DNA of 64,000 bases from Thalassotalea euphylliae (GTDB lineage: Bacteria > Pseudomonadota > Gammaproteobacteria > Enterobacterales > Alteromonadaceae), in the NCBI RefSeq assembly GCF_003390395.1, contig NZ_QUOV01000001.1, forward strand, positions 2,976,001 through 3,040,000, read 5' to 3'. Below the pieces are notes generated by a model, which searched no databases, was not told where the DNA came from, and saw only the letters and a program-made list of their open reading frames with translations. Each line of letters begins with the position of its first letter. Position 1 is the first letter of the stretch. A program made the translations under genes and the position numbers. Of the stretch, positions 1-64,000 are shown one piece after another.

Positions 1-390
1 ACAAATTTCATGGCCTGCGGCCATGCAAGCCTCTGCAATCTCAGGGTGGCGTTTCAGCGCCATGGCAACAGCAAATACCGTCACCGGTATTTGGTACTTA
101 TCAAACAACCTAAGTAAGCGCCAAACACCTGCACGACTGCCGTATTCGTAGATTGACTCCATACTCATATGACGATCTTCTACATGTGGGGCGTTAATAA
201 TTTCAGACAAAAAAGTTTCGGCCGCAGGGTCACCATGCAGCACAGAATTTTCTCCCCCTTCTTCGTAATTCATCACTACTTGTACAGCAATTCTCGCGTT
301 ATTTGGCCAGTTAGCATGAACTGGTTTACTGCCATAACCAATCAAGTCGCGCGGGTAGTTGTTATAGCTTGAGCTCTTATTATCAGTCAC
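1..390 (-). CDS. puuE: Allantoinase PuuE, N-terminal part (runs off left edge)
   Basis: This is the first 130 codons of a polysaccharide-deacetylase-type allantoinase, which hydrolyses allantoin to allantoate. I translated the minus strand from the GTG at 390. The protein begins MTDNKSSSYNNYPRDLIGYG, and further on come NYEEGGENS, LHGD and YEYGSRAGVWRLL, all characteristic of PuuE and distinct from the metallo-dependent AllB allantoinases. A purine-rich GGGGAG ribosome site lies 8 bases before the GTG, and the gene begins 4 bases after the puuD stop, so it belongs to the same operon as the xdh and puuD genes. The C-terminal catalytic part is outside the window, so intactness cannot be judged. 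Confidence 0.9.
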   Translation of the reverse strand, partial: MTDNKSSSYNNYPRDLIGYGSKPVHANWPNNARIAVQVVMNYEEGGENSVLHGDPAAETFLSEIINAPHVEDRHMSMESIYEYGSRAGVWRLLRLFDKYQIPVTVFAVAMALKRHPEIAEACMAAGHEIC

Positions 391-394
391 TTGC

Positions 395-1660
395 CTACTC
401 CCCTGCTTCAGTGTTGTTCGATAGTTCGTCCTTGCTACTGGGAAGCCCTGCCAACCAAATTGCTAATTGCTGACGTTCATCGTCCGTCATCTTAGTCATA
501 TTGCCCAATGGCATATCGCGGTTAACAATGGCACGGGTATGAATAAAGGCACTTAGCTTCTTTGCCTGTGTGACGGAATCCAAAATAAATCCATTGGGTG
601 CCGTCTGGAACAGTTGAGAGCGCGGCGTTTGGCTATGGCACTCAGTACAGTGCTTATCAATAATCTGCCATGCTTGCTGATCGCTGATGGTTTCGCTCGC
701 TAAATTAGTTTGCGTATTCACCACATGCCAAGGAGCAACCACTAACATCAAAGCGAAAAAGGCTGCAACACCACTGACCAGCACTTGCGGTTTATAAACG
801 CCCTGGTGTTTTAAATTAAAGAAGTGGCGAATCCACATGCCAATCACAAACAAAGCCACCAGAATTAGCCAGCCATAAGGGTGGCTATAGGTGTACGCAA
901 AGTGATTCGAGAGCATAATGAAGATAACGGGCAGCGTTGCATAGTTGTTATGAACCGAGCACAACTTGGCTTTCAAGCCTGGAGTAGAATCTGGAATGCG
1001 ACCGGCTTCGACTTCCGCCACCATGTAGCGTTGACTTGGCATGATGACATGATAAACATTACCCGCCATACAAGTACCGATGATAGCGCCGATGTGAATA
1101 TAAACAGCGCGATCTGTAAACAACTGGTCGAGCCCCCAACTGTATAAAGCCAGTAAGCCAATTGCGACGAGCGCAAACAATTTACCATTATCAACCAGCG
1201 GTGACTTACAAAGCAGACGGTAAATGAGATAACCTGAGCCAATAATGGCTAATGACACCCCAATTGCACTGGCTTTATCTAAGCTGGATTTATTGGTGTC
1301 GAGTAAATAAGCGTCAGCGCCGACATAGTAGAGCAAGGAAAACAGTAAAATACCGCTAATCCAGGTGGTATATGCTTCCCACTTAAACCAATGCAAAGTG
1401 CTAGGCATTTGCTCTGGGCCATTTTGATATTTAGCGACCTCGTAGAAGCCTCCACCATGAATGGCCCATAAATCACCACGGATCCCTTTATCTTGCTTCC
1501 ATTTGGGTGGTGTTTGTAAATTGTTATCGAGCCAAACAAAATAAAACGATGCACCTATCCAAGCGATACCGGCGATAACGTGAAAATAACGTAAAACTAG
1601 GTGTGCTAGCTCAAAAAAGTAGTTTTCTAAACCAGCTAACCCCAATGCTTCTAACACCAT
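395..1660 (-). CDS. puuD: Urate hydroxylase PuuD (membrane, C-terminal cytochrome c domain)
   Basis: PuuD oxidises urate to 5-hydroxyisourate in the inner membrane and passes electrons to a c-type haem, replacing soluble uricase. The 421-residue protein has about eight hydrophobic helices in residues 1-320, beginning with a helix containing HVIAGIAWIGASFYFVWLD. A short cytochrome c domain follows, with a CTECH haem-binding motif near residue 335 and a candidate distal Met in the NRDMPLGNMTKM segment. Its start ATG overlaps the guaD stop (TAATG). The downstream enzymes of the same step series, UraH and UraD, lie just upstream in the operon, which fits urate conversion to allantoin. No other uricase gene is visible in the window. 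Confidence 0.93.
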   Translation of the reverse strand: MVLEALGLAGLENYFFELAHLVLRYFHVIAGIAWIGASFYFVWLDNNLQTPPKWKQDKGIRGDLWAIHGGGFYEVAKYQNGPEQMPSTLHWFKWEAYTTWISGILLFSLLYYVGADAYLLDTNKSSLDKASAIGVSLAIIGSGYLIYRLLCKSPLVDNGKLFALVAIGLLALYSWGLDQLFTDRAVYIHIGAIIGTCMAGNVYHVIMPSQRYMVAEVEAGRIPDSTPGLKAKLCSVHNNYATLPVIFIMLSNHFAYTYSHPYGWLILVALFVIGMWIRHFFNLKHQGVYKPQVLVSGVAAFFALMLVVAPWHVVNTQTNLASETISDQQAWQIIDKHCTECHSQTPRSQLFQTAPNGFILDSVTQAKKLSAFIHTRAIVNRDMPLGNMTKMTDDERQQLAIWLAGLPSSKDELSNNTEAGE

Positions 1661-3051
1661 TAACTCACCTCCTTAAGCACAGAGGGCTCGCTAATATCTG
1701 CTAACGTTGGTTTAAATTGTGGCTGACCATCGCGCTTATAGGCCTTCTCACCCAGAATATAGGTTGCTTCAATACAGCGATCGTCACCGAGCATCATAAT
1801 GGCAAACAAACGTTCGTGTAAGGTTTTCGCCTCTTTCAATCTGAAGCTTAAAAATGGCGTTGCTTGGTAGTCTAAAACGACAAAATCTGCTTCACAGCCG
1901 GTATTGAAATTACCAATAGTTCCCTCTAAATCGAGCGCTCTAGCCCCGCCTAGAGTTGCTAAATAAAGCCCTTTAAACGCAGAGAACTTCTCCCCTTGCA
2001 ACTGTTGAATTTTGTATGCTTCATTGCCTGTTTGCAGCATAGAAAAGCTAGTTCCTGCGCCAACATCGGTGCCCATACCAACGTGGATACCACGCTTTTC
2101 ACAGGCTTTGAGGTTAAATAAACCAGAGCCAAGAAACAGATTCGATGTTGAGCAGTGAGATACCGATGCCTGTGTTTTGGCCAAGCAATCAAGCTCGCGC
2201 TCGGCAAGGTGAATAGAATGCGCAAACACTGAGCGTCTGCGCACTAGCCCTGCATCCTCGTATACACCAAGGTAGTCTTCACTTTCAGGGAAGAGCTCTT
2301 TAACCCACGCACATTCATCTTTGTTTTCCGATAAATGGGTATGCAAATAAACATCTGGATACTCTTCAAGCAGCTGTGTACATTTCGCTAATTGCTCTGG
2401 GCTAGAAGTTGGCGCAAAGCGCGGCGTTACCGCGTAGCTAAGGCGATCAACGTTATGCCATTTTTCAATCAAGGCTTTTGAATCTTGATAGCTAGATTCT
2501 GGGCAGTCTGATAAATCTTCAGGACAGTTTCTGTCCATCATCACTTTACCGGCAATCATACGCAATTTTCGTTGCTGTGCTTCACTAAAGAAAGCATTCA
2601 CCGATTGTGGGTGAACAGTGCCAAACACTAGTGCGGTCGTTGTACCATTGCGCAATAATTCATCAATAAAGCGCTGAGACACCTGCCTTGCATAGTCTTC
2701 ATCAGCAAACTTTTTCTCCGTCGGAAACGCATATTCAGTCAACCAAGTTAATAGCTGCTCGCCGTAAGCCCCTATCATTTCAGTTTGTGGCAGGTGAATA
2801 TGCGTATCGATCATGCCTGGGATAATTAAACGCCCAGTATAACGTTTGGTGTCGATTAGCTGATCAGGATAGGCAAGCGCTAGGCTTGGCAAAATGTCTC
2901 GTTCGAAGCCAAGATCAGCTACTTTGCCATCTTGAATCACTAACGCGCCTTGCTCAAAGTAGCGATAAGCTTTATCGCCAGCAACAACAGGGTCATCAAC
3001 AAAATCAAGAATATCGCCGCAAATCACGCGAATTTTATTAGCTGTAGTCAT
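1660..3051 (-). CDS. guaD: Guanine deaminase
   Basis: Guanine deaminase converts guanine to xanthine, feeding xanthine dehydrogenase in the same operon. The protein is about 463 residues of the amidohydrolase superfamily. Metal and active-site motifs are visible in order: PGMIDTHIHLPQ, HTHLSE, a conserved SVFAHSIHL segment, and GTDVGAGTSFSML with the metal-binding Asp. The open frame extends further upstream into uraH, but AGGAAG followed by TTAATGATG points to the ATG at 3051 or 3054; the 3051 ATG has better spacing (six bases) and gives a normal length. The gene overlaps uraH and puuD by stop-start junctions, so it is transcribed with them. Confidence 0.95.
   Translation of the reverse strand: MTTANKIRVICGDILDFVDDPVVAGDKAYRYFEQGALVIQDGKVADLGFERDILPSLALAYPDQLIDTKRYTGRLIIPGMIDTHIHLPQTEMIGAYGEQLLTWLTEYAFPTEKKFADEDYARQVSQRFIDELLRNGTTTALVFGTVHPQSVNAFFSEAQQRKLRMIAGKVMMDRNCPEDLSDCPESSYQDSKALIEKWHNVDRLSYAVTPRFAPTSSPEQLAKCTQLLEEYPDVYLHTHLSENKDECAWVKELFPESEDYLGVYEDAGLVRRRSVFAHSIHLAERELDCLAKTQASVSHCSTSNLFLGSGLFNLKACEKRGIHVGMGTDVGAGTSFSMLQTGNEAYKIQQLQGEKFSAFKGLYLATLGGARALDLEGTIGNFNTGCEADFVVLDYQATPFLSFRLKEAKTLHERLFAIMMLGDDRCIEATYILGEKAYKRDGQPQFKPTLADISEPSVLKEVS
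1665..1674 (-). promoter_or_regulatory. Perfect Shine-Dalgarno of puuD inside the guaD 3' end
   Basis: On the minus strand the last codons of guaD contain AAGGAGGTGA, fully complementary to the 16S rRNA tail, with seven bases between GGAGG and the puuD ATG at 1660. With the TAATG stop-start overlap it suggests strong, coupled translation of the membrane urate hydroxylase. Confidence 0.8.
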
Positions 3052-3053
3052 CA

Positions 3054-3407
3054 TTAACTTCCTCGATACGTTGAATAACCAAAAGGCGACAATAGCAGTG
3101 GAATATGGTGATGATTGTCGTCTAACACGCGAAAACAAATTTCCGCATAAGGATAAAAGGCTGGCGCTTCACTAGCCTGTGATTGGTATGCATCAATATC
3201 AAATACCAATTTGTATGTGCCGTGTGCAATCGCTAACGCTGCTGGCAGCCAATCAATCAAACGGCCATCTGCATCTGTTTTGGCGGCGCACAGCTCGCAC
3301 CATTCGTTAGTGGTGTCGTTAAGCTGAAACAAGGTTACTGGTACATTACTGGCAGGTTGGCCGGTACTTGTATCAAGAATATGGGTGGTTATTGGACTTC
3401 TGCTCAC
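3054..3407 (-). CDS. uraH: 5-hydroxyisourate hydrolase (transthyretin-like)
   Basis: This enzyme hydrolyses 5-hydroxyisourate, the product of PuuD, to OHCU. The 117-residue length is typical. The N-terminal THILDTSTGQPASNVPV segment carries the catalytic His, and the C-terminus ends in the diagnostic YRGS tetrapeptide that separates HIU hydrolases from vertebrate transthyretin. An internal PLLLSPFGYSTYRGS segment is intact. The stop codon overlaps the guaD start region, and the start overlaps the uraD stop by four bases (ATGA), so expression is coupled. No signal peptide is visible, so it should be cytoplasmic. Confidence 0.95.
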   Translation of the reverse strand: MSRSPITTHILDTSTGQPASNVPVTLFQLNDTTNEWCELCAAKTDADGRLIDWLPAALAIAHGTYKLVFDIDAYQSQASEAPAFYPYAEICFRVLDDNHHHIPLLLSPFGYSTYRGS

Positions 3408-3904
3408 ACTAATTTCTCCAATCTTATTTTTGTTATTTTGGCTTGCTCGGCAGCAGCAATGGCAAGTTCGGTTGCAGGCTCGTTATTAATACGTTCGCGA
3501 ATAAGTTCCAGCATCTCAAGTGCTGACTTTCCGGTGGCACAGACAATAAAAATAAAGCCAAATTTAGCTAAGTACGCTTGGTTAAGTGCCAACATTTCTT
3601 CTAACACTTGTTCGTCAGCTTGACTCATGCCTGATTGCTCATGGCCTGCGAGTTTGGCGGTATTCGCAAATTTTTTACTTAGCGTTGATACATCACCAAT
3701 TTGTGGATGTCCTTCAAACGCCGCCAAGTAATCACTCTCTCCTAATAATTGCCATGTTTGCTGCGCTTGAAATAACAATTGCTCACGCGAGACAAAAGGC
3801 CTGGCTAACAGCATTTGATCGATCCAGCGCGGCGCAACACAGCAACTTTGCAGTGCGGCATGCGCTTGGGCATCATCAAGTAAATTAAATTGTTCTACTG
3901 TCAT
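3404..3904 (-). CDS. uraD: OHCU decarboxylase
   Basis: UraD decarboxylates 2-oxo-4-hydroxy-4-carboxy-5-ureidoimidazoline to (S)-allantoin, the third step after PuuD and UraH. The 166-residue all-helical protein has the family landmarks: an early FNLLD segment, the catalytic His in FEGHPQIGDVSTL, and the late FGFIFIVCATGKSA segment. Its start overlaps the xdhC stop by four bases and its stop overlaps the uraH start by four bases. Order and overlap place it firmly in the purine operon. Confidence 0.95.
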   Translation of the reverse strand: MTVEQFNLLDDAQAHAALQSCCVAPRWIDQMLLARPFVSREQLLFQAQQTWQLLGESDYLAAFEGHPQIGDVSTLSKKFANTAKLAGHEQSGMSQADEQVLEEMLALNQAYLAKFGFIFIVCATGKSALEMLELIRERINNEPATELAIAAAEQAKITKIRLEKLV

Positions 3905-5001
3905 TGGTTAACGACCTCCTGTACATCTTCTGTTAACACATGATTTTGTTTAGCGCTGTTTTTCTCAGCAGCGTTTTGTTCTGCAGCCCTTTGTTCTGAA
4001 ATGCTTGGCGAAGTTGCAAAACTCGCAGTTAGTTCTTGCCACTGCAGGCCATTGCGTTTTTTCGATTTATTATTGATTGGCGTTTGCTGTTCTTTTGATT
4101 CGCTTTTCTGCTGATCTTGCTGCTGGCCTTTTTGCTGACTTTGCTCTTGGCTTTTCTGCTGATAGAGCCCGATCAACTGACCAGCAATAGATACCGCTAC
4201 TTCCATCGGCAACTTGCCCGATACATTGTCGATGCCAACAGGGCATTGCATACTCGCTATTTGTTGTTCACTGAAGCCTCTGTGCCCTAAACGATATTGA
4301 AAGCGCTTGGCTTTGGTGTCAGAGCCTATCACCCCTAACCAACGCACATCATCACGTTTTAAAATGGCTTCAGTTAAGGCAAAATCGAGTTGGTGATTGT
4401 GGGTTAAAATCAAATAGGCGGTATTTTCTCGCGCACGCTTGGCTTGCTCAACCGGCTCTTCGTCAACAATTTTTGTTACGTTGGCTGGCAACTGCTGGGG
4501 AAACACCTCCGCCCGACTGTCTATCCAGCGTATACGAATTGGCAAGTGTGCTAAAACATTAACCAGCGCTTGGGCAACATGGCCAGCACCATAAATATCT
4601 AAATTCATGTGCTGCGACATCATTACTTCAAACATAATGACGGTAGCGCCGCCGCAGCACTGGCCTAAATTTGCCCCTAAATGAAACTGCTCAGCCACTT
4701 GCACCGCTTCACCCTGCGTGAGCAATTGGCGAGCTTTTTCAATAACTTTAAACTCCAAATGACCACCACCTAAGGTGTCGTAAATTTGCTCGCCAGTGAT
4801 CACCATTTTACTGCCTGACGCCCTTGGCGTTGAGCCAGAAGTACCAAGCACAGTCGCGATAACATAATCATTGCCCAAGCGACTTTGCTCAGCTATTGCC
4901 TCAGACCAACTTTGGTGATGGAAGCCTTGAAACGACTGGTTTAACGAGTGACTTACTGCTTGCTCTACATGCACATTGTTGCTTGAGTTGGAACTATTCA
5001 T
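3901..5001 (-). CDS. xdhC: Xanthine dehydrogenase accessory protein XdhC with unusual glutamine-rich tail
   Basis: XdhC binds and sulfurates molybdenum cofactor and helps insert it into xanthine dehydrogenase. Residues 1-285 look like a normal XdhC: LGTSGSTPRASGSKM, a Cys pair in GQCCGGA, a Rossmann-type LDIYGAGHVAQAL and LGVIGSDTKAKRF. From about residue 285 the protein continues with a low-complexity tail of about 80 residues rich in Gln, Lys, Ser and Glu, including QQKSQEQSQQKGQQQDQQK. A strong GGAGGTGA ribosome site precedes the ATG. It overlaps xdhB by eight bases. The core call is secure; the tail has no recognised function. Confidence 0.93.
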   Translation of the reverse strand: MNSSNSSNNVHVEQAVSHSLNQSFQGFHHQSWSEAIAEQSRLGNDYVIATVLGTSGSTPRASGSKMVITGEQIYDTLGGGHLEFKVIEKARQLLTQGEAVQVAEQFHLGANLGQCCGGATVIMFEVMMSQHMNLDIYGAGHVAQALVNVLAHLPIRIRWIDSRAEVFPQQLPANVTKIVDEEPVEQAKRARENTAYLILTHNHQLDFALTEAILKRDDVRWLGVIGSDTKAKRFQYRLGHRGFSEQQIASMQCPVGIDNVSGKLPMEVAVSIAGQLIGLYQQKSQEQSQQKGQQQDQQKSESKEQQTPINNKSKKRNGLQWQELTASFATSPSISEQRAAEQNAAEKNSAKQNHVLTEDVQEVVNQ

Positions 5002-7396
5002 ATGTCACCTCCTCGTCTTTTTTCTGAGCTTTTAACGATTGTCTTTGCTGCGATTGACTGGCATCAGTTTGACTAAATGCTTGCGCCGCTTGCACTGCCG
5101 CCAGCACTCGCTCAGGTGTTGCAGGAGTATCTAGCCTTGGCTTTATTTGGTAGTTAGCAACGCTGCTCACCGCATCACGAATAGCACTCCAAACACTAAT
5201 GGCGAGCATAAATGGCGGCTCACCCACCGCTTTTGAACGAAACACTGACGCTTCAGGGTTCGCTGACTGATAAAGGCTAACGTTAAATTCCGCAGGCGTG
5301 TCGCCAATCGCTGGGATTTTGTAGGTCGCAGGGTTAAAACTGGCTAGCTGGCCTTGCTTATTCCAAACCAAATCTTCGGTGGTTAACCAGCCCATTCCTT
5401 GCACAAATGCCCCTTCAATCTGGCCAATATCCAGAGCTGGATTTAGTGAGTGGCCAACATCGTGCAAAATATCGGCACGAGTGACAGTGTTTTCTCCGGT
5501 TAAGGTGTCTACTTCCACTTCCGTAAGCGCAACACCATGGGCGTAGTAAAAAAACGGGCGACCTTTGGCTTGCTCGCGATCATAGTGAATTTTCGGCGTC
5601 GCGTAATAACCGGTTGATGATAGCGAAATACGATTTAAATACGCTAAGCCCGCCAATTCATCAAAGCTCAGATCTCCTTTGTCGTGATATACAGTGTTAT
5701 CGCTAAAGCGGATACTGGCTTGCTCCACCGAAAAGTGCTTAGCGATAAATTCGGTTAATCTCGCTTTAATGGTATTTGCGGCATTAAGCGCAGCCATACC
5801 ATTTAAATCTGTACCGCTTGAGGCCGCCGTTGGCGAAGTGTTCGGTACTTTATCGGTACGTGTGGCGGTAATCCCCACCTTGTCTAAATCAACACCAAAG
5901 GCATGTGCCACCACCTGCGCTACTTTAGTATTAAGCCCCTGCCCCATTTCGGTGCCGCCGTGATTTAGGTGAATCGAACCATCAGAGTAAACATTCACTA
6001 AAGCACCGGCTTGATTTAAGTGCTGTACCGTAAATGAGATACCAAACTTTACGGGGGTTAATGCCAAACCTTTTTTGATGATTGGCGAGGTTTGGTTAAA
6101 CGCTTTAATGTCGGCTTTACGCTGCCAATAATCGGCCTGCTGTTCAACCTGCTCAATCATGTCAATCAGCACATGCTGCTCAACTTCTTGATGATAAGGG
6201 GTGGTTGACCGACCTTGTTGATACAAATTGGCTTTGCGTACAGTGAGTGGATCTTTGCCCAGTGCTGCGGCAATATCATCGACAATTTGCTCTGCAACCA
6301 TCATTCCCTGTGGGCCGCCAAAGCCGCGAAAGGCGGTATGGCTTACGGTATTCACTTTACAGCGATTACCGCTAATTTTTGCCGCGGGGTAATAATAAGC
6401 GTTATCGGCATGGAACATGGCGCGGTCAACAATGGCATCTGATAAATCAGGTGAATAACCGCAGTAACCATTCACTTCAATATCTGCGCCGGCGATAACA
6501 CCTTGCTCATCAAAGCCAACTTTATAGCGGTTAAAAAATGGATGACGTTTGCCGGTTAGGCGAAAATCATCCGCCCGAGCTAAGCGTAGTTTTACCGCGC
6601 AGTTTAAATGATAACTGGCTAATGCTGCCAAGCATGCCCAAGGCGCCGCTTGTGTTTCTTTACCACCAAATGCCCCACCCATTCGGCGCATTTCAACCGT
6701 GACAAAATGAAATGGCTGAGCTAACACTTTAGCAATTAAGTGCTGTACCTCAGTTGGGTGTTGGGTTGAACATTGAACGAATATGCCACCATCACCATTG
6801 GGCTGTGCCATGGCAACTTGTCCTTCCAAGTAGAAATGCTCTTGACCGCCAATATGCATTTCACCACTTATTTCATGCTCAGCCTGTGCAATTGCCGCTT
6901 GAGCATCGCCTCTGGTCAGTGCATGCGGTGGTCTAACCCAGTTTTTATCAGCAATCGCCGTTTCAATATCGATTGTTGCTTCTTGCTCTTGAAAATCGAA
7001 GTCGACCAAGCGAGCGGCTCTGCGTGCGGTTTCATAGCTGTTAGCAACCACCAGCAACACTGGCTGGTGATGAAACTCAATTTCATCGCTGGCGAGCAGT
7101 AAATCCCCTGCAAAAATAGGCCCGATATCAATTTTTCCGGGCACATCTTTGGCCGAGAATATGCGTTTAACGCCAGCTATCGCTTCTGCTTTGCTGGTAT
7201 CAATGCCTTTAATCACACCTTTTGTGAAAGGCGCTGTGACTGGGTAGGCATGCAAGCAGCCGGCGGCCTCAGGGTTATCATCAATATAATTGGCTGAGCC
7301 ACATACTTGTTTAATGGCACTATCATGATGTTTCGATTGGCCAATAGCGCCGCGTTGACTATCTGAATGAGTGGTTTCAAAGTGACGCATGGGCAA
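4994..7396 (-). CDS. xdhB: Xanthine dehydrogenase, molybdopterin-binding subunit
   Basis: This is the large catalytic subunit that oxidises hypoxanthine and xanthine to urate. At 800 residues it has the usual length of bacterial XdhB. Visible motifs are GGAFGGKETQA and FRGFGGPQGM for molybdopterin contact, GTEMGQGLNTKV, and the C-terminal VGEPPFMLAISVWSAIRDA with the active-site Glu. It overlaps the xdhA stop by 20 bases, so the two subunits are translationally coupled, and it is followed directly by its chaperone gene xdhC. Nothing suggests truncation. Substrate preference between xanthine and hypoxanthine cannot be read from the sequence. Confidence 0.96.
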   Translation of the reverse strand: MPMRHFETTHSDSQRGAIGQSKHHDSAIKQVCGSANYIDDNPEAAGCLHAYPVTAPFTKGVIKGIDTSKAEAIAGVKRIFSAKDVPGKIDIGPIFAGDLLLASDEIEFHHQPVLLVVANSYETARRAARLVDFDFQEQEATIDIETAIADKNWVRPPHALTRGDAQAAIAQAEHEISGEMHIGGQEHFYLEGQVAMAQPNGDGGIFVQCSTQHPTEVQHLIAKVLAQPFHFVTVEMRRMGGAFGGKETQAAPWACLAALASYHLNCAVKLRLARADDFRLTGKRHPFFNRYKVGFDEQGVIAGADIEVNGYCGYSPDLSDAIVDRAMFHADNAYYYPAAKISGNRCKVNTVSHTAFRGFGGPQGMMVAEQIVDDIAAALGKDPLTVRKANLYQQGRSTTPYHQEVEQHVLIDMIEQVEQQADYWQRKADIKAFNQTSPIIKKGLALTPVKFGISFTVQHLNQAGALVNVYSDGSIHLNHGGTEMGQGLNTKVAQVVAHAFGVDLDKVGITATRTDKVPNTSPTAASSGTDLNGMAALNAANTIKARLTEFIAKHFSVEQASIRFSDNTVYHDKGDLSFDELAGLAYLNRISLSSTGYYATPKIHYDREQAKGRPFFYYAHGVALTEVEVDTLTGENTVTRADILHDVGHSLNPALDIGQIEGAFVQGMGWLTTEDLVWNKQGQLASFNPATYKIPAIGDTPAEFNVSLYQSANPEASVFRSKAVGEPPFMLAISVWSAIRDAVSSVANYQIKPRLDTPATPERVLAAVQAAQAFSQTDASQSQQRQSLKAQKKDEEVTYE

Positions 7397-8984
7397 TCCT
7401 CGTCGTTAGTGATTCAGATGCTGATTTAGATTGCGGCGCAGGAGCAAGTGCCGATTCATTGGCTGCGATCTGAGTAACAGCAATCGCCTGACAAAACTCA
7501 ATACCGATACGGGTTAACAAGTTCTGGCTAACGGTTAAGCGATAATCGCTGCTGGCTCTAACATCTGACATCGGCGAGAAATCTTGCGCAACACCAGCGC
7601 CCGCTTGTGTAAAGCTATCGGCAATATAAGGCTGGCCAATTAATGCTTGTTCAATATGACTTGCCCGCGCAGGAACGGCAGCCATCCCCCCCATAGCACA
7701 ACGTGCTGAGTTAATTTGTGTTTGTTCAGCATTAAGGGTTACTGCCAGCACTAAACAGACGGTTGAAATATCATCCTCTAAACGTTTAGAGACTTTGTGA
7801 CAGGCGAGTTTCATTGCCGCCACTCGTTTAGGCACAATCACTTTAGTAATGACTTCATCGGGCGCTAACACTGTTGTCCGATAACCGGTAAAGAAGTCTT
7901 CTACCGCGATTGTTCGTGTGCCTTGGCTTGACTCCAGCTCCACCTTCGCATTAAGCGCAATCAATAGCGGCGCAGGATCACCAATTGGCGAGGCATTACC
8001 TAAACTCCCACCTAATGTGCCAGCACTGCGCACTTGCTCAGAGCCCAAGCGCTCAAACAACTCTTTCGCTTCTGGGTACTCTTGGCAAAAGGCATCAACA
8101 AACTGACGATAAGGCAGTGCTGCACCAATTTCTAAGGCGTCTTCAGTGATGTTCAATCGCGATAACTCAGTAGCTTGGCTTACCGAAATCAGAATTTGAG
8201 GTTGTACAAGTTGCTGGCTAAGTTCGATCGCGAAATCAGTTGCACCGGCCACCAACTGAGCCTCTGGATACTGGTTTTTTAGCGCGATCAGCTCAGCAGC
8301 CGTTTGCGGTAGATAGAAAAATCTTTGCTTATTTTGAGATAGTTCGTGCTCAGTTAATGAGTTGTCAGATATAGGCGCACAAAGAAATGGCGTTGACTCG
8401 TTGCTTTCCAAATGCTGTTCAAGTTGCTCCATTTGCCCCTGCCACAGACGCTCAACACTCGGGTATTGGTACATCTTCTCGGCTGCATCCAGAATTGGAC
8501 GATAGCCCGTACAACGGCATAAATTACCGCCCAAGGCGTGAATAACCGTTTGCTTGCCCGGGTAGTTTTCGTGATTCAGGTATAGCGCCATTAAGCTCAT
8601 CACCACACCTGGGGTACAAAAGCCGCACTGAGAGCCATGGCATTCAACTAAGGCACGTTGCACTGGGTGCAGTTGCTCTAGCTTAGCTTCAACCAATGGC
8701 GATAATTGTTCCGTTAACGCCTCGACGGTAACAATGTGCTTACCATGGGCATTACCCACTAATAGTAAGCAGCTATTAATTGCCTGATATTGCCAAACAC
8801 ACTCACCTGATGCGTTGTTTACGTATTGGCCAACTAATACCGTACACGCACCGCAATCACCTGTTGCGCACCCTTCTTTAGTGCCCGTTTTCCCCACTTT
8901 GGTGCGAAGCCAGTCCAAAACGGTGAGACTTGGTGCACATTCTTCCAGTGTTATTGGTGTGTCGTTAACTAAAAACCGAATCAC
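7377..8984 (-). CDS. xdhA: Xanthine dehydrogenase, FeS/FAD subunit
   Basis: This subunit carries two [2Fe-2S] clusters and FAD and takes electrons from the molybdenum site to NAD. The first cluster ligands are in GCATGDCGACTVLVG, the second in CHGSQCGFCTPGVV and GGNLCRCTGYRPI. The FAD domain follows, with AGATDFAIE and AGTLGGSLGNASPIGDPAP. I prefer the GTG at 8984 over the ATG at 8999: AAGGAAGG lies just before the GTG at good spacing but would fall inside the gene if the ATG were used, and MIRFLVND is a normal family start. It is the first gene of the leftward purine operon, next to the operator at 9114. Confidence 0.94.
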   Translation of the reverse strand: MIRFLVNDTPITLEECAPSLTVLDWLRTKVGKTGTKEGCATGDCGACTVLVGQYVNNASGECVWQYQAINSCLLLVGNAHGKHIVTVEALTEQLSPLVEAKLEQLHPVQRALVECHGSQCGFCTPGVVMSLMALYLNHENYPGKQTVIHALGGNLCRCTGYRPILDAAEKMYQYPSVERLWQGQMEQLEQHLESNESTPFLCAPISDNSLTEHELSQNKQRFFYLPQTAAELIALKNQYPEAQLVAGATDFAIELSQQLVQPQILISVSQATELSRLNITEDALEIGAALPYRQFVDAFCQEYPEAKELFERLGSEQVRSAGTLGGSLGNASPIGDPAPLLIALNAKVELESSQGTRTIAVEDFFTGYRTTVLAPDEVITKVIVPKRVAAMKLACHKVSKRLEDDISTVCLVLAVTLNAEQTQINSARCAMGGMAAVPARASHIEQALIGQPYIADSFTQAGAGVAQDFSPMSDVRASSDYRLTVSQNLLTRIGIEFCQAIAVTQIAANESALAPAPQSKSASESLTTRIAHASL

Positions 8985-9113
8985 ATTACCTTCCTTCATT
9001 CTATCAAGCCCTTTATTTTCAGTGGCTTGTGATTATTTTTAATTTTTTTCAGAGCAAAACCTTCAAGAAAAAAATTAATTATTGGTCAAGTTATTGCACA
9101 ACCCATACCAAAC

Positions 9114-9129
9114 ATGACCGATCGGTCAA
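9114..9129. promoter_or_regulatory. RutR-like palindromic operator, xdhA/ABC divergent promoter
   Basis: The 16-mer ATGACCGATCGGTCAA has a perfect 14-base palindromic core (9115-9128). It sits between the divergent xdhA operon and the ABC importer, 58 bases before the importer ATG. Related 16-mers occur at 18212, 27293 and 28266. An extra half-site TTGGTCAA lies at 9082-9089. Similarity to the known E. coli RutR consensus TTGACCAnnTGGTCAA and the presence of a RutR-like gene at 27562 make it a likely binding site. Confidence 0.7.
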
Positions 9130-9187
9130 TATTAAGTATTAGGCAATTGACTAATTTTGCAAATCAGTCTGCTACTGGGTGTTAAAC

Positions 9188-10813
9188 ATGAAGAACGAGA
9201 ATCGGCTTTTAATGCAGGGAATTAGCAAACAATACCCTGGCTGCAAAGCTAATGACGATATTGAACTACAAATAAAGCATGGCGAAATTCATGCCTTGCT
9301 CGGCGAAAACGGTGCTGGCAAAAGCACGTTAATGAAAATTCTTTACGGTGTGGTCAAACCTGACCAAGGTGAAATTTTATGGAATGGTCGAGTAGCATCG
9401 ATCAATGAACCTGCTGACGCGCGCGCTTTGGGTATTGGTATGGTGTTTCAACACTTTTCATTGTTCGAAAGTTTAACCATCGCTGAAAATATTGCCTTAG
9501 CGCTCGGTGAGCAAGCGGGTCAACCGGCAACGCTTGCCAGCCGCATCAAAGCAACATCAGAGCGATATGGCATGCCACTCGATCCTGAGCGCCGCATTTC
9601 CACCTTATCAACAGGCGAGCGCCAGCGTGTTGAAATTGTCCGCTGTTTATTACTCGACATTCAGCTACTCATTTTAGATGAACCCACATCCGTTCTAACG
9701 CCACAAGAAGTGCAAGCGCTTTTCAAAACGCTACGTCAACTAAAACAGCAAGGTTGTTCTGTACTCTTTATTAGCCACAAATTACATGAAGTTGCAGAGC
9801 TATGTGACAGCGCCACCATTTTACGCGCTGGCAAGGTCAGCGGGCATTGCTCCCCCAAGCAAGAAACACCTGAAGCCATGGCTCGCATGATGGTGGGTGA
9901 TGACACTCCGATCAGCAATGATAAGCAACGCGCTCAACTAAGTGATGGTATTGATGACTTTGTTAGCGTCAGTGAGTTATCAACAACGCCTGAGGGCTTA
10001 TTTGATATTGCCCTGCAAAACATCAACCTCAGTGTCAAACGCGGAGAAATTGTGGGTATTGCAGGCGTGGCGGGCAATGGCCAAGAAGAGCTATTGAAGG
10101 CGTTATCTGGTGAGCAAACTAATGCTAAATCTTCTGCTATTCGCTTTGGCGGTCAAGTTGTTGATGCCATGTCCCCCCTTAAGCGCCGACGTTTGGGCCT
10201 TGCCTTTGTACCTGAAGACCGCTTAGGGCGAGGTGCCGTGCCAGAAATGGATTTATGCCAAAATGCCTTACTGACCAGTTTTGACCATGGTTTAGTGGGT
10301 AAAGGGTTATTCGACAAAGGCCTACTGAAACAAAATAAGATCAAAGCACTCGCAAACAAAATCATCGACAAATACAAGGTGAAAGCCGCAGGTAACCATA
10401 GCCAAGCAGTGAGCTTATCTGGCGGCAATTTACAAAAATTTATTATTGGCCGCGAAATTGAACAAGCCCCTAAGTTTTTGTTGATGTCGCATCCTACGTG
10501 GGGTGTGGATATTGGCGCTCAAGTCGCCATTCATCAAGCAATTATCAAGCTGCGAGATCAAGGCTGTGCGGTATTAGTGATTTCTGAAGACTTGGATGAG
10601 CTATACAAAATTTGCGATCGCCTTGGTGCTATTTGTGATGGCAAGCTCTCCCCTTTTCTGCCAACAGACGAAGTTCCGCTACCTTTATTAGGCCGTTGGA
10701 TGGCTGGCGATTTTGGCTTGCCAATAGCAGCACAATCGGCAGCACACGTATCTGATGGCAAGGTTGTTCCTTTGCCAACCAAGCCACAAACTTCATCAGG
10801 AGCTAGTTTATGA
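9188..10813 (+). CDS. ABC transporter ATP-binding protein (BMP/nucleoside type, two nucleotide-binding domains)
   Basis: This is the energy subunit of an importer of the nucleoside/BMP family (RnsB, NupA, YufO-like). It has two fused ABC domains. The first has Walker A GENGAGKST, signature LSTGERQR and Walker B LLILDEPTS. The second has a degenerate GVAGNGQEELL in place of Walker A, LSGGNLQK, and MSHPTWGVDIGA. The degenerate second half is normal for this family. I use the ATG at 9188 with a weak upstream TGGGTG; an in-frame GTG at 9179 adds three residues. It overlaps the next permease gene by four bases. Position next to xdh suggests purine uptake; the exact substrate is inferred. Confidence 0.92.
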   Translation: MKNENRLLMQGISKQYPGCKANDDIELQIKHGEIHALLGENGAGKSTLMKILYGVVKPDQGEILWNGRVASINEPADARALGIGMVFQHFSLFESLTIAENIALALGEQAGQPATLASRIKATSERYGMPLDPERRISTLSTGERQRVEIVRCLLLDIQLLILDEPTSVLTPQEVQALFKTLRQLKQQGCSVLFISHKLHEVAELCDSATILRAGKVSGHCSPKQETPEAMARMMVGDDTPISNDKQRAQLSDGIDDFVSVSELSTTPEGLFDIALQNINLSVKRGEIVGIAGVAGNGQEELLKALSGEQTNAKSSAIRFGGQVVDAMSPLKRRRLGLAFVPEDRLGRGAVPEMDLCQNALLTSFDHGLVGKGLFDKGLLKQNKIKALANKIIDKYKVKAAGNHSQAVSLSGGNLQKFIIGREIEQAPKFLLMSHPTWGVDIGAQVAIHQAIIKLRDQGCAVLVISEDLDELYKICDRLGAICDGKLSPFLPTDEVPLPLLGRWMAGDFGLPIAAQSAAHVSDGKVVPLPTKPQTSSGASL

Positions 10814-11925
10814 TCCGCCTGGAAGCCCGTGTTCAGCATTCTACTGTCTGGGGCTATAGTTCACCATTGCTTGCCGTGCTGCTGACCCTGCTCACTGGCT
10901 ATATTTTATTTGCCGCACTTGGCCAATCACCAAGTGAAGCCTTATATACCTTTTTTATCGCGCCAATTGCTGACTGGTATGGCATCAGCGAGTTACTGGT
11001 GAAAACCATTCCTATTTTACTGTGTGCTTATGGCCTAGCATTATGTTTTCGCGCCTCGGTGTGGAATATCGGTGCCGAAGGCCAATTACTGATGGGTGGT
11101 GTCGCCGCTTCGGCGGTAGCAACCTTATTCGTGCATTCCGACAGTATTTGGGCCATGCCGTTAACGCTACTCGCTGGCATTGCAGGCGGCATAGGTTGGG
11201 CAGCGCTGGCCGCCTTTATGAAGTTGCGTTTAAACACCAATGAAATTCTCGTCACTATCATGATGAATTACATTGCGTTGAATATTTTGTTGTGGGCAGT
11301 GCATGGGCCACTTAAAGATCCGGATGGCTTTAACTTCCCTGAAAGCGCCTTGTTTGGTGACAGTACTTTATTACCTGTGTTATTTGCCGACACCCGATTG
11401 CACTTAGGTCTTGTGTTTTGTGCTATCGCGATGGCGCTTAGCTGGCTATTTATTAGTAAGAGTTTTCTGGGTTTTCAAACCCAAGTGTTGGGCCAAGACC
11501 GGTCGGCAGCAAAAATGGCCGGTTTTAACCAAACTAAACTAGTCACCCTAGTGTTGTTAGTTTGCGGTGCCTTAGCTGGTTTAGCAGGAGCAGGCGAAGT
11601 GGCGGGGCCAATTGGTCAGCTAGTCCCGCAAATTTCACCTGGCTATGGTTATGCTGCCATTATTGTCGCGTTTTTAGGGCGCTTACACCCCGTTGGCATC
11701 ACGCTGGCAGGCCTGTTAATGGGGCTCATCTATATGGGCGGTGAAATGGCACAAATTGAGCTTGGTCTGCCCAACGCTATCACCGGAATTTTTCAGGGAC
11801 TTATGCTGTTTTTCTTACTGTCTTGCGATGTATTAATCCGCTATCGCGTCCGCTTTAAACGTTTTGACAAAAGCAACAGCGCAGACAACACCTCGTCTTC
11901 TCTTGCTCCACAAGCTCAGGAATAA
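10810..11925 (+). CDS. ABC transporter permease (nucleoside/base importer, first subunit)
   Basis: This is an integral membrane permease of the YufP/RnsC type (branched-chain permease superfamily). The 371-residue protein has about nine to ten hydrophobic segments. Family-typical stretches are ASVWNIGAEGQLLMGG, NTNEILVTIMMNYIA and the C-terminal AAIIVAFLGRLHPVGI. Its ATG overlaps the ATPase stop (ATGA), and the next permease follows after five bases. It should form a heterodimeric channel with that second permease in the inner membrane. The transported compound is not readable; purine nucleosides or bases are most likely from context. Confidence 0.92.
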   Translation: MIRLEARVQHSTVWGYSSPLLAVLLTLLTGYILFAALGQSPSEALYTFFIAPIADWYGISELLVKTIPILLCAYGLALCFRASVWNIGAEGQLLMGGVAASAVATLFVHSDSIWAMPLTLLAGIAGGIGWAALAAFMKLRLNTNEILVTIMMNYIALNILLWAVHGPLKDPDGFNFPESALFGDSTLLPVLFADTRLHLGLVFCAIAMALSWLFISKSFLGFQTQVLGQDRSAAKMAGFNQTKLVTLVLLVCGALAGLAGAGEVAGPIGQLVPQISPGYGYAAIIVAFLGRLHPVGITLAGLLMGLIYMGGEMAQIELGLPNAITGIFQGLMLFFLLSCDVLIRYRVRFKRFDKSNSADNTSSSLAPQAQE

Positions 11926-11930
11926 CCGTT

Positions 11931-12857
11931 ATGGATATCGAACTAATTACCAATATTTTATATGCCACTATTCGCACCGGTACACCACTACTCTTGGTTG
12001 CCTTAGGTGAAATTATCTGTGAAAAGAGCGGCATACTGAACTTGGGCCAAGAGGGCATGATGCTACTCGGCGCCGTTGCTGGCTTTATTGCCATGTATCA
12101 CAGCGACAGCTTTTTAATTGGCTTTGGCGCTGCGGCGCTGACGGGGGTGCTAATATCGCTTGCCTTTGCCTTTATTGCGCTGCATTTAAACGCTAGCCAA
12201 GTAGCCGCAGGCCTTGCCCTAACTATTTTAGCAACCGGCTTGTCCGCATTTATTGGCGCCGATTACGAAGGTAAAACCGTGACCGCCTTACCTGCATTAA
12301 CCATTGACGGCTTAGCTGCTATTCCAGTTATTGGTAAAGCCCTGTTTGCACAAGACGCCATTGTCTATCTCAGTTGGGTGTTAGTGATTCTCGCCTACCT
12401 GTTTTTTAAGCACCACAGAGCTGGGCTTGCTGTCCGTGCTGTGGGTGAAAACCCAAGTGTTGCCAGCAACTTAGGCTTACCAGTAATGAGTATTCGTTAT
12501 TTAGCTGTAATGTTCGGCGGCGCGCTAGCCGGTATCGCAGGCGCCTACTTATCACTGGCTTATACCCCACTTTGGACGGAAAACATGACCGCAGGTCGCG
12601 GCTGGATTGCGCTGGCCTTAGTGGTATTCGCCAGTTGGCGAGTTGAGCGCGTAATGCTTGGCGCTTATTTGTTTGGCTTTGCCAGCCTTATGCACTTGGT
12701 CGCACAAGGCTTAGGACTTTCAGTTGACGGTAATTTACTTGCCATGATGCCTTACCTTGCCACGTTAGCTGTGCTGATCATTCTCAGCAGAGATCCACAA
12801 AAACTGCGGTTATTCGAGCCGATGTCGCTAGCGAAACCTTGGCATAAAGGTCACTAG
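11931..12857 (+). CDS. ABC transporter permease (nucleoside/base importer, second subunit)
   Basis: This second permease, 308 residues, is of the YufQ/RnsD type. It has the conserved SGILNLGQEGMMLLGAVAGF segment near residue 40, then NASQVAAGLALTILATGLSA and a C-terminal AGRGWIALALVVFASW that contacts the ATPase in this family. About eight hydrophobic helices are apparent. It follows the first permease by five bases and precedes the binding-protein gene by 93 bases of A-rich sequence without a clear terminator, consistent with one transcript for all four genes. Confidence 0.92.
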   Translation: MDIELITNILYATIRTGTPLLLVALGEIICEKSGILNLGQEGMMLLGAVAGFIAMYHSDSFLIGFGAAALTGVLISLAFAFIALHLNASQVAAGLALTILATGLSAFIGADYEGKTVTALPALTIDGLAAIPVIGKALFAQDAIVYLSWVLVILAYLFFKHHRAGLAVRAVGENPSVASNLGLPVMSIRYLAVMFGGALAGIAGAYLSLAYTPLWTENMTAGRGWIALALVVFASWRVERVMLGAYLFGFASLMHLVAQGLGLSVDGNLLAMMPYLATLAVLIILSRDPQKLRLFEPMSLAKPWHKGH

Positions 12858-12950
12858 TGCTTCGCTCTGCTTAGCCCAAATGCAAAAAACAAAACAGAAC
12901 AGAACAAAAAATTTAAAAAATAAAAATTTCACTACAATGGAGCAGTAAAA

Positions 12951-14042
12951 ATGAAAAAAGTGATGAAGAAGTTAGCCGTAGCCCTGAGCATTGGTATTGG
13001 GTTAAACGCCAGCTTAATGTCGAGCAGCGCTATGGCTGCAGACGACAACGTTAAAGTAGGCTTTGTTTATGTTAGCCCAACCGGAGAAGCAGGTTGGACA
13101 TATACACACGACGAAGCTCGCCTTTATTTAGAGGAAAAATTTGGCGACAAAATCGAAACTAGCTTTGTCGAAAATGTTGCCGAAGGTGCCGATGCACAGC
13201 GGGTGATCACTCAAATGGCGAAAAGTGGTCACGACTTAATCTTTACCACCTCATTTGGCTATATGAACCCAACGATTAAAGTGGCAAAGCGCTTTCCGAA
13301 AGTAAAATTTGAACATGCAACAGGTTATAAACGCGCTAAAAATGTTGGCACCTATTTCGATCGTATTTACGAAGCCCGCTATTTAACCGGTGTTATCGCT
13401 GGTCATATGAGCAAAACTGATACTATAGGTTATATCGGTGCCTTTCCTATCCCTGAAGTCGTACGTGGTATTAATGCCTTCACCCTTGGTTTACAATCAG
13501 TTAAACCAGACGCCAAAGTTAAAGTGGTTTGGGTCAATAGCTGGTTTGACCCAGGTAAAGAGCGCGAAGCTGCCGATAGCTTGATTGATCAAGGTGCTGA
13601 TGTAATTACTCAACACACCGACTCACCAGCGCCATTACAAGCCGCTGAAGCCGCAGGGATTTACGCTATTGGCTACCATTCAGATATGAGTGAATACGGC
13701 AAAACTGCTCACTTAACTGCGGCGGTGCATAATTGGAAAGAGTTCTATGCTAAGCGCGTGCAACAAGTGTTAGACGGCACGTGGCAGTCTGAAGACGTTT
13801 GGCGTGGAATGGATGCAGATATGACCCAATTAGCACCACTAAGCTCAGCGATTCCAGATGATGTAAAAGCCAAAGTTCAAGCATTATCAGCACAAATCGC
13901 CGAAGGAAAACTCCATCCGTTTACTGGCCCTATTGTTAACCAACAGGGCCAACAGATATTGGCAAATGGGCAAGTTATGGATGATAACGCCCTGCGTAAA
14001 ATGGACTACTATGTTGCTGGCGTTGAGGGCAAACTGAAATAA
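12951..14042 (+). CDS. BMP/PnrA-type periplasmic substrate-binding protein
   Basis: This is the solute-binding component of the importer encoded just upstream. Residues 1-29 form a standard signal peptide ending at AMA|AD, with no lipobox, so the protein should be free in the periplasm, unlike the lipoproteins of spirochaetes. The mature part matches the BMP family: VGFVYVSPTGEAGWTY, FTTSFGYMNPTIKVAK, YIGAFPIPEVVRGINAF, VWVNSWFDPGKEREAA and DVITQHTDSPAP. The WVNSWFDPGKE motif is typical of purine-compound binders of this group. The AATGGAGCA ribosome site fits the ATG. A strong terminator follows at 14092. Confidence 0.93.
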   Translation: MKKVMKKLAVALSIGIGLNASLMSSSAMAADDNVKVGFVYVSPTGEAGWTYTHDEARLYLEEKFGDKIETSFVENVAEGADAQRVITQMAKSGHDLIFTTSFGYMNPTIKVAKRFPKVKFEHATGYKRAKNVGTYFDRIYEARYLTGVIAGHMSKTDTIGYIGAFPIPEVVRGINAFTLGLQSVKPDAKVKVVWVNSWFDPGKEREAADSLIDQGADVITQHTDSPAPLQAAEAAGIYAIGYHSDMSEYGKTAHLTAAVHNWKEFYAKRVQQVLDGTWQSEDVWRGMDADMTQLAPLSSAIPDDVKAKVQALSAQIAEGKLHPFTGPIVNQQGQQILANGQVMDDNALRKMDYYVAGVEGKLK

Positions 14043-14091
14043 CTTCGGTAGTAATTTCGCTTAAAAAAGTGAAATAAAAAACACGAAATAG

Positions 14092-14121
14092 AAAAACGGA
14101 CAGCCTTTGCTGTCCGTTTTT
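14092..14121. terminator. Bidirectional intrinsic terminator between the ABC operon and the redoxin gene
   Basis: Thirteen-base arms, AAAAACGGACAGC and GCTGTCCGTTTTT, enclose the loop CTTT. Runs of A on the left and T on the right let it end both the rightward importer transcript and the leftward redoxin side. Confidence 0.9.
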
Positions 14122-14146
14122 ATTTCATATTTTTCAGCGCTTAGCA

Positions 14147-14800
14147 TTAACTTTTGTATTTGACCGAGCAGCCGTATGGTGCGGTTACCTTTTTATCGAC
14201 TGGCTCGCCTGTCATCAAACTTCTCATGCTGACCTCTACATAGTTGGTTGCTTTGACAATATCTGCTGGGTTTGCAGATTTAATACTGTCAATTGCACCT
14301 GCATAACGCAGCGTCCCCTTAGGGTCAATAATATACATATGGGGTGTCGTTTTCGCGCCGTACAGCTTGCCGACATCACCACTTTCATCAAACAACACGT
14401 GACTTGGTGACGCCTTGCGTTCTTGTGTCAGGGCATCGGCTTTGGTAGCACTGACATGACCTTGTTTACCGGGAGCTGATGAAATAATTGATAACCAGAC
14501 CACACCTTGCTCAGTGTATTTACGCTGTAAGCCCTGCATATTGTCGCTTTCATAATGTTTTTTAACATACGGACACAAGTGATTAGTCCATTCCAATACC
14601 ACATATTTACCAGCAAAGTCGGCCAACATAACCGTTTCACCTTGCGTGTTGACTAATTGAAAGTCTGGCGCCGCGCTGTCAACCTTAATAGCAACTTTTG
14701 CAGCAGCATTAGCTGGCGCTAAAAACAACACCAGTGCTGAACATGTGATGGTCGCTACGAGTCGTTTTTTAATATTTTGCAAGTAGTTAAAGAGATACAT
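14147..14800 (-). CDS. Exported redoxin/peroxiredoxin-like protein
   Basis: This 217-residue thioredoxin-fold protein has a signal peptide (residues 1-33, ending around ANAAA) and an AhpC/TSA-like domain. Motifs are APDFQLVNTQGETVMLADF, then LEWTNHLCPYVKKHY, which has a single Cys where classical thioredoxins have CxxC, and a cis-Pro segment AKTTPHMYIIDPKGTLRYAG. This matches the PRX-like group of exported redoxins. It overlaps the end of the DsbD-like gene by 14 bases, so it is co-translated and probably receives electrons from it. The substrate, peroxide or protein thiol, is unknown. Confidence 0.85.
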   Translation of the reverse strand: MYLFNYLQNIKKRLVATITCSALVLFLAPANAAAKVAIKVDSAAPDFQLVNTQGETVMLADFAGKYVVLEWTNHLCPYVKKHYESDNMQGLQRKYTEQGVVWLSIISSAPGKQGHVSATKADALTQERKASPSHVLFDESGDVGKLYGAKTTPHMYIIDPKGTLRYAGAIDSIKSANPADIVKATNYVEVSMRSLMTGEPVDKKVTAPYGCSVKYKS

Positions 14801-17006
14801 AATTAAGTTCCTGTTGTGCTTGTTGTATTGCCGTAATTACAATATTAGGGGTTAAAATTTGTGGTAACACTTGCCCTTTCCCACCGCCCGCATAAACAAC
14901 ATACAAAGGCACACCAGAGCGCTGATACCGCGTTAAATAGGCCAAAATTTCACTGTTTTTGTTAGTCCAGTCACCGACTAGGTAATGCACACTTTCTTGT
15001 GCGAGTGTTTGCTGCAAGTCACTATCGGTAAAAGCGACTTGCTCATTCACTTTGCAGGTAATACACCAATCTGCTGTCATATTGACCACCACAACTTGGC
15101 TAGTATTGCGCAATGTCGCTAATTTTTGTTCGCTAAATGGCTGCGCTATTTGTTCATATTTATTATTAGTTGCCTCTGCTGACTGAGTGCTAACTAGTTC
15201 GCTACCTTGGTAGCTTGTATAACTGGCAATAAAGAGTGCAATGACAACTGACGTATAAGAGGCTTTGCCTGCCATTTTACTTGCCAGCCACAAGCACAAT
15301 GCAAACAGCAACAAACCTGATAGCAGCCATAATTGCCCTAAGCTATTGGTTTGCCCCAAAAACACCCAAAGCAGCCAAACCACAGTGGCGAGCATAGGAA
15401 ACGCCAAAAACTGTTTAAATGTTTCCATCCACGCACCGGGTTTGGGCAATAGCGCGACAAATCTAGGTGACAGGGTCAGTAACGTCATAGGCAGTGCAAA
15501 ACCCAATGCCAATGCAGTGAAAATCAATGCGGTATGCACTGGTGGGCTGACCATCGCCACGCCTAAAGCAGTCGCCATAAAAGGTGCGGTACAAGGGGAA
15601 GCCACAATAACCGCCAATACACCGGTAAAAAACTGACTAGCAAAACTATTACCTTGTGTAAGTTTTTGACCAATACCTGAGAAGCCCGAAAAGCCCAAGA
15701 TACCTGCGATATTTGGCACGACATCTAGCAGCATTAACGCGATAAAAACGAATAAGAAACACAGCGCAGCAATCACCAAAGGTTGTTGCAGATGAAAACC
15801 CCAGCCAATGGCCTCACCACTTACTTTCAATACGAGAATTAACGCGGCAAATAACCAAAAACTCACTAAAATACCAAGCAAATAGCCCCAATGATTGCCT
15901 GTTGTTGAGTGGCCTTGTTTGTCAGCAGCGAGCGCTAACGCTTTAAGCGATAGCACGGGCAGCACGCATGGCATAATGTTGAGTATCAACCCACCAATAA
16001 AGGCAAAGACAAGCATCAACCCAATGGAGGTATCCCGCTCAATTCCTATTAAACTGGTACTCTCGCCTCCAGTCACAGAACCAGCGCCAGCTAAATCATT
16101 TAACGTTGCCGTTAAATAAAAGCCTTTGTTGCCGTCGGATAGCAGAAAATTAACCGCTGCTTCAGAGTGGCTAAAATAATCTGATTTTTTTAACAACACA
16201 TTGGCATCAGCACCATTTTCAGCCAGCAACCACTGCTGCTGACTACTGTGCTGAATGAGATCACTGCGAAACGGCAACAGTTGCCAGTTCGATTCATAAG
16301 GCAAGCGAGTTGCCAAGGTTAAATAATCTTCGGTAATTTCATATTGCGCCGATAACCAGCTGTTATCTGGCAGTGTTGCTCGTGTTTTTGAGAATAGCGG
16401 CGCGTGGGGTGACAACAATGATGGGTCATTTACAGGTTTATCGCTAACAGGTAGCTCGATAGTCAGTGTTGCCCAACCGGGAATACAGTCTTCCTTGCAC
16501 ACTAACCAAGATAAATCAGCGGTAATTTTAACAGTTTCAGGCAAGTCGGCTGAATGTTTAATGGTAAATGGCACCATCAGCAAAGTATCACCGCCATAGC
16601 CGTAATTGACTAGATGAGCGACTGGTATTTGCTCAGGAATTGGCCACTGAATTTCGCCAAACTCAATCTCAGTGCTGCTTTGCCATTGCACGCTTGGCGG
16701 TTCGCCAGAATCCCCTGCATTGCGCCAGTAGGTATGCCACTCATCCTCAGGCGAAAGCAAAATTCCTAGCCATTGAGCATTAGCGTCGCTTGTCGCCCAA
16801 ATACTTTTATATTCATTTAGCAGCGCAACTTGGATGTGAGGTCCTTGAGCCGTGCTCGATTCCGGTAGCTTGGCGATATTGAATCGTTGCTCAGCGACGC
16901 TTGCTGGCAAGCTAGCTAGCGCAAAAGCGGTATTACTAGTTACAGTAAAAGCCCCTATAAAAACGAAAGCGAAACTAAAAACCAAGTTAAAGGTTAAGCG
17001 ATTCAT
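14787..17006 (-). CDS. DsbD/ScsB-like protein-disulfide reductase
   Basis: This enzyme moves electrons from cytoplasmic thioredoxin across the inner membrane to periplasmic thiol proteins. The 739-residue protein has a signal peptide, an N-terminal immunoglobulin-like domain with a Cys pair in LVCKEDCIPG, and a central membrane domain (about residues 325-600) with one Cys each in IMPCVLPVLSLK and ASPCTAPFM. A C-terminal thioredoxin domain has ADWCITCKVNE near residue 645. All three redox pairs are present. The N-terminal domain resembles ScsB more than E. coli DsbD. The partner redoxin gene overlaps its 3' end. Confidence 0.88.
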   Translation of the reverse strand: MNRLTFNLVFSFAFVFIGAFTVTSNTAFALASLPASVAEQRFNIAKLPESSTAQGPHIQVALLNEYKSIWATSDANAQWLGILLSPEDEWHTYWRNAGDSGEPPSVQWQSSTEIEFGEIQWPIPEQIPVAHLVNYGYGGDTLLMVPFTIKHSADLPETVKITADLSWLVCKEDCIPGWATLTIELPVSDKPVNDPSLLSPHAPLFSKTRATLPDNSWLSAQYEITEDYLTLATRLPYESNWQLLPFRSDLIQHSSQQQWLLAENGADANVLLKKSDYFSHSEAAVNFLLSDGNKGFYLTATLNDLAGAGSVTGGESTSLIGIERDTSIGLMLVFAFIGGLILNIMPCVLPVLSLKALALAADKQGHSTTGNHWGYLLGILVSFWLFAALILVLKVSGEAIGWGFHLQQPLVIAALCFLFVFIALMLLDVVPNIAGILGFSGFSGIGQKLTQGNSFASQFFTGVLAVIVASPCTAPFMATALGVAMVSPPVHTALIFTALALGFALPMTLLTLSPRFVALLPKPGAWMETFKQFLAFPMLATVVWLLWVFLGQTNSLGQLWLLSGLLLFALCLWLASKMAGKASYTSVVIALFIASYTSYQGSELVSTQSAEATNNKYEQIAQPFSEQKLATLRNTSQVVVVNMTADWCITCKVNEQVAFTDSDLQQTLAQESVHYLVGDWTNKNSEILAYLTRYQRSGVPLYVVYAGGGKGQVLPQILTPNIVITAIQQAQQELNYVSL

Positions 17007-17243
17007 AAATTAACAAGCGCGAAGCAATAAAGACTATTGGTTAAATTTACACCATCATAGCCTACACCTTTACCCTAATTGAAGATCAAAATGAGCTGAC
17101 TCGTTAGGCGTACCGTATTTAGTTCGATACCCAGCTGAGCATTTCCTAGTCTATTCACTTCTCGCATTGATAATCAGAGGATGGCGGGTTCAGGGCGTAG
17201 CCAACAACGAAAACAGCGAAATATCAAATTTTAGGTGAACATT

Positions 17244-17738
17244 ATGCCCACAAAGTCAGTAACTACAGCAGTACTTTTGCTTACCATAGCGCTATCTTTA
17301 ACTGCCATAAATGTAGTGGGCTTTGAAGTAGACAATCCAAAGCATGTTACGAAAAAAAGTACCTCCGCAAAACAATTTAGCGACTTTTTATGGCAAAAAC
17401 GCTTAGTACTAATTCATTCTGATACTCAACCACCACTAACGCCGTTTATGTGGGAACTTGACTACGAAAGCTTAACCGAGCGAAAACTGGCAATTTACGC
17501 ACTTATTAATCAACAGAGTTTTCAATTGCTACCCAATACCGTAATGAGAAGAACACCAACAATGGATCAAGTATTGATGCAAAAACTAACAGAGCATCAA
17601 ATAATTAATAGTAATAGTGCTATTTTGATTGGCTTAGACGGCGATATAAAAGCGACATATCAGCTAGCAGACTTGAGCTATAAACACATTAAAGCATTGA
17701 TTGACACTATGCCGATGCGACAAGCGGAATTGCGCTAA
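17244..17738 (+). CDS. DUF4174 family exported protein
   Basis: This is a 164-residue protein of unknown function. A signal-type hydrophobic stretch at residues 6-24 is followed by the family pattern: FLWQKRLVLIHSD near the start of the domain, a central region with ERKLAIYALINQQS, then LIGLDGDIKATYQLADL and the C-terminal LIDTMPMRQAELR, which is the strongest DUF4174 signature. The fold is thioredoxin-like in outline, but no Cys pair is present. The start is the ATG at 17244 because AGGTG lies six bases before it; an in-frame GTG at 17235 is part of that ribosome site. It stands alone between the DsbD-like gene and the TonB receptor. Confidence 0.75.
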   Translation: MPTKSVTTAVLLLTIALSLTAINVVGFEVDNPKHVTKKSTSAKQFSDFLWQKRLVLIHSDTQPPLTPFMWELDYESLTERKLAIYALINQQSFQLLPNTVMRRTPTMDQVLMQKLTEHQIINSNSAILIGLDGDIKATYQLADLSYKHIKALIDTMPMRQAELR

Positions 17739-17833
17739 TCATGCCATTCTCTCGGATATGTGCAGTTGTTTATTTGTCCCTCTGGTCTACACACTGTTAA
17801 CTCCCTTGAATAAGAGACAAGGTATCTACTTCC

Positions 17834-17901
17834 CTAGTTATCTAGTTATCTAGTTATCTAGTTATCTAGTTATCTAGTTATCTAGTTATCTAGTTATCTA
17901 G
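17834..17901. repeat. Tandem octamer array, eight copies of CTAGTTAT
   Basis: Eight perfect head-to-tail copies of CTAGTTAT occupy 17834-17897 and are followed by a final CTAG. The array is outside any gene, 96 bases after the DUF4174 stop and about 400 bases before the TonB receptor start. Perfect copies suggest recent expansion by slippage. Confidence 0.98.
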
Positions 17902-18211
17902 AACATCTTTAACGACATAAACCTAACCCGATAACTTTTCGTTTACTCGACAATTAGCCGTTAACCACAAACAAAATAATAGAATTTAATCACACATGGA
18001 AAGTGTCTTTCCACTATAAACATAGCTAACCCACTCATTAGCAATAACTTTTCAAAATCTGTAGCTGACCAAATTGATGCAACTGACGAATTTACGCACA
18101 GCGCTAGTGCAATTATTCTACAAATCGTGAGTTGATGATTATGCAAAGGTATGAGTCAACACATGGTCAAGCAAGTTAACACGTTGTTTACAAAAGATTT
18201 TAAAATTGTTC

Positions 18212-18227
18212 CTAACCGATCGGTTCA
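18212..18227. promoter_or_regulatory. RutR-like operator upstream of the TonB receptor
   Basis: The 16-mer CTAACCGATCGGTTCA contains the perfect palindrome AACCGATCGGTT and shares the CCGATCGG core with sites at 9114 and 27293. It lies 78 bases before the receptor ATG. An additional half-site is at 18164-18170. Confidence 0.6.
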
Positions 18228-18304
18228 TGTTGGCTCAGGTGTTGCTCTGCTCATCAAAAGTAATGAAAACAAACTTTTGATATTAAAAATAAAAAGGAAC
18301 TACC

Positions 18305-20602
18305 ATGAGCACTGAGTTACCTAGATTTAAACGTTTACCTATTGCCACGGCGATAATGGCGAGTTTAGCAGCAAGCTCGATACCTAGCGCCTATGCAGAC
18401 AACTTAGATGATGACGCAGGGATCGAAGAAATTATCATCGTTGCGGAAAAGCGAAATGAAAGCCTGCAAGATGTATCACAAGCGGTAACCGCTGTGACAG
18501 GTGAAGATTTACTGGATAAAAATATTCTTTCATTTGTTGATCTTAGCGCTATTACTCCCGGTGTCACCGTAGCGAAAAACGAAGGTTTTAAAACGATTAT
18601 TTCAATTCGCGGTGTTGGTAACGAAGCCAACCAAAATATCGTCGCGAACCCGTCAGTTTCCTATCATATGGACGGTATTTATATCGCTTCACCTTTCGCC
18701 CTACAAACTGACTTTATTGATGTTGAGCTGATTGAGGTGCTGCGTGGTCCACAAGGCACTTTATTTGGTCAAAACTCGACAGGTGGTGCCATCAATGTGA
18801 TCAGTAAGCGCCCTGAGTTAGGCGAAACCAATGGTAAGTTTGACTATACCTTTGGCGAACATAGCCTGAGCCAATTGCGCGGCTCTGTAAATATACCGAT
18901 TGGTGATAGCGCCGCGCTGCGCACTTCAGTATCTAAATACGATCGCGATGGCTTTTCAAAAAACGTACTTAACGGACAAGACTTGGATGACGCCGATAAT
19001 CTCACCATTAAAACCGATTTCTTCTGGCAAGCCACGGATAACACAAACCTTCGCTTGATTGGTCAATTCTTCGAGGCTGATAGCAATGGGGCGGCAATTA
19101 AAGGTATCGACGATCCGACCCCCGGTGCGCGCAACCTAGCCCAAGATACTGAATCAAAATTTGAGTTAGACTCAAAACTTGTTGGCCTGATCGTCGAAAG
19201 TGATTTGGGCTTTGCGACCGCAAAATATTTAGGTAGCTGGCAAGAAGATGAAATTTTAGTGCAACGTGATAACGACCGCCACGCCTACAGCACGAACCCT
19301 GAATACACGATTAGCGCCTTCTTACCCGAAATTAATAATGTTGAAACCTTCACCCATGAAATTAACTTAATTTCCCATGAGCCAGCTTTTGGCAAGCTCG
19401 ACTGGATTGTTGGCGCTTTCTATTTGGATACTGATATCGAAGTGACCATACGTGAAGAGTTAGATGCTAATGGTAACGGTGTGTTAGATGGCTATGTGCC
19501 GTCTTTCCCTGACGTATTTGCTGGTGATGTTGGCTTTATTTCGGATGCCACGCCAAGCCGTGAATCGTTTTCAATATACGGTCAAACAACCTATAACTTT
19601 AACGACACGACACGCTTAATTACCGGTTTACGCTATACCAAAGACGATGTTGAAAGTGCGGTTTCTAACTTCTTTGCGCCTGAACCCACCTTAATTGAAG
19701 CGTCGGTTGAAGAAGTAACAGGCCGAATTGCTGTCGAATACGATATTAGCGATGATATTATGGTTTACGGCTCTTACACACGTGGCTTTAAACCGGGCGG
19801 TAGTAACTTAACCTTTGGTTTTGAACCAGGCGAATTCGACTTTATTAGCGGCGCTATTGATAACTCTGAACCTTTGGTATTCCCTACATTTGAAAATGAA
19901 ACGATTAACGCATACGAGCTTGGGATTAAAGCCGAACTACTGGATAACCGACTGCGCACTAACTTAGCGACCTTCTTCTACGATTATCAAAACCTACAAT
20001 TCCAAGCAACCGATCCTAATGCCTTCCAAGGCGGTGTGGCCAATATTCCTGAAGCGGAAATTACCGGTTTAGAGTTAGAGTTGATTGCGCTACTTACCGA
20101 CGATTTGATCTTAGACGTGAAAATGTCGGCATTAGACTCAGAAATTACACAAGATTACTTCGCCCTTGATAATGTAGTAGCCGATGGCCTTGGTTTTGTC
20201 CCTGGTGACGATGTATTGCGAGCTGAATTAGCTGAAAATGTTAAAGGCAACGAGCTTGCTAAAGCACCTGGCTTTACCATGGACGCTAGCCTAGAGTACA
20301 CCACTAATATTGCTAGCCACGAATTCCGCTCGGTACTGCAATACACTTACCGCGGTGAATTTGAGCAACGAATTTTCAACAATCCAGCGATTGATCAAGT
20401 AGATGATTACGAGGTGGTTAACTTACGATTTTCACTTGATTTAGATGACGACACATGGGGCTTTGACTTGATGGCGACCAATGTTTTTGACAAAGACGGT
20501 GTTAACTCACGAATGTCTGATGTTTTTGGTGTTAACGCCACAGGTGAAGAGCTGATTGCGCCGCGCCAAGTGATGGCGAGAGTAAGATATAGTTTTTACT
20601 AA
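18305..20602 (+). CDS. TonB-dependent outer-membrane receptor
   Basis: This receptor would import a scarce substrate across the outer membrane using TonB-ExbBD energy. The 765-residue protein has a signal peptide (about residues 1-31, ending SAYA), a TonB-box-like EEIIIVAEKR at about 40-49, and a plug domain with ITPGVTV, ISIRGVGNE, VELIEVLRGPQGTLFGQNS and GGAINVISKRP. A long beta-barrel ends in VRYSFY with a terminal aromatic residue. It stands between purine-catabolism genes and its promoter carries the RutR-like palindrome, so a purine or ureide substrate is inferred. Sequence alone does not fix the ligand; siderophore or carbohydrate uptake is possible. Confidence 0.93.
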   Translation: MSTELPRFKRLPIATAIMASLAASSIPSAYADNLDDDAGIEEIIIVAEKRNESLQDVSQAVTAVTGEDLLDKNILSFVDLSAITPGVTVAKNEGFKTIISIRGVGNEANQNIVANPSVSYHMDGIYIASPFALQTDFIDVELIEVLRGPQGTLFGQNSTGGAINVISKRPELGETNGKFDYTFGEHSLSQLRGSVNIPIGDSAALRTSVSKYDRDGFSKNVLNGQDLDDADNLTIKTDFFWQATDNTNLRLIGQFFEADSNGAAIKGIDDPTPGARNLAQDTESKFELDSKLVGLIVESDLGFATAKYLGSWQEDEILVQRDNDRHAYSTNPEYTISAFLPEINNVETFTHEINLISHEPAFGKLDWIVGAFYLDTDIEVTIREELDANGNGVLDGYVPSFPDVFAGDVGFISDATPSRESFSIYGQTTYNFNDTTRLITGLRYTKDDVESAVSNFFAPEPTLIEASVEEVTGRIAVEYDISDDIMVYGSYTRGFKPGGSNLTFGFEPGEFDFISGAIDNSEPLVFPTFENETINAYELGIKAELLDNRLRTNLATFFYDYQNLQFQATDPNAFQGGVANIPEAEITGLELELIALLTDDLILDVKMSALDSEITQDYFALDNVVADGLGFVPGDDVLRAELAENVKGNELAKAPGFTMDASLEYTTNIASHEFRSVLQYTYRGEFEQRIFNNPAIDQVDDYEVVNLRFSLDLDDDTWGFDLMATNVFDKDGVNSRMSDVFGVNATGEELIAPRQVMARVRYSFY

Positions 20603-20625
20603 GCTGATAACGATCTAGCAAGATC

Positions 20626-20653
20626 AAAAATGCCTGCAATTGCAGGCATTTTT
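20626..20653. terminator. Bidirectional terminator between TonB receptor and allC-type gene
   Basis: The palindrome AAAATGCCTGCA/TGCAGGCATTTT is flanked by A and T runs. It lies between convergent genes and can end both transcripts. Confidence 0.9.
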
Positions 20654-20714
20654 TATTGGGTTTTCTATCTTTTTATGCGGTTTCTGGGCGCTTTTAAGAG
20701 AAAAGTCTACGCAA

Positions 20715-21998
20715 CTATTCGCTAAAAACGTTTAACGCCATGGTGTTTAAGGATTGATATAACACCGCTAAGGCGTTAATAACGTCACCGTCAATCACCG
20801 CTTCATCTGGGTGATGGCTAATACCACCGGGGCTGCGGATAAACAGCATACCCACAGGGCAAATATCGGCAATTGCCATGGCATCATGACCAGCACCAGA
20901 AGGCAGCACAGCAGCATAGTCAGTTACTTGCTGGCATGCCTTGGCAAATAACTGAATAATCTGATCATCACATTGCACCGCAGGGGCTGCATGCGTCCAC
21001 TGCCAGTTTAGTGTTAACTGACGTTTTTCAGTAATACCAGACGCAGCTTTTTCAATATCAGTGACCAGCCTTACCAGTGCAGCATCTTCCTGCGCTCGTA
21101 TATCGATACTTAATTCTGTTAACCCTGCAATAACGTTAGTCGCCCCCGGCTTAGCAGCAATACTACCTATAGTCGCCACTTGCCCTTGTTGGCTACTTTG
21201 CGCTGCTAATTTGGCCAACTGCTCAACAGCAAGCGTAAACTCTGCCGCAGCAGCAAGGCTGTCTTGACGCAGATTCATTGGCGTTGTCCCTGCATGCCCC
21301 GCTTGGCCTATAAATTCAATGACCGCACGTTTGGCGCCAGCAATTGCGGAAACAACACCTAGCGGTTGCTGATGCGCTTCCAATACTGGGCCTTGCTCGA
21401 TATGAGCTTCCCAATAACCTATCACTTCTTCAGATGACAGCGCTGCCCCTTGCTCAGCTGCTTGCTCAGGATCTAAACCGAAATCCAACATGGCTTGGCG
21501 CATACTGATGCCTTGGCTGTCTTGGAGCGCTAGCCAATTCGGATCAAACTGGCCAGCGAGTGCTTTTGAGCCAATTAAGGTTGTGGCAAAGCGTGTCCCC
21601 TCTTCGTCGCAAAAACCGACAATATCGAGATGAAATGGCAAATTAAGCTCGTTTTGCTGAGCTAAAGCTGCAACCTCAACCCCTAACATCACACCTAAAA
21701 TTCCATCGTAGGCACCAGCATAGGGCACAGTATCTAAATGTGAGCCAATGATCAGGCGTTTAGCATTGGGGTTAGCACTGGTAAGTCTGCCCCATTGGTT
21801 ACCAACCGCATCTTGCCATGTTTCCATCCCCGCTTCACTCATCCACTCGGCAACTTGTTGATTGCACGCTTGGTGCTCTGGGGTTAAATACTGGCGCAAA
21901 ATACCATCGTCAAGCTCACTTATTTGGCTTAGCTGATGGCAACGCTCAATCGCGCGCAGGCCATATTGGCTGACGAGCTGCGTAGACAAATCATCCAT
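20715..21998 (-). CDS. allC: Allantoate amidohydrolase (M20 family)
   Basis: This metal-dependent hydrolase converts allantoate to ureidoglycine with release of ammonia and CO2. The 427-residue protein has M20/AllC motifs in order: GSHLDTVPYAGAYDG, CDEEGTRF with the bridging acid residues, EAHIEQGPVLE, GQAGHAGTTPM and PSGAGHDAM, then SPGGISHHPDEAV near the end. These favour allantoate amidohydrolase over N-carbamoylase or ureidoglycolate relatives, although single-residue specificity cannot be settled here. It is the last gene of the leftward operon starting at the amidase; the next upstream gene encodes the aminotransferase that uses ureidoglycine. Start ATG at 21998 follows a GGGAGAGG ribosome site. 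Confidence 0.88.
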   Translation of the reverse strand: MDDLSTQLVSQYGLRAIERCHQLSQISELDDGILRQYLTPEHQACNQQVAEWMSEAGMETWQDAVGNQWGRLTSANPNAKRLIIGSHLDTVPYAGAYDGILGVMLGVEVAALAQQNELNLPFHLDIVGFCDEEGTRFATTLIGSKALAGQFDPNWLALQDSQGISMRQAMLDFGLDPEQAAEQGAALSSEEVIGYWEAHIEQGPVLEAHQQPLGVVSAIAGAKRAVIEFIGQAGHAGTTPMNLRQDSLAAAAEFTLAVEQLAKLAAQSSQQGQVATIGSIAAKPGATNVIAGLTELSIDIRAQEDAALVRLVTDIEKAASGITEKRQLTLNWQWTHAAPAVQCDDQIIQLFAKACQQVTDYAAVLPSGAGHDAMAIADICPVGMLFIRSPGGISHHPDEAVIDGDVINALAVLYQSLNTMALNVFSE

Positions 21999-22025
21999 TT
22001 ACAACCTCTCCCTAGCTTTGCTGTT

Positions 22026-22073
22026 CATGCCTTCGCTGTCCATGCCTTCTCTGTCCATGCCTTCACTGTCCAT
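22026..22073 (-). repeat. 15-base tandem repeat between the aminotransferase and allC genes
   Basis: On the minus strand the sequence ATGGACAGTGAAGGC is repeated three times with single-base changes, followed by a fourth partial copy beginning ATGAACAGC. It covers the aminotransferase stop codon. Read in one frame it encodes a short peptide (MDSEG, MDREG, MDSEG, MNSKARERL) that stops at TAA immediately before the allC ATG. Confidence 0.9.
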
Positions 22074-23289
22074 GGTAGTAGGCTAATGCAGCCAAAGTCG
22101 CTTCACCGCTCGGGCCTTTATAGCCATTGGCCTGCAAGCAGGCATCTAAACAAGAGAGTGTTTGCAGTACCGTATCTTTGCGAGCGTTATAGCCCATAGT
22201 GCCAATTCGCCAAATTTTGCCATGCAGTGGGCCAAAGGAAGTGCCAATTTCAATACCAAAATCATTAAGCATTTGATTACGCACCTGATCGCCATTTACT
22301 TCGCTAGGAATATAAACGCCAACCACATTATTCATTTTGTGATTAATATCGCCGAAAACTTTTAACCCTAAGGCTTGAACACCAGCAAGCATCGCGTCGC
22401 CATGGAGCTTATGTCTGGCGACACACTCATCAACTCCTTCTTCTAACACAATACGAGCGCACTCAGAGGCACAATAAAGCATGCTGGTCGCTTCAGTATG
22501 ATGATTTAGGCGCTCTTCGCCCCAGTAATCCATGATCATACCCAGGTCAAAATAATTGGAGCGAATAAAGGGCTCAATGCCGTCTTGATGATCTGCCGTG
22601 CGAATACCAGCTTCGACTTTTTTGCGTTGGCGTATCCAGTCAACACACTTGTCACTGAGCGTGATGGGCGCAGAGCCAGAAGGCCCGCCCAAACACTTTT
22701 GTAACCCGACAGTTAGGGCATCCACTTGCCACTCGTCTGCTGGTAAGTCATTACCGACAATCGATGCGGTGGCGTCACAATAGAACAAGACGTCGTGCTG
22801 CTGACAAATAGCGCCGATATCTCCCAGTGGTTGGTTCATCGTTGTCGATGTATCACCTTGCACCATGGCGAGCACACGTGGTTGCACCCGCTTAATCGCC
22901 GCTTCAATTTGCTCAGGTTGAAATACTTCGCCCCACGCCACCTCAATAGTGTGTACGTCAGCTTGTGCGCGTGTCGCTATTTCTGCCAGCAAATGGCCAA
23001 AACGGCCCATAATCGGCACTAACACTTTATCGCCCGGTCTTAGCATCGAAAGTAATGCTGACTCGATACCTGCCCTTGAAGTGCCGTCAATTAAAAACGT
23101 CCACTCGTTGTTGGTTTTAAATATTTGGCGATAACGCGCCATGGTTTCGTTCATAAACCCTGTCATCGCTGGGTCGTATTGACCAATTAGCTGTGCTGAC
23201 ATGGCTCTCAGTACCCTTGGGTCTGCGTTAATCGGCCCTGGGCCCATCAGCAAGCGCTGCGGCGGATTGAGTGTTTGTTTATCTGTCAT
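22063..23289 (-). CDS. (S)-ureidoglycine-glyoxylate aminotransferase (PucG/HpxJ-like)
   Basis: This PLP enzyme is expected to transfer the amino group of ureidoglycine to glyoxylate, giving oxalurate and glycine. The 408-residue class V aminotransferase begins with LLMGPGPINADPRVL, has a DGTSRAGIESALL phosphate-binding region, the cofactor Asp in YCDATASIVGNDL, and the PLP lysine in LTVGLQKCLGGPSGSAP. The C-terminal half includes NNVVGVYIP and KIWRIGTMGYNA, typical of PucG-like proteins. Serine-glyoxylate and alanine-glyoxylate aminotransferases are close relatives, but its place directly upstream of allantoate amidohydrolase supports the ureidoglycine role. Confidence 0.85.
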   Translation of the reverse strand: MTDKQTLNPPQRLLMGPGPINADPRVLRAMSAQLIGQYDPAMTGFMNETMARYRQIFKTNNEWTFLIDGTSRAGIESALLSMLRPGDKVLVPIMGRFGHLLAEIATRAQADVHTIEVAWGEVFQPEQIEAAIKRVQPRVLAMVQGDTSTTMNQPLGDIGAICQQHDVLFYCDATASIVGNDLPADEWQVDALTVGLQKCLGGPSGSAPITLSDKCVDWIRQRKKVEAGIRTADHQDGIEPFIRSNYFDLGMIMDYWGEERLNHHTEATSMLYCASECARIVLEEGVDECVARHKLHGDAMLAGVQALGLKVFGDINHKMNNVVGVYIPSEVNGDQVRNQMLNDFGIEIGTSFGPLHGKIWRIGTMGYNARKDTVLQTLSCLDACLQANGYKGPSGEATLAALAYYHGQ

Positions 23290-23319
23290 TATCCTTCTCC
23301 TAGCTAATCCTAACTAAAG

Positions 23320-24156
23320 CTAGTTACCTAGCGCTTGCATTAACATACGAATACCGGTCAGCATTAACACCACAGCAAATGCGCGTTTTAACTGCTTTGG
23401 CTCAAGCTTACTACCCAGTTTTACACCAATAGGGGCACATAAAATGGTGAGTGGAATAATCAGCAGAAAAGCGGGAATATTGACTAGGCCAAAGGTGCCA
23501 AGTGGCGCATCCACTGGCGTTTGTGCGACCGCAAGTAAGGTGAGTACGCCCGGTAGCGCAATGATTAAACCAAATACTGCAGCAGTGCCGACGGCAACAT
23601 GAGCCCGTACATTAAATGCCGACAGTAAAGGTACGCCAATGGTGCCACCGCCAATACCTATCATCACGGATAATCCACCCACGGTTGAGGCCATAATCCC
23701 CTGCCCAAAGCGACCCGGTAGCTCATTTTTTAATGCCGGTGCACCCGCGCGAAACAGCATATTTAAACTCACCATAATCGCGATAGCTGCAAACATTACG
23801 GTTAGCGCCTGACCTTGCACATAGTGTGCGAACAAGCTGCCAACAATCGCCATAGCAAGAATAAAACCTGTCCAGTATTTAACAATATCAAGGTCAACAT
23901 TACCTTTAGCGTAATGTGAACGAATAGAGGAAACTGAGGTTGGTACTATGGTCGCAAGTGAGGTTGCCGTTGCAATCATCATGGCTGATTCGGCACTAAC
24001 CCCAAAACCTTGTAGTAAAAAATAAAGCACTGGCACAATAACAATGCCACCGCCAACACCAAATAAGCCCGCTAATAAGCCAGCAAAAACACCTGTTGCC
24101 ACCAAAGCGACCATAATCGGCCATTGATTGGCCAATTCATTTAACAACTCTGTCAT
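23320..24156 (-). CDS. TauE/SafE family permease
   Basis: This 278-residue protein has about eight hydrophobic helices and the two TauE/SafE signature repeats: LAGLFGVGGGIVIVPVLYF near residue 30 and SVMIGIGGGTIGVPLLSAF near residue 165. The family moves small organic anions such as sulfite, sulfoacetate or related acids. Here it is flanked at short distance by the aminotransferase and the HpxW-like gene, so it probably moves an intermediate or product of ureide breakdown, for example oxalate, oxamate or glyoxylate, or a pathway substrate. Direction and substrate are inference. Confidence 0.85.
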   Translation of the reverse strand: MTELLNELANQWPIMVALVATGVFAGLLAGLFGVGGGIVIVPVLYFLLQGFGVSAESAMMIATATSLATIVPTSVSSIRSHYAKGNVDLDIVKYWTGFILAMAIVGSLFAHYVQGQALTVMFAAIAIMVSLNMLFRAGAPALKNELPGRFGQGIMASTVGGLSVMIGIGGGTIGVPLLSAFNVRAHVAVGTAAVFGLIIALPGVLTLLAVAQTPVDAPLGTFGLVNIPAFLLIIPLTILCAPIGVKLGSKLEPKQLKRAFAVVLMLTGIRMLMQALGN

Positions 24157-24192
24157 TTATTTTCCTAATTTTTACCTAATTTTTTTCGTAAG

Positions 24193-25761
24193 TTATTTAT
24201 CGACACAACCGACAAGCGCGGCGCCATCTGAGCGGGGATCTGAAGCTGCTGCCAGCTCAGTGTCACTATCTAAAATTGCACCAGCATGACCCATCATTTC
24301 ATTGTTATCGTCTACAGATTGCCATTTGTGTTTTAAGCGATCCAATTCAGTACCCAGCTCAGAGGCCAGTGTAAGTTCCACTTTTAAGTTAGTACTAGTA
24401 TCACCCCAAGTGCGGCCTAACAACCAACGCGGCGCAGCAACGGCTTCATTAATGGTACGATTTCGCCATGTATAATCGGTAAATACTTTTGCTTGGGTTT
24501 GCGGCTGACCTTCACCGCCCATAGTGCCATACGCTAGTCGCCTGCCATCGTGATAGCGGGCAAACGCTGGGTTTAGGGTATGCGCTGGCTTCTTATTTGC
24601 CGCCAAACAGTTAGTGGTTGTGCTGTCTAAAGAAAAACTAATGCCACGGTTATTCCACGTAAAGCCACCGTCTTTCATCACAACGCCTGAGCCAAATTCC
24701 CAGTAAATGCTTTGGATAAAGCTAACCATTTGACCACGCTGATCTCGCGCCGCTAGCCACACGGTATCGCCCGGTGAAGCATTAAACGGCCAAGCTTCCG
24801 CTTTTGACATGGAAATATTATTCGCCAGTTCGCTAATTGCCGGGGCTTGCAATACTTGCTGATAAAGCGCAGTTACCGCATTGGGGTCTGCCCACAGTTG
24901 CGGACGTAAATGGAAGCTCTGCTTAGTAGCCTCAACAATTAAGTGTAACCAATCAATATCTTCACTCGCTTGACTGCGCAATTGATCAACAATCGACAAA
25001 ATAATTAAAGAGTGAATACCTTGTGTTGGCGCAGGCAGGTTATAACAATCAACCCCCTGTAAACTGGCTTTTAGCGGTGTGACCACTTGCGCTTGTGTCG
25101 CATTAATATCAGCCAACTTGATTTGGCTGCCAGCAGCCGCCAAATCAGCGGCAAAGCTCTGTGCTAATTCTCCTTGATAAAATGCTTGTAAGCCATTTTT
25201 TGCAAGATATTCAAACGTATTGGCTAACGCAGGGTTGGTAAAATGTTCCCCTTGTTTTAACGCTAAGCCATTAGGTTCATATAGCGCTTTAAAAGCATCG
25301 TTGCGTTTATCAACCGCATATAATTTATCGCTTGCCGTTTGTAAGCTAGTGGTGACCTCAAACCCTGAACGCGCCGCAGCAATTGCCGGTGCCAGAATTT
25401 CACTCAGTGGCAACTTGGCATTTTCGTCAGCATTGAGCGCTGCTTGCCAGCCACTAATGGTGCCTGCTTGGGTAATCGCACTTAGCCCGCCGCGCTCTGG
25501 AATAGCGTCAAACTCTTGGTAAACTGCTAGGTTTTGGCAAGCAGCGCCGCAGGCATCAATGGCAATTGGTGCATCGCTGCCAGGGTTGTCAATGAGCCAA
25601 AAACCATCGCCACCGATAGAGTTCATATGGGGATAAACGACGCTAATGGTCGCCGCTGCAGCAACCATAGCCTCGGTAGCCGTGCCACCTTGACGTAGAA
25701 TCGACATGCCCGCTTCTGTTGCTGTTTTATGCGGGGCGGTAAACGCTATATTCTCTTTCAT
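24193..25761 (-). CDS. hpxW: Gamma-glutamyltransferase-family hydrolase, HpxW-like oxamate amidohydrolase
   Basis: This 522-residue Ntn-hydrolase belongs to the gamma-glutamyltranspeptidase superfamily. HpxW of Klebsiella, from the same superfamily, hydrolyses oxamate to oxalate and ammonia at the end of the urate pathway. Visible are MNSIGGDGFWLID near the N-terminus, a candidate nucleophile Thr in SPGDTVWLAA near residue 331 where self-cleavage would occur, and YGTMGGEGQPQTQAKV near residue 410. No signal peptide is seen, unlike periplasmic glutathione hydrolases, which supports a cytoplasmic HpxW role. Neighbouring aminotransferase and allantoate amidohydrolase genes strengthen the call; glutathione hydrolase activity cannot be excluded. 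Confidence 0.75.
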   Translation of the reverse strand: MKENIAFTAPHKTATEAGMSILRQGGTATEAMVAAAATISVVYPHMNSIGGDGFWLIDNPGSDAPIAIDACGAACQNLAVYQEFDAIPERGGLSAITQAGTISGWQAALNADENAKLPLSEILAPAIAAARSGFEVTTSLQTASDKLYAVDKRNDAFKALYEPNGLALKQGEHFTNPALANTFEYLAKNGLQAFYQGELAQSFAADLAAAGSQIKLADINATQAQVVTPLKASLQGVDCYNLPAPTQGIHSLIILSIVDQLRSQASEDIDWLHLIVEATKQSFHLRPQLWADPNAVTALYQQVLQAPAISELANNISMSKAEAWPFNASPGDTVWLAARDQRGQMVSFIQSIYWEFGSGVVMKDGGFTWNNRGISFSLDSTTTNCLAANKKPAHTLNPAFARYHDGRRLAYGTMGGEGQPQTQAKVFTDYTWRNRTINEAVAAPRWLLGRTWGDTSTNLKVELTLASELGTELDRLKHKWQSVDDNNEMMGHAGAILDSDTELAAASDPRSDGAALVGCVDK

Positions 25762-25815
25762 TGTTATTTCTCATAGTTTAATGCTTTGCCAGCCAAGCAA
25801 CTAAGGTCTACGAAG

Positions 25816-25855
25816 CCTTAAGCTCAAAACCTTAAGCTCAAACCTTAAGCTAGTA
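25816..25855. repeat. 13-base imperfect tandem repeat (CCTTAAGCTCAAA)
   Basis: Three adjacent copies beginning CCTTAAGCT occupy the gap between the amidase stop and the HpxW-like start, followed by a degraded fourth (CCTTGAACTAGCT). A related pair occurs at 58791-58813. Confidence 0.85.
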
Positions 25856-25881
25856 CCTTGAACTAGCTAGCTTGACTGGCC

Positions 25882-27090
25882 TTACTTACTAAGATCGCAA
25901 GCAAGGTTGAGTAATGTTCGATCGCTATTGGCTGCCATAAGTAGCGAATAGCCATAAGGTGCTAACGATTCACTATCGTTTTGCGCAGGCAAATTACTAT
26001 CGACTGGTATAGATATATCAGGCAAGTGCACCTGCGCAGCGCCAGACAATCCAGCCATGGCTGTTAACGTGAGTATTTTTGCGCGCAACGCACTGGTGTC
26101 AGCGCCAAGCTTGGGAGCCACCGTAGGTGTTGTCGGTAAAAATAGCGCACTGCTTGACGTTAGCTGTTGCATCACCTTTTGCCAGCGTTGTTGCACCTTC
26201 TTAGCTTGCGCTTCTTCAGCTGCCGTTAGCGCTAGCGCCATTTCAAAGCGCGCACTTATTGCTGGTGCGAAATGAGCACTAAAATCAGGCGATAAACTCG
26301 TTAGCCATTGTTCATGTGTACGAGCGATTTCGCGCCCTTGTAAAATGCGAAAAGCATCGGCAAGCTCGTCCAATATGCCTGTATCGGCAATATCAAATTC
26401 CCGAACCTTGGCAAAATAAGGGACAATTTCATCTAACTTATTACTGAGCGCGTTCGCTAGCTCTGGCTCAACCAAATCGAAAAGTGACTGACAAACCAAC
26501 AACTCTTCCACTTTATAAATAGGCTGCTTGGGCAACAAAACATTGCCAACCATAGACAGTAACTCTGCGCTATTGGTTAGCCAGCCTGTCGTGTCAAATG
26601 CTGGCGCCAGAGGTAATAAGCCCTGAACGCTAATAACACCATGACTTGGGCGAATGCCATATAAGCCACAATAGCTGGCTGGCACGCGAATAGAGCCGCC
26701 AGTATCAGTACCTAAACCGATATCCGCTAAATCAGCCGCAATGGCTGCCGCAGAGCCCATGCTGGAGCCGCCACAGCTATGACCTGCTAGTTTCGGGTTT
26801 TGAGCAGCGCCGTAATGATGGTTATTTCCCTCTAGGCTATACGCTAATTCATCAGTATGCGTAAAACCAACAAACTGACAGGCTTGCATCATCAACTTAT
26901 TCACACTATCGGAAGTTTCTGTTGCCGCTAGCGCTTGGCGAAACCACTCTGGGTTACCAGCGCTATTTTTATGTCCCTGAACCGTAAATAAGTCTTTAAC
27001 GGCAAGGCGTAATCCAGCCAGCTCCCCTTTATCACGCGCTTGCCAACCTTTGGGGCCATGATTGCAGAAAATTGCCGAGTCCTGCTTCAC
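25882..27090 (-). CDS. Amidase (amidase-signature family), possible oxalurate or ureide hydrolase
   Basis: This 402-residue amidase-signature enzyme has the Ser-cisSer-Lys triad: Lys in LAVKDLFTVQG near residue 32, the glycine/serine loop SCGGSSMGSAAAIAA, and the nucleophile region GLGTDTGGSIRVPASYCG near residue 131. It is short for the family and lacks the extra C-terminal domain of allophanate hydrolase AtzF. It heads the operon with HpxW-like, permease, aminotransferase and allantoate amidohydrolase genes. Klebsiella hpx loci also carry an amidase (HpxY) near HpxW. Hydrolysis of oxalurate or another ureide is plausible, but the substrate is not shown by sequence. Confidence 0.8.
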   Translation of the reverse strand: MKQDSAIFCNHGPKGWQARDKGELAGLRLAVKDLFTVQGHKNSAGNPEWFRQALAATETSDSVNKLMMQACQFVGFTHTDELAYSLEGNNHHYGAAQNPKLAGHSCGGSSMGSAAAIAADLADIGLGTDTGGSIRVPASYCGLYGIRPSHGVISVQGLLPLAPAFDTTGWLTNSAELLSMVGNVLLPKQPIYKVEELLVCQSLFDLVEPELANALSNKLDEIVPYFAKVREFDIADTGILDELADAFRILQGREIARTHEQWLTSLSPDFSAHFAPAISARFEMALALTAAEEAQAKKVQQRWQKVMQQLTSSSALFLPTTPTVAPKLGADTSALRAKILTLTAMAGLSGAAQVHLPDISIPVDSNLPAQNDSESLAPYGYSLLMAANSDRTLLNLACDLSK

Positions 27091-27292
27091 TGTAATGTTA
27101 TTCCTTTTATTTTTCTTTTAATGAACTTTTACCGCAGTGCTTATACCTGCAACTTGCTACCTGCTATCAGCTTAACGCGTTTAAGTTTGGTAGAAGTGGA
27201 GTAAAATAAATTATTAACTAGCTGGCCTTATTGGCCAGCCTAGCGTTTATATCGACTAAGTACTGCAAGTCTAGTGCCATAAAACGACATTC

Positions 27293-27308
27293 TTATCCGA
27301 TCGGTCAA
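27293..27308. promoter_or_regulatory. RutR-like operator upstream of the amidase-hpxW operon
   Basis: On the plus strand this is TTATCCGATCGGTCAA; on the minus strand it reads TTGACCGATCGGATAA. It has a full TTGACC half-site and the shared CCGATCGG core. It is about 200 bases before the amidase start, so the promoter probably has a long leader. Confidence 0.6.
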
Positions 27309-27510
27309 GATTAGGGGCGTAATGAAAATTTACCCTAAAACCCACTGAGAAAAAACAACCAATTTACGTGTTTTTACTCACCAATTTGGTGCTTTTGCAC
27401 CTTAATGATCAGATTTTTTGAAACTTGTCGTTTAAGAGTAATGCCTAGCGTATAGGTCACAAGAGGATTTGATTTATGAGGGAAAAGGCTATATGAGCAA
27501 CTAAAATCAT

Positions 27511-27546
27511 AAAGCGCCCACTAGTGGCGCTTTTGCATTTTTTTTT
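27511..27546. terminator. Hairpin with T run next to the RutR-like gene 3' end
   Basis: AAAGCGCC and GGCGCTTT form a stem with a seven-base loop. A nine-T run at 27538-27546 favours rightward termination, although the leftward RutR-like transcript also meets this stem 30 bases after its stop, followed by TTTATGATTTT. No annotated rightward gene precedes it. Confidence 0.75.
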
Positions 27547-27561
27547 GAATTTGTTGAATTT

Positions 27562-28209
27562 TTATACCGAGTCAGGCATTGCTAAACCAATGCCGTTAAT
27601 AATGATTTTGGCGACAGAAGCGGTTATCTCATCAATATCACTTTCTTCGTATTCAAGCTTGTTTTGCAACAGCAAAACCTCTGCTTGGAAGTCGGCATAA
27701 TATTGTGTGCTTGCCCAGATGGTAAACAATAAATGTACGGGGTTAACTGCCTGCATTTTACCGGCATCTATCCATGCTTGAAAAAGCTGACACTTAGCAC
27801 GGAACCAAGGGCGGTTTTTATCTCGCATGTAGTCTTGCAAACAAGGAGCGCCACGAAGGATCTCTGAAGCGAACAAACGAGACTGCATGGGTTGATGAAT
27901 CGATAAGGCAATTTTACTGCGAATATAGTGATACAGCACTTGCGCCGGGTCATCATCAACGCTGGCGTTATCTAAGCCGATATTCCAGGTTTCAATAATG
28001 CCATTGAGCACTTCTTCATAAAGATTGTCTTTATTTTTAAAGTAATAAAGCACATTGGCTTTGGCTACCCCTGCTTCGCTGGCAATCATGCTCATGCTGG
28101 CACCGTCGTAACCCGATTGCGAAAACAGTTTTTCTGCAGCAGCGAGAATTAGCTGCTGATTCTTTAATCGAGTAACTTCCTTTTTATTTTGCTTTTCTCG
28201 AATTGTCAT
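27562..28209 (-). CDS. RutR-like TetR family regulator
   Basis: This 215-residue regulator has a TetR helix-turn-helix (ILAAAEKLFSQSGYDGASMS to AGVAKANVLYYFKNKDNLY, residues 20-65). Its C-terminal domain closely resembles RutR of E. coli: SRLFASEILRGAP, GKMQAVNPVHLLFTIWASTQ followed by YYADF. RutR binds uracil or thymine and controls pyrimidine and purine genes. The conserved pocket-forming WASTQxYADF segment supports sensing of a nucleobase. The gene stands beside the purine operons, and a RutR-type palindrome at 28266 precedes its start, suggesting autoregulation. Whether the ligand is a pyrimidine or a purine catabolite is open. Confidence 0.87.
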   Translation of the reverse strand: MTIREKQNKKEVTRLKNQQLILAAAEKLFSQSGYDGASMSMIASEAGVAKANVLYYFKNKDNLYEEVLNGIIETWNIGLDNASVDDDPAQVLYHYIRSKIALSIHQPMQSRLFASEILRGAPCLQDYMRDKNRPWFRAKCQLFQAWIDAGKMQAVNPVHLLFTIWASTQYYADFQAEVLLLQNKLEYEESDIDEITASVAKIIINGIGLAMPDSV

Positions 28210-28265
28210 TATTAGCTTTGTATTCTCTTTTCTTTTTAAAATGTAGCGTTATTGCTCTTGCTTTC

Positions 28266-28281
28266 TTAACCATTTGGTCAA
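28266..28281. promoter_or_regulatory. RutR-like operator upstream of the TetR gene (autoregulation)
   Basis: TTAACCATTTGGTCAA differs from the E. coli RutR consensus TTGACCAnnTGGTCAA at one defined position. It lies 57 bases before the regulator start codon and is the closest match to the classical site in this window. Confidence 0.7.
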
Positions 28282-28370
28282 GCAAAATTCTCGCCATATT
28301 TAAATAGTATCATATATGTGGGATAAGTGATTGCCCACACGTAACATAAACACCATATAGGCCGATGCTA

Positions 28371-28397
28371 AAACGGCCCAAAAATGGGCCGCTTTTT
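28371..28397. terminator. Terminator downstream of purF
   Basis: CGGCCCA and TGGGCCG enclose a four-base A loop; A-rich and T-rich flanks are on both sides. It lies 23 bases after the purF stop and also faces the regulator promoter side. Confidence 0.85.
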
Positions 28398-28419
28398 CTA
28401 AATTTCACACCATAGAGTG

Positions 28420-29934
28420 CTACGCACCTTCGTTATGAAGATCAATAATTGAATCGGCGTTTTTATCCGTTTGCTCTTTGCTTTCGTTATTGCGCGCCGC
28501 ATCTAACTTTTCCAAATAGCCTTGGTCAATATCATTGGTAATATACTTACCATCGAATACTGAGGTCTCAAAACGTTTTACTTCTGGATTAAAAGTACGG
28601 GCAGCCGCGACCAAGTCTTCAATATCTTGGAAGATCAGCTCGTCAGCGCCGATAAGCTGACAAATATCGTCCACTTCACGACCATGAGCAATCAACTCAT
28701 TGGCACTTGGCATATCAATACCGTAAACATTCGGGAAACGAATTTCAGGGGCAGCTGAAGCAAAGTAAACCTTCTTAGCACCAGCAGCACGTGCCATTTC
28801 AATAATTTGCTCTGACGTTGTACCACGTACTACAGAGTCATCTACCAATAAGACATTTTTGCCTTTAAATTCAGCACTAATAGCGTTGAGCTTTTGGCGG
28901 ACAGATTTTTTACGCATTTCTTGGCCAGGCATAATAAAGGTACGACCGATATAGCGGTTTTTCACAAAGCCTTGGCGATATGGGATATCAAGTTGCTGGG
29001 CAATTTGCAGGGCGATATCACATGAGGTTTCAGGGATCGGAATAACCACATCAACATCAAGATCGTCCCATTCACGGGCAATTTTTTCACCCAGCTTTTT
29101 GCCCATTTCAACGCGGGTTGCATAAACCGACATTTTATCAATGGTTGAATCTGGGCGGGCAAAATAGACAAACTCAAAAATACATGGGCTATAAGTTGGT
29201 GCGTCCGCACATTGCTGGCTATACATTTTACCGTCTTCGGTAAAGTAAATCGCTTCACCTGGTGCAACGTCGCGAACAAACTCAAAATCACAAGCATCTA
29301 ATGCTACTGATTCTGAGGCAACCATGTACTCAACACCCTGCTCAGTTTCACGCTTACCAAAGACCAATGGACGAATACCGTTAGGGTCGCGAAATGCCAC
29401 CATGCCGTGGCCAATGATCAATGCCACTGTCGCGTATGCACCACGAATTCGTTTGTGAACATTGTTGACCGCTTGGAAAATATCTTCAGGGGTTAATTTT
29501 AACGCCTGAGTTTGCGCTAATTCATGGCCTAGAATGTTAAGTAGTAATTCTGAATCTGAAGTGGTGTTAACGTGGCGGCGAGCGGTTTCAAATAGCCAAG
29601 TTTTTAGTTCGTCAAAGTTGGTGAGGTTACCGTTGTGGGCAAGAGCAATGCCGAAGGGAGAGTTAGCATAAAAGGGTTGGGCTTCTGAGGAACTTGAAGT
29701 GCCTGCGGTGGGGTAGCGAATATGCCCGATGCCGATGTTGCCTTGGAGTCGGTGCATATGCCGTGTGTGAAACACATCCTTGACCAACCCATTTGCTTTT
29801 CGTAAACGAAACATATTGTCATTAATGGTGACAATACCAGCAGCATCCTGTCCCCGATGCTGCAACACCGTTAACCCATCATATAAAGACTGATTGACAG
29901 CTGAATTACCAACTATACCAACAATACCACACAT
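28420..29934 (-). CDS. purF: Amidophosphoribosyltransferase
   Basis: PurF performs the first step of de novo purine synthesis, using glutamine and PRPP to make phosphoribosylamine. The 504-residue protein begins MCGIVGIVG, with Cys2 as the glutaminase nucleophile, followed by [11 protein letters not shown] and [12 protein letters not shown]. The PRPP-binding site is [18 protein letters not shown] near residue 365. No [4Fe-4S] propeptide is present, as in E. coli. It follows cvpA by 37 bases, the usual gammaproteobacterial order. It is a biosynthetic gene beside a degradative locus, but no PurR-type box was seen before cvpA. Confidence 0.97.
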
Positions 29935-29971
29935 AAACCTGTTCTCCGACGAGTGTGTTTTACCAAGTGAA

Positions 29972-30454
29972 TTAAGTTAAAAAACTTGAAGATTGCTTGA
30001 GGTACTCAAAAAACCACTCTATCACTAAGGTAAACTCTGGGATCAGGGTCGAACTTTGCCACCACGGCGTAGACGACGAAGCCGTAAATGCGTCCATAAA
30101 GAACAACAAGGCACTGACAATTAACACCCCTCGCAATCCACCAAATGCCAAGCCAAGCACGCGATCAGTACCAGACAAACCAGTTTTTTGCACCAGCTGA
30201 CTAACAACATAATTGACTAAGGCACCAAGAATTAAGGTGGAAATAAAGAGAATAGCGATAGCTGCGGCGTTGCGCAGGAGGTGTTCAGAGATATTAGTGA
30301 GTAAGGCAGCGAGGTTAGGATAAAAAGAGCTGGCGATAAAGAAGGCGCCAATCCATACCACAAGTGAGATCGCTTCTTTAACAAATCCACGAACCAAACT
30401 AATTAAGGTTGATATGCCAATAATAGCTAGAATGGCATAGTCTATCCAAACCAT
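29972..30454 (-). CDS. cvpA: CvpA family membrane protein
   Basis: This small inner-membrane protein, 160 residues with four hydrophobic helices, is required for colicin V production in E. coli and otherwise of unclear function. Family features are the N-terminal [37 protein letters not shown], and the [19 protein letters not shown] loop. It precedes purF in an apparent operon, the common arrangement in gammaproteobacteria. Confidence 0.93.
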
Positions 30455-30726
30455 ATGCTGAGTAATCTCAAGAAATTAGTGGCGCGCATTCTAACAGATG
30501 AACACCAGTGATAATATATTTTTATTTATTTAACCTTATGTTTGGATAAAAAATAGTGTGTCATCAATAAAAGCATACACTTAAATTTATCATTTCCTTC
30601 TAGCGAGAAATTTTTGCTGATATCAAGGAAAATTTGCGCGTCAATAGCTAGCCTATTGCAAGTAAATTTAACGCTGACAGCAGTAAAAATAGCAGCTAGA
30701 AGCACATTAGTCATCCAATTCTAAGG

Positions 30727-31419
30727 TTATTTAGTCACTTTAAATTTGGCAATTCTGCCTTGCACGCTGGTTAAGCTTTTCAACTTAGGGATGGCTTTTT
30801 CAAGCTCTGCTTTGTGCAAGTTAGGGCCAATAATCACTTTCGTTAATGTACCTTTTTGCGTTTTAATTGGCTGGGTAAAGGCGTTGTAACCAGCACCTTT
30901 TAGTTTTGCCATTAAATCGTCGACATTCTTTTTATGTTTAAAGCTACCCAAGTGAATCACCCATGCGTACTGGTCTTTCTTCACAGGTGGCAATTTAGGC
31001 GTTGATTTAGGCATTTCTTTAGATACTGCCGAGGCATTCATCGCAATCTTAGCTTCTTTCTTGGCGGGCGTTGCTACCGTTGTGTTGTTCTTACTAACCT
31101 GCGACGTATTTGAATCACTCTCAATGCCGTTAATCGCTTGCTCGGTATTGGCTGTATCTAGGGTTGCCTGGGTTACTAGCTGCTCATCTATCGGCTCTTC
31201 ATCGCTAATATTCGGCTTAGGGATTGCAGCCAGTTTTTCTTCAGGGAAGGCTTTATGTGCTATTGCACCCTCAAATTTTGGCGCTTGCGGGATCGCCTCA
31301 AAATCAGCCTGATAGCTTTCTTTCTCACCATCAAGAATATCCGGCAAGAAAATGATCAGTGCTGCTGCAACGATTATCGTGCCAACCAATCTATTTTGAA
31401 ACGGGGTAGACAAGCGCAA
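30727..31419 (-). CDS. SPOR domain protein (DedD-like)
   Basis: This 230-residue protein has an N-terminal membrane anchor (LVGTIIVAAALIIFLPDIL, residues 11-29), a long low-complexity periplasmic linker rich in Ala, Glu, Lys and Thr, and a C-terminal SPOR domain (residues 150-230: YAWVIHLGSFKHKKNVDDL to LTSVQGRIAKFKV). SPOR domains bind denuded peptidoglycan at the division septum. The position between folC and cvpA matches dedD of E. coli, which acts in cell constriction. Confidence 0.88.
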   Translation of the reverse strand: MRLSTPFQNRLVGTIIVAAALIIFLPDILDGEKESYQADFEAIPQAPKFEGAIAHKAFPEEKLAAIPKPNISDEEPIDEQLVTQATLDTANTEQAINGIESDSNTSQVSKNNTTVATPAKKEAKIAMNASAVSKEMPKSTPKLPPVKKDQYAWVIHLGSFKHKKNVDDLMAKLKGAGYNAFTQPIKTQKGTLTKVIIGPNLHKAELEKAIPKLKSLTSVQGRIAKFKVTK

Positions 31420-31484
31420 CTCCTCTGGCTAATTCAACAACTCTTATCGATTGTCTGCTTTTAATCAATCACCACTGCTTCGAT

Positions 31485-32774
31485 TTAACCAACCAATGAT
31501 GGCCTTATTTCAGCAACAGTAAAAAAGGAACCAAACACTAATACCAACTCATCAGCATTAGCCTCGTTTTTTGCCATTGTAAAGGCATGTTCAACATTGT
31601 CAAAACAATTACCTGTTAGCGCAAGTTCATCAACTAAGCTGTTGATTTCTTGAGTGCTTGCTGCTCGTGGGCCAGACAATGACGCAAAGTACCAAGCATC
31701 AACACTTGTGGTCAGCTCTGCTAGTGTTGCACTGATATCTTTATCTTTTAGCATACCAACGACAGCATGTACTTTGCGATAACCAAGGCGGTTAATCGTT
31801 TGCGCTAGATGTTTTGCCGCGTGAGGGTTATGCGCGACATCAAGCATAATATCGCCTTTGAAATCATCATCCTCCTTGCCCTTAAACACCTCTGTACGCC
31901 CTGCCACTTTGGTTTGTGCGATAACTTGATTGATCCGCCCAACATTAAGCTCGACATTTAGCTCTGTCAGCACCATTAGCCCTGTCGCAACATTATCTAG
32001 CGGAATATGTGGTAATTGCAGGTCGTCATAAACGCTGTCAGCGCTAATTTGCTGCCATCGCCAGCAGTTTTCCTGTTTGCTGATATCAAACGCTACACCT
32101 CGGGCAAGTAGCTCAGCGCCAATATCCTCGGCATGCTTAGCCACGGATACAGGCATATCAGGCTCACCAACAATCGCAGGTTTATTGCTGCGGAAAATGC
32201 CCGCTTTTTCAAAGCCAATGGCTTCGCGTGTGTTCCCCAAAAATGCTTGATGGTCTAAATCTACAGAAGTCACCACAGCAATATCGGCATCTATCATGTT
32301 AGTCGCATCAAGACGACCACCTAAACCCACTTCCAAAATAATGTAACTTGGCTGTTGTTGCTGCAAAATAAGCAAGCCCGCTAAAGTGGTAAACTCATAG
32401 TAAGTGAGGGAAATTTCCGCGCGTGCTTGCTCCACCGCGGTTAATGCTGCGATCCAAGGTTGATCGTCAACATCGAATTTATTGATGCGCAAACGCTCAT
32501 TAAAGCGCTCTATATGGGGTGAAGAGTATACGGCGACTTGCTGTTGCAGACTCAGTAAATAGTTCTCGATAAAGGCGCAAGTGGTTCCTTTGCCATTGGT
32601 GCCAGCAACGGTGATCACTTTGGCGAAGCTTAAATCGATGTTGAGGCGCTCAGCTACTTGGCTAATACGGTCAAGTCCAAGATCTATCTCTTGGTTGTGA
32701 ATGGTTTCTAAATAACAAAGCCATTGTGACAACGACCAGTTATCACAATGGCTTTCAGATGTGTTTTCGCTCAT
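31485..32774 (-). CDS. folC: Dihydrofolate synthase / folylpolyglutamate synthase
   Basis: FolC adds glutamate to dihydropteroate and to reduced folates in the cytoplasm. The 429-residue Mur-ligase-type protein has the ATP loop VAGTNGKGTTCAFIENYL near residue 58, EVGLGGRLDATNMI, the carbamylated-Lys region FEKAGIFR, and LDVAHNPHAAKHL near residue 303. It lies downstream of accD on the same strand with a gap of 164 bases and is followed by the SPOR gene, the conserved accD-folC-dedD-cvpA-purF order of gammaproteobacteria. Confidence 0.96.
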   Translation of the reverse strand: MSENTSESHCDNWSLSQWLCYLETIHNQEIDLGLDRISQVAERLNIDLSFAKVITVAGTNGKGTTCAFIENYLLSLQQQVAVYSSPHIERFNERLRINKFDVDDQPWIAALTAVEQARAEISLTYYEFTTLAGLLILQQQQPSYIILEVGLGGRLDATNMIDADIAVVTSVDLDHQAFLGNTREAIGFEKAGIFRSNKPAIVGEPDMPVSVAKHAEDIGAELLARGVAFDISKQENCWRWQQISADSVYDDLQLPHIPLDNVATGLMVLTELNVELNVGRINQVIAQTKVAGRTEVFKGKEDDDFKGDIMLDVAHNPHAAKHLAQTINRLGYRKVHAVVGMLKDKDISATLAELTTSVDAWYFASLSGPRAASTQEINSLVDELALTGNCFDNVEHAFTMAKNEANADELVLVFGSFFTVAEIRPSLVG

Positions 32775-32881
32775 TTGTTAAGGCTATTAATATCTGAGGT
32801 ATTTCAATACCGCTACCTTAGCATGCCCTGCTGGCAAGTTGAATCAAGCTACAGAGCAAATCAGCTATTTAGTATAATTGT

Positions 32882-32917
32882 GTTAGCAAAAAGCGTTAGC
32901 AAAAAGCGTTAGCAAAA
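32882..32917. repeat. 13-base tandem repeat GTTAGCAAAAAGC
   Basis: Two complete copies and a partial third lie between accD and folC, ending 21 bases after the accD stop on the minus-strand sense. No function is evident. Confidence 0.9.
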
Positions 32918-32938
32918 CAGTTTTTGTAAAACTACGAG

Positions 32939-33847
32939 TTACTCAGCTTCCGGCTCTTCAATTTTAGGCTGCTCTACAGAGCTACTATCAGCTTGTTCAA
33001 GGCTTGGCTGCCCCGTAAATTTCGCCAACATACGGCCCAAAGTTGCACGCATTTCACGGCGATCAACAATCATGTCAATCGCGCCCTTCTCCAATAAGAA
33101 TTCGCTGCGTTGGAATCCCTCAGGTAGCTTTTCGCGTACCGTTTGTTCGATAACACGCGGGCCTGCAAAACCAATTAGTGCTTTCGGCTCAGCAACATTA
33201 ATATCGCCTAGCATTGCTAAACTTGCCGATACACCGCCCATGGTTGGGTCAGTCAGTACAGACACATAAGGTAAGCCTTTCTCGCTCATTTTGGCCAATG
33301 CGGCACTGGTTTTCGCCATCTGCATTAACGAGAACAATGCCTCTTGCATACGTGCGCCGCCACTGGCAGAAAAACAAATCAGCGGCAGATTGTGCTCTAA
33401 ACAGTACTCTGCTGCTTGCACAAAACGAGCACCAACAACGGATGCCATTGAGCCGCCAAGGAAAGAGAATTCAAATGCGGCAGCAACGACAGGCATGCCA
33501 TTAAGCTCACCACGCATGACCACTAATGCATCTTTCTCACCTGTTGATTTTTGCGCCGATGAAATACGATCTTTATAACGCTTAGAGTCTTTAAACTTAA
33601 GAATATCTTGTGGCTCTAGCTCTGCACCAATTTCAACGCGCTCGCCTTGGTCGAGGAAGCTTTCAATGCGTTTGCGCGCCGAGATGCGCATATGGTGATC
33701 ACACTTTGGACAAACAAACTGCTGACGCTCTACTTCAGCTTTATACAGTACGGCGTTACAAGCACTACATTTTGTCCACACGCCTTCTGGAATGTTTCTT
33801 TTTTGTGTTCCCTTTGCTTTTGGGAGAATCTTTTCTATCCAGCTCAT
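32939..33847 (-). CDS. accD: Acetyl-CoA carboxylase carboxyltransferase beta subunit
   Basis: AccD with AccA transfers the carboxyl group from biotin to acetyl-CoA, starting fatty acid synthesis. The 302-residue protein has the N-terminal zinc ribbon ([12 protein letters not shown] then [10 protein letters not shown], residues 27-53) and the crotonase-like core with [18 protein letters not shown] and [17 protein letters not shown]-terminal acidic tail of about 20 residues is low complexity. It heads the accD-folC-SPOR-cvpA-purF run. Confidence 0.97.
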
Positions 33848-34150
33848 AAATTAACTGTGCCTATTGCAATGAAATCAGGACGGTTGGTCGCACGGCAGTT
33901 TGCCTATGCTGAGTTAACCGATAGTTAACCAATTTTGCACCAAGCGCCTATAAATAACTAGTGAATCGCAGGATTAAACCATAGAATCATGCAGATAGTT
34001 ATAAAAAACTGGTCTGGTTTGTTAGACAAATAGCGGTTTTTATCCTAGCTAACGCTTGAATATGCTTTACTGTGCCAATAAAGCTCGCTTTAAGTGCTCG
34101 CCAGCAAGCAGTCCCGTAAGTAATAGCCCAGCAAGTATTAGTGGATATGG
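33848..34150. other. Intergenic region truA-accD
   Basis: This stretch contains an AGTTAACCGATAGTTAACC direct/inverted motif around 33913-33931 and otherwise AT-rich sequence that must hold the accD promoter. No gene or convincing terminator was seen. Confidence 0.5.
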
Positions 34151-34948
34151 TTAATCTGGCAAAAAGAGTGGCCCAAGTGGGCGCTTTGGAATAGCAAACT
34201 GCTCAGGATAATCCACGTCCACAAAGTATAAGCCACCAGCATTTGCCGTCATGCCAGCGACACAACGATTTTTAGCCGCCAGCACTTCTGCTATCCAATC
34301 AATGGTTTCTAAGCCGCGACCGACACGCATTAAACTACCGGCAATATTGCGGATCATATGATGCAGAAATGCATTGCCTTTTACGTCTAACACCAGAAAA
34401 TCACCGACCCGCGTAACATTGCAATGGTACAGAGTACGCACGGGTGAATTGGCTTGACAATGTACAGTGCGGAACGAAGTAAAGTCATTCTCGCCAACCA
34501 ATACTTGCGCCGCTTGATGCATCGCTTTTTCATCCAACGGATGGTGACAAAAGGTAACACCGGTTGAAAGAATTGCAGGTCTAAATGGCGAATTATTGAT
34601 GACATAGCGATAGCGTCTCGCGGTTGCGCTAAATCTGGCATGAAAATCTTCATCGACCGCTTTAACCCAACGCACAGCGATATCTTTTGGTAAGTTAGTG
34701 TTCACCCCGAGCGTCCAAGCAACATCTTTTCGAGTTTTGCTTGTATCAAAATGAATCACTTGATTGGTGGCATTAACCCCGGTATCGGTGCGACCTGCGC
34801 AAACGACTTCTATTGGTTCATCGGCGATACGTGACAACGCTTTTTCTAGTGTTTCTTGCACACTAGGTGAGTGATTCTGTTTTTGCCAACCACAATATTT
34901 TGTGCCGTCGTATTCTATACCGAGCGCGTACCGCATACTTGCCTCCAA
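34151..34948 (-). CDS. truA: tRNA pseudouridine(38-40) synthase
   Basis: TruA isomerises uridines 38-40 in the anticodon stem of many tRNAs. The 265-residue protein begins [19 protein letters not shown] and has the catalytic Asp in [20 protein letters not shown] near residue 54. The [28 protein letters not shown] and [10 protein letters not shown] segments are conserved. It lies downstream of fimV with a terminator between them; the fimV-truA-accD order is conserved in gammaproteobacteria. Confidence 0.97.
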
Positions 34949-35020
34949 ATAATTTGGCGCGCATTATCCTAGATTTAAAAGCTGATTGCCATAGCGGATA
35001 ACCCTTTGCCAAAGACATAA

Positions 35021-35048
35021 AAAAGTCGCTTTTTATTGAGCGACTTCT
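35021..35048 (-). terminator. Terminator downstream of fimV
   Basis: AAGTCGCT and AGCGACTT enclose an eight-base loop. On the minus strand the stem is followed by TTTTTTATG, fitting the end of the fimV transcript 48 bases after its stop. Confidence 0.85.
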
Positions 35049-35095
35049 TTTCGTTGGCTGTCCGCACTAAATAGCATTAATCAGCGGTTAGCCCA

Positions 35096-38000
35096 TTATT
35101 TGAGGTTTTCCAACAATTGCTGTGCCTCGTATTGCTGTTGAGCATCACCGTTATCAACGACATCCATTAGGATGACTTCTGCATTTTCATTGTCGCCAAT
35201 TTCTAAATAGACCTTAGCGAGATCTAATTTAGCGGCAATTCCGTTATCGTCATCATCAACGTCAATATCATTTACGTCGTTGGTAAATTCGGGGAATTCA
35301 TTTAAGCCAACGTCGATATTAGTTTTTTGATATGGCTCACTCGAGCTTGGCTGCAAGCTGTCAGATAACAGAGAATCAACGGAAACAAAGTCATCGTCCT
35401 TATTTTCATTTGATTGTGACGTTTGACTTGTATCATCAAGCAGATCAATTTCTAACTCATTCTCCAGCTCATTTGCTAACGGGTTATCATGTGCTGAGCT
35501 CTCTTCAATCACAAGTTCATCGCCAATATCTAACTCATCAGATAAATCAAAGCCACTGTCGTCATCAGATGATGTTGACTCTTCTTCAATATTGGCCAGT
35601 AGTTCATCAAAGTCTAAGCTATCAAGCTCTTGAATATCTTCTATTTCATTCGCTTCTGTGACTTCTTCTCGTTCAGCTTCGCCTTCAGCTAACAAATCGG
35701 CAAGTACATTGCTGTCAGTAAAGTCCGGCGATAGTTCTACCGTCGCATCAACGTCTTTTTCGTCATTAAGCAATTCTGACAGGGTTGATTCATCAAAATC
35801 AGTTGCTAAATCCGCAGTTATATCATCTTGGCTATCTTGCAATACTTCAGTATTTTCTATTTCCAGCAAGTCATCAGTAGCTGCTTCAAGCTCTGCATCT
35901 AAATCAGAACGCTCAGTTTCTGCCGCTAAATCACTGGTTTCAATACCTGATAACAAGTCATCACCAATATCTAGCTCATCTTCAGCTTGTTCTTCATCAA
36001 GATCCGCCTGAACATCGGCAATGAGGTTGTCGATATCAATGTCATCTGACATTTCATCTGAAACTTCGTCTGCTTCAGCTTGCACTTCAGGCTCTGGCTC
36101 TGTCACCTCTGGTTGAGCTTCATCTGCCGTGTTATTAGTAGCAGTAGGCTCCGACATAGCATCAGCTTGACTTTCAGTAGCAATACCAGCATCAGTATCA
36201 TCACCAAGCATGTCGCTAAAGTCAGCATTTAAAAATGGTGCTACATACTCTTCGGTAAATGCCTCTATTTGCGCGTGATGTTCAGATAGCTCTTCTTCAT
36301 CTGAATCTAACAATTGGTCGATATCAGCAGCATCGTTTACATCAATATTTTCTGCCAGTTGATCGGCCGCTAATTCAGCGTCGCCAGCATCAGAGTCTGC
36401 ACCACTATCACCCGTTTCACCGTTAATACTGTTAAGCAATGCGTCAATATCGTCCGGATCGGTGATCTCCATATCACTGTCATCAACTTGTGATACTTGC
36501 TGAGTCTCACTGTCGCCATTAATGCTGTCTAAAAGTGCATCAATATCGTCAGGGTCGGTAACATCAGCGCCATCTGGAATCTCATCAGCAGCATTTGCTT
36601 CGGTTGCTTCTGGCGCAGCTGGTGCATCGCCATTAATTCTATCTAAAAGTGCATCAATATCGTCAGGGTCGGTAACATCAGCGCCATCTGGAATCTCATC
36701 AGCTGCACTTGCTTCGGTTGCTTCTGGCGCAGCTAGTGTATCGCCATTAATACTATCTAAAAGTGAATCAATATCGTCAGGGTCGGTAACATCAGCGCCA
36801 TCAGGAATTTCATCTGCAGCACTTGCCTCAGTCGCTTCTGGCTTGTCTGGTGTATCACCATCAAGACTATCGCTGTTTATGCTATCAAGTAACGCATCAA
36901 TATCATCTGGGTCGGTAACATCAGCGCCGTCTGGAATCTCATCAGCAGCACTTGCCTCGGGCGCAGCTGGTGTATCACCATTAATGCTATCTAAAAGTGC
37001 ATCAATATCATCAGGATCGGTAACATCAGCGCCATCTGGAATCTCATCAGCGGCACTTGCTTCGATTGCTTCTGGGGCAGCTGGAGCATCGTCATTAATA
37101 CTATCTAAAAGCGCATCAATATCGTCTGGGTCGGTAACATCAGCGCCATCTGGAATCTCATCAGCAGCACTTGCCTCCGGCGTAGCTGGTGCACCGTCAC
37201 CGATACTATCTAAAAGCGCATCAATATCATCAGGGTCGGTAACATCAGCGCCATCTGGAATCTCATCAGCAGCACTTGCTTCGGTTGCTTCTGGGGCAGC
37301 TGGTGCATCGTCATTAATACTATCTAATAGCGCATCAATATCGTCTGGGTCGGTAACATCAGCGCCGTCTGGAATCTCATCAGCGGCACTTGCTTCGGTT
37401 GCCTCGGTCGTAGCAGGTGCATCGGCATCAGCAACATCATCAGTAGCACCAGAAAGTAATGCGTCAAGATCATCTTGTCCCAGTTCACCATCAGCTAACG
37501 GCTCACTACCTTCTTCTAGAGCAACTAGATCGTCAGCTTCATCTTCAGCTGAGCTTTCATCATCAGCGCCAAGCCCCGAAAGCAGATCGTCAAGGTCACT
37601 TTGATCTAATTGACCACCATCAAGTGCCTCACCTTCCTCTTCTGCCTTACTATCTGCGTCGCCGTCCTCGCTAGTGTCATCACCCGAAAGCAGATCATCT
37701 AGCATGCTTTGATCGAGCTCACCACTTTCTAGCGGCTCACTTTCTTCTTCAACTTTATCCAAGTCATCATCAAGCGAAATATCTTCTAGGTCATCTAGTT
37801 CATCTAGCTCATCGTCTAAATGAATAACTTCATCGCTTAAATCATCATCAAGCAAGTCATCACCAAGATCGTCGATATCATCAGAGAATAAATCATCTGT
37901 TTCATCGTCCGACTCAGTTAGATCAATGGAAAGCTCATCATCAAGCGACAGCTCGCCATCAAGCGATAAGTCTTCCTCTATTGCTTCACTTGCCACTTCT

Positions 38001-38950
38001 TGCGCTGGAGCTTCTGGTGGCGTTGCTGGTTTTTCCAGCGTCATTTCTTCCACTGGCTGTTCTTTTGCTTGCTTTTTGCGGCCAATAAAGAAGGCAATTA
38101 CGCCAGCGATTAATAGCGCTGGCAAAGTACCCATTAGCACTTTGAACCACAAGCTCGACATCCAATTTTGCTGCTCAAGCTCGGCTTGCTGCTTTTCTAG
38201 CAACAATTGGCGTTCGCGCTCTTCAGCTTTTGCTAACAACTCTTTTTGCAGCTGCAGCATACTGTCCATTTGCGCCTTAACTTCTTGCCCTTTTGCCACT
38301 TCACCTTGCATTAAGGTTAATTGGTCGTTGAAGTTAGCAAGTCGCTGACGCAGCGCCTCATTTTCTTGTAAAATCGCTTGAAGGCCATCAATCGAGTCTA
38401 AAACATCACGTTGAATAGTATCGAGTTTTTGACGCTGCTCGGTGTCATAGGTTTGTAGTTGTTGATTAATTTCGCCTTTAGCTGCGTCTAGGTCTTTCTT
38501 TTTAACAACCAATTCTTCCGGTTTGATTGGCACCACTGGCTCAGCTTTTTTGGCAATTTTTCCTTGCCACTTTTTGTCGTCGCTTACCGCACTATTTTTG
38601 GCGATATAAGGGTCAATCAGACGAATTTTTTCAATGGGTGGAACTAGTAAATACTGGCCATTAATTAAGTGGTTACGGTTGTTATCGGCAAAGGCATTTG
38701 GGTTCATCTCATACAAGGCTTGCATGACTTGATAAACCGTCACTGAAGGGTCTGGTCGGATCGCTAACGCGATTTTCCATAGTGTATCGCTGCTAGTTAT
38801 AGGACCATAGCGGTCATGAGGAAAAACATCTGTGCTTTTGGGCCCGCGAATTCGAATTCCGGCATCTTGTGCTGAAACCGAAGGCGTACTCGCCAATAAA
38901 AGTCCAACGATTAACACCTGCAATAAGCACAGGCTAAGTAAGCGCAGCAT
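35096..38950 (-). CDS. fimV: FimV/HubP-like polar landmark protein with acidic repeats
   Basis: FimV-family proteins bind peptidoglycan at the cell pole and recruit pilus, flagellar and chromosome-partition machinery. The 1284-residue protein has a signal sequence, a LysM-type region (residues 45-110, SSDTLWKIALAIRP to INGQYLLVPP), a coiled-coil segment (about 160-260), one membrane helix (about 270-290, VLMGTLPALLIAGVIAFFIG) and a very long Asp/Glu-rich cytoplasmic part. Residues about 510-815 form eight near-identical repeats. The C-terminal FimV motif, LDLAKVYLEIGDNENAEVIL, is intact (about 1240-1260). Position upstream of truA supports the call. The cytoplasmic repeat region is the part most unlike other family members. 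Confidence 0.93.
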   Translation of the reverse strand: MLRLLSLCLLQVLIVGLLLASTPSVSAQDAGIRIRGPKSTDVFPHDRYGPITSSDTLWKIALAIRPDPSVTVYQVMQALYEMNPNAFADNNRNHLINGQYLLVPPIEKIRLIDPYIAKNSAVSDDKKWQGKIAKKAEPVVPIKPEELVVKKKDLDAAKGEINQQLQTYDTEQRQKLDTIQRDVLDSIDGLQAILQENEALRQRLANFNDQLTLMQGEVAKGQEVKAQMDSMLQLQKELLAKAEERERQLLLEKQQAELEQQNWMSSLWFKVLMGTLPALLIAGVIAFFIGRKKQAKEQPVEEMTLEKPATPPEAPAQEVASEAIEEDLSLDGELSLDDELSIDLTESDDETDDLFSDDIDDLGDDLLDDDLSDEVIHLDDELDELDDLEDISLDDDLDKVEEESEPLESGELDQSMLDDLLSGDDTSEDGDADSKAEEEGEALDGGQLDQSDLDDLLSGLGADDESSAEDEADDLVALEEGSEPLADGELGQDDLDALLSGATDDVADADAPATTEATEASAADEIPDGADVTDPDDIDALLDSINDDAPAAPEATEASAADEIPDGADVTDPDDIDALLDSIGDGAPATPEASAADEIPDGADVTDPDDIDALLDSINDDAPAAPEAIEASAADEIPDGADVTDPDDIDALLDSINGDTPAAPEASAADEIPDGADVTDPDDIDALLDSINSDSLDGDTPDKPEATEASAADEIPDGADVTDPDDIDSLLDSINGDTLAAPEATEASAADEIPDGADVTDPDDIDALLDRINGDAPAAPEATEANAADEIPDGADVTDPDDIDALLDSINGDSETQQVSQVDDSDMEITDPDDIDALLNSINGETGDSGADSDAGDAELAADQLAENIDVNDAADIDQLLDSDEEELSEHHAQIEAFTEEYVAPFLNADFSDMLGDDTDAGIATESQADAMSEPTATNNTADEAQPEVTEPEPEVQAEADEVSDEMSDDIDIDNLIADVQADLDEEQAEDELDIGDDLLSGIETSDLAAETERSDLDAELEAATDDLLEIENTEVLQDSQDDITADLATDFDESTLSELLNDEKDVDATVELSPDFTDSNVLADLLAEGEAEREEVTEANEIEDIQELDSLDFDELLANIEEESTSSDDDSGFDLSDELDIGDELVIEESSAHDNPLANELENELEIDLLDDTSQTSQSNENKDDDFVSVDSLLSDSLQPSSSEPYQKTNIDVGLNEFPEFTNDVNDIDVDDDDNGIAAKLDLAKVYLEIGDNENAEVILMDVVDNGDAQQQYEAQQLLENLK
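36510..37410 (-). repeat. In-frame repeat array inside fimV
   Basis: Eight tandem units of about 33-40 codons share the core ADEIPDGADVTDPDDIDALL, followed by DSIN and a variable linker rich in Ala, Pro, Glu and Thr. A ninth, degenerate copy (ITDPDDIDALLNSIN) lies just beyond. DNA copies are nearly identical, including third codon positions, which implies recent duplication or gene conversion. Confidence 0.95.
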
Positions 38951-39147
38951 TAAGTCTTTCCTAATTATTCTAATAAATTGCCAAAAAACTGGCGGTTACA
39001 CCCAGCTAGAGCAAAGCAAAGTTTATTCCAAGTCTCGGCTAACGTCCATGCTAGCGATAAATAGATATGCGTAGCAAGCGGTAAAACCCTGTCCTTGATC
39101 AAGAAATTAATCACTTTCTGCCAAGAACAGTGTAAATAAACGGCAAC

Positions 39148-39187
39148 AAAAAAAGGGTTAACCGCTAATGTTAACGGCTAACCCCTC
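39148..39187 (-). terminator. Terminator downstream of asd
   Basis: On the minus strand GGGTTAGCCGTTAA pairs with TTAGCGGTTAACCC in an imperfect stem followed by seven Ts, 30 bases after the asd stop. Confidence 0.85.
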
Positions 39188-39216
39188 TATTTCTTTACGA
39201 ATTTTTATAATGTGTA

Positions 39217-40233
39217 TTACAAGTATTCTTTAATTAATAACTCAGCAATTTGAATACTGTTTGTTGCCGCCCCTTTGCGCACATTGTCTGCCACAACCCA
39301 TAAGTTAATACCATTCGGGTGGCTAATATCTTCGCGAATACGGCCAACAAAAGTTTCGTCTTTGCCGCTCGCATCACCAATTTGTGTTGGGAAGTCTTGA
39401 TCGTCTTCACATAACACCACACCCGGAGCTTGGCTTAACAAAGCTTTTACTTCTTCAGTTGAAGTTTGTGTGCGCGTTTCAATATGAATAGCTTCGGCAT
39501 GGCCATAGAATACTGGTACACGTACAGCGGTTGGGTTAACCAAAATATTTTCATCACCAAAAATCTTTTTAGTCTCCCACACCATTTTCATTTCTTCTTT
39601 GGTGTAACCATTATCTTGGAACACATCAATTTGCGGGATCACGTTAAAGGCAATTTGACGTGAGAAGCTTTTACTTTCAACCGGCTTACCACTTAACAGG
39701 TCAGCACATTGCTTAGCTAACTCATCCATTGCTTCCTTACCAGCACCAGAAACTGATTGATAAGTACAAACATTGATACGATCAATACCAACAGCGTCTT
39801 GAATTGGTTTTAACGCCACCATCATCTGAATGGTTGAACAGTTCGGGTTAGCAATAATATTGCGATTGCGGTAATCAGCTAGTGCACCAGGGTTTACTTC
39901 TGGTACAACTAACGGAATGTCTGGCTCGTAACGAAATTCTGACGTGTTATCAATCACGATACAGCCTGCATCGCCTGCCATTGGGGCATATTTTGCTGAC
40001 GTAGCACCACCTGCTGAGAAGAAACCAATTTGCGCTTGGCTCCAATCAAAATTGTCAGCATCAAGCACTTCAATGCTTTCACCGTTAAATTCAATAAACT
40101 GACCAGCAGAGCGCGCACTCGCAAGTGGATAGAGTTTGTTTACGGGAAAGTCACGTTGTTCAAGAATTTCAATAATGGTTTTACCCACGAGTCCCGTTGC
40201 ACCAAGTACACATACATCATATTTTTGCGCCAT
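39217..40233 (-). CDS. asd: Aspartate-semialdehyde dehydrogenase
   Basis: Asd makes aspartate semialdehyde for lysine, threonine, methionine and diaminopimelate synthesis. The 338-residue protein has the NADP loop VLGATGLVGKTIIEIL, FSAGGATSAKYAP, the active-site Cys in ANPNCSTIQMMVAL near residue 131, and SVSGAGKEAM. The catalytic His is in the VPVFYGHAEAIHIET segment. Its length and sequence are of the shorter non-E. coli type. It lies 47 bases after pdxB on the same strand, and upstream of fimV, as in many relatives. Confidence 0.96.
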   Translation of the reverse strand: MAQKYDVCVLGATGLVGKTIIEILEQRDFPVNKLYPLASARSAGQFIEFNGESIEVLDADNFDWSQAQIGFFSAGGATSAKYAPMAGDAGCIVIDNTSEFRYEPDIPLVVPEVNPGALADYRNRNIIANPNCSTIQMMVALKPIQDAVGIDRINVCTYQSVSGAGKEAMDELAKQCADLLSGKPVESKSFSRQIAFNVIPQIDVFQDNGYTKEEMKMVWETKKIFGDENILVNPTAVRVPVFYGHAEAIHIETRTQTSTEEVKALLSQAPGVVLCEDDQDFPTQIGDASGKDETFVGRIREDISHPNGINLWVVADNVRKGAATNSIQIAELLIKEYL

Positions 40234-40280
40234 GCTATTTTTCTTCCTCTATCTTACGTTTATCTTATTTTTACTAATCT

Positions 40281-41438
40281 TTAGGCGTTATCAGCCAGCC
40301 TATTAAAGCCCAGTTGAACCAGCGTATTCAATGAGCTGTTTTCGCCTGAAATTGCCAACGAAGAAAATTCCCGACGAACTGGGTAATTCTTTCGGATATG
40401 GTCAAAGCCAAAGCGAGAGAGTTGTTGACGAAAGATGCCATCGTCACGCCTGACATCGTATACCATTTTTACCAACTGGTTTAGCAATATTTCATCAAAT
40501 TCCTGATTTCTTTTGCCATCTGTATTTAATTTAACACTGCCGATATTTGGCTTAGGTAAAAAGTCGGCTAACTGCTTATTACCTTCAATTTGTAGCATTT
40601 GACATACTGCCTGATACAACATTTGTGTACCACGAGCTTTTCCTTCTAAGCTATAACCAGCAATATGGGCACTTGCCAAATCAGTAAAAGGGATAAGTTC
40701 TGTTAACACATTTGGCTCGCCTTCCCAAACATCCATCACTAAGGTGAGCCCATGGCCTTGCTGTTTGAGTGCTAATAACGCTTGGTTATCAATCACCTCA
40801 CCACGACAAGCGTTAATAAGAATTTGCTGCTCGTTAAAAGCATGCAATTTTGCTTCATCAAGCAAATGAAAGGTTGGGTGTTCGCCACTGCGAGTCAGCG
40901 GCACGTGCAGTGACACAATATCGCAGGCTAACGCCTCGTCTAATGAGACAAACTCGCGATTATCGCCAGCATCCGCCAATAGCGGATCGCACAACTTATA
41001 ATGAATCCCCAACGCAGTAAGCTTTTCAGTAAGCCTAGAGCCGGTATTACCAGCCCCGACAATGCCAACCGATTTATCAGATAATGACAATTGGTAGCGC
41101 TCGGCGAGCACCACCAAGCTACTGATCACAAATTCCGCAACGGAAATAGCGTTGCAGCCAGGTGCCGATGAAAACTTAATGTCACGCTCAGCTAAGTATT
41201 TCTGATCAACATGGTCAACGCCAATGGTTGCAGTACCGACAAACTTTAATTGCTGGGCATCAGCAAGCAATGCCTCATTCACTTTGGTGATCGAGCGAAC
41301 AAGTAACACATCCGCATCAATCAACTGCTGAGCATTTAGCTCGCGGCCTTTAAATGGGACCAGTTGATGTTGCTCGCCACCAAGCTCGGAAAAAAACTCA
41401 CGTGCGAACGGCATATTTTCATCGAAGAATATTTTCAT
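40281..41438 (-). CDS. pdxB: Erythronate-4-phosphate dehydrogenase
   Basis: PdxB oxidises 4-phosphoerythronate in pyridoxal phosphate synthesis. The 385-residue D-2-hydroxyacid dehydrogenase begins MKIFFDENMPFAREFF, has FVGTATIGVDHVD, the NAD loop VGIVGAGNTGSRLTEKL, INACRGEVIDNQALL and the catalytic His in SAHIAGYSLEGKARG. A C-terminal dimerisation domain of about 90 residues distinguishes PdxB from other family members. It is upstream of asd in a likely operon. Confidence 0.95.
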   Translation of the reverse strand: MKIFFDENMPFAREFFSELGGEQHQLVPFKGRELNAQQLIDADVLLVRSITKVNEALLADAQQLKFVGTATIGVDHVDQKYLAERDIKFSSAPGCNAISVAEFVISSLVVLAERYQLSLSDKSVGIVGAGNTGSRLTEKLTALGIHYKLCDPLLADAGDNREFVSLDEALACDIVSLHVPLTRSGEHPTFHLLDEAKLHAFNEQQILINACRGEVIDNQALLALKQQGHGLTLVMDVWEGEPNVLTELIPFTDLASAHIAGYSLEGKARGTQMLYQAVCQMLQIEGNKQLADFLPKPNIGSVKLNTDGKRNQEFDEILLNQLVKMVYDVRRDDGIFRQQLSRFGFDHIRKNYPVRREFSSLAISGENSSLNTLVQLGFNRLADNA

Positions 41439-41710
41439 AATTTGTCACAAGTACATTAAATACGGTAATCGCGGCATTCTACCCCAAATAAAGTGGTTGC
41501 AGTTTGATTTAACTTGTTAATTCTTTTAACTAATCTACTAACTATGCACTATTGAGTTCACCTGCAATCAGAAGTAACGACTAAATTATTGTTTTTACTA
41601 GTTTAAAAATAACAAACCTAAATTATTCAACATTTTTTTGCGCTTTAGACAGCGCTTTCTAATTTACTTTTTTATTATCTCAATCGTACTCAACCAAGGA
41701 GATAGAAATC

Positions 41711-42076
41711 ATGTCAACAATCGACACAATTAAAGATAAAGTAAACCAAGCTGAAGAGTTAGCTCGCAAAATCTGGTTAGCTGGCATTGGTGCATACGGT
41801 AAAGGTTTTGACGAAGCGCAAGGCCAATATGAAAAACTAAACACTGAAGCAACTAAAATGTTCAACGAACTTGTTGAAAAAGGTGAGAAGTTAGAAGCGG
41901 ACGCTAAAGAAAAGTACAAAACCGAGAAAGAAAACGTTAAAACAAACGTTGAAACTCGCGTTAGCGAAGTACGTGCTAAGTTAGGCTTAGACAACGACGA
42001 CACCAACAAAAAAATCGAAGAGCTTTCAGCTAAAATTGACACCTTAACAGAAGCGTTAGGTAAGCTTGAAAAGTAA
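41711..42076 (+). CDS. Phasin-like protein (PhaI type)
   Basis: This is a small, highly charged, helical protein of 121 residues that resembles phasins, which coat polyhydroxyalkanoate granules. Features are EELARKIWLAGIGAYGKGFDEA (residues 15-36), a typical phasin start, followed by an amphipathic Lys/Glu-rich helix and a C-terminal heptad-like segment (KIEELSAKIDTLTEALGKL). A strong AAGGAGA ribosome site precedes the ATG. The neighbouring downstream gene is a paralogue with a basic tail. No PHA synthase gene is in the window, so a role in PHA storage is inference. Confidence 0.8.
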   Translation: MSTIDTIKDKVNQAEELARKIWLAGIGAYGKGFDEAQGQYEKLNTEATKMFNELVEKGEKLEADAKEKYKTEKENVKTNVETRVSEVRAKLGLDNDDTNKKIEELSAKIDTLTEALGKLEK

Positions 42077-42086
42077 ATTTGTTTAA

Positions 42087-42112
42087 GAACTGACCGCCTA
42101 GGCTGTCAGTTC
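42087..42112 (+). terminator. Hairpin between the two phasin genes
   Basis: GAACTGAC and GTCAGTTC flank a GCCTAGGC core, followed by TTGTCATTTT. It may act as a partial terminator or mRNA stabiliser that sets different levels of the two phasins. Confidence 0.55.
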
Positions 42113-42133
42113 TTGTCATTTTAGGAGTCTAGT

Positions 42134-42691
42134 ATGAGCAAAATAAAGGATTTAGAAAAAGCGAGTCGCCAAGCGCTTTACGCTACAGTTGGCGGTTACG
42201 CCAAAGGCTGGGAATATATTTCCAACAAAGTGGCAGTAACCTTGGACGACACCAACAAGTTTGTAAATGACTTGATTGAAAGCGGCGAAAAAATCGAATC
42301 GGATTTAAAAGAGAAAGTTAAAAGCAACAACCAGCTTGACGAAAAAATTGCGAGCTTAAAAAGCAAGCTAGGTATTGATTCAGATGCTGATGCAAAACTT
42401 GCTGAGTTAGAAGCAAAAGTTGATGCCTTGACTGAAGCTATCACTAAACTGGTCGACGCTCGTTTAGCAGAAGTCACCGCTGCACCGAAAACAACAACTA
42501 AAGCAGCAACGGCAAAAGCAACGCCTGCGCCAGCAAAAAAAGCTGTTGCGACAAAAGCTGATGCAGAACCTGCAACAAAAGCGACAACGCGTAAAACAAC
42601 CGCGAGAAAGCCAGCTACTGCGAAAAAAGCAACAACAACCAAAAGAACAACGCGAGCTTCAACCGCAAAAGCTAAACCAGTTACCGAATAG
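42134..42691 (+). CDS. Phasin-like protein with histone-like basic tail (PhaF type)
   Basis: Residues 1-110 match the first phasin in layout: ASRQALYATVGGYAKGWEYI, a Glu/Lys-rich helix, then a coiled-coil stretch LAELEAKVDALTEAITKL. Residues 115-185 are a low-complexity tail of Ala, Lys and Thr, with repeated TKAATAKA, KKAVATKA and RKTTARKPATAKK units, like the histone-H1-type tails of PhaF proteins. Such tails bind DNA and tether granules to the nucleoid in Pseudomonas. The ATG has a TTAGGAG ribosome site and follows the first phasin by 57 bases. Confidence 0.8.
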   Translation: MSKIKDLEKASRQALYATVGGYAKGWEYISNKVAVTLDDTNKFVNDLIESGEKIESDLKEKVKSNNQLDEKIASLKSKLGIDSDADAKLAELEAKVDALTEAITKLVDARLAEVTAAPKTTTKAATAKATPAPAKKAVATKADAEPATKATTRKTTARKPATAKKATTTKRTTRASTAKAKPVTE

Positions 42692-42984
42692 TAAACACTT
42701 TGCGATTTGAGAGCTATTTGAAAGCTTAGTAAATGCTAACGAAACTTGTTCTGCAGCTATGTACTACGGTAAGTTGTGTAACTAGATTAAAAATCAAGCG
42801 ATTATGGCAAATTTATGGTCATTCACAGTGTCACCATTCAGTGCCAATGGGGTGCAGTTTTGGGTAAATCAGCATTAATTTACTGAAATATTGTGCTAAT
42901 CAGCAAGTGCAATATTGCCCAATATCCCCCTCTTTTTTCTTCCATTTTTCACTGGAAGCGATGTTATTTAGAAAATTATATTAC

Positions 42985-43890
42985 TTAGGTTGTTTCTAAC
43001 ACCTGTTTTGCTTTATGAAGAGTGATTTCCTTTCTGCCAATTTTTTCAGCAAAGCCACCAACACTGACCTTCTGAACACCTAGCTCACTTGACTCAACTG
43101 ACGCTATAATTTTAGACGTTCGCCCCATAAGTCGCCCCTGTTCAAAGGTAAAACGATTAACATGGGAGCCAGAAAGATACTTAGTTAAATAACATGCTAA
43201 TGCCCCACTCGCACTACTTGTCGCTGCCTCCTCCGAAATGCCATAAAGCGGTGCAAAGTTTCGACAATTTGCAGTCACTGTGTTTGTCTTGTCACATAAT
43301 TCAAAGGCATGAATGCCAATGACTTCATGCTTTTTACAAAAGTCACTAGTTATTGGCTCGTTAACTTCAATTTTATCGAGATACCCATATGGCAAAGCTA
43401 CAATAATGTCAGGTAAGCCTGTTGAAACAATCTCGATTGGTAACAGAGTTGACTCAAGTATTGTCGTATCAATTCCGATCAATTCAGAGATAACCTGATA
43501 GCTAAGAGTTCCGCGATATTCTGGTAAGCTTTGTTGCATGACGATATGACCATCTGCCTTTATGTTTACCGCAAGCAAACCTGCTTTAGTTCGTTGCAAA
43601 TAACGCCCTTCAGTGACTATGCCTTCTTGATACAAAGTTGAGAATGCTGCCAACGTAGCGTGACCACAAAAATCAACTTCTCCAGTGACGGTAAAAAAAG
43701 ACAGTGCAAAATCGACTTCTTCACCTTGAGATACAAATGCCGTTTCTGAGTACCCGATAGCTTGTGCGATTTTTAATTTTTCGTCGTCAGTAAGGTTATC
43801 TGCGCCCAACACTACGCCAGCTGGGTTTCCCCCCGTTCCATTGTCGGTAAATGAGCTTACTAAGAACGCTTCAACTTTCTTCAAAATCAA
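42985..43890 (-). CDS. PhzF family isomerase/epimerase-like protein
   Basis: This 301-residue protein has the two-domain diaminopimelate-epimerase-like fold of the PhzF family. Typical motifs are FTDNGTGGNPAGVVLGAD, the catalytic Glu in IGYSETAFV (about residue 47), TVTGEVDFCGHATLAAF and EEAATSSASGALACYL. Most family members are of unknown substrate; a few act in phenazine synthesis. No phenazine genes are nearby. It lies alone on the minus strand and is convergent with the phasin genes. Confidence 0.87.
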   Translation of the reverse strand: MILKKVEAFLVSSFTDNGTGGNPAGVVLGADNLTDDEKLKIAQAIGYSETAFVSQGEEVDFALSFFTVTGEVDFCGHATLAAFSTLYQEGIVTEGRYLQRTKAGLLAVNIKADGHIVMQQSLPEYRGTLSYQVISELIGIDTTILESTLLPIEIVSTGLPDIIVALPYGYLDKIEVNEPITSDFCKKHEVIGIHAFELCDKTNTVTANCRNFAPLYGISEEAATSSASGALACYLTKYLSGSHVNRFTFEQGRLMGRTSKIIASVESSELGVQKVSVGGFAEKIGRKEITLHKAKQVLETT

Positions 43891-44128
43891 TTTCCCACCA
43901 CAGTTATTTATGAGTGCACATTACTAGGCACCTTCCTTGATTTACAAGCAGAAATTGAAAACAAGCTAGTTAATTTAGCGGGAAGTTTATTCGAAACTTG
44001 AAATTTCGTTACTTGCCAGCAGAACAGCAGCTATAAAAAATAAAGTGACTATTTTGCTAGCAAGTAACAATGTTCACATACAAGGGCGCACATTAAGGCA
44101 CATGTCTAGGAACATATTAAGACATACG

Positions 44129-45625
44129 TTAAGGTTGCGGCGGCATGCTTGGCCTTTCACCGCCTTGATGGCTCCAATGCAAGCGCAGCTTTTCCTGCTC
44201 TCTTAATTGGTTTAGGTACCCTCTAAATGTTTTGCTGATCCGCGTGCTGCGCTCAATTAATGACAATTGACGCCATGTCGCGCGTTCTGCCATATGAGTA
44301 AGTGCGTCTATGCTTTCCACGGTTGGGTTCATAAGCAAGTGCTTTAAGTTGGCAATTTTACGACCTGGCAAAATATTAATATCACCAACGTACTGCTGCT
44401 CTACAACCGATCTCACCTTGTGGATTGCCATTTTAGCGGTACGACCTGAAACCATGTTTTCAACAACGTCACAGGCGTAAATACTATTAGTTTTAACCAT
44501 ATTCGCGACATGGCGCTTAGTCACCGCAAAAATCCCCTTACTATGCTGCTTAGTGCGCGGCAGAAATGGCACTGCTAACGGGTTAATTTGGCTTACAATA
44601 CTGTGATTCACACCGTACAAACGAGCCAAGCGATTAAAGGGCATATCTGCCATTACCGAGCCGTCGGCAAACTTGCGATTAGGAATATAAGGCACAATTT
44701 CACCCGCGCGATTTTTTGCTTTTAATTGCACTGGTGAGAATAAAAACGGTACGGCACAAGAAGCACGCACAGCCTGGGTGATAATCGCATTGGGTGACGT
44801 ACGAGCATTTAATAAGCGTGAATATTGATGCAAGTCAGCAGGTGAAACCGTAACGCTTACATGACGCCCTGTTTTTAAATAAGCTTCTTCAAACGTGGTT
44901 AAATCGAACAATTCAATTAACGCGTTTTCTAAGTTCGTACTGTCAAACAGCGAATCTTTTAAAAAGCCCTGCCAGACACCCCACTGATGAAAGCGCTCGT
45001 AAATAGACTCTGAGGTTAAAATATCGAGTAGTTCATCATCGGTACGCGTAGCGATTAGCGACGCCATAATGGAACCCGCACTAGCCCCCGATATTACATT
45101 GGGCATTAAATTGTGTTCAGTTAGCGTGCGAATAACGCCGACATGAAAGAAGCCTAAGCTGGCGCCACCGCTTAACATTAAGCAGCTTTGGCCGTAGGCA
45201 TGAGCGGTTTCTTCAAAAAATGCCAGTTTATCGTAGAAGTCGACTTCTTCATCTTTGGCATTAAAAATAAACTCCATCGCAGAGCATACTTCATCCAAAA
45301 ATTCTTCAATCAAGACTTTAGTGCCAATGCGCGCAAAGCGATTAAGCTCAGGGTTGGCAATGTTGCCTAAATTTCCATGAATACCTTCATGCAAAATAAA
45401 CATTAATCCCGCTGAGTCTTTTTTTGCTTTCGCATCACGAATACGATTAACACGTTTGCGAATCAAGCTGTAATCGTAAAGCTTACACGTCTCTTCTGCG
45501 CGCCACTCATCAGCACCAGATAGTCGATCATGCTCTAGGCTGGCCTCTTTATATTCTTGGTAGGTTTTAGCGTTTGCAATGGCAACTTCAACTTCGTTTA
45601 ACTTTCTATTAGCCATAATACTCAT
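44129..45625 (-). CDS. DUF3336-patatin phospholipase/triacylglycerol lipase-like protein
   Basis: This 498-residue protein has an N-terminal DUF3336-type region (residues 10-120, including AKTYQEYKEASLEHDRLSG) and a patatin domain. The oxyanion loop is SGGASLGFFHVG, the nucleophile is in VISGASAGSIMASL near residue 178, and the catalytic Asp is in KFADGSVMADMP near residue 321. The same domain pair occurs in yeast TGL3/4/5 and plant SDP1 triacylglycerol lipases. No signal peptide is seen, so it should act inside the cell. A wax ester/DGAT gene lies 2.6 kb away, which supports a storage-lipid role. Confidence 0.87.
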   Translation of the reverse strand: MSIMANRKLNEVEVAIANAKTYQEYKEASLEHDRLSGADEWRAEETCKLYDYSLIRKRVNRIRDAKAKKDSAGLMFILHEGIHGNLGNIANPELNRFARIGTKVLIEEFLDEVCSAMEFIFNAKDEEVDFYDKLAFFEETAHAYGQSCLMLSGGASLGFFHVGVIRTLTEHNLMPNVISGASAGSIMASLIATRTDDELLDILTSESIYERFHQWGVWQGFLKDSLFDSTNLENALIELFDLTTFEEAYLKTGRHVSVTVSPADLHQYSRLLNARTSPNAIITQAVRASCAVPFLFSPVQLKAKNRAGEIVPYIPNRKFADGSVMADMPFNRLARLYGVNHSIVSQINPLAVPFLPRTKQHSKGIFAVTKRHVANMVKTNSIYACDVVENMVSGRTAKMAIHKVRSVVEQQYVGDINILPGRKIANLKHLLMNPTVESIDALTHMAERATWRQLSLIERSTRISKTFRGYLNQLREQEKLRLHWSHQGGERPSMPPQP

Positions 45626-46048
45626 TCGATATCGCTCATCCGCTTGTTAGTTACCCCGAAGTAAACGCGAATTTTCTAGAAATAACCACCTAATATTGGT
45701 TATTTTTACTGCGTAATCAGGGCTTTCGTGTGTGTAACTGAAACAAATAAATCTTATTTATGTCATTAATACGACATAAATAAGCTTAAAAATCAGCCAT
45801 TAACATTAAATTAACTTAATCTCTTAATCAAACTCGCATGTAACGACTGTTTTATGAAAAGTTATTTTTAATCTATTGTTTTTTATTGATTTAAATCATG
45901 GTTGAATAAAATTAACCTACCTTAATTGCAATACTAATAGTGGATATAATATATTTTTCGTTGACACTTCATGGCTGAAGTGGTTATGTATTACTTTGTA
46001 TTTTAAATATGTTTGCAGTCGCAGAGTCAGGATGTACAGCACTTAAGC
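45626..46048. other. Divergent intergenic region, AT-rich
   Basis: These 423 bases separate the leftward patatin gene and the rightward DUF445 gene and must contain both promoters. A long perfect inverted repeat is at 45753. The upstream TTG at 46013 could extend the DUF445 frame, but no ribosome site supports it. Confidence 0.5.
45753..45784. promoter_or_regulatory. 12-base perfect inverted repeat, candidate operator
   Basis: CTTATTTATGTC and GACATAAATAAG are separated by eight bases (ATTAATAC). There is no T run, so it is unlikely to be a terminator. It sits between divergent genes, with a TetR gene 1.6 kb to the right. Confidence 0.5.
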
Positions 46049-47266
46049 ATGGAATGGATCATTGAGCACCAGTTACTATTATTAATCCCTATTGTCAGTG
46101 CGATTGTTGGTTGGCTTACAAATTATCTCGCCGTCAAAATGATGTTTTACCCCATTCAGTTTGTCGGCATCAAAGCACCTTATCTTGGCTGGCAAGGCCT
46201 CATCCCGCAAAAACGCAAAGAAATGGCGGAAATATCGGTAGATTTACTACTTGGTAAGTTACTGAGTGTTGAAGACCTAGTTTCTCGTCTCGAGCCAGAT
46301 AAAATTAGCCAAGCAATAGAGCGACGCCTTAAGCAAGTGCTGAGAAAAATCATCAATGATGTGATGCAAGAATCAGCGCCTAAGGTCTGGGCATCACTAC
46401 CCGCACAGGGCAAAAATTTAGTCTACGCTCGTGTTGAAGCAGACATTCCCAATGTGGTTGAAAAGCTAGTCAGAGATTTTCAACACAACGCAACCGAGAT
46501 CCTCGATATCAAAGAATTAGTCGTTGATTACCTAATCGCCCATCCTGCCCTTATCAACGAAATATTTTTAACCGCTGGCAACAAAGAATTCCCTTTTATT
46601 ATCCGCTCAGGTTTGTATTTTGGTTTCCTGCTAGGCATTCCGACCATGGTGTGTTGGTACTTCTTCCAAGATTGGTGGATTTTACCGCTTGGTGGGCTGC
46701 TGGTCGGCTACCTCACTAACTGGATCGCCCTACAAATCATTTTTGAACCTAAAGATCCTATAAAAGTTGGTCCTTGGAATCTGCAAGGCATGTTTTTAAA
46801 GCGCCAAGATGAAGTTGCTAAAGTGTACTCACATCTGATTGAGCGCAAACTGATGAATTCGGAAAACATAATCAGTACAGTGCTATATGGCTCTGGCGCA
46901 GAGCAACTTTGGGAGCTTGTTGAACTGCATGTCAATGACGCCATAGAACGCTATGTTGCTATCGGCCAACCTTATATTGGTCTTGGCTTAGGTGCTGATA
47001 ATTATTTCAAAATGAAGGCGCTCGCGGTAAAACGCATTTTTGATAGCTCAGAAAAATTCTTGCTTTATATGCACGATTACGCCGATTCGGCACTCAATAT
47101 TGGCGATGATTTACGCGAGAAAATGCAGTCGTTGTCTCCTGCAGAGTTTGAAAATGTGCTGCGTCCGGCATACAAGCAAGACGAGTGGAAATTGATTGTC
47201 ACGGGCTCTGTACTAGGTGGCTTAGCTGGCATAATACAGCTGATGTATATTTTTATGCCAACATAA
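46049..47266 (+). CDS. DUF445 family membrane protein
   Basis: This is a protein of about 405 residues with unknown function. It has an N-terminal membrane helix containing LIPIVSAIVGWLTNYLAVKM, the DUF445 hallmark, and a second copy of the same motif in GGLLVGYLTNWIALQIIF near residue 225. A C-terminal helix follows (SVLGGLAGIIQLMYIF). The central parts are long amphipathic helices. The start is placed at the ATG 46049, which gives the family-typical MEWIIEHQLL beginning. A TetR regulator follows 78 bases downstream on the same strand. Confidence 0.85.
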   Translation: MEWIIEHQLLLLIPIVSAIVGWLTNYLAVKMMFYPIQFVGIKAPYLGWQGLIPQKRKEMAEISVDLLLGKLLSVEDLVSRLEPDKISQAIERRLKQVLRKIINDVMQESAPKVWASLPAQGKNLVYARVEADIPNVVEKLVRDFQHNATEILDIKELVVDYLIAHPALINEIFLTAGNKEFPFIIRSGLYFGFLLGIPTMVCWYFFQDWWILPLGGLLVGYLTNWIALQIIFEPKDPIKVGPWNLQGMFLKRQDEVAKVYSHLIERKLMNSENIISTVLYGSGAEQLWELVELHVNDAIERYVAIGQPYIGLGLGADNYFKMKALAVKRIFDSSEKFLLYMHDYADSALNIGDDLREKMQSLSPAEFENVLRPAYKQDEWKLIVTGSVLGGLAGIIQLMYIFMPT

Positions 47267-47344
47267 CAATGTAAGCCTATGCTCAATAAAGGACGTTGAC
47301 TAGGATAAGTATGAAATAGGGGTTCTGATAATGGATAAAGAACA

Positions 47345-48028
47345 ATGAAAACAGCAGAAAAAATTCTGCTGACCAGCCTAGAGCTATTTAACCAGCAGGG
47401 AGAAGCGAATGTCACCTGTGTCGACATCGCGCTTGAGTTGGATATTAGTCCTGGCAATTTGTACTACCACTTCCGTGGTAAGGAAGTGATTGTCAGCGCG
47501 CTGTTTGATATTTATCTCGCTAAAACGAGTAAAATATTAGTTTCTCCCAGTAGCGACAAACTCACCATTGAAAGCTTCTTTTATTACCTATACCAATTAT
47601 TAGAAAGCGGTAACATTTATCGATTCATCTACCGCAATCCAACCGATTTAATTCTGAAATATCCAGCGATTTCTCGTAATTTCAATAAACTACTTAAAAG
47701 CAAAGAACAGGCTGTGGCCGCCATTCTCGATCATTTTCAAGAGCAGCAAATTCTCCAAGCCGCACCTGAGCAGCGACGATCGCTAACGCAATTAATCACA
47801 CTTATTTTCACCCAATCGCAAAATTATTTTCACTTAACCAGCAAAGACGTGGCGATGGAAGACGCCAGTTTGCAAAGTCTTGGTTGGATTTATCAAGCGA
47901 TTGCGCCTTACTTAACACTAGATGAGCAAGAACGCGCTGATGCCATTGCCGCGGTAAGTCGGCAGGCAGCAAACTCTAGTGATGAACAGCAAGGCGAAAA
48001 TTTTTTAGAGAAGCTCGCCACTTCTTGA
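47345..48028 (+). CDS. TetR/AcrR family regulator
   Basis: This 227-residue regulator has a TetR helix-turn-helix at residues 6-50 (ILLTSLELFNQQGEANVTCV to GNLYYHFRGKEVIVSALF). The C-terminal ligand domain is of the type often found near fatty-acid or lipid genes, with YRNPTDLILKYPAISRNF in its middle. It lies between DUF445 and the wax ester/DGAT gene on the same strand, so it may control lipid storage genes. Its ligand is unknown. Confidence 0.88.
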   Translation: MKTAEKILLTSLELFNQQGEANVTCVDIALELDISPGNLYYHFRGKEVIVSALFDIYLAKTSKILVSPSSDKLTIESFFYYLYQLLESGNIYRFIYRNPTDLILKYPAISRNFNKLLKSKEQAVAAILDHFQEQQILQAAPEQRRSLTQLITLIFTQSQNYFHLTSKDVAMEDASLQSLGWIYQAIAPYLTLDEQERADAIAAVSRQAANSSDEQQGENFLEKLATS

Positions 48029-48115
48029 CCTGCTATTGTCATTCGTTTGGCGCCAAGTGCACCGATGATGAAGGTGGCAACGATTAATCGGCAAATAAAT
48101 AGCAATTAGTAAAAA

Positions 48116-48178
48116 AGTAATTGGCAAACAAAAGCATGTAGCAAAAAGTAAATTGGCAAACAAAAAGCATGTAGTAAA
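48116..48178. repeat. Direct repeat of about 31 bases, two copies
   Basis: Two imperfect copies, each containing TTGGCAAACAAAA and GCATGTAG, lie side by side between the TetR gene and the DGAT-like gene, ending 23 bases before the latter's ATG. Confidence 0.85.
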
Positions 48179-48201
48179 CCCATAACTAAGAGGAAGTTAT
48201 T

Positions 48202-49662
48202 ATGGCAAAAAGATTATCCTTACTAGATCGCTCGTTTTGGCTCACCGAGACAACTGATAACCCTAAACACGTCGCGTGTTTACAAATATTAACTAAGCCA
48301 GAAGGCGCGGCTGACGATTATTGTCAGCAGCTTGCCAATAAGTTACGGCAACACGATCAAGGGGTTGCGCCTTATAATCAGCGGGTTATTGCATTTGGCC
48401 ATATCGCGCTTAGGTTTAAAGCGGTAACCAGCCTTAACATGGAGTACCACGTTAAGTTTCATCAAGTTGAGGATATCAAAGACAAAGTCGCGCTACACAA
48501 TTTCACCGCCAAGCTACATGAGCCTATGCTTGATCGTGATAAGCCGTTGTGGCAACTGCATATTATTGAAGCACCAGACAGTCAAGAGTTTGCCATTTAC
48601 TTCAAAATTCATCATATGTATGGCGACGGCGCATCACTGATCACTTGGTTACAAGCTGCATATCCAAAAAGTGCCGACGAAGAGTTTATTCCGTTTTGGG
48701 CAAAACCACGAGAATCAAAGCCAAGAGTGGCACAAAACCCATTTGCAGTAGCGGTCAAAGCACTTTGGCTCAGTTTAGTGACCGTTGTTAACTTAGGCAT
48801 TATTACCTTCTTTTTACTGCTGAAGATCTTGCGAATAAACCCTGTTTATATGCCAATTCCGTTTGCAGGCACTAAAACCATGCTAACAGGTCAAGTTACA
48901 GCTGGCAGAGTGGTAGCTACCACCCACTTGGACTTTACTGAGGTCAAGAAGTTGGCTATTCAACTCAGAGCATCCGTGAATGAAGTCTTTCTTTGTTGCT
49001 TTGATATCGGCGTCCATAAATTCTTAAAAGATCATGGTCAGCAATTTGGTCGGCCACTGATCACGCAAATGCCGATCAACTTGCGCCGCCCCGGAGAAGC
49101 CGCTGGTGGTAATAAAATTGCCATTTTGCCAGTACAGCTCGCTTATGGCCAAAAAGACCCATATCGACGCTTACGTCAAATTATTGAAAATCACAGCATA
49201 GTGAAAAAAGTAGCACGCCGTATCAACCCAGCAGCACTGACGGCTTACACTATTGTAATTCAAGGGTTTGCGTTAGTTTTTGAAGCGTTAAAGCTGTCAG
49301 ATTTGCATCGCCCCATTGGTAACATTTTGATTTCCAATGTACCAGGCCCAAGACAAGACCTTTACTTTGGTGGTAGTCGCGTTAATAACTTTTACCCAAT
49401 CTCGGTGTTAACGCCAGGTGGTGGCGTTAACATCACGCTACTGACTTACCGCGATAAAGCAGAAATAGGTTTAGTATGCTCTGACAGAAAAATTAAATCT
49501 CTCGAGCCGCTTGCTAGCTATTTTCAAGAGGCATTTGAACTCTTATCAGACAGTGTTAACAACCCTGAGTTAACCACTGATGATCTTGGCGAGTTAGCTA
49601 GATTTGGCTCACAATGCGTGATTGAAGACGAATTTCAGGACAACAAGGTGAATGTTGCCTAA
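48202..49662 (+). CDS. Wax ester synthase / diacylglycerol acyltransferase (WS/DGAT)
   Basis: This enzyme esterifies acyl-CoA with fatty alcohols or diacylglycerol, making wax esters or triacylglycerol. The 486-residue protein has the catalytic HHxxxDG motif as HHMYGDG near residue 136, an N-terminal MEYHVKFH region, a hydrophobic segment near residues 195-215 that would associate with membrane, PINLRRPGEAAGGN near residue 293 and the C-terminal NILISNVPGPRQDLYFGG. An AAGAGGAAG ribosome site precedes the ATG. It follows the TetR regulator by 173 bases and ends in a good terminator. Confidence 0.9.
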   Translation: MAKRLSLLDRSFWLTETTDNPKHVACLQILTKPEGAADDYCQQLANKLRQHDQGVAPYNQRVIAFGHIALRFKAVTSLNMEYHVKFHQVEDIKDKVALHNFTAKLHEPMLDRDKPLWQLHIIEAPDSQEFAIYFKIHHMYGDGASLITWLQAAYPKSADEEFIPFWAKPRESKPRVAQNPFAVAVKALWLSLVTVVNLGIITFFLLLKILRINPVYMPIPFAGTKTMLTGQVTAGRVVATTHLDFTEVKKLAIQLRASVNEVFLCCFDIGVHKFLKDHGQQFGRPLITQMPINLRRPGEAAGGNKIAILPVQLAYGQKDPYRRLRQIIENHSIVKKVARRINPAALTAYTIVIQGFALVFEALKLSDLHRPIGNILISNVPGPRQDLYFGGSRVNNFYPISVLTPGGGVNITLLTYRDKAEIGLVCSDRKIKSLEPLASYFQEAFELLSDSVNNPELTTDDLGELARFGSQCVIEDEFQDNKVNVA

Positions 49663-50012
49663 CGGGTATGCTACTCACACATAATGCCCCTTATGTGCGC
49701 CTTGTGTGCGTTGTTTTGCATCACTGGCGTTGAATCCAAACAGGCATTCAATTTACCACTTCCTCTATTTGAAAGGGTTAACTTAAGTTAACCCTTTTTT
49801 ATGCCAATAGAATTAATGAATTGATCAATTGTGGGGAGGGAAAAAGGTTAATAAACACAGGCTTTATGCTCACTGTAAAACCTAAGTAACTGCACCTATA
49901 TAGGCAAGCGTTATTTTTTGGTAACTAGTTAGTTGCTCTAATTTCAAAAATAACAACCTAGCTAATGAGCGTTTTACCATGCCAGAAAGATTAAGTAATA
50001 ATGAAATGGGTA
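49663..50012. other. Intergenic region after the DGAT-like gene
   Basis: These 350 bases contain the terminator at 49772 and then AT-rich sequence without a supported gene. The two flanking genes converge. Confidence 0.5.
49772..49800 (+). terminator. Terminator downstream of the DGAT-like gene
   Basis: AAAGGGTTAACTT and AAGTTAACCCTTT form a 13-base perfect palindrome, followed by more Ts to 49800. Confidence 0.9.
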
Positions 50013-50771
50013 TTAGTCTAAATGAAACTTAAACACTAAGTGTCCATCTTCAACTGCAATATGTTGACCGTATTCAGCAAATATCTGCTCTTCAAAGTCG
50101 CTTTCATCAAGCTCGTAAAACCAGTCTTCTTGCTCTACTTTATCGACCAAGGTGTTTTCTATTTCCGGTTTATGATAGTCGAGCACTCGTTGCTTACTGC
50201 CTGACGAGTAAAGACTTAGGTAATTCAACAGGTCGTTGGGCACAACGCCTTTAAGCAGCGAAAATGTTAATTGCACAGTACTTAGCAACAAGTATTTGAA
50301 CGGCTTTGGCATAAACAAGGTCACTAAGTCTGTCGTTGAGCCAATAAAAGCATAATCATCGTTCACTAAGCGAATCTCAGCCAGTTGCATGTCTCGAATT
50401 CGAATCACGCGCTCTTCGATGTCGAAATAAGGCAGCACGCTGCCTGTTGCGACTAAATGTGCGCGATAAATATCACGCTGCGCGACACTAATATTCATGG
50501 CACAAAGCAGTTGAATATGCAGTTTGTCTTGCGCTAAGGGCATCGTCAGCTCAGCATTAAGTATTGTCAGCTCTCCCTGACTATTAGCGATAGGCAATGG
50601 GATGGTTTGTGGAAAGTTGGCAGCGAGCAACTCATTTAACTCTTCTTGGCTATAACGAGCCGCTTTAAGCCACTTAAAACGCATCGCGAGCTTAATGGCT
50701 AGCCGAGTGAAATAGAGTTTGCATTTCTGCCAATGAGTTTGTTGTTCCTGCACAGTCCGTCCATCAAACAA
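50013..50771 (-). CDS. Unknown protein, possible DUF1439-like lipid-interface protein
   Basis: I do not recognise this 252-residue protein with certainty. After a basic N-terminal stretch (KCKLYFTRLAIKLAMRFKWLK) comes a region of alternating hydrophobic strands, including ELTILNAELTMPLAQDKLHIQL and RVIRIRDMQLAEIRLV, that loosely recalls the YceB/DUF1439 group. A hydrophobic segment KYLLLSTVQLTFSLLKGVV and an acidic C-terminus (WFYELDESDFEEQIFAEY) follow. No signal peptide or lipobox is visible. It faces the DGAT-like gene convergently. Length, composition and codon use look like a real gene. Confidence 0.65.
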   Translation of the reverse strand: MFDGRTVQEQQTHWQKCKLYFTRLAIKLAMRFKWLKAARYSQEELNELLAANFPQTIPLPIANSQGELTILNAELTMPLAQDKLHIQLLCAMNISVAQRDIYRAHLVATGSVLPYFDIEERVIRIRDMQLAEIRLVNDDYAFIGSTTDLVTLFMPKPFKYLLLSTVQLTFSLLKGVVPNDLLNYLSLYSSGSKQRVLDYHKPEIENTLVDKVEQEDWFYELDESDFEEQIFAEYGQHIAVEDGHLVFKFHLD

Positions 50772-50938
50772 ATAAGACTAACCTCATGATACTAAATCAA
50801 TTTTGATTGGGATATCAGCAATCGAGTGATTTTCGGTATTTCTCTAGAAACAGTGACTATACAAACAAGAGACGGTGCAGTTTGCAATAAATGAACAAGG
50901 CAGTGAACTGCGCTTCATTTTGAGGGGGCGTTATTGTT

Positions 50939-50979
50939 AAAAAGCCCCGTAACCCATAAGAATTGGGCTAACGAGGCTT
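50939..50979 (-). terminator. Terminator downstream of fabB
   Basis: On the minus strand AAGCCTCGTTAGCCCA pairs with TGGGTTACGGGGCTT in an imperfect long stem followed by TTTTTAACA. Confidence 0.85.
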
Positions 50980-51064
50980 ACGTTACGGTTTAGTATCAAG
51001 CTTATAAACTATAAAATTAAGCGACTAAACCGACGCTACCTTTACAGGTGAAAAGCTAATCCAC

Positions 51065-52279
51065 TTATGACTGATATTTTTTCATCACAAGTGTTGAGTT
51101 CGTGCCACCAAAACCAAAGCTGTTTGACATCACTAAGTTCAGCTCTGCATCTTGCGCTTCAGTAACGATGTTTAAGCCCTGTGCTTCTTCATCTAGGTTG
51201 TTGACATTGATTGATGGTGCAACAAAGTTGTTTTCCATCATCAAGATTGAGTAAATAGCTTCGTGCACGCCAGCAGCGCCAAGTGCGTGGCCAGTCATGG
51301 CTTTAGTTGCACTGATCATCGGCGATTTTTCACCAAATACTTGTTGAATCGCGCCTAGCTCTTTCACATCACCAACAGGCGTTGAAGTGCCATGGGTGTT
51401 TAAGTAATCAATGTCACCTTCTACATCTTGCATTGCCATTTCCATACAACGCACAGCGCCTTCACCACTTGGTGCCACCATGTCGTAACCATCTGAAGTT
51501 GCGCCATAGCCCACTATTTCAGCATAAATATGGGCACCACGTGCAAGCGCGTGTTCAAGTTCTTCTACCACGACCATACCGCCGCCACCTGAAATAACAA
51601 AGCCATCGCGATCGGCATCATAAGTGCGAGAAGCTTGCTCGGGTGTTTCGTTGTACTTGGTAGATAAAGCGCCCATGCCATCAAACATCATGGCAAGTGA
51701 CCAATCTACTTCTTCACCACCGCCCGCAAATACGATGTCTTGCTTACCTAACTGAATAAGCTCCATTGCATGACCAATACAGTGCGCAGATGTTGCACAA
51801 GCGGAACTAATTGAATAGTTCACACCAAGAATTTTGAACGGTGTCGCTAAACACGCAGAAATCGTGCTCGACATGGTTTTAGGCACAGCATAAGGGCCAA
51901 CACGTTTAACGCCCTTTTCACGTAAAGTATCAGCTGACGAAACCACGTTTGCCGATGATGCGCCACCAGAGCCCGCAACAATGCCAGTGCGAATATTTGA
52001 AACTTGTTCTGGTGTTAATTTTGCGTCTTCAATGGCTTGATTCATTGCAATGTATGCGTAAGCAGAGGCATCGCCCATAAAACGCATCGCTTTGCGATCA
52101 ATGTGGTCTTTTAAGGTAATTTCTGGTTTGCCCCAAACTTGGCTGCGCAAGCCAACTTCGGCGAAGCTTTCTGAGCGAGTAATACCAGAGCGCCCTGTTT
52201 TTAATGATGTTAAAACTTCCTTGGCGTCATTACCTATACTTGATACAACACCCAATCCTGTGATCACGACACGTTTCAT
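51065..52279 (-). CDS. fabB: 3-oxoacyl-ACP synthase I
   Basis: FabB elongates acyl-ACP by decarboxylative condensation and is needed for unsaturated fatty acids. The 404-residue protein starts [17 protein letters not shown]. The active-site Cys is in [16 protein letters not shown] near residue 163, the two His are in [11 protein letters not shown] and [13 protein letters not shown], and the glycine-rich end is [14 protein letters not shown]. The sequence is of the FabB rather than FabF type. It is divergent from mnmC, the same local order as in E. coli. Confidence 0.96.
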
Positions 52280-52527
52280 TTATCTAAACCATAATAATTT
52301 GTAAAAACGGGCATATCATAGCGAGTTTTTTTACTCAGGCTGGTCTATCCAGTGTACAAATGTACGCTGAATTATTTTCAACCATGAATAACGTACCTGC
52401 TCGCCGATTCACCCAGCGTATTCCAGCATAATTCATCACTGGCGCATTGTCGCTGTTTTTGACAATGACTTTGGCTGTTGTTACGCGTTAAAATATTAAT
52501 AAGATCGATTCATTCCCAATAGTTCCT

Positions 52528-54579
52528 GTGACCCAAGCTAGCAACCATCACAACGACAACACGCACAACACGTCTAACGACTCGCCCAAAGACTTTCAAA
52601 ATATAGCCTATCAAGACAATGGTGCCCCATATTCATTACAGTTTGACGATATTTATTTTGATACTGAATCTGGCTGCCAACAAAGTGAGCAAGTTTTCCT
52701 GCGCGGCAACCAAATTAGTGAGCGCCTACTAGAGACAAACACCCCATTGATTATTGGCGAAACAGGCTTTGGCACTGGCTTGAACTTTTTCCTAACCGCC
52801 GCAAAAATGCAGCAGCTAATCGCTAAATATGGTGGCGATAAAGTTACAGATGTGCACTTTATTAGTGTTGAAAAATACCCGCTATCTAGTGAGAGTATCA
52901 AGCAAAGCTTAGCCATGTGGACTGATTTACAACCACTAATAGCAAAAGTGCTAGCACAATACCCTGATCGCCCGCAGCAACGCTGTGAACTTTCGCTATT
53001 TAACAACAAACTCAAATTAACGATTTTATTTGACGATGCAACGCAAGGTTTTGCCAAGCTAAAGCTAGCCAAACACGCCAAAATAAACGCTTGGTACCTC
53101 GACGGCTTTTCACCTTCACAAAACTCAGCGATGTGGAGTGAAGCATTATTTGAGCAAATCGCTCGCCTGTCGGCAGAAGATGCAACATTAGCCACCTTTA
53201 CCGTTGCTGGGTTTGTTCGTCGCCGTCTTACCCAAGTTGGTTTTCGCGTTGCCAAGAAAAAGACCGCAGGTAAAAAGAATCAAACCTTAGTGGCGAAGTT
53301 TCAACAATCTCCAAATTCTGGCAAAGGGTACTTACTCAGACCCAACCAGCCCAAAGCGCAACACGTGACGATTATCGGTGGTGGCATTGCCGCAGCTTGT
53401 TTAACTTATCAGCTTGCCCAGCAAGGGGTAAAAGTTAGTGTAATTTGCAAAGATGAAGCAATTGCACAAGGCGCGTCAAGCAATGCAATTGGCGCCTTGT
53501 ATCCGCTCATTCATCTACAGCGCGACGAGATTAGTGAATTCTATGTACACGCATTAGCTAGGGCTCGCACTTTTTATGATGAACTAGTTGCCCAAGGTTA
53601 CGACTTTGCTCACGCTTGGTGCGGCTTACTTGAGCTTTCATACAAAGAGGCTTTACAAAAGCGCCAAGAAAAATTTGCGAGTGCGCCTGTATGGCCGCAC
53701 GATATTATTCACAGTTTAGACGCGCAGCAAGCCTCACAAATTGCCGGTGTAACCCTCACCAACGGCGGCATGTTTATTCCTCAGGCTGGCTGGATTGCAC
53801 CCGCTGAGCTCGTCAAGGCACTGTTTGACGCAGCCAGTAAGATTGGCCAAGTGAAAATTCGTACCAATACCAAGGTCGAGCAGTTAACCCAACTTGACGA
53901 CCAGCGCTGGCAACTGCAAACCAATAAGGGAGAGCTTATCGCATCGACATTGGTCGTTTGTGGTGGCGCTGATAGCGATCAACTCACGCCGATCAACGAA
54001 CTGCCGCAATACCCTGTGCGTGGCCAAGTTTCTGAAGTCGCTATTGCGAGCCCCGATCATCAATTAAACACAGTGATCTGCCATAAAGGCTATATGACAC
54101 CGGCTAATAACGAAAAATTCTGCATTGGTGCCACGTTTGACAAAAACGACAGAGATATTGAGGTTCGCAGCGTAGATGATACCTACAATATCGAGATGAT
54201 AAGCCAAAGCATGCCAGAGCTTGAAACTATTGATCAAAGCAGTATCGTTGGTCAAAAGGCTCGTTTAAGAGCAATGACGCCAGATCATTTACCGATTGCC
54301 GGCCCAATGCCGAAAACGGACCAGTACCCTGCTTTGTATGGAAAATTGGCACAAGATAAGAACTGGAAAATCAATTCACCAGCTCCTTATTACGCAAACC
54401 TTTATGTAATTTCAGGGCTTGGTGCTCGCGGGTTGTGTTCAGCACCGTTAGTGAGCGATATGTTAGTGGCTGATTTATGCAACCAGCCCTACCCTTTGCC
54501 TAGTAAAATGCGTTTTAATTTGGCCGCTAATCGCTTTGTTATTAAAGACATTATCAAAGGTAAGTACGCTACGAGTTGA
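52528..54579 (+). CDS. mnmC: Bifunctional tRNA mnm5s2U34 biosynthesis protein
   Basis: MnmC completes the mnm5 modification of wobble uridine: its FAD domain removes the carboxymethyl group and its methyltransferase adds a methyl. The 683-residue protein begins at GTG 52528. The N-terminal methyltransferase has IIGETGFGTGLNFFL and WYLDGFSPSQNSAMWS. The C-terminal oxidase has the FAD loop VTIIGGGIAAACLTYQLAQQ near residue 280, GASSNAIGALYP, and ISGLGARGLCSAPL near the end. Both active sites look intact. Confidence 0.96.
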   Translation: MTQASNHHNDNTHNTSNDSPKDFQNIAYQDNGAPYSLQFDDIYFDTESGCQQSEQVFLRGNQISERLLETNTPLIIGETGFGTGLNFFLTAAKMQQLIAKYGGDKVTDVHFISVEKYPLSSESIKQSLAMWTDLQPLIAKVLAQYPDRPQQRCELSLFNNKLKLTILFDDATQGFAKLKLAKHAKINAWYLDGFSPSQNSAMWSEALFEQIARLSAEDATLATFTVAGFVRRRLTQVGFRVAKKKTAGKKNQTLVAKFQQSPNSGKGYLLRPNQPKAQHVTIIGGGIAAACLTYQLAQQGVKVSVICKDEAIAQGASSNAIGALYPLIHLQRDEISEFYVHALARARTFYDELVAQGYDFAHAWCGLLELSYKEALQKRQEKFASAPVWPHDIIHSLDAQQASQIAGVTLTNGGMFIPQAGWIAPAELVKALFDAASKIGQVKIRTNTKVEQLTQLDDQRWQLQTNKGELIASTLVVCGGADSDQLTPINELPQYPVRGQVSEVAIASPDHQLNTVICHKGYMTPANNEKFCIGATFDKNDRDIEVRSVDDTYNIEMISQSMPELETIDQSSIVGQKARLRAMTPDHLPIAGPMPKTDQYPALYGKLAQDKNWKINSPAPYYANLYVISGLGARGLCSAPLVSDMLVADLCNQPYPLPSKMRFNLAANRFVIKDIIKGKYATS

Positions 54580-54599
54580 GCTTTTAAAATTAGAAATTC

Positions 54600-54872
54600 T
54601 TAGAGTGAAAAACTCGTCAGTAGAGACTGCCAATAGTTGCTAACAATCACTTGATCTTGTGGCGAAAGCTCAGCTTTCGCTTTGCTTAGCTGCGCTGTCA
54701 CACTGGTTGCTAACTGACTGCTAAGCGGTTGTGACTCATCACCCGATTCGCTCGCCACCAAAGCAATAAAGCCTCGAATATAGCTAGAAGCAAAAAGCGT
54801 ATCGGCATCTGCATCATGCTCTGCCAGTTGGTCAAAATGAAGATATAACTCTGAAAGATTAGCGAACGTCAC
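54600..54872 (-). CDS. yfcL: YfcL family protein
   Basis: This is a 90-residue cytoplasmic helical protein of unknown function. The GTG start at 54872 follows a GGAG ribosome site. The sequence (YLHFDQLAEHDADADTLFAS, YIRGFIALVA, then QVIVSNYWQSLLTSF at the end) matches the YfcL family in length and layout, and its location next to mnmC and near epmC agrees with the E. coli yfcL neighbourhood. It converges with mnmC, with 20 bases between stops. Confidence 0.8.
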   Translation of the reverse strand: MTFANLSELYLHFDQLAEHDADADTLFASSYIRGFIALVASESGDESQPLSSQLATSVTAQLSKAKAELSPQDQVIVSNYWQSLLTSFSL

Positions 54873-54936
54873 AATTTGCTCCGAATAAAACTTAAAAATA
54901 TTGATGTTGAGGATTGAGAATTAGGCACTCTGCCGA

Positions 54937-56094
54937 TCAAAGCGGGCTAGCAACAGGGTATAACACTTGGTCACGATAGCCAGTCACAATCGGTAAATAA
55001 CCAGCTAAAGCCTGATCGAGCTCATCATCACCAGTGTCAGCAATTAGCGGCCTTGCATTTAAGCTAGCTAGTTTCGTTTTGGTCGCCACAATAATAATAT
55101 TGTCTTTCCCCACTGCCTTGATTATGCGTGGACTAAGCTGCTGATTACCTCGGCCAAAAATATGCCCTTGACCACCTATCACAGTAATTACCAACTTAAT
55201 TGGCTCGTCACTCGTTGCTTGATGTTGCTGCACAAACGCCCACAATTCTGGTTCAGTTACATCACTAGCTATCACCGTTTCACTTTGAACTAGATCGACA
55301 CCCAGTAGCGTATTGTCGATTCCCATTTCATCCATAATGGCTGCTGTTGTTGAGCCTGAACCAATAACAGCGAGGCTGTCATCGAGTTCATCAATCACAT
55401 GTGCAGCAATATCTTGCAAAACAAGCTCGTCTGATTCTTTCCCCCCCGCTTTAACGGCCTGCACGTATCGCAGCTCCATCGGAATTTGCATTTCACCATA
55501 ACGTTTGGCTTTGACAACACCGTCGCGAAACAAGCTTTCATCAATATCCATCACGTCGGCATCCGTTAACGTAACCAGTTGATTAGTTACCATCATCTCA
55601 ACAATACGGCCAGCAGCTTTAGGCGTTACCGCATAAACACCGGAATGAATTTTACAACCTGCTGGAATACCCAACACAGGCATATTGTGATTAGCTTGCA
55701 ACGCTTCAATTTGATGGCAAATATTGCGCGCTGTGCCATCGCCGCCGGCAAATAAAATCAGGTCAACACCTTCAGCAACTAGTGCTGCAACTGTATTTTC
55801 GGTATCGCTAGCTGATGATTGCAGTGGCGCTTGGTAAACATTGGTAATACTAAAACCCAATTCCCGAGCGCAGTACTCGCCCATATCACCACTAGCGGTA
55901 AATATTTGAATTTGCTCTTGGTATGGTTTTAGTACCGAAAGTGCAGTCGCCGCCCTTTGATTAGCTTTTGCTGTCGCACCAAGTTGCAGTGCTTGCTGTG
56001 CTATACCTTCACCATCACTGCCCTTTAATGCAACGCTGCCGCCAATCCCCGCGATAGGATTAACAATAAAGCCTAGCTTGAATGCTTGTTTCAT
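54937..56094 (-). CDS. ATP-NAD kinase-like protein (NADK/AcoX superfamily)
   Basis: This 385-residue protein has the NAD-kinase superfamily signature: GFIVNPIAGIGGSVALKGSD near the N-terminus and LILFAGGDGTARNIC with the GGDGT nucleotide motif near residue 110, then GIPAGCKIHSGVYAVTP. This long form is of the AcoX/COG3199 group, whose substrate is not certain, and not the housekeeping NadK. I start it at the ATG 56094 because AGGAAG lies four bases before it; the frame extends upstream into epmC. It starts ten bases after the epmC stop and is followed by yfcL, so an operon is likely. Confidence 0.85.
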   Translation of the reverse strand: MKQAFKLGFIVNPIAGIGGSVALKGSDGEGIAQQALQLGATAKANQRAATALSVLKPYQEQIQIFTASGDMGEYCARELGFSITNVYQAPLQSSASDTENTVAALVAEGVDLILFAGGDGTARNICHQIEALQANHNMPVLGIPAGCKIHSGVYAVTPKAAGRIVEMMVTNQLVTLTDADVMDIDESLFRDGVVKAKRYGEMQIPMELRYVQAVKAGGKESDELVLQDIAAHVIDELDDSLAVIGSGSTTAAIMDEMGIDNTLLGVDLVQSETVIASDVTEPELWAFVQQHQATSDEPIKLVITVIGGQGHIFGRGNQQLSPRIIKAVGKDNIIIVATKTKLASLNARPLIADTGDDELDQALAGYLPIVTGYRDQVLYPVASPL

Positions 56095-56104
56095 AACTTC
56101 CTGC

Positions 56105-56638
56105 TTATGGTGATACCCTAACGAAATCATGTTCACTGCTAGGCATATTGGTTTGATAGAACTCACATAAGGCTGCCATCAATTGCTGAGCACGAACAGG
56201 AAAGCCATCAACGAGATAAGTCTTAACTTGCTCGAACACTGAGTTTTTAAACCCTTGATAGTCAGGCTCAGCGCCGTTGAGGTTATCTGCTGACACTCGG
56301 AAATTTTTACCCGCAGCAACACATAACGCCCACTCTACTGCTTGAGGCTTAACCTCAACTTTTTCAAATTCTTTTTGTTGCATTTCAGTTCGACCATCGG
56401 GTTCATACCAATAGCCAAAATCTTCCAACAATCTGCGCTCTGGGCCAGCGATGCACCAATGCGCAATTTCATGCAACGCACTGGCATAAAAGCCATGGGC
56501 AAAAATAATGCGATGATGATCTACAGTGTCGTCAGCAGGCAAATAAATTGGCTCATCTTTGCCTTTGACCAACTTAGTATTAAATGAATCAAAAAAAGTG
56601 TTGTTGAAAATCGAAATGATGTCGTCAATCTGGTGCAT
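56105..56638 (-). CDS. epmC: Elongation factor P hydroxylase
   Basis: EpmC (YfcM) hydroxylates the beta-lysylated lysine of EF-P, the last step of that modification. The 177-residue protein has the family pattern: DDIISIFNNTF at the start, the metal-binding HEIAHWCIAGPERR near residue 58, FGYWYEPDGRTEMQQ, and ALCVAAGKNFRVSADNLNG. Its position close to yfcL, mnmC and fabB agrees with E. coli synteny. EpmA, EpmB and EF-P genes are not in the window. Confidence 0.92.
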   Translation of the reverse strand: MHQIDDIISIFNNTFFDSFNTKLVKGKDEPIYLPADDTVDHHRIIFAHGFYASALHEIAHWCIAGPERRLLEDFGYWYEPDGRTEMQQKEFEKVEVKPQAVEWALCVAAGKNFRVSADNLNGAEPDYQGFKNSVFEQVKTYLVDGFPVRAQQLMAALCEFYQTNMPSSEHDFVRVSP

Positions 56639-56711
56639 TAAACTTTAGGTCTAAAATACGAATACAGCGCTAGCAATATGCTGGAGAATGAAATTTACGG
56701 CTATTTTAACG

Positions 56712-56743
56712 AAAAAACGGCGATAGTGATATCGCCGTTTTTT
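56712..56743. terminator. Terminator between nhaA and epmC
   Basis: AAAAAACGGCGAT and ATCGCCGTTTTTT form a long perfect stem with a short loop and A/T runs on both sides. It ends the leftward nhaA transcript 30 bases after its stop. Confidence 0.9.
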
Positions 56744-56772
56744 ATTTGAGGTTTGTGATTTCACTAAGTCAA

Positions 56773-57957
56773 CTAGTTAACGGACTTAGTTAATCGACCA
56801 ACCCCACGTTTAATGATTAAGTAACCCAGTGTACCTGAGATAACTGAACCAATGATAATGCCTAAACGATCTTGGTAAATCATATTTGCACCAGTTTGTT
56901 CAAAGGCAAGTGAGCCAATAAATAAACTCATAGTGAAACCAACACCACAAAGCAGTGACGCTCCGTATAGCAAGGTCCAGTTAGTGTTTTCTGGCAACTT
57001 AACTAAGCCAGCTTTAATCGCGATAAAACAGAAACCGAAAACACCTAGCTGTTTACCAACAAACAAGCCTAAAATGATTCCAAGCGGAACTGGCGACAAT
57101 ACATCATTCATTCCAACGCCATCTAAATTCACACCTGCGTTAGCAAAGGCAAAGATAGGCAGGATAATAAAGGCCACCATGGCGTGTAAGTTGTGCTCAA
57201 GCGATTTTAGTGGTGAAGGCTCACCCTCACGTCCTTTCATTGGAATAAACAATGCCAAGGTTACACCAGCTAATGTCGCATGTACGCCTGATTTTAATAC
57301 GGCAACCCACAACACAATACCGAAGAAAATATAAGGTGCGGTGTCTCTTACACCACGTTTGTTCAAAATAAACAGCACAACTAAAACGATAGCAGATACC
57401 ACCAGCGAGGTAATCGATAACTGATCTGTGTAAAACAATGCAATTACAATAATCGCGCCTAGGTCATCAAATATAGCTAGCGAGGTTAAGAATATTTTTA
57501 GTTGTAGTGGTACTTTACTACCCACCATGGCCAAAATACCCAAGGCAAAGGCAATATCAGTTGCGGTAGGGATTGCCCAGCCATTTAGCGCTTGTGGGTC
57601 TTGATAGTTTAGTCCCGCATAAATGAGTGCCGGCACCGCCATACCACCAATTGCACCGACGGCAGGTAAGGCTATTTGACCAGGCTTTGATAGTTCGCCT
57701 TCAAGAAATTCTCGCTTTAGCTCAAGACCAATCAAGAAAAAGAACATTGCCATTAAGCCGTCATTGATCCAAAGTAGTAAAGGCTTAGCAATTTCAAAGC
57801 TGCCAATCGCAACCACTACGGGGATGCTCAAGAACATGTCGTAATATTCATTTAGTGGTGAGTTGGCGAGAATAATGGCAATAACAGCGGCAATCATTAA
57901 AATAATACCGCTGGCCGCCTCAAGTTTTAAAAAGTCTTGTATCGCTTTTACTGTCAT
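56773..57957 (-). CDS. nhaA: Na+/H+ antiporter
   Basis: NhaA exchanges internal sodium for external protons and supports growth in salt and at high pH. The 394-residue protein has about twelve helices. Conserved stretches include GLMAMFFFLIGLELKREF, PTATDIAFALGILAMVG, and LTSLAIFDDLGAIIVIAL with the paired Asp residues of the cation site. The C-terminal helix has LCGVGFTMSLFIGSLAF. It is divergent from an Lrp/AsnC gene, with a 227-base gap, and is monocistronic by its terminator. Confidence 0.96.
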   Translation of the reverse strand: MTVKAIQDFLKLEAASGIILMIAAVIAIILANSPLNEYYDMFLSIPVVVAIGSFEIAKPLLLWINDGLMAMFFFLIGLELKREFLEGELSKPGQIALPAVGAIGGMAVPALIYAGLNYQDPQALNGWAIPTATDIAFALGILAMVGSKVPLQLKIFLTSLAIFDDLGAIIVIALFYTDQLSITSLVVSAIVLVVLFILNKRGVRDTAPYIFFGIVLWVAVLKSGVHATLAGVTLALFIPMKGREGEPSPLKSLEHNLHAMVAFIILPIFAFANAGVNLDGVGMNDVLSPVPLGIILGLFVGKQLGVFGFCFIAIKAGLVKLPENTNWTLLYGASLLCGVGFTMSLFIGSLAFEQTGANMIYQDRLGIIIGSVISGTLGYLIIKRGVGRLTKSVN

Positions 57958-58184
57958 AGTTTACTTCCCTAATACATTTCAAGACATAATATGTCACCAA
58001 AAAGTCCATAAGCCAAATAATATTTCAATTTATTTGTATCAACTTCGAAATTAGTGAGCTATATTCGGAATTATTCCTTTATTTAGATATTTGTTCTTAT
58101 AAGACAAGATTACAACGTCTGACGTATATAATTGAGCAAAAACTCTCGAAAGACAAGAACACAACACAGAGCTTAGACAATATT

Positions 58185-58658
58185 TTGAAAAAATTAGATG
58201 CTATCGACTTAAAAATATTAACAATTTTGTTTAATGACGCGGATATCACGAACAAAGAGCTCGCCGCGAAAATCAATATTGCCCCTTCAACGTGTTTAGA
58301 GCGCGTTAAACGTTTAAGGCAAGCAGGAGTGATAAAAAAGGCTTATGTTGATATCAACTTTAAAACTATTGGTGGCAACATTGAGGCTATTGCCGCCATT
58401 AAGCTGCAACCCTATTCAGAAGAAATAGTGAACCAGCTACGCGATGATCTTTTACTACTACCTGAAATCGTCAGCCTTTACCACATGGGGGGTATGTACG
58501 ATTACTATATTCATATGTCGGTTAAAGACAGTGAGCACTTACGTAAATTTGTGTTTGACGCGATTACGTCGCGAGAAGAAGTGCAAACGGTTGAAACGTC
58601 TCTAGTATTTGAACATAGTCGCAGCGGCGTATTGCCAAACTTTACAGAAGAAAATTAA
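58185..58658 (+). CDS. Lrp/AsnC family transcriptional regulator
   Basis: This is a 157-residue regulator with an N-terminal winged helix (residues 1-60: LDAIDLKILTILFND, then TNKELAAKINIAPSTCLERVKR) and a C-terminal RAM ligand domain (IAAIKLQPYSEE, LYHMGGMYDYYIHMSVKD). The TTG at 58185 is the only in-frame start giving a complete helix-turn-helix; no strong ribosome site is visible. It may respond to an amino acid and control a neighbour, possibly nhaA, which is divergent. That regulatory link is not shown by sequence. Confidence 0.88.
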   Translation: MKKLDAIDLKILTILFNDADITNKELAAKINIAPSTCLERVKRLRQAGVIKKAYVDINFKTIGGNIEAIAAIKLQPYSEEIVNQLRDDLLLLPEIVSLYHMGGMYDYYIHMSVKDSEHLRKFVFDAITSREEVQTVETSLVFEHSRSGVLPNFTEEN

Positions 58659-58772
58659 AGTCGAAGATTGGTAGAAAAAATAAAGGAGTTAGGAAAACTA
58701 ACAATTGGTTATATTAAAAGTAGGCGAGAAAAATAGATAAATATATCGTTTTAAATATATGCTAACTTCTTC

Positions 58773-58834
58773 GTGCGACGCAAAGCTCTAACCTTAAGCT
58801 CCAACCTTAAGTTATCACCTAAATTGCGTCGCAC
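58773..58834. repeat. Inverted repeat of 11 bases with 40-base loop
   Basis: GTGCGACGCAA (58773-58783) and TTGCGTCGCAC (58824-58834) are perfect reverse complements. The loop contains two copies of AACCTTAAG, similar to the tandem repeat at 25816. It lies between convergent genes and lacks a T run. Confidence 0.85.
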
Positions 58835-58875
58835 TTAAAACACTTAAAAGTACTTAACACACCAAGAAACCAATC

Positions 58876-59544
58876 TTATTTACCTGCAAAGTCCTCTGTT
58901 TCATAGTAAAGCGGCTTCATGGTACCGCAGTGAAGTAGTTTAAATAGCACTTCATTTTCTTTGGCAACAGCACCAGACGTTGCAAACTTTGTTGGACAGC
59001 TTGCTTCAAGATCAACATAAACAATATGGTCGTAGCTAGGCGCTTGCTGAATGTGATGAACGTATAAACGCCCTGTTTTACTTCTGTATTCAACAGCGCT
59101 GTATTCTTGAATATTGCTTGATGCTTGTAACTCGGTTAGCTCACGTACAAACAAATGCTGGTCGAAATCTAATGTCATCCCCTCGTAAACTAGCATGCCA
59201 TCACGCTCGTAATGCCCGATATAAACATCACCTTTAACACTAATTTTTTCACCGCGTATTAAGCGTTGTAAATTGAATGACTCAGGCTTTACCGTAACTA
59301 GTTCATTGTGCTTAACCAACTGTACTAAATTTACGTCTTTTACTTGCAACTTATAAAGAATTTGATAATTGCCTGGCTTTTCGTACGTTGGCATATGTGA
59401 AGCAAAAATATTGGCATTTTTGTTCATTAGTACAATACCGTGAACACCTTCAAAAGCAGGGTCTGGTGGTGGTAATGGTTGCTCTTCAGCAAGAAGCATT
59501 GAACTTTGTAATAAGGCGAATAACGAAAATAGAAGTTTGCGCAT
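58876..59544 (-). CDS. Exported protein of unknown function (CsiV-like layout)
   Basis: The likely start is the ATG at 59544, preceded by GGAAAG; the open frame extends 15 codons upstream. Residues 1-19 form a signal peptide (MRKLLFSLFALLQSSMLLA). The mature part of about 200 residues has no domain I can name with confidence: YQILYKLQVKDVNLVQLVKH, YIGHYERDGMLVYEG and two C-terminal Cys (EASCPTK and LLHCGT) that could form a disulfide. Its size and beta-rich pattern loosely recall CsiV-like peptidoglycan-associated proteins, but this is weak. Confidence 0.65.
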   Translation of the reverse strand: MRKLLFSLFALLQSSMLLAEEQPLPPPDPAFEGVHGIVLMNKNANIFASHMPTYEKPGNYQILYKLQVKDVNLVQLVKHNELVTVKPESFNLQRLIRGEKISVKGDVYIGHYERDGMLVYEGMTLDFDQHLFVRELTELQASSNIQEYSAVEYRSKTGRLYVHHIQQAPSYDHIVYVDLEASCPTKFATSGAVAKENEVLFKLLHCGTMKPLYYETEDFAGK

Positions 59545-59867
59545 GTTACTTTCCGGAAAATAAGCCAGTGTTTTAAGACCACTTAGCAAGCAGTGTTATT
59601 AAAATTTCGCCAATTCTAATGTATGGCTGCAAAGCTTGTATAGTGACGAATTGTAACCCGATGATCTAGCTTAAGGTTTTCACTAAATAACGCGCCAAAT
59701 TTAGCTTAGTTCACTTTAATCACACTATTTTTAACGCTAAGCACGCAAACATTGTAATCACCCAAGCATAGCTAGCTTTGCTGAGTTTGCTCGCTATGCC
59801 TTGGCTTTGGAAGTGGTAAGGCTTTGATTAGACCACTCAAGCAATGCGCCTCAATTTGAAATTATTC
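59545..59867. other. Intergenic region between two unknown exported-protein genes
   Basis: This stretch of 323 bases is AT-rich, with a TAGCTAGC-type segment near 59770. No gene, terminator or repeat was convincing. Confidence 0.5.
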
Positions 59868-60635
59868 TTAATACTTCATTAATGTGTAGAAAAATTCACC
59901 TTGATCATCGATTTGATCAGCGGTCGAATATGAACTTAAGAATCGACTCCATGGCGTTTGCAACATACTATTCATCACCCTTTGCCAGCTATAGCTCGCT
60001 AACTCCTTTCCTTTGGCTTCACAAACACCGTTTTTACAGATCACACTGGCAAGTTCTACTTCGTTAGCAAGCGAATGCAATGTCACAAAATCTTGAATTT
60101 TCATTTCTAGTTCAAAATCGCGCTCTACTTGGCTGTTTTCCTCAACGTTGCTGTGAAGAGTTGAATACAAGTCTTTCGCTTCTGGCTCTAACGTGCTGAG
60201 CATGCTGACATAAGGAGCCTCTGCTGACTCCAATAATTGTTCAAACGAGATAGCTTGCACACGTAGCTGCTCGCCATCACCCTTATCCGCCCCCAGGCCT
60301 TCTGCCTGATGAAAATTAGACGAATGATGTGGTGCTTGGGAATGTATTTTGTCGGTTAAAGCCGCTAACTCTTGTTGTAGTCGAGCTATTTGCTTGTCTT
60401 TATCAGCGAGGACATCTCTTAATTGTGCTTCGGTCTCTACATTAGATGATAGTGTTGCGTTGGATGGTTTATTCTCAACAATCACATCATTATCAGATTG
60501 TTCAGCATAATCGTTAATTGAGGGTATTGTCTTGGCTTTGCCATTATCAATAAGCTCATCTGTTATTGGCAATGTTGATAGCCCATACCCCGTCGCAATA
60601 CCAAGTAGGCCAGCAAGAATAAATTTGATGTTCAT
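59868..60635 (-). CDS. Membrane-anchored coiled-coil protein of unknown function
   Basis: This 255-residue protein has an N-terminal hydrophobic anchor (FILAGLLGIATGYGLSTLPI, residues 4-23), a Ser/Asn-rich linker, a coiled coil (about residues 70-98, LRDVLADKDKQIARLQQELA then ALTDK) and a C-terminal domain with one Cys pair (VICKNGVCEAKG). The rest is helical and acidic. I do not recognise the family. The CxxxxC pair in a probably periplasmic domain suggests a disulfide. It is downstream of dnaJ but separated by a strong terminator. Confidence 0.65.
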   Translation of the reverse strand: MNIKFILAGLLGIATGYGLSTLPITDELIDNGKAKTIPSINDYAEQSDNDVIVENKPSNATLSSNVETEAQLRDVLADKDKQIARLQQELAALTDKIHSQAPHHSSNFHQAEGLGADKGDGEQLRVQAISFEQLLESAEAPYVSMLSTLEPEAKDLYSTLHSNVEENSQVERDFELEMKIQDFVTLHSLANEVELASVICKNGVCEAKGKELASYSWQRVMNSMLQTPWSRFLSSYSTADQIDDQGEFFYTLMKY

Positions 60636-60723
60636 CAGCAGCGTCCTTTCTATTGATTATGATACTTTTTTGATGCTTATCTCATCCCCTCAAATCATAT
60701 TGCCTGCTTTTTATTTCAAGATC

Positions 60724-60749
60724 AAAAATCCCGCCGAAGCGGGATTTTT
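60724..60749 (-). terminator. Terminator downstream of dnaJ
   Basis: AAAAATCCCGC and GCGGGATTTTT flank the tetraloop CGAA. It lies 26 bases after the dnaJ stop on the minus strand and is symmetrical in its A/T flanks. Confidence 0.92.
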
Positions 60750-60774
60750 AGAAAGTATTTGTTGGGGCTAGCAA

Positions 60775-61917
60775 TTACGACTTAAGGTCATCGAAGAACT
60801 TGCGCACGCCGTCAAAGAAACCCGTTTCTTTTGGGCTATGTTTCTTGCTGCTCGCTTCCATTTTGCTATCTAACTGGCGAAGTAAGTCAACTTGATCACC
60901 GGTTAAGTTCACCGGCGTTTCAACCACAACTTTACACATTAAATCGCCCGGGCCTGAACTACGCACTGATTTAACGCCTTTGCCACGTAAGCGAAACATT
61001 TTGCCGGTTTGGGTTTCTTTCGGTACCTTAAGTTTTACTTTACCTTCAAGCGTCGGTACTTCAATCTCACCACCAAGTGCTGCGGTAGCAAAACTAATTG
61101 GCACTTCACAGTAAAGGTGGTTTTCATCACGCACAAAAATTGGATGATCTTTAACGTTTACTTGTACATATAAGTCACCTGCTGGTGCGCCGTGCTCACC
61201 CGCTTCACCTTCGCCAGATAAGCGAATGCGATCACCGGTATCAACACCTGCTGGGATCTTCGCGTTAAGAGTTTTGGTTTTCTGGACACGACCTTGACCA
61301 TGACAAGCATTACAAGGATCGCTAATTACGCTACCTTTACCGCCACAGGTTGGACAGGTTTGTTGAACCGCAAATAAACCTTGGCGCATTTGCACTTGGC
61401 CATGGCCACCACAAGTACCACAAGTTTTAGCAGAAGTACCTTTTTTCGCACCGCTGCCGCCACAAGGCTCACAACTTGCGTAAGTGGGTACTTTAATTTC
61501 GACAGATTTACCTTTAACCGCTTCTTCTAGCGTCATTTCTAGGTTGTAACGTAAATCGCTACCACGACGAGCGCGTGAACCGCCACCGCCGCGACGACCA
61601 CCGCCACCGAAGATATCGCCAAAGACATCACCGAAGATATCGCCAAAGTCAGCGCCGCCGCCGAAGCCGCCACCGCCGCCCATGCCACCTTGTTCAAAGG
61701 CTGCGTGACCGTATTGGTCGTAAGCTGCACGTTTTTGGTCGTCGTTTAATACTTCGTAAGCTTCTTTAATTTGCTTAAAGGTTTCTTCTTTTTCTTTGTC
61801 ACCTTGCGTACGGTCTGGGTGGTACTTCATCGCAAGGCGTTTGTAAGCCTTTTTAATGTCACGTTCCGACGCGTCTTTTGATACGCCTAATAACTCATAA
61901 TAATCACGTTTTGACAT
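60775..61917 (-). CDS. dnaJ: Chaperone protein DnaJ
   Basis: DnaJ delivers unfolded proteins to DnaK and stimulates its ATPase. The 380-residue type I protein has a J domain with HPD in [11 protein letters not shown] near residue 33, a Gly/Phe-rich region (about 75-115), four zinc-binding CxxCxGxG motifs ([32 protein letters not shown], about 150-210), and the C-terminal substrate domains. It follows dnaK on the same strand with a gap of 338 bases that holds a hairpin and a REP-like element, so it may also have its own promoter. Confidence 0.97.
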
Positions 61918-62064
61918 AGCTTTAATTCTTTACTGTTACTTCAAATTTTCGAAAATTAATTGGTTTACTGGCTTTGTTATTTAAACACCAAGTTTAATCA
62001 ACATAACTAACCATCAAACAAATTAACTTTAGTTTTTAATAATCATTAGTGGTTTAAACAAAAC

Positions 62065-62087
62065 AAAGCGTCGAATACCGACGCTTT
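62065..62087 (-). terminator. Possible terminator or attenuator between dnaK and dnaJ
   Basis: Nine-base perfect arms with a five-base loop; on the minus strand the stem is followed by TGTTTTGTTT. It may reduce dnaJ expression relative to dnaK. Confidence 0.65.
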
Positions 62088-62153
62088 ATTATTTCTGTTC
62101 GCTTTATTTACCCTTAAAACTCAAATGGAGAATTAAGGGCTAAGAAGCTTTAT

Positions 62154-62237
62154 GCCAGAAAGTTTTAGTTCAAGGCGGTCACGCGGAGCATACGAATGTA
62201 TGTGAGCATGACCAACGCAGAAATAAGGCTTTCTGGC
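62154..62237. repeat. REP-like composite palindrome of 84 bases
   Basis: Outer arms GCCAGAAAG and CTTTCTGGC enclose an inner imperfect palindrome centred on GCATAC-GAAT-GTATGT with flanking GGTCA and TGACC. It lies just after the dnaK stop. The layout resembles short mobile or REP-type elements of marine gammaproteobacteria. Confidence 0.7.
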
Positions 62238-62255
62238 GACAAGATTCAAGCCCGA

Positions 62256-64000
62256 CTATTTGTCGTCTTTAACCTCTTCAAACTCAGCGTCAACAACGTC
62301 GTCTTGAGGAGCTGCTGCTTCAGCTTCTGGCGCCGCGCCTTCAGGAGCTGCACCGCCTTGAGCTTGTGCTTTCGCTTGGGCAATTTCCATTAACTTAGCT
62401 GATGCTTCCATTAATGCTTGTTGCTTAGCTTCAATCGCTTCTTTGTCGTCACCTTTGATAGCTTCTTCAAGTTCTTTGATTGCCGCTTCGATTTTCTCTT
62501 TGTCTTCTGCTGGTAAGTCGTCACCTGCTTCAGTTACTTGAGTTTTCGTTGCGTGGATCATACCGTCAGCTTGGTTACGTGCAGTTACTAGCTCTTCGAA
62601 CTTAGCATCAGCATCAGCATTCGCTTCTGCGTCACGTACCATTTGCTCTACTTCATCATCCGATAAACCAGAAGAGGCTTTAATCGTGATCTTCTGCTCT
62701 TTACCTGTGTTCTTGTCTTTCGCAGACACGTGTAAGATACCGTCAGCATCAATATCGAAAGTAACTTCGATTTGTGGCATACCACGTGGTGCAGGGTCGA
62801 TACCTTCTAGGTTGAACTGACCAAGTGATTTGTTCACAGAAGCTTGCTTACGCTCACCTTGAAGTACGTGAACCGTTACCGCAGCTTGGTTGTCTTCCGC
62901 TGTTGAGAACGTTTGCGATTGCTTAGTAGGAATCGTGGTGTTTTTCTCGATAACTTTTGTCATCACGCCACCCATTGTCTCAATACCTAGAGAAAGTGGA
63001 GTAACGTCTAGTAGAAGAACGTCTGTTACGTCACCAGCAAGAACACCCGCTTGAACCGCTGCACCTGAAGCTACTGCTTCATCAGGGTTAACGTCTTTAC
63101 GTGGCTCTTTACCGAAGAAGTCAGTCACTACTTGCTGAACAAGTGGCATACGAGTTTGACCACCAACAAGAATAACGTCTGTTACGTCAGACGTTGACAG
63201 GTCAGCGTCAGATAAAGCAGTTTTTAATGGCTCTAAAGTCGCTTTAACCATGTCTTCAACAAGTGACTCAAGCTTAGCGCGCGTTACTTTGATGTTCATG
63301 TGTTTAGGACCAGTCGCATCAGCAGTAACGTAAGGAAGGTTTACGTCAGTTTGTTGCGCTGAAGAAAGCTCACATTTTGCTTTTTCTGCTGCTTCTTTAA
63401 CACGTTGCATCGCAAGTGCATCGTTTTTCAGGTCAAGGCCTTGGTCTTTCTTGAACTCGTCTACTAAGTAGTTGATTAAGCGGTTATCGAAATCTTCACC
63501 ACCTAAGTGCGTGTCACCGTTTGTCGCTAATACTTCAAACGTGTGCTCGCCTTCTACTTCGTCAATTTCAATGATTGAAATATCGAAAGTACCACCACCA
63601 AGGTCATAAACTGCAACAACTTTATCGCCTTGTTGCTTGTCCATACCGTAAGCAAGGGCAGCAGCTGTTGGCTCGTTGATAATACGCTTAACGTCAAGAC
63701 CCGCGATACGGCCAGCATCTTTAGTTGCTTGGCGCTGTGAATCGTTGAAGTATGCAGGAACTGTGATAACAGCTTCAGTGACAGTTTCACCTAAGTAGTC
63801 TTCTGCAGTTTTCTTCATTTTCTTAAGTACTTCAGCAGAAACTTGTGGTGGCGCAACTTTTTCACCTTTCGCTTCTACCCACGCATCGCCATTGTCAGCT
63901 TTCTTGATACCAAATGGCATGATGTCGATGTCACGTTGTACTTCTTTATCTTCAAAACGACGACCGATTAAACGCTTAATTGCGAATAAGGTGTTTTCTG
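62256..64000 (-). CDS. dnaK: Chaperone protein DnaK (C-terminal part; start beyond right edge)
   Basis: DnaK binds exposed hydrophobic peptides in an ATP-driven cycle with DnaJ and GrpE. The frame is open to the right edge, beginning [20 protein letters not shown], which is near residue 70 of the full protein, so about 70 residues are missing. The ATPase domain shows [32 protein letters not shown] and [13 protein letters not shown]. The linker [15 protein letters not shown] is followed by the substrate domain and lid, ending EEVKDDK. The stop lies 338 bases before dnaJ. All visible parts are typical. Confidence 0.97.

Follow-up and report, generated by a model that had tools for sequence, protein, structure and literature searches.

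A RutR-family regulator and candidate palindromic operators beside sigma-54-like elements at a conserved purine-catabolic locus of Thalassotalea euphylliae

The analyzed window is a stretch of 64,000 nucleotides from the genome of Thalassotalea euphylliae, hosting purine-catabolic genes together with a TetR-type regulator:

395..8999, minus strand: row of genes from xdhA to urate oxidase as a whole
7377-8999, minus strand: xdhA
4994-7396, minus strand: xdhB
3901-5001, minus strand: xdhC (matches of the xdhA/B/C set to TIGR02963/TIGR02965/TIGR02964 exceed the cut-offs)
3404-3904 and 3054-3407, minus strand: two genes after xdhC, judged by eye without family call
1660-3138, minus strand: guanine-deaminase-like gene, named by eye without family call
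395-1660, minus strand: PuuD-type urate oxidase (PF06181 Urate_ox_N)
9179..14042, plus strand: ABC transporter (ATPase, two permeases, BMP/PnrA-type binding protein)
18305..20602, plus strand: TonB-dependent receptor
25882-27090, minus strand: amidase, first gene of the row 20715..27090
24193-25761, minus strand: gamma-glutamyltransferase-like (HpxW-like) gene, same row
23320-24156, minus strand: TauE/SafE, same row
22063-23289, minus strand: class V aminotransferase, same row
20715-21998, minus strand: allantoate amidohydrolase, same row
27562..28209, minus strand: regulator (P0001), TetR family with YcdC/RutR-type C-terminal domain, 215 aa

Judged by their spacing, the genes at 20715..27090 probably form a single operon. 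The Hpx names in this row are our assumption by analogy with the Klebsiella hpx enzymes. The Klebsiella system (HpxJ, HpxK, HpxW, HpxY) resembles the locus, by description, in a similar allantoate-to-oxamate enzyme set, but its regulators are of the GntR and LysR type, whereas a RutR-family protein is found here. TetR-type control of xdh is represented by Streptomyces XdhR, a TetR regulator of xanthine dehydrogenase, likewise likened by description. The annotated neighbours of the regulator are purine, transport, and housekeeping genes; rut pyrimidine genes are not located beside it, and the annotated genes from 395 to 31419 include no pyrimidine gene.

Matches of 153.6 bits to PF08362 (TetR_C_3 'YcdC-like', cut-off 25) and 62.7 bits to PF00440 (TetR_N, cut-off 24) place the regulator in the YcdC/RutR branch of the TetR family. 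A preliminary description of this DNA had called it very like RutR. The likeness is borne out by a gapless alignment to the E. coli RutR chains (131 bits) and by the presence of WASTQYYADF, but the protein stays below the RutR equivalog cut-off (TIGR03613, 186.7 vs 368 bits) and, with 149 bits, under the 230-bit cut-off of PRK15008. A second RutR-family gene, hereafter the paralog (L031 9776-10408), lies elsewhere in the genome near a pyrimidine nucleoside phosphorylase; this gene and the sigma-54-like elements presented below had both been overlooked in the preliminary description.

Pyrimidine use is what RutR is known to sense; in the sampled loci, much of its family is located with purine genes. 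Purine-catabolic labels were found beside the regulator in 57 out of 178 sampled family loci, and a further 62, mostly of Pseudomonas, showed purine uptake or salvage labels only. With purine neighbours this common, the idea that a RutR relative had become a purine controller locally was not sustained. The RutR regulons in RegPrecise comprise 68 genomes with a mean of 10.9 genes per genome and likewise belong to TetR-family regulators whose DNA motif carries substitutions specific to individual taxa, but are labelled 'Pyrimidine catabolism', unlike the purine locus investigated here; in the passages of Leyn et al. 2016 on these regulons, no purine RutR regulon is named (PMC5343134). Upstream of the 178 family homologs, 63 RutR-like sites were detected in comparison to 3 for the reversed pattern. 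Within the Pseudomonas group sites were no commoner than in the control (21 vs 25), and none at all were found in the L040 group; thus, the motif is not established in those groups.

Four 16-bp palindromes, described hereafter as operators, were confirmed at 9114, 18212, 27293, and 28266 exactly as first quoted:

9114..9129, no strand assigned: operator between the divergent xdhA (minus) and ABC transporter (plus)
18212..18227, plus strand: operator preceding the TonB-dependent receptor
27293..27308, minus strand: operator of the amidase operon, TTGACCGATCGGATAA
28266..28281, minus strand: operator of the regulator promoter, TTGACCAAATGGTTAA, without sigma-54-like element

The assignment of each site to one gene set had to be amended for 9114, which is located between a divergent pair. 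The regulator operator precedes the regulator ATG by 57 bases in the window; the spacing is 59 bases in L052, L053, L055, and L056 and 51 in C. echini, counted there from a start codon picked by script. The core CCGATCGG occurs in the window at 9118, 18216, and 27297 only, i.e., at the three named operons. ACCGATCGGT has two matches in the window vs 0.02 expected, and these are its only two in the genome, both at this locus, compared with 10 for the backward-read letters. Looser searches were less informative. TTGACC-N4-GGTCAA with up to three mismatches gave 33 matches in the window vs 21.6 (sd 4.5), a number reached by 2 of 100 shuffles, and was dropped as evidence for being near chance. The GATC-centred 16-mer TTGACCGATCGGTCAA with up to three mismatches was not enriched in the own genome (16 places vs 47 for the backward pattern) and neither in six other genomes, staying below its backward control in each. 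Consequently, the evidence consists of close matches, placement, and conservation.

In respect to conservation, the regulator, amidase, and xdhA sites are present in all six outside orthologous loci, and all four sites are kept in G301, the one examined for sites of two near-identical same-genus genomes (G300 and G301). Thus, the proposed pairing of palindromic sites at purine operons with a RutR-family regulator holds in relatives with the same operons. The Pseudoalteromonas genome has a single match at up to two mismatches, the site separating xdhA from a xanthine permease, and this site lies on a different contig from that of the regulator. At the same threshold, C. echini likewise has a single match, L211, which does not belong to any recognised purine gene; further matches in other genomes lie at genes not recognised as purine genes (L219, L220, L227, leaving out two further G297 matches). 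Within the genus, the regulator, XdhB, and the HpxW-like gene are common to the same five of seven genomes; in the two members with the paralog only, xdhB and HpxW are absent at the thresholds used. No orthologs of the window's TonB receptor were found in the six outside genomes at E ≤ 1e-60, in a search run without positive control; the receptor is present in G301 at 94%. In C. echini and a Thalassotalea, different TonB receptors bear sites, with ~23% identity to that of the window. By eye, another half-site was noticed 40 bases into the xdhA promoter of the window and of C. echini, but the five remaining aligned promoters do not keep it.

The operators fall into two classes by their centre. 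GATC was found in 17 of 20 target operators and in none of the eight regulator operators; the non-GATC centres at targets (GAGT or GCTC/GAGC) belong to C. echini xdhA and to Pseudoalteromonas xdhA and amidase. As all six orthologous loci and G301 show this split between targets and regulator, it is not a recent drift of the target motif, as had been suggested. Among sites of other clades at up to two mismatches, 1 of 137, some of which are chance matches, has a GATC centre. A role of this centre as a general insulation from the paralog is weakened by three of the six outside genomes, one of them an incomplete MAG, in which a single RutR-like protein was found at E ≤ 1e-20.

Sigma-54 promoters follow the consensus GG-N10-GC with TGGCAC/TTGC-like flanks. 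Elements of this type, together with NtrC-like sites, accompany the target operators:

9095..9110, minus strand: sigma-54-like element TGGTATGGGTTGTGCA for xdhA, 3 bases downstream of the operator
18231..18246, plus strand: sigma-54-like element TGGCTCAGGTGTTGCT, 3 bases downstream of the TonB operator
27264..27279, minus strand: sigma-54-like -24/-12 element TGGCACTAGACTTGCA, 13 bases downstream of the amidase operator
18095..18111, plus strand: NtrC-like site (3 mismatches), 117 bases upstream of the TonB operator
27377..27412, minus strand: pair of NtrC-like sites with 3 and 4 mismatches, lying 85 and 104 bases before the amidase operator

GG-N10-GC was found 3–5 or 11–13 bases downstream of the operator at 19 of 20 targets and at none of the eight regulator sites, with a background of 1.8%; since the promoters are related by descent and both the strict pattern and the sigma-54 weights were chosen after viewing their alignments, these counts are neither independent nor blind. 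By conservation of the element in orthologous promoters, the same 19 out of 20 represent predicted sigma-54-type promoters. The 3-base gap recurs in seven other xdhA promoters. The amidase promoter of the MAG (L056) has no sigma-54-like element, and none was found at the fixed gaps on the ABC transporter side of 9114. The 20 targets exclude this ABC direction, the second amidase sites of L053/L054 (11571, 11557) and L052 (11447), the L053/L054 sites 17937/17906, and the ADA-like site L034 16920; no fixed-gap element accompanies the excluded sites, in a scan that left out L052 11447. Scored by weights on 22 non-regulator sites, at least 12 was reached by 16 of the 17 targets scored and one of five of the excluded sites (L053 17937, gap 39; background 4.3%), and by none of the 14 other own-genome matches at up to three mismatches. 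A distance of one or two helical turns between operator and sigma-54-like promoter is shared by the window clade, one pyrimidine clade, and a portion of a further purine clade. Inspection of the orthologs by eye suggested a sigma-70 promoter for the regulator; the window scan (27050-28450) listed none over the regulator's operator.

NtrC-like sites, matched to the NtrC consensus at up to three mismatches, were detected in 7 of 17 upstream regions vs 7.4% background, and pairs ~21 apart occur in four amidase promoters. None of seven xdhA promoters has such a site within 250 bases. The genome encodes an NtrC gene over the cut-off.

Compared with E. coli RutR (YcdC), the regulator shares the domain family, the gapless alignment, and most uracil-contact residues, and the rutA/rutR operator is also a 16-bp palindrome with ACC/GGT-type arms. 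The rutA operon is moreover a listed sigma-54/NtrC target (PMC8743547). In contrast, E. coli RutR targets pyrimidine genes, its operator does not have the GATC centre, and we reckon 64 bases between operator and sigma-54 element instead of 3–13; the protein investigated here differs by Q179E and by its score under the equivalog cut-off.

Based on the computed sites, their conservation, their adjacency to sigma-54-like elements, and the co-occurrence of regulator and genes, we infer binding by the regulator, repression rather than activation, a ligand, sigma-54 use, and NtrC as activator. In the model that we regard as probable, a repressor gates NtrC/sigma-54 promoters of the purine locus, with nitrogen shortage and a purine signal both required. 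The regulator would be a TetR-type repressor from the YcdC/RutR family that serves this locus specifically and binds the 16-bp palindromes as a dimer: at the three target operons, palindromes with GATC centre immediately ahead of the -24 element of a presumed sigma-54 promoter, and at its own gene, a palindrome with a non-GATC centre and without such an element. By the observed gaps, the operator would cover approximately -45 to -30 at xdhA and the TonB receptor and -55 to -40 at the amidase operon, where bound repressor could obstruct RNA polymerase-sigma-54 or the interaction of this holoenzyme with NtrC. Release may be caused by a purine or purine breakdown product fitting the largely kept uracil-type pocket; xanthine and urate are the simplest candidates since both carry the uracil ring. 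The operons would then fire only with nitrogen short (NtrC active) and purine present, which offers a simple, testable rule of nitrogen limitation plus nucleobase.

The same regulator and sites could, however, still respond to uracil or thymine, a pyrimidine sensor thereby coupling two nucleobase pathways, which we consider unlikely though deserving some weight. Uracil is the signal of E. coli RutR and is held by W77, W167, and Q171 (PMC10891134). Mapped by the gapless alignment, four of the five uracil-contact residues (W77, W167, Q171, Y97, Q179') are retained in the window protein, and W167 and Q171 do not vary among the 63 non-redundant family members, irrespective of neighbouring genes. 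The fifth, the cross-dimer contact Q179, is E in 7/7 window-clade rows and in 0/16 rows with pyrimidine or rut neighbours, which argues against a pyrimidine signal, as does the lack of pyrimidine genes in the annotated surroundings; by its location, the paralog is the better pyrimidine-sensor candidate. As a general purine marker Q179E was rejected, with E in 9 of 34 purine-neighbour rows and Q in 25.

Improbable in our view is an activating or dual function, i.e., the regulator aiding NtrC or polymerase at the sigma-54 promoters. TetR proteins are mostly repressors. Several operators do sit between NtrC-like sites and promoter, and an indirect carAB activation is described for RutR, but the same source describes E. 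coli RutR as repressor of rutAG and rutR (PMC10891134).

It is very doubtful that the GATC centre is functional in the sense that binding at the sigma-54 promoters, though not at the regulator's own promoter, is gated by Dam methylation state. If true, this would represent a methylation-gated purine-scavenging switch, possibly phase-variable or replication-linked. A Dam gene over the family cut-off is present in the genome. The three non-GATC target centres speak against this reading, and a common centre may be mere inheritance.

Hardly credible is binding of the palindromes mainly by the paralog, or by both proteins. Although TTGACC/GGTCAA half-sites are common to both groups and the regulator-promoter site (ATTT centre) is like the paralog's A-NN-T sites, the base next to CC is G in 18 of 28 window-clade half-sites and A in 26 of 34 of the paralog clade. 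Furthermore, the sites are kept in C. echini, in Pseudoalteromonas, and in the incomplete MAG, each with only one RutR-like protein at E ≤ 1e-20, and the two paralog-only genus members are those lacking xdhB and HpxW at the thresholds used. Chance, or sites of an unrelated factor, is strongly disfavoured to the point of being negligible, as the slight excess of the loose pattern and the missing genome-wide enrichment of the 16-mer are countered by an exact core confined to this locus, by conservation in relatives, and by pairing with sigma-54-like elements.

For the near-centre base, residue 42 of RutR, which we take to correspond to TetR Arg28, is partly supported as reader: Q42 accompanies A in 84 of 104 half-sites, while S42 is paired with G within the window clade, and PYD-clade half-sites of S42 proteins mostly have A. 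Residue 42 of the DNA-binding domain, Ser40 of the window protein, and residue 179 of the pocket, its Glu177, provide handles on how one fold changed its target and perhaps its ligand.

The purine locus of the window comprises the genes listed here, with Hpx names being given to window genes by analogy.

Genes of the purine locus (coordinates, strand, assignment)
395-8999, minus: row from xdhA to urate oxidase (profile matches and naming by eye)
Within 395-8999, minus: PuuD-type urate oxidase (PF06181)
Within 395-8999, minus: guanine-deaminase-like gene (by eye from the sequence)
Within 395-8999, minus: 5-hydroxyisourate hydrolase and OHCU decarboxylase, two small genes (named by eye from their sequences)
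Within 395-8999, minus: xdhC, xdhB and xdhA (all three above the NCBIfam cut-offs)
Divergent from xdhA, plus: BMP-type ABC transporter
Start 18305, plus: TonB receptor (domain match)
27090-20715, minus: amidase, gamma-glutamyltransferase-like protein, TauE protein, class V aminotransferase and allantoate amidohydrolase (family matches)

The regulator gene (27562-28209, minus strand) is located upstream of the amidase row, with purF farther on. The four 16-mer palindromes of the preliminary description are present in the window as quoted, before xdhA and the divergent transporter (9114), the TonB receptor (18212), the amidase row (27293) and the regulator itself (28266). The core CCGATCGG has three copies in the 64 kb, each at a named operon, and both occurrences of ACCGATCGGT in the whole 4.36-Mb genome lie within the purine locus. 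The consensus of E. coli RutR is TTGACCAnnTGGTCAA. At three mismatches, TTGACC-N4-GGTCAA was found 33 times in the window versus 21.6 by chance, which is barely higher, and TTGACCGATCGGTCAA matched 16 places in the own genome versus 47 for the backward-read pattern. Given these loose-pattern and genome-wide counts, we base the claim on the close matches, where they lie and how they are conserved. Among the 14 other own-genome matches at up to three mismatches, five are intergenic according to the ORF calls; by eye, no purine genes were recognised beside the 14, and none of them carries a sigma-54-like element at a score of at least 12.

Collection-wide scanning with an alignment of three orthologs confirmed at least 419 relatives, of which 80 loci were kept; among the matches listed, these represent six orthologs at 67-72% identity and 74 relatives at 43-49%. 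The orthologous loci belong to Colwellia echini, Pseudoalteromonas sp. P1-25, two Thalassotalea, Pseudocolwellia sp. AS88 and an Enterobacterales MAG. All six have one site before the regulator with a TTTT or TTTC centre; the amidase row and xdhA are each preceded by a site whose centre is GATC, GAGT or GCTC. The regulator class is called non-GATC rather than G-free, because TTTC has a G on one side. In Pseudoalteromonas, xdhA adjoins a xanthine permease on a different contig, and this genome has no match at up to two mismatches other than the site between these two genes. A further genome of the same genus as the window (G301) kept all four sites, its regulator site having an ATAA centre. C. 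echini and a Thalassotalea genome have sites before TonB receptors that are not orthologous to that of the window. Regulator, XdhB and the HpxW-like gene co-occur in the same five of seven genomes of the genus. The proposed RutR-type purine regulon is right in outline. The picture is not clean, since the only C. echini match at up to two mismatches (locus L211) adjoins no purine gene recognised by eye, and several matches elsewhere (L219, L220, L227) lie at genes likewise not recognised as purine genes by eye; two more matches lie in genome G297.

The main addition of this analysis is a tight pairing of the target operators with sigma-54-like elements. Alignments of the xdhA and amidase promoters showed GG and GC kept downstream of the operator, and the strict form (T/G/C)GG-N10-GC(A/T), fixed after viewing the promoter alignment, is present in 19 of the 20 target promoters (xdhA, amidase and TonB) versus 1.8% of random 30-base stretches from these loci, the sole exception being the MAG amidase promoter. 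The operator-to-element distance is 3-5 bases for xdhA and TonB and 11-13 bases for the amidase. Within 40 bases, none of the eight regulator promoters has the strict form. A graded sigma-54 score of at least 12 was reached at 16 of 17 targets and one of five further sites (background 4.3%). Beyond these loci, sites adjoin a sigma-54-like element in the PYD clade (17/31, at 4-5 or 12 bases; background 4.1%), the Alteromonad purine clade (5/18; background 4.4%) and the small "other PYD" group (1/5), while no such site was found in the rut, Pseudomonas, paralog, L036, L049, L176 and Vibrio-like groups. In E. coli, by our reckoning, 64 bases separate the RutR-like site from the sigma-54-like element of rutA. 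NtrC-like sites (up to three mismatches, up to 250 bases upstream) occur in seven of 17 regions (background 7.4%) and in none of the seven xdhA regions, and the amidase promoters of the orthologous loci L052-L055 carry pairs spaced by about 21 bases; the own genome encodes an NtrC above the family cut-off.

We infer binding, repression and a ligand for the regulator. As the operator abuts the -24 element, a bound repressor would clash with the polymerase-sigma-54 complex or block the loop from NtrC, and the target operons would need both limiting nitrogen and a nucleobase that releases the repressor. Judged by eye, most orthologs have a regulator promoter in which the left half-site, TTGACC, could double as a -35 box, followed some 16 bases later by a TA-rich -10; the window scan listed no sigma-70 promoter over the regulator operator.

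The regulator contains TetR_N and a YcdC-like C-terminal domain, and its alignment with E. coli RutR spans residues 17-207 without a gap; its 187 bits are below the RutR equivalog cut-off of 368. According to PMC10891134, uracil is held in RutR by stacking between W77 and W167, by Q171, by Y97 via water and by Q179' of the other chain; the equivalents in the regulator are W75, W165, Q169, Y95 and E177. This glutamate is present in all three compared sequences and all seven window-clade rows. Since xanthine and urate both contain the uracil ring held by the kept residues, we propose them as candidate ligands.

We examined 295 genomes of the order and found homologs (E <= 1e-30) in 92, with identity above 60% in only two besides the own genome. 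For a tree, 179 sequences were thinned to 63 non-redundant ones; in it, the window protein and its orthologs form a clade of seven rows (support 100/100), with the MAG being included twice (L035, L056) and one Thalassotalea thinned out. Classed by gene neighbours, which were labelled by similarity to references (several of them named by family matches), 178 loci comprise 57 that carry one or more purine-catabolic labels, 62 whose only labels are for purine uptake or salvage (8-oxoguanine deaminase, xanthine permease, adenosine deaminase; mostly Pseudomonas), 23 pyrimidine, 12 rut and 24 unlabelled; none of the 178 combines purine and pyrimidine labels. As the purine-neighbour members are spread over several tree parts, purine control is not one recent invention. 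Among the open-access papers listed, none describes a RutR-family purine regulon in its title or abstract beginning, and we claim no priority.

Upstream of the 178 homologs, 63 sites (up to two mismatches) were found versus three for the reversed pattern, with no excess over control in the Pseudomonas group (21 vs 25). Drift of the target motif, as first suggested, is wrong as an evolutionary reading. The base flanking CC was counted in the intergenic regions of the retrieved loci: the paralog clade has A there in 26 of 34 half-sites and the Alteromonad purine clade in 31 of 36; the window clade, counted without the window itself and L054, has G in 18 of 28 (14 sites versus 3 for the control). 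A GATC centre appears in one of 137 sites (up to two mismatches) of the other clades.

Several neighbouring genes were also recorded. The TauE/SafE-type membrane protein (23320-24156) has counterparts of 80-85% identity next to the HpxW- and HpxJ-like genes of all six orthologous loci and may transport a product of purine breakdown. Directly after the regulator, orthologous loci have an RraA-like aldolase gene (L056 6650-7132, PF03737; L226 2265-2762, by eye); no ORF of at least 100 aa is listed at this position in the window. TlpA/AhpC-like thioredoxin, DsbD-like and DUF4174 genes lie between ABC transporter and TonB receptor (14147-17738), with the same place in G301, and a tandem 8-bp repeat (ctagttat, ~17843-17900) separates the DUF4174 gene from the receptor. 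Beside the C. echini purine locus (L034 15503-20000) are a nucleoside-hydrolase-like gene (by eye), an adenosine-deaminase-family gene (PF00962) and a TonB receptor; RutR-type sites precede the last two. The paralog, a second RutR-family gene of the same genome, neighbours alkaline phosphatase, an endonuclease/phosphatase-like gene, outer-membrane proteins and pyrimidine nucleoside phosphorylase. Its locus (L031), with RutR-type sites of mostly A-flanked centres at 10498, 10792, 14322 and 17759 before the outer-membrane proteins and the phosphorylase, looks like a regulon for the use of extracellular nucleic acids.
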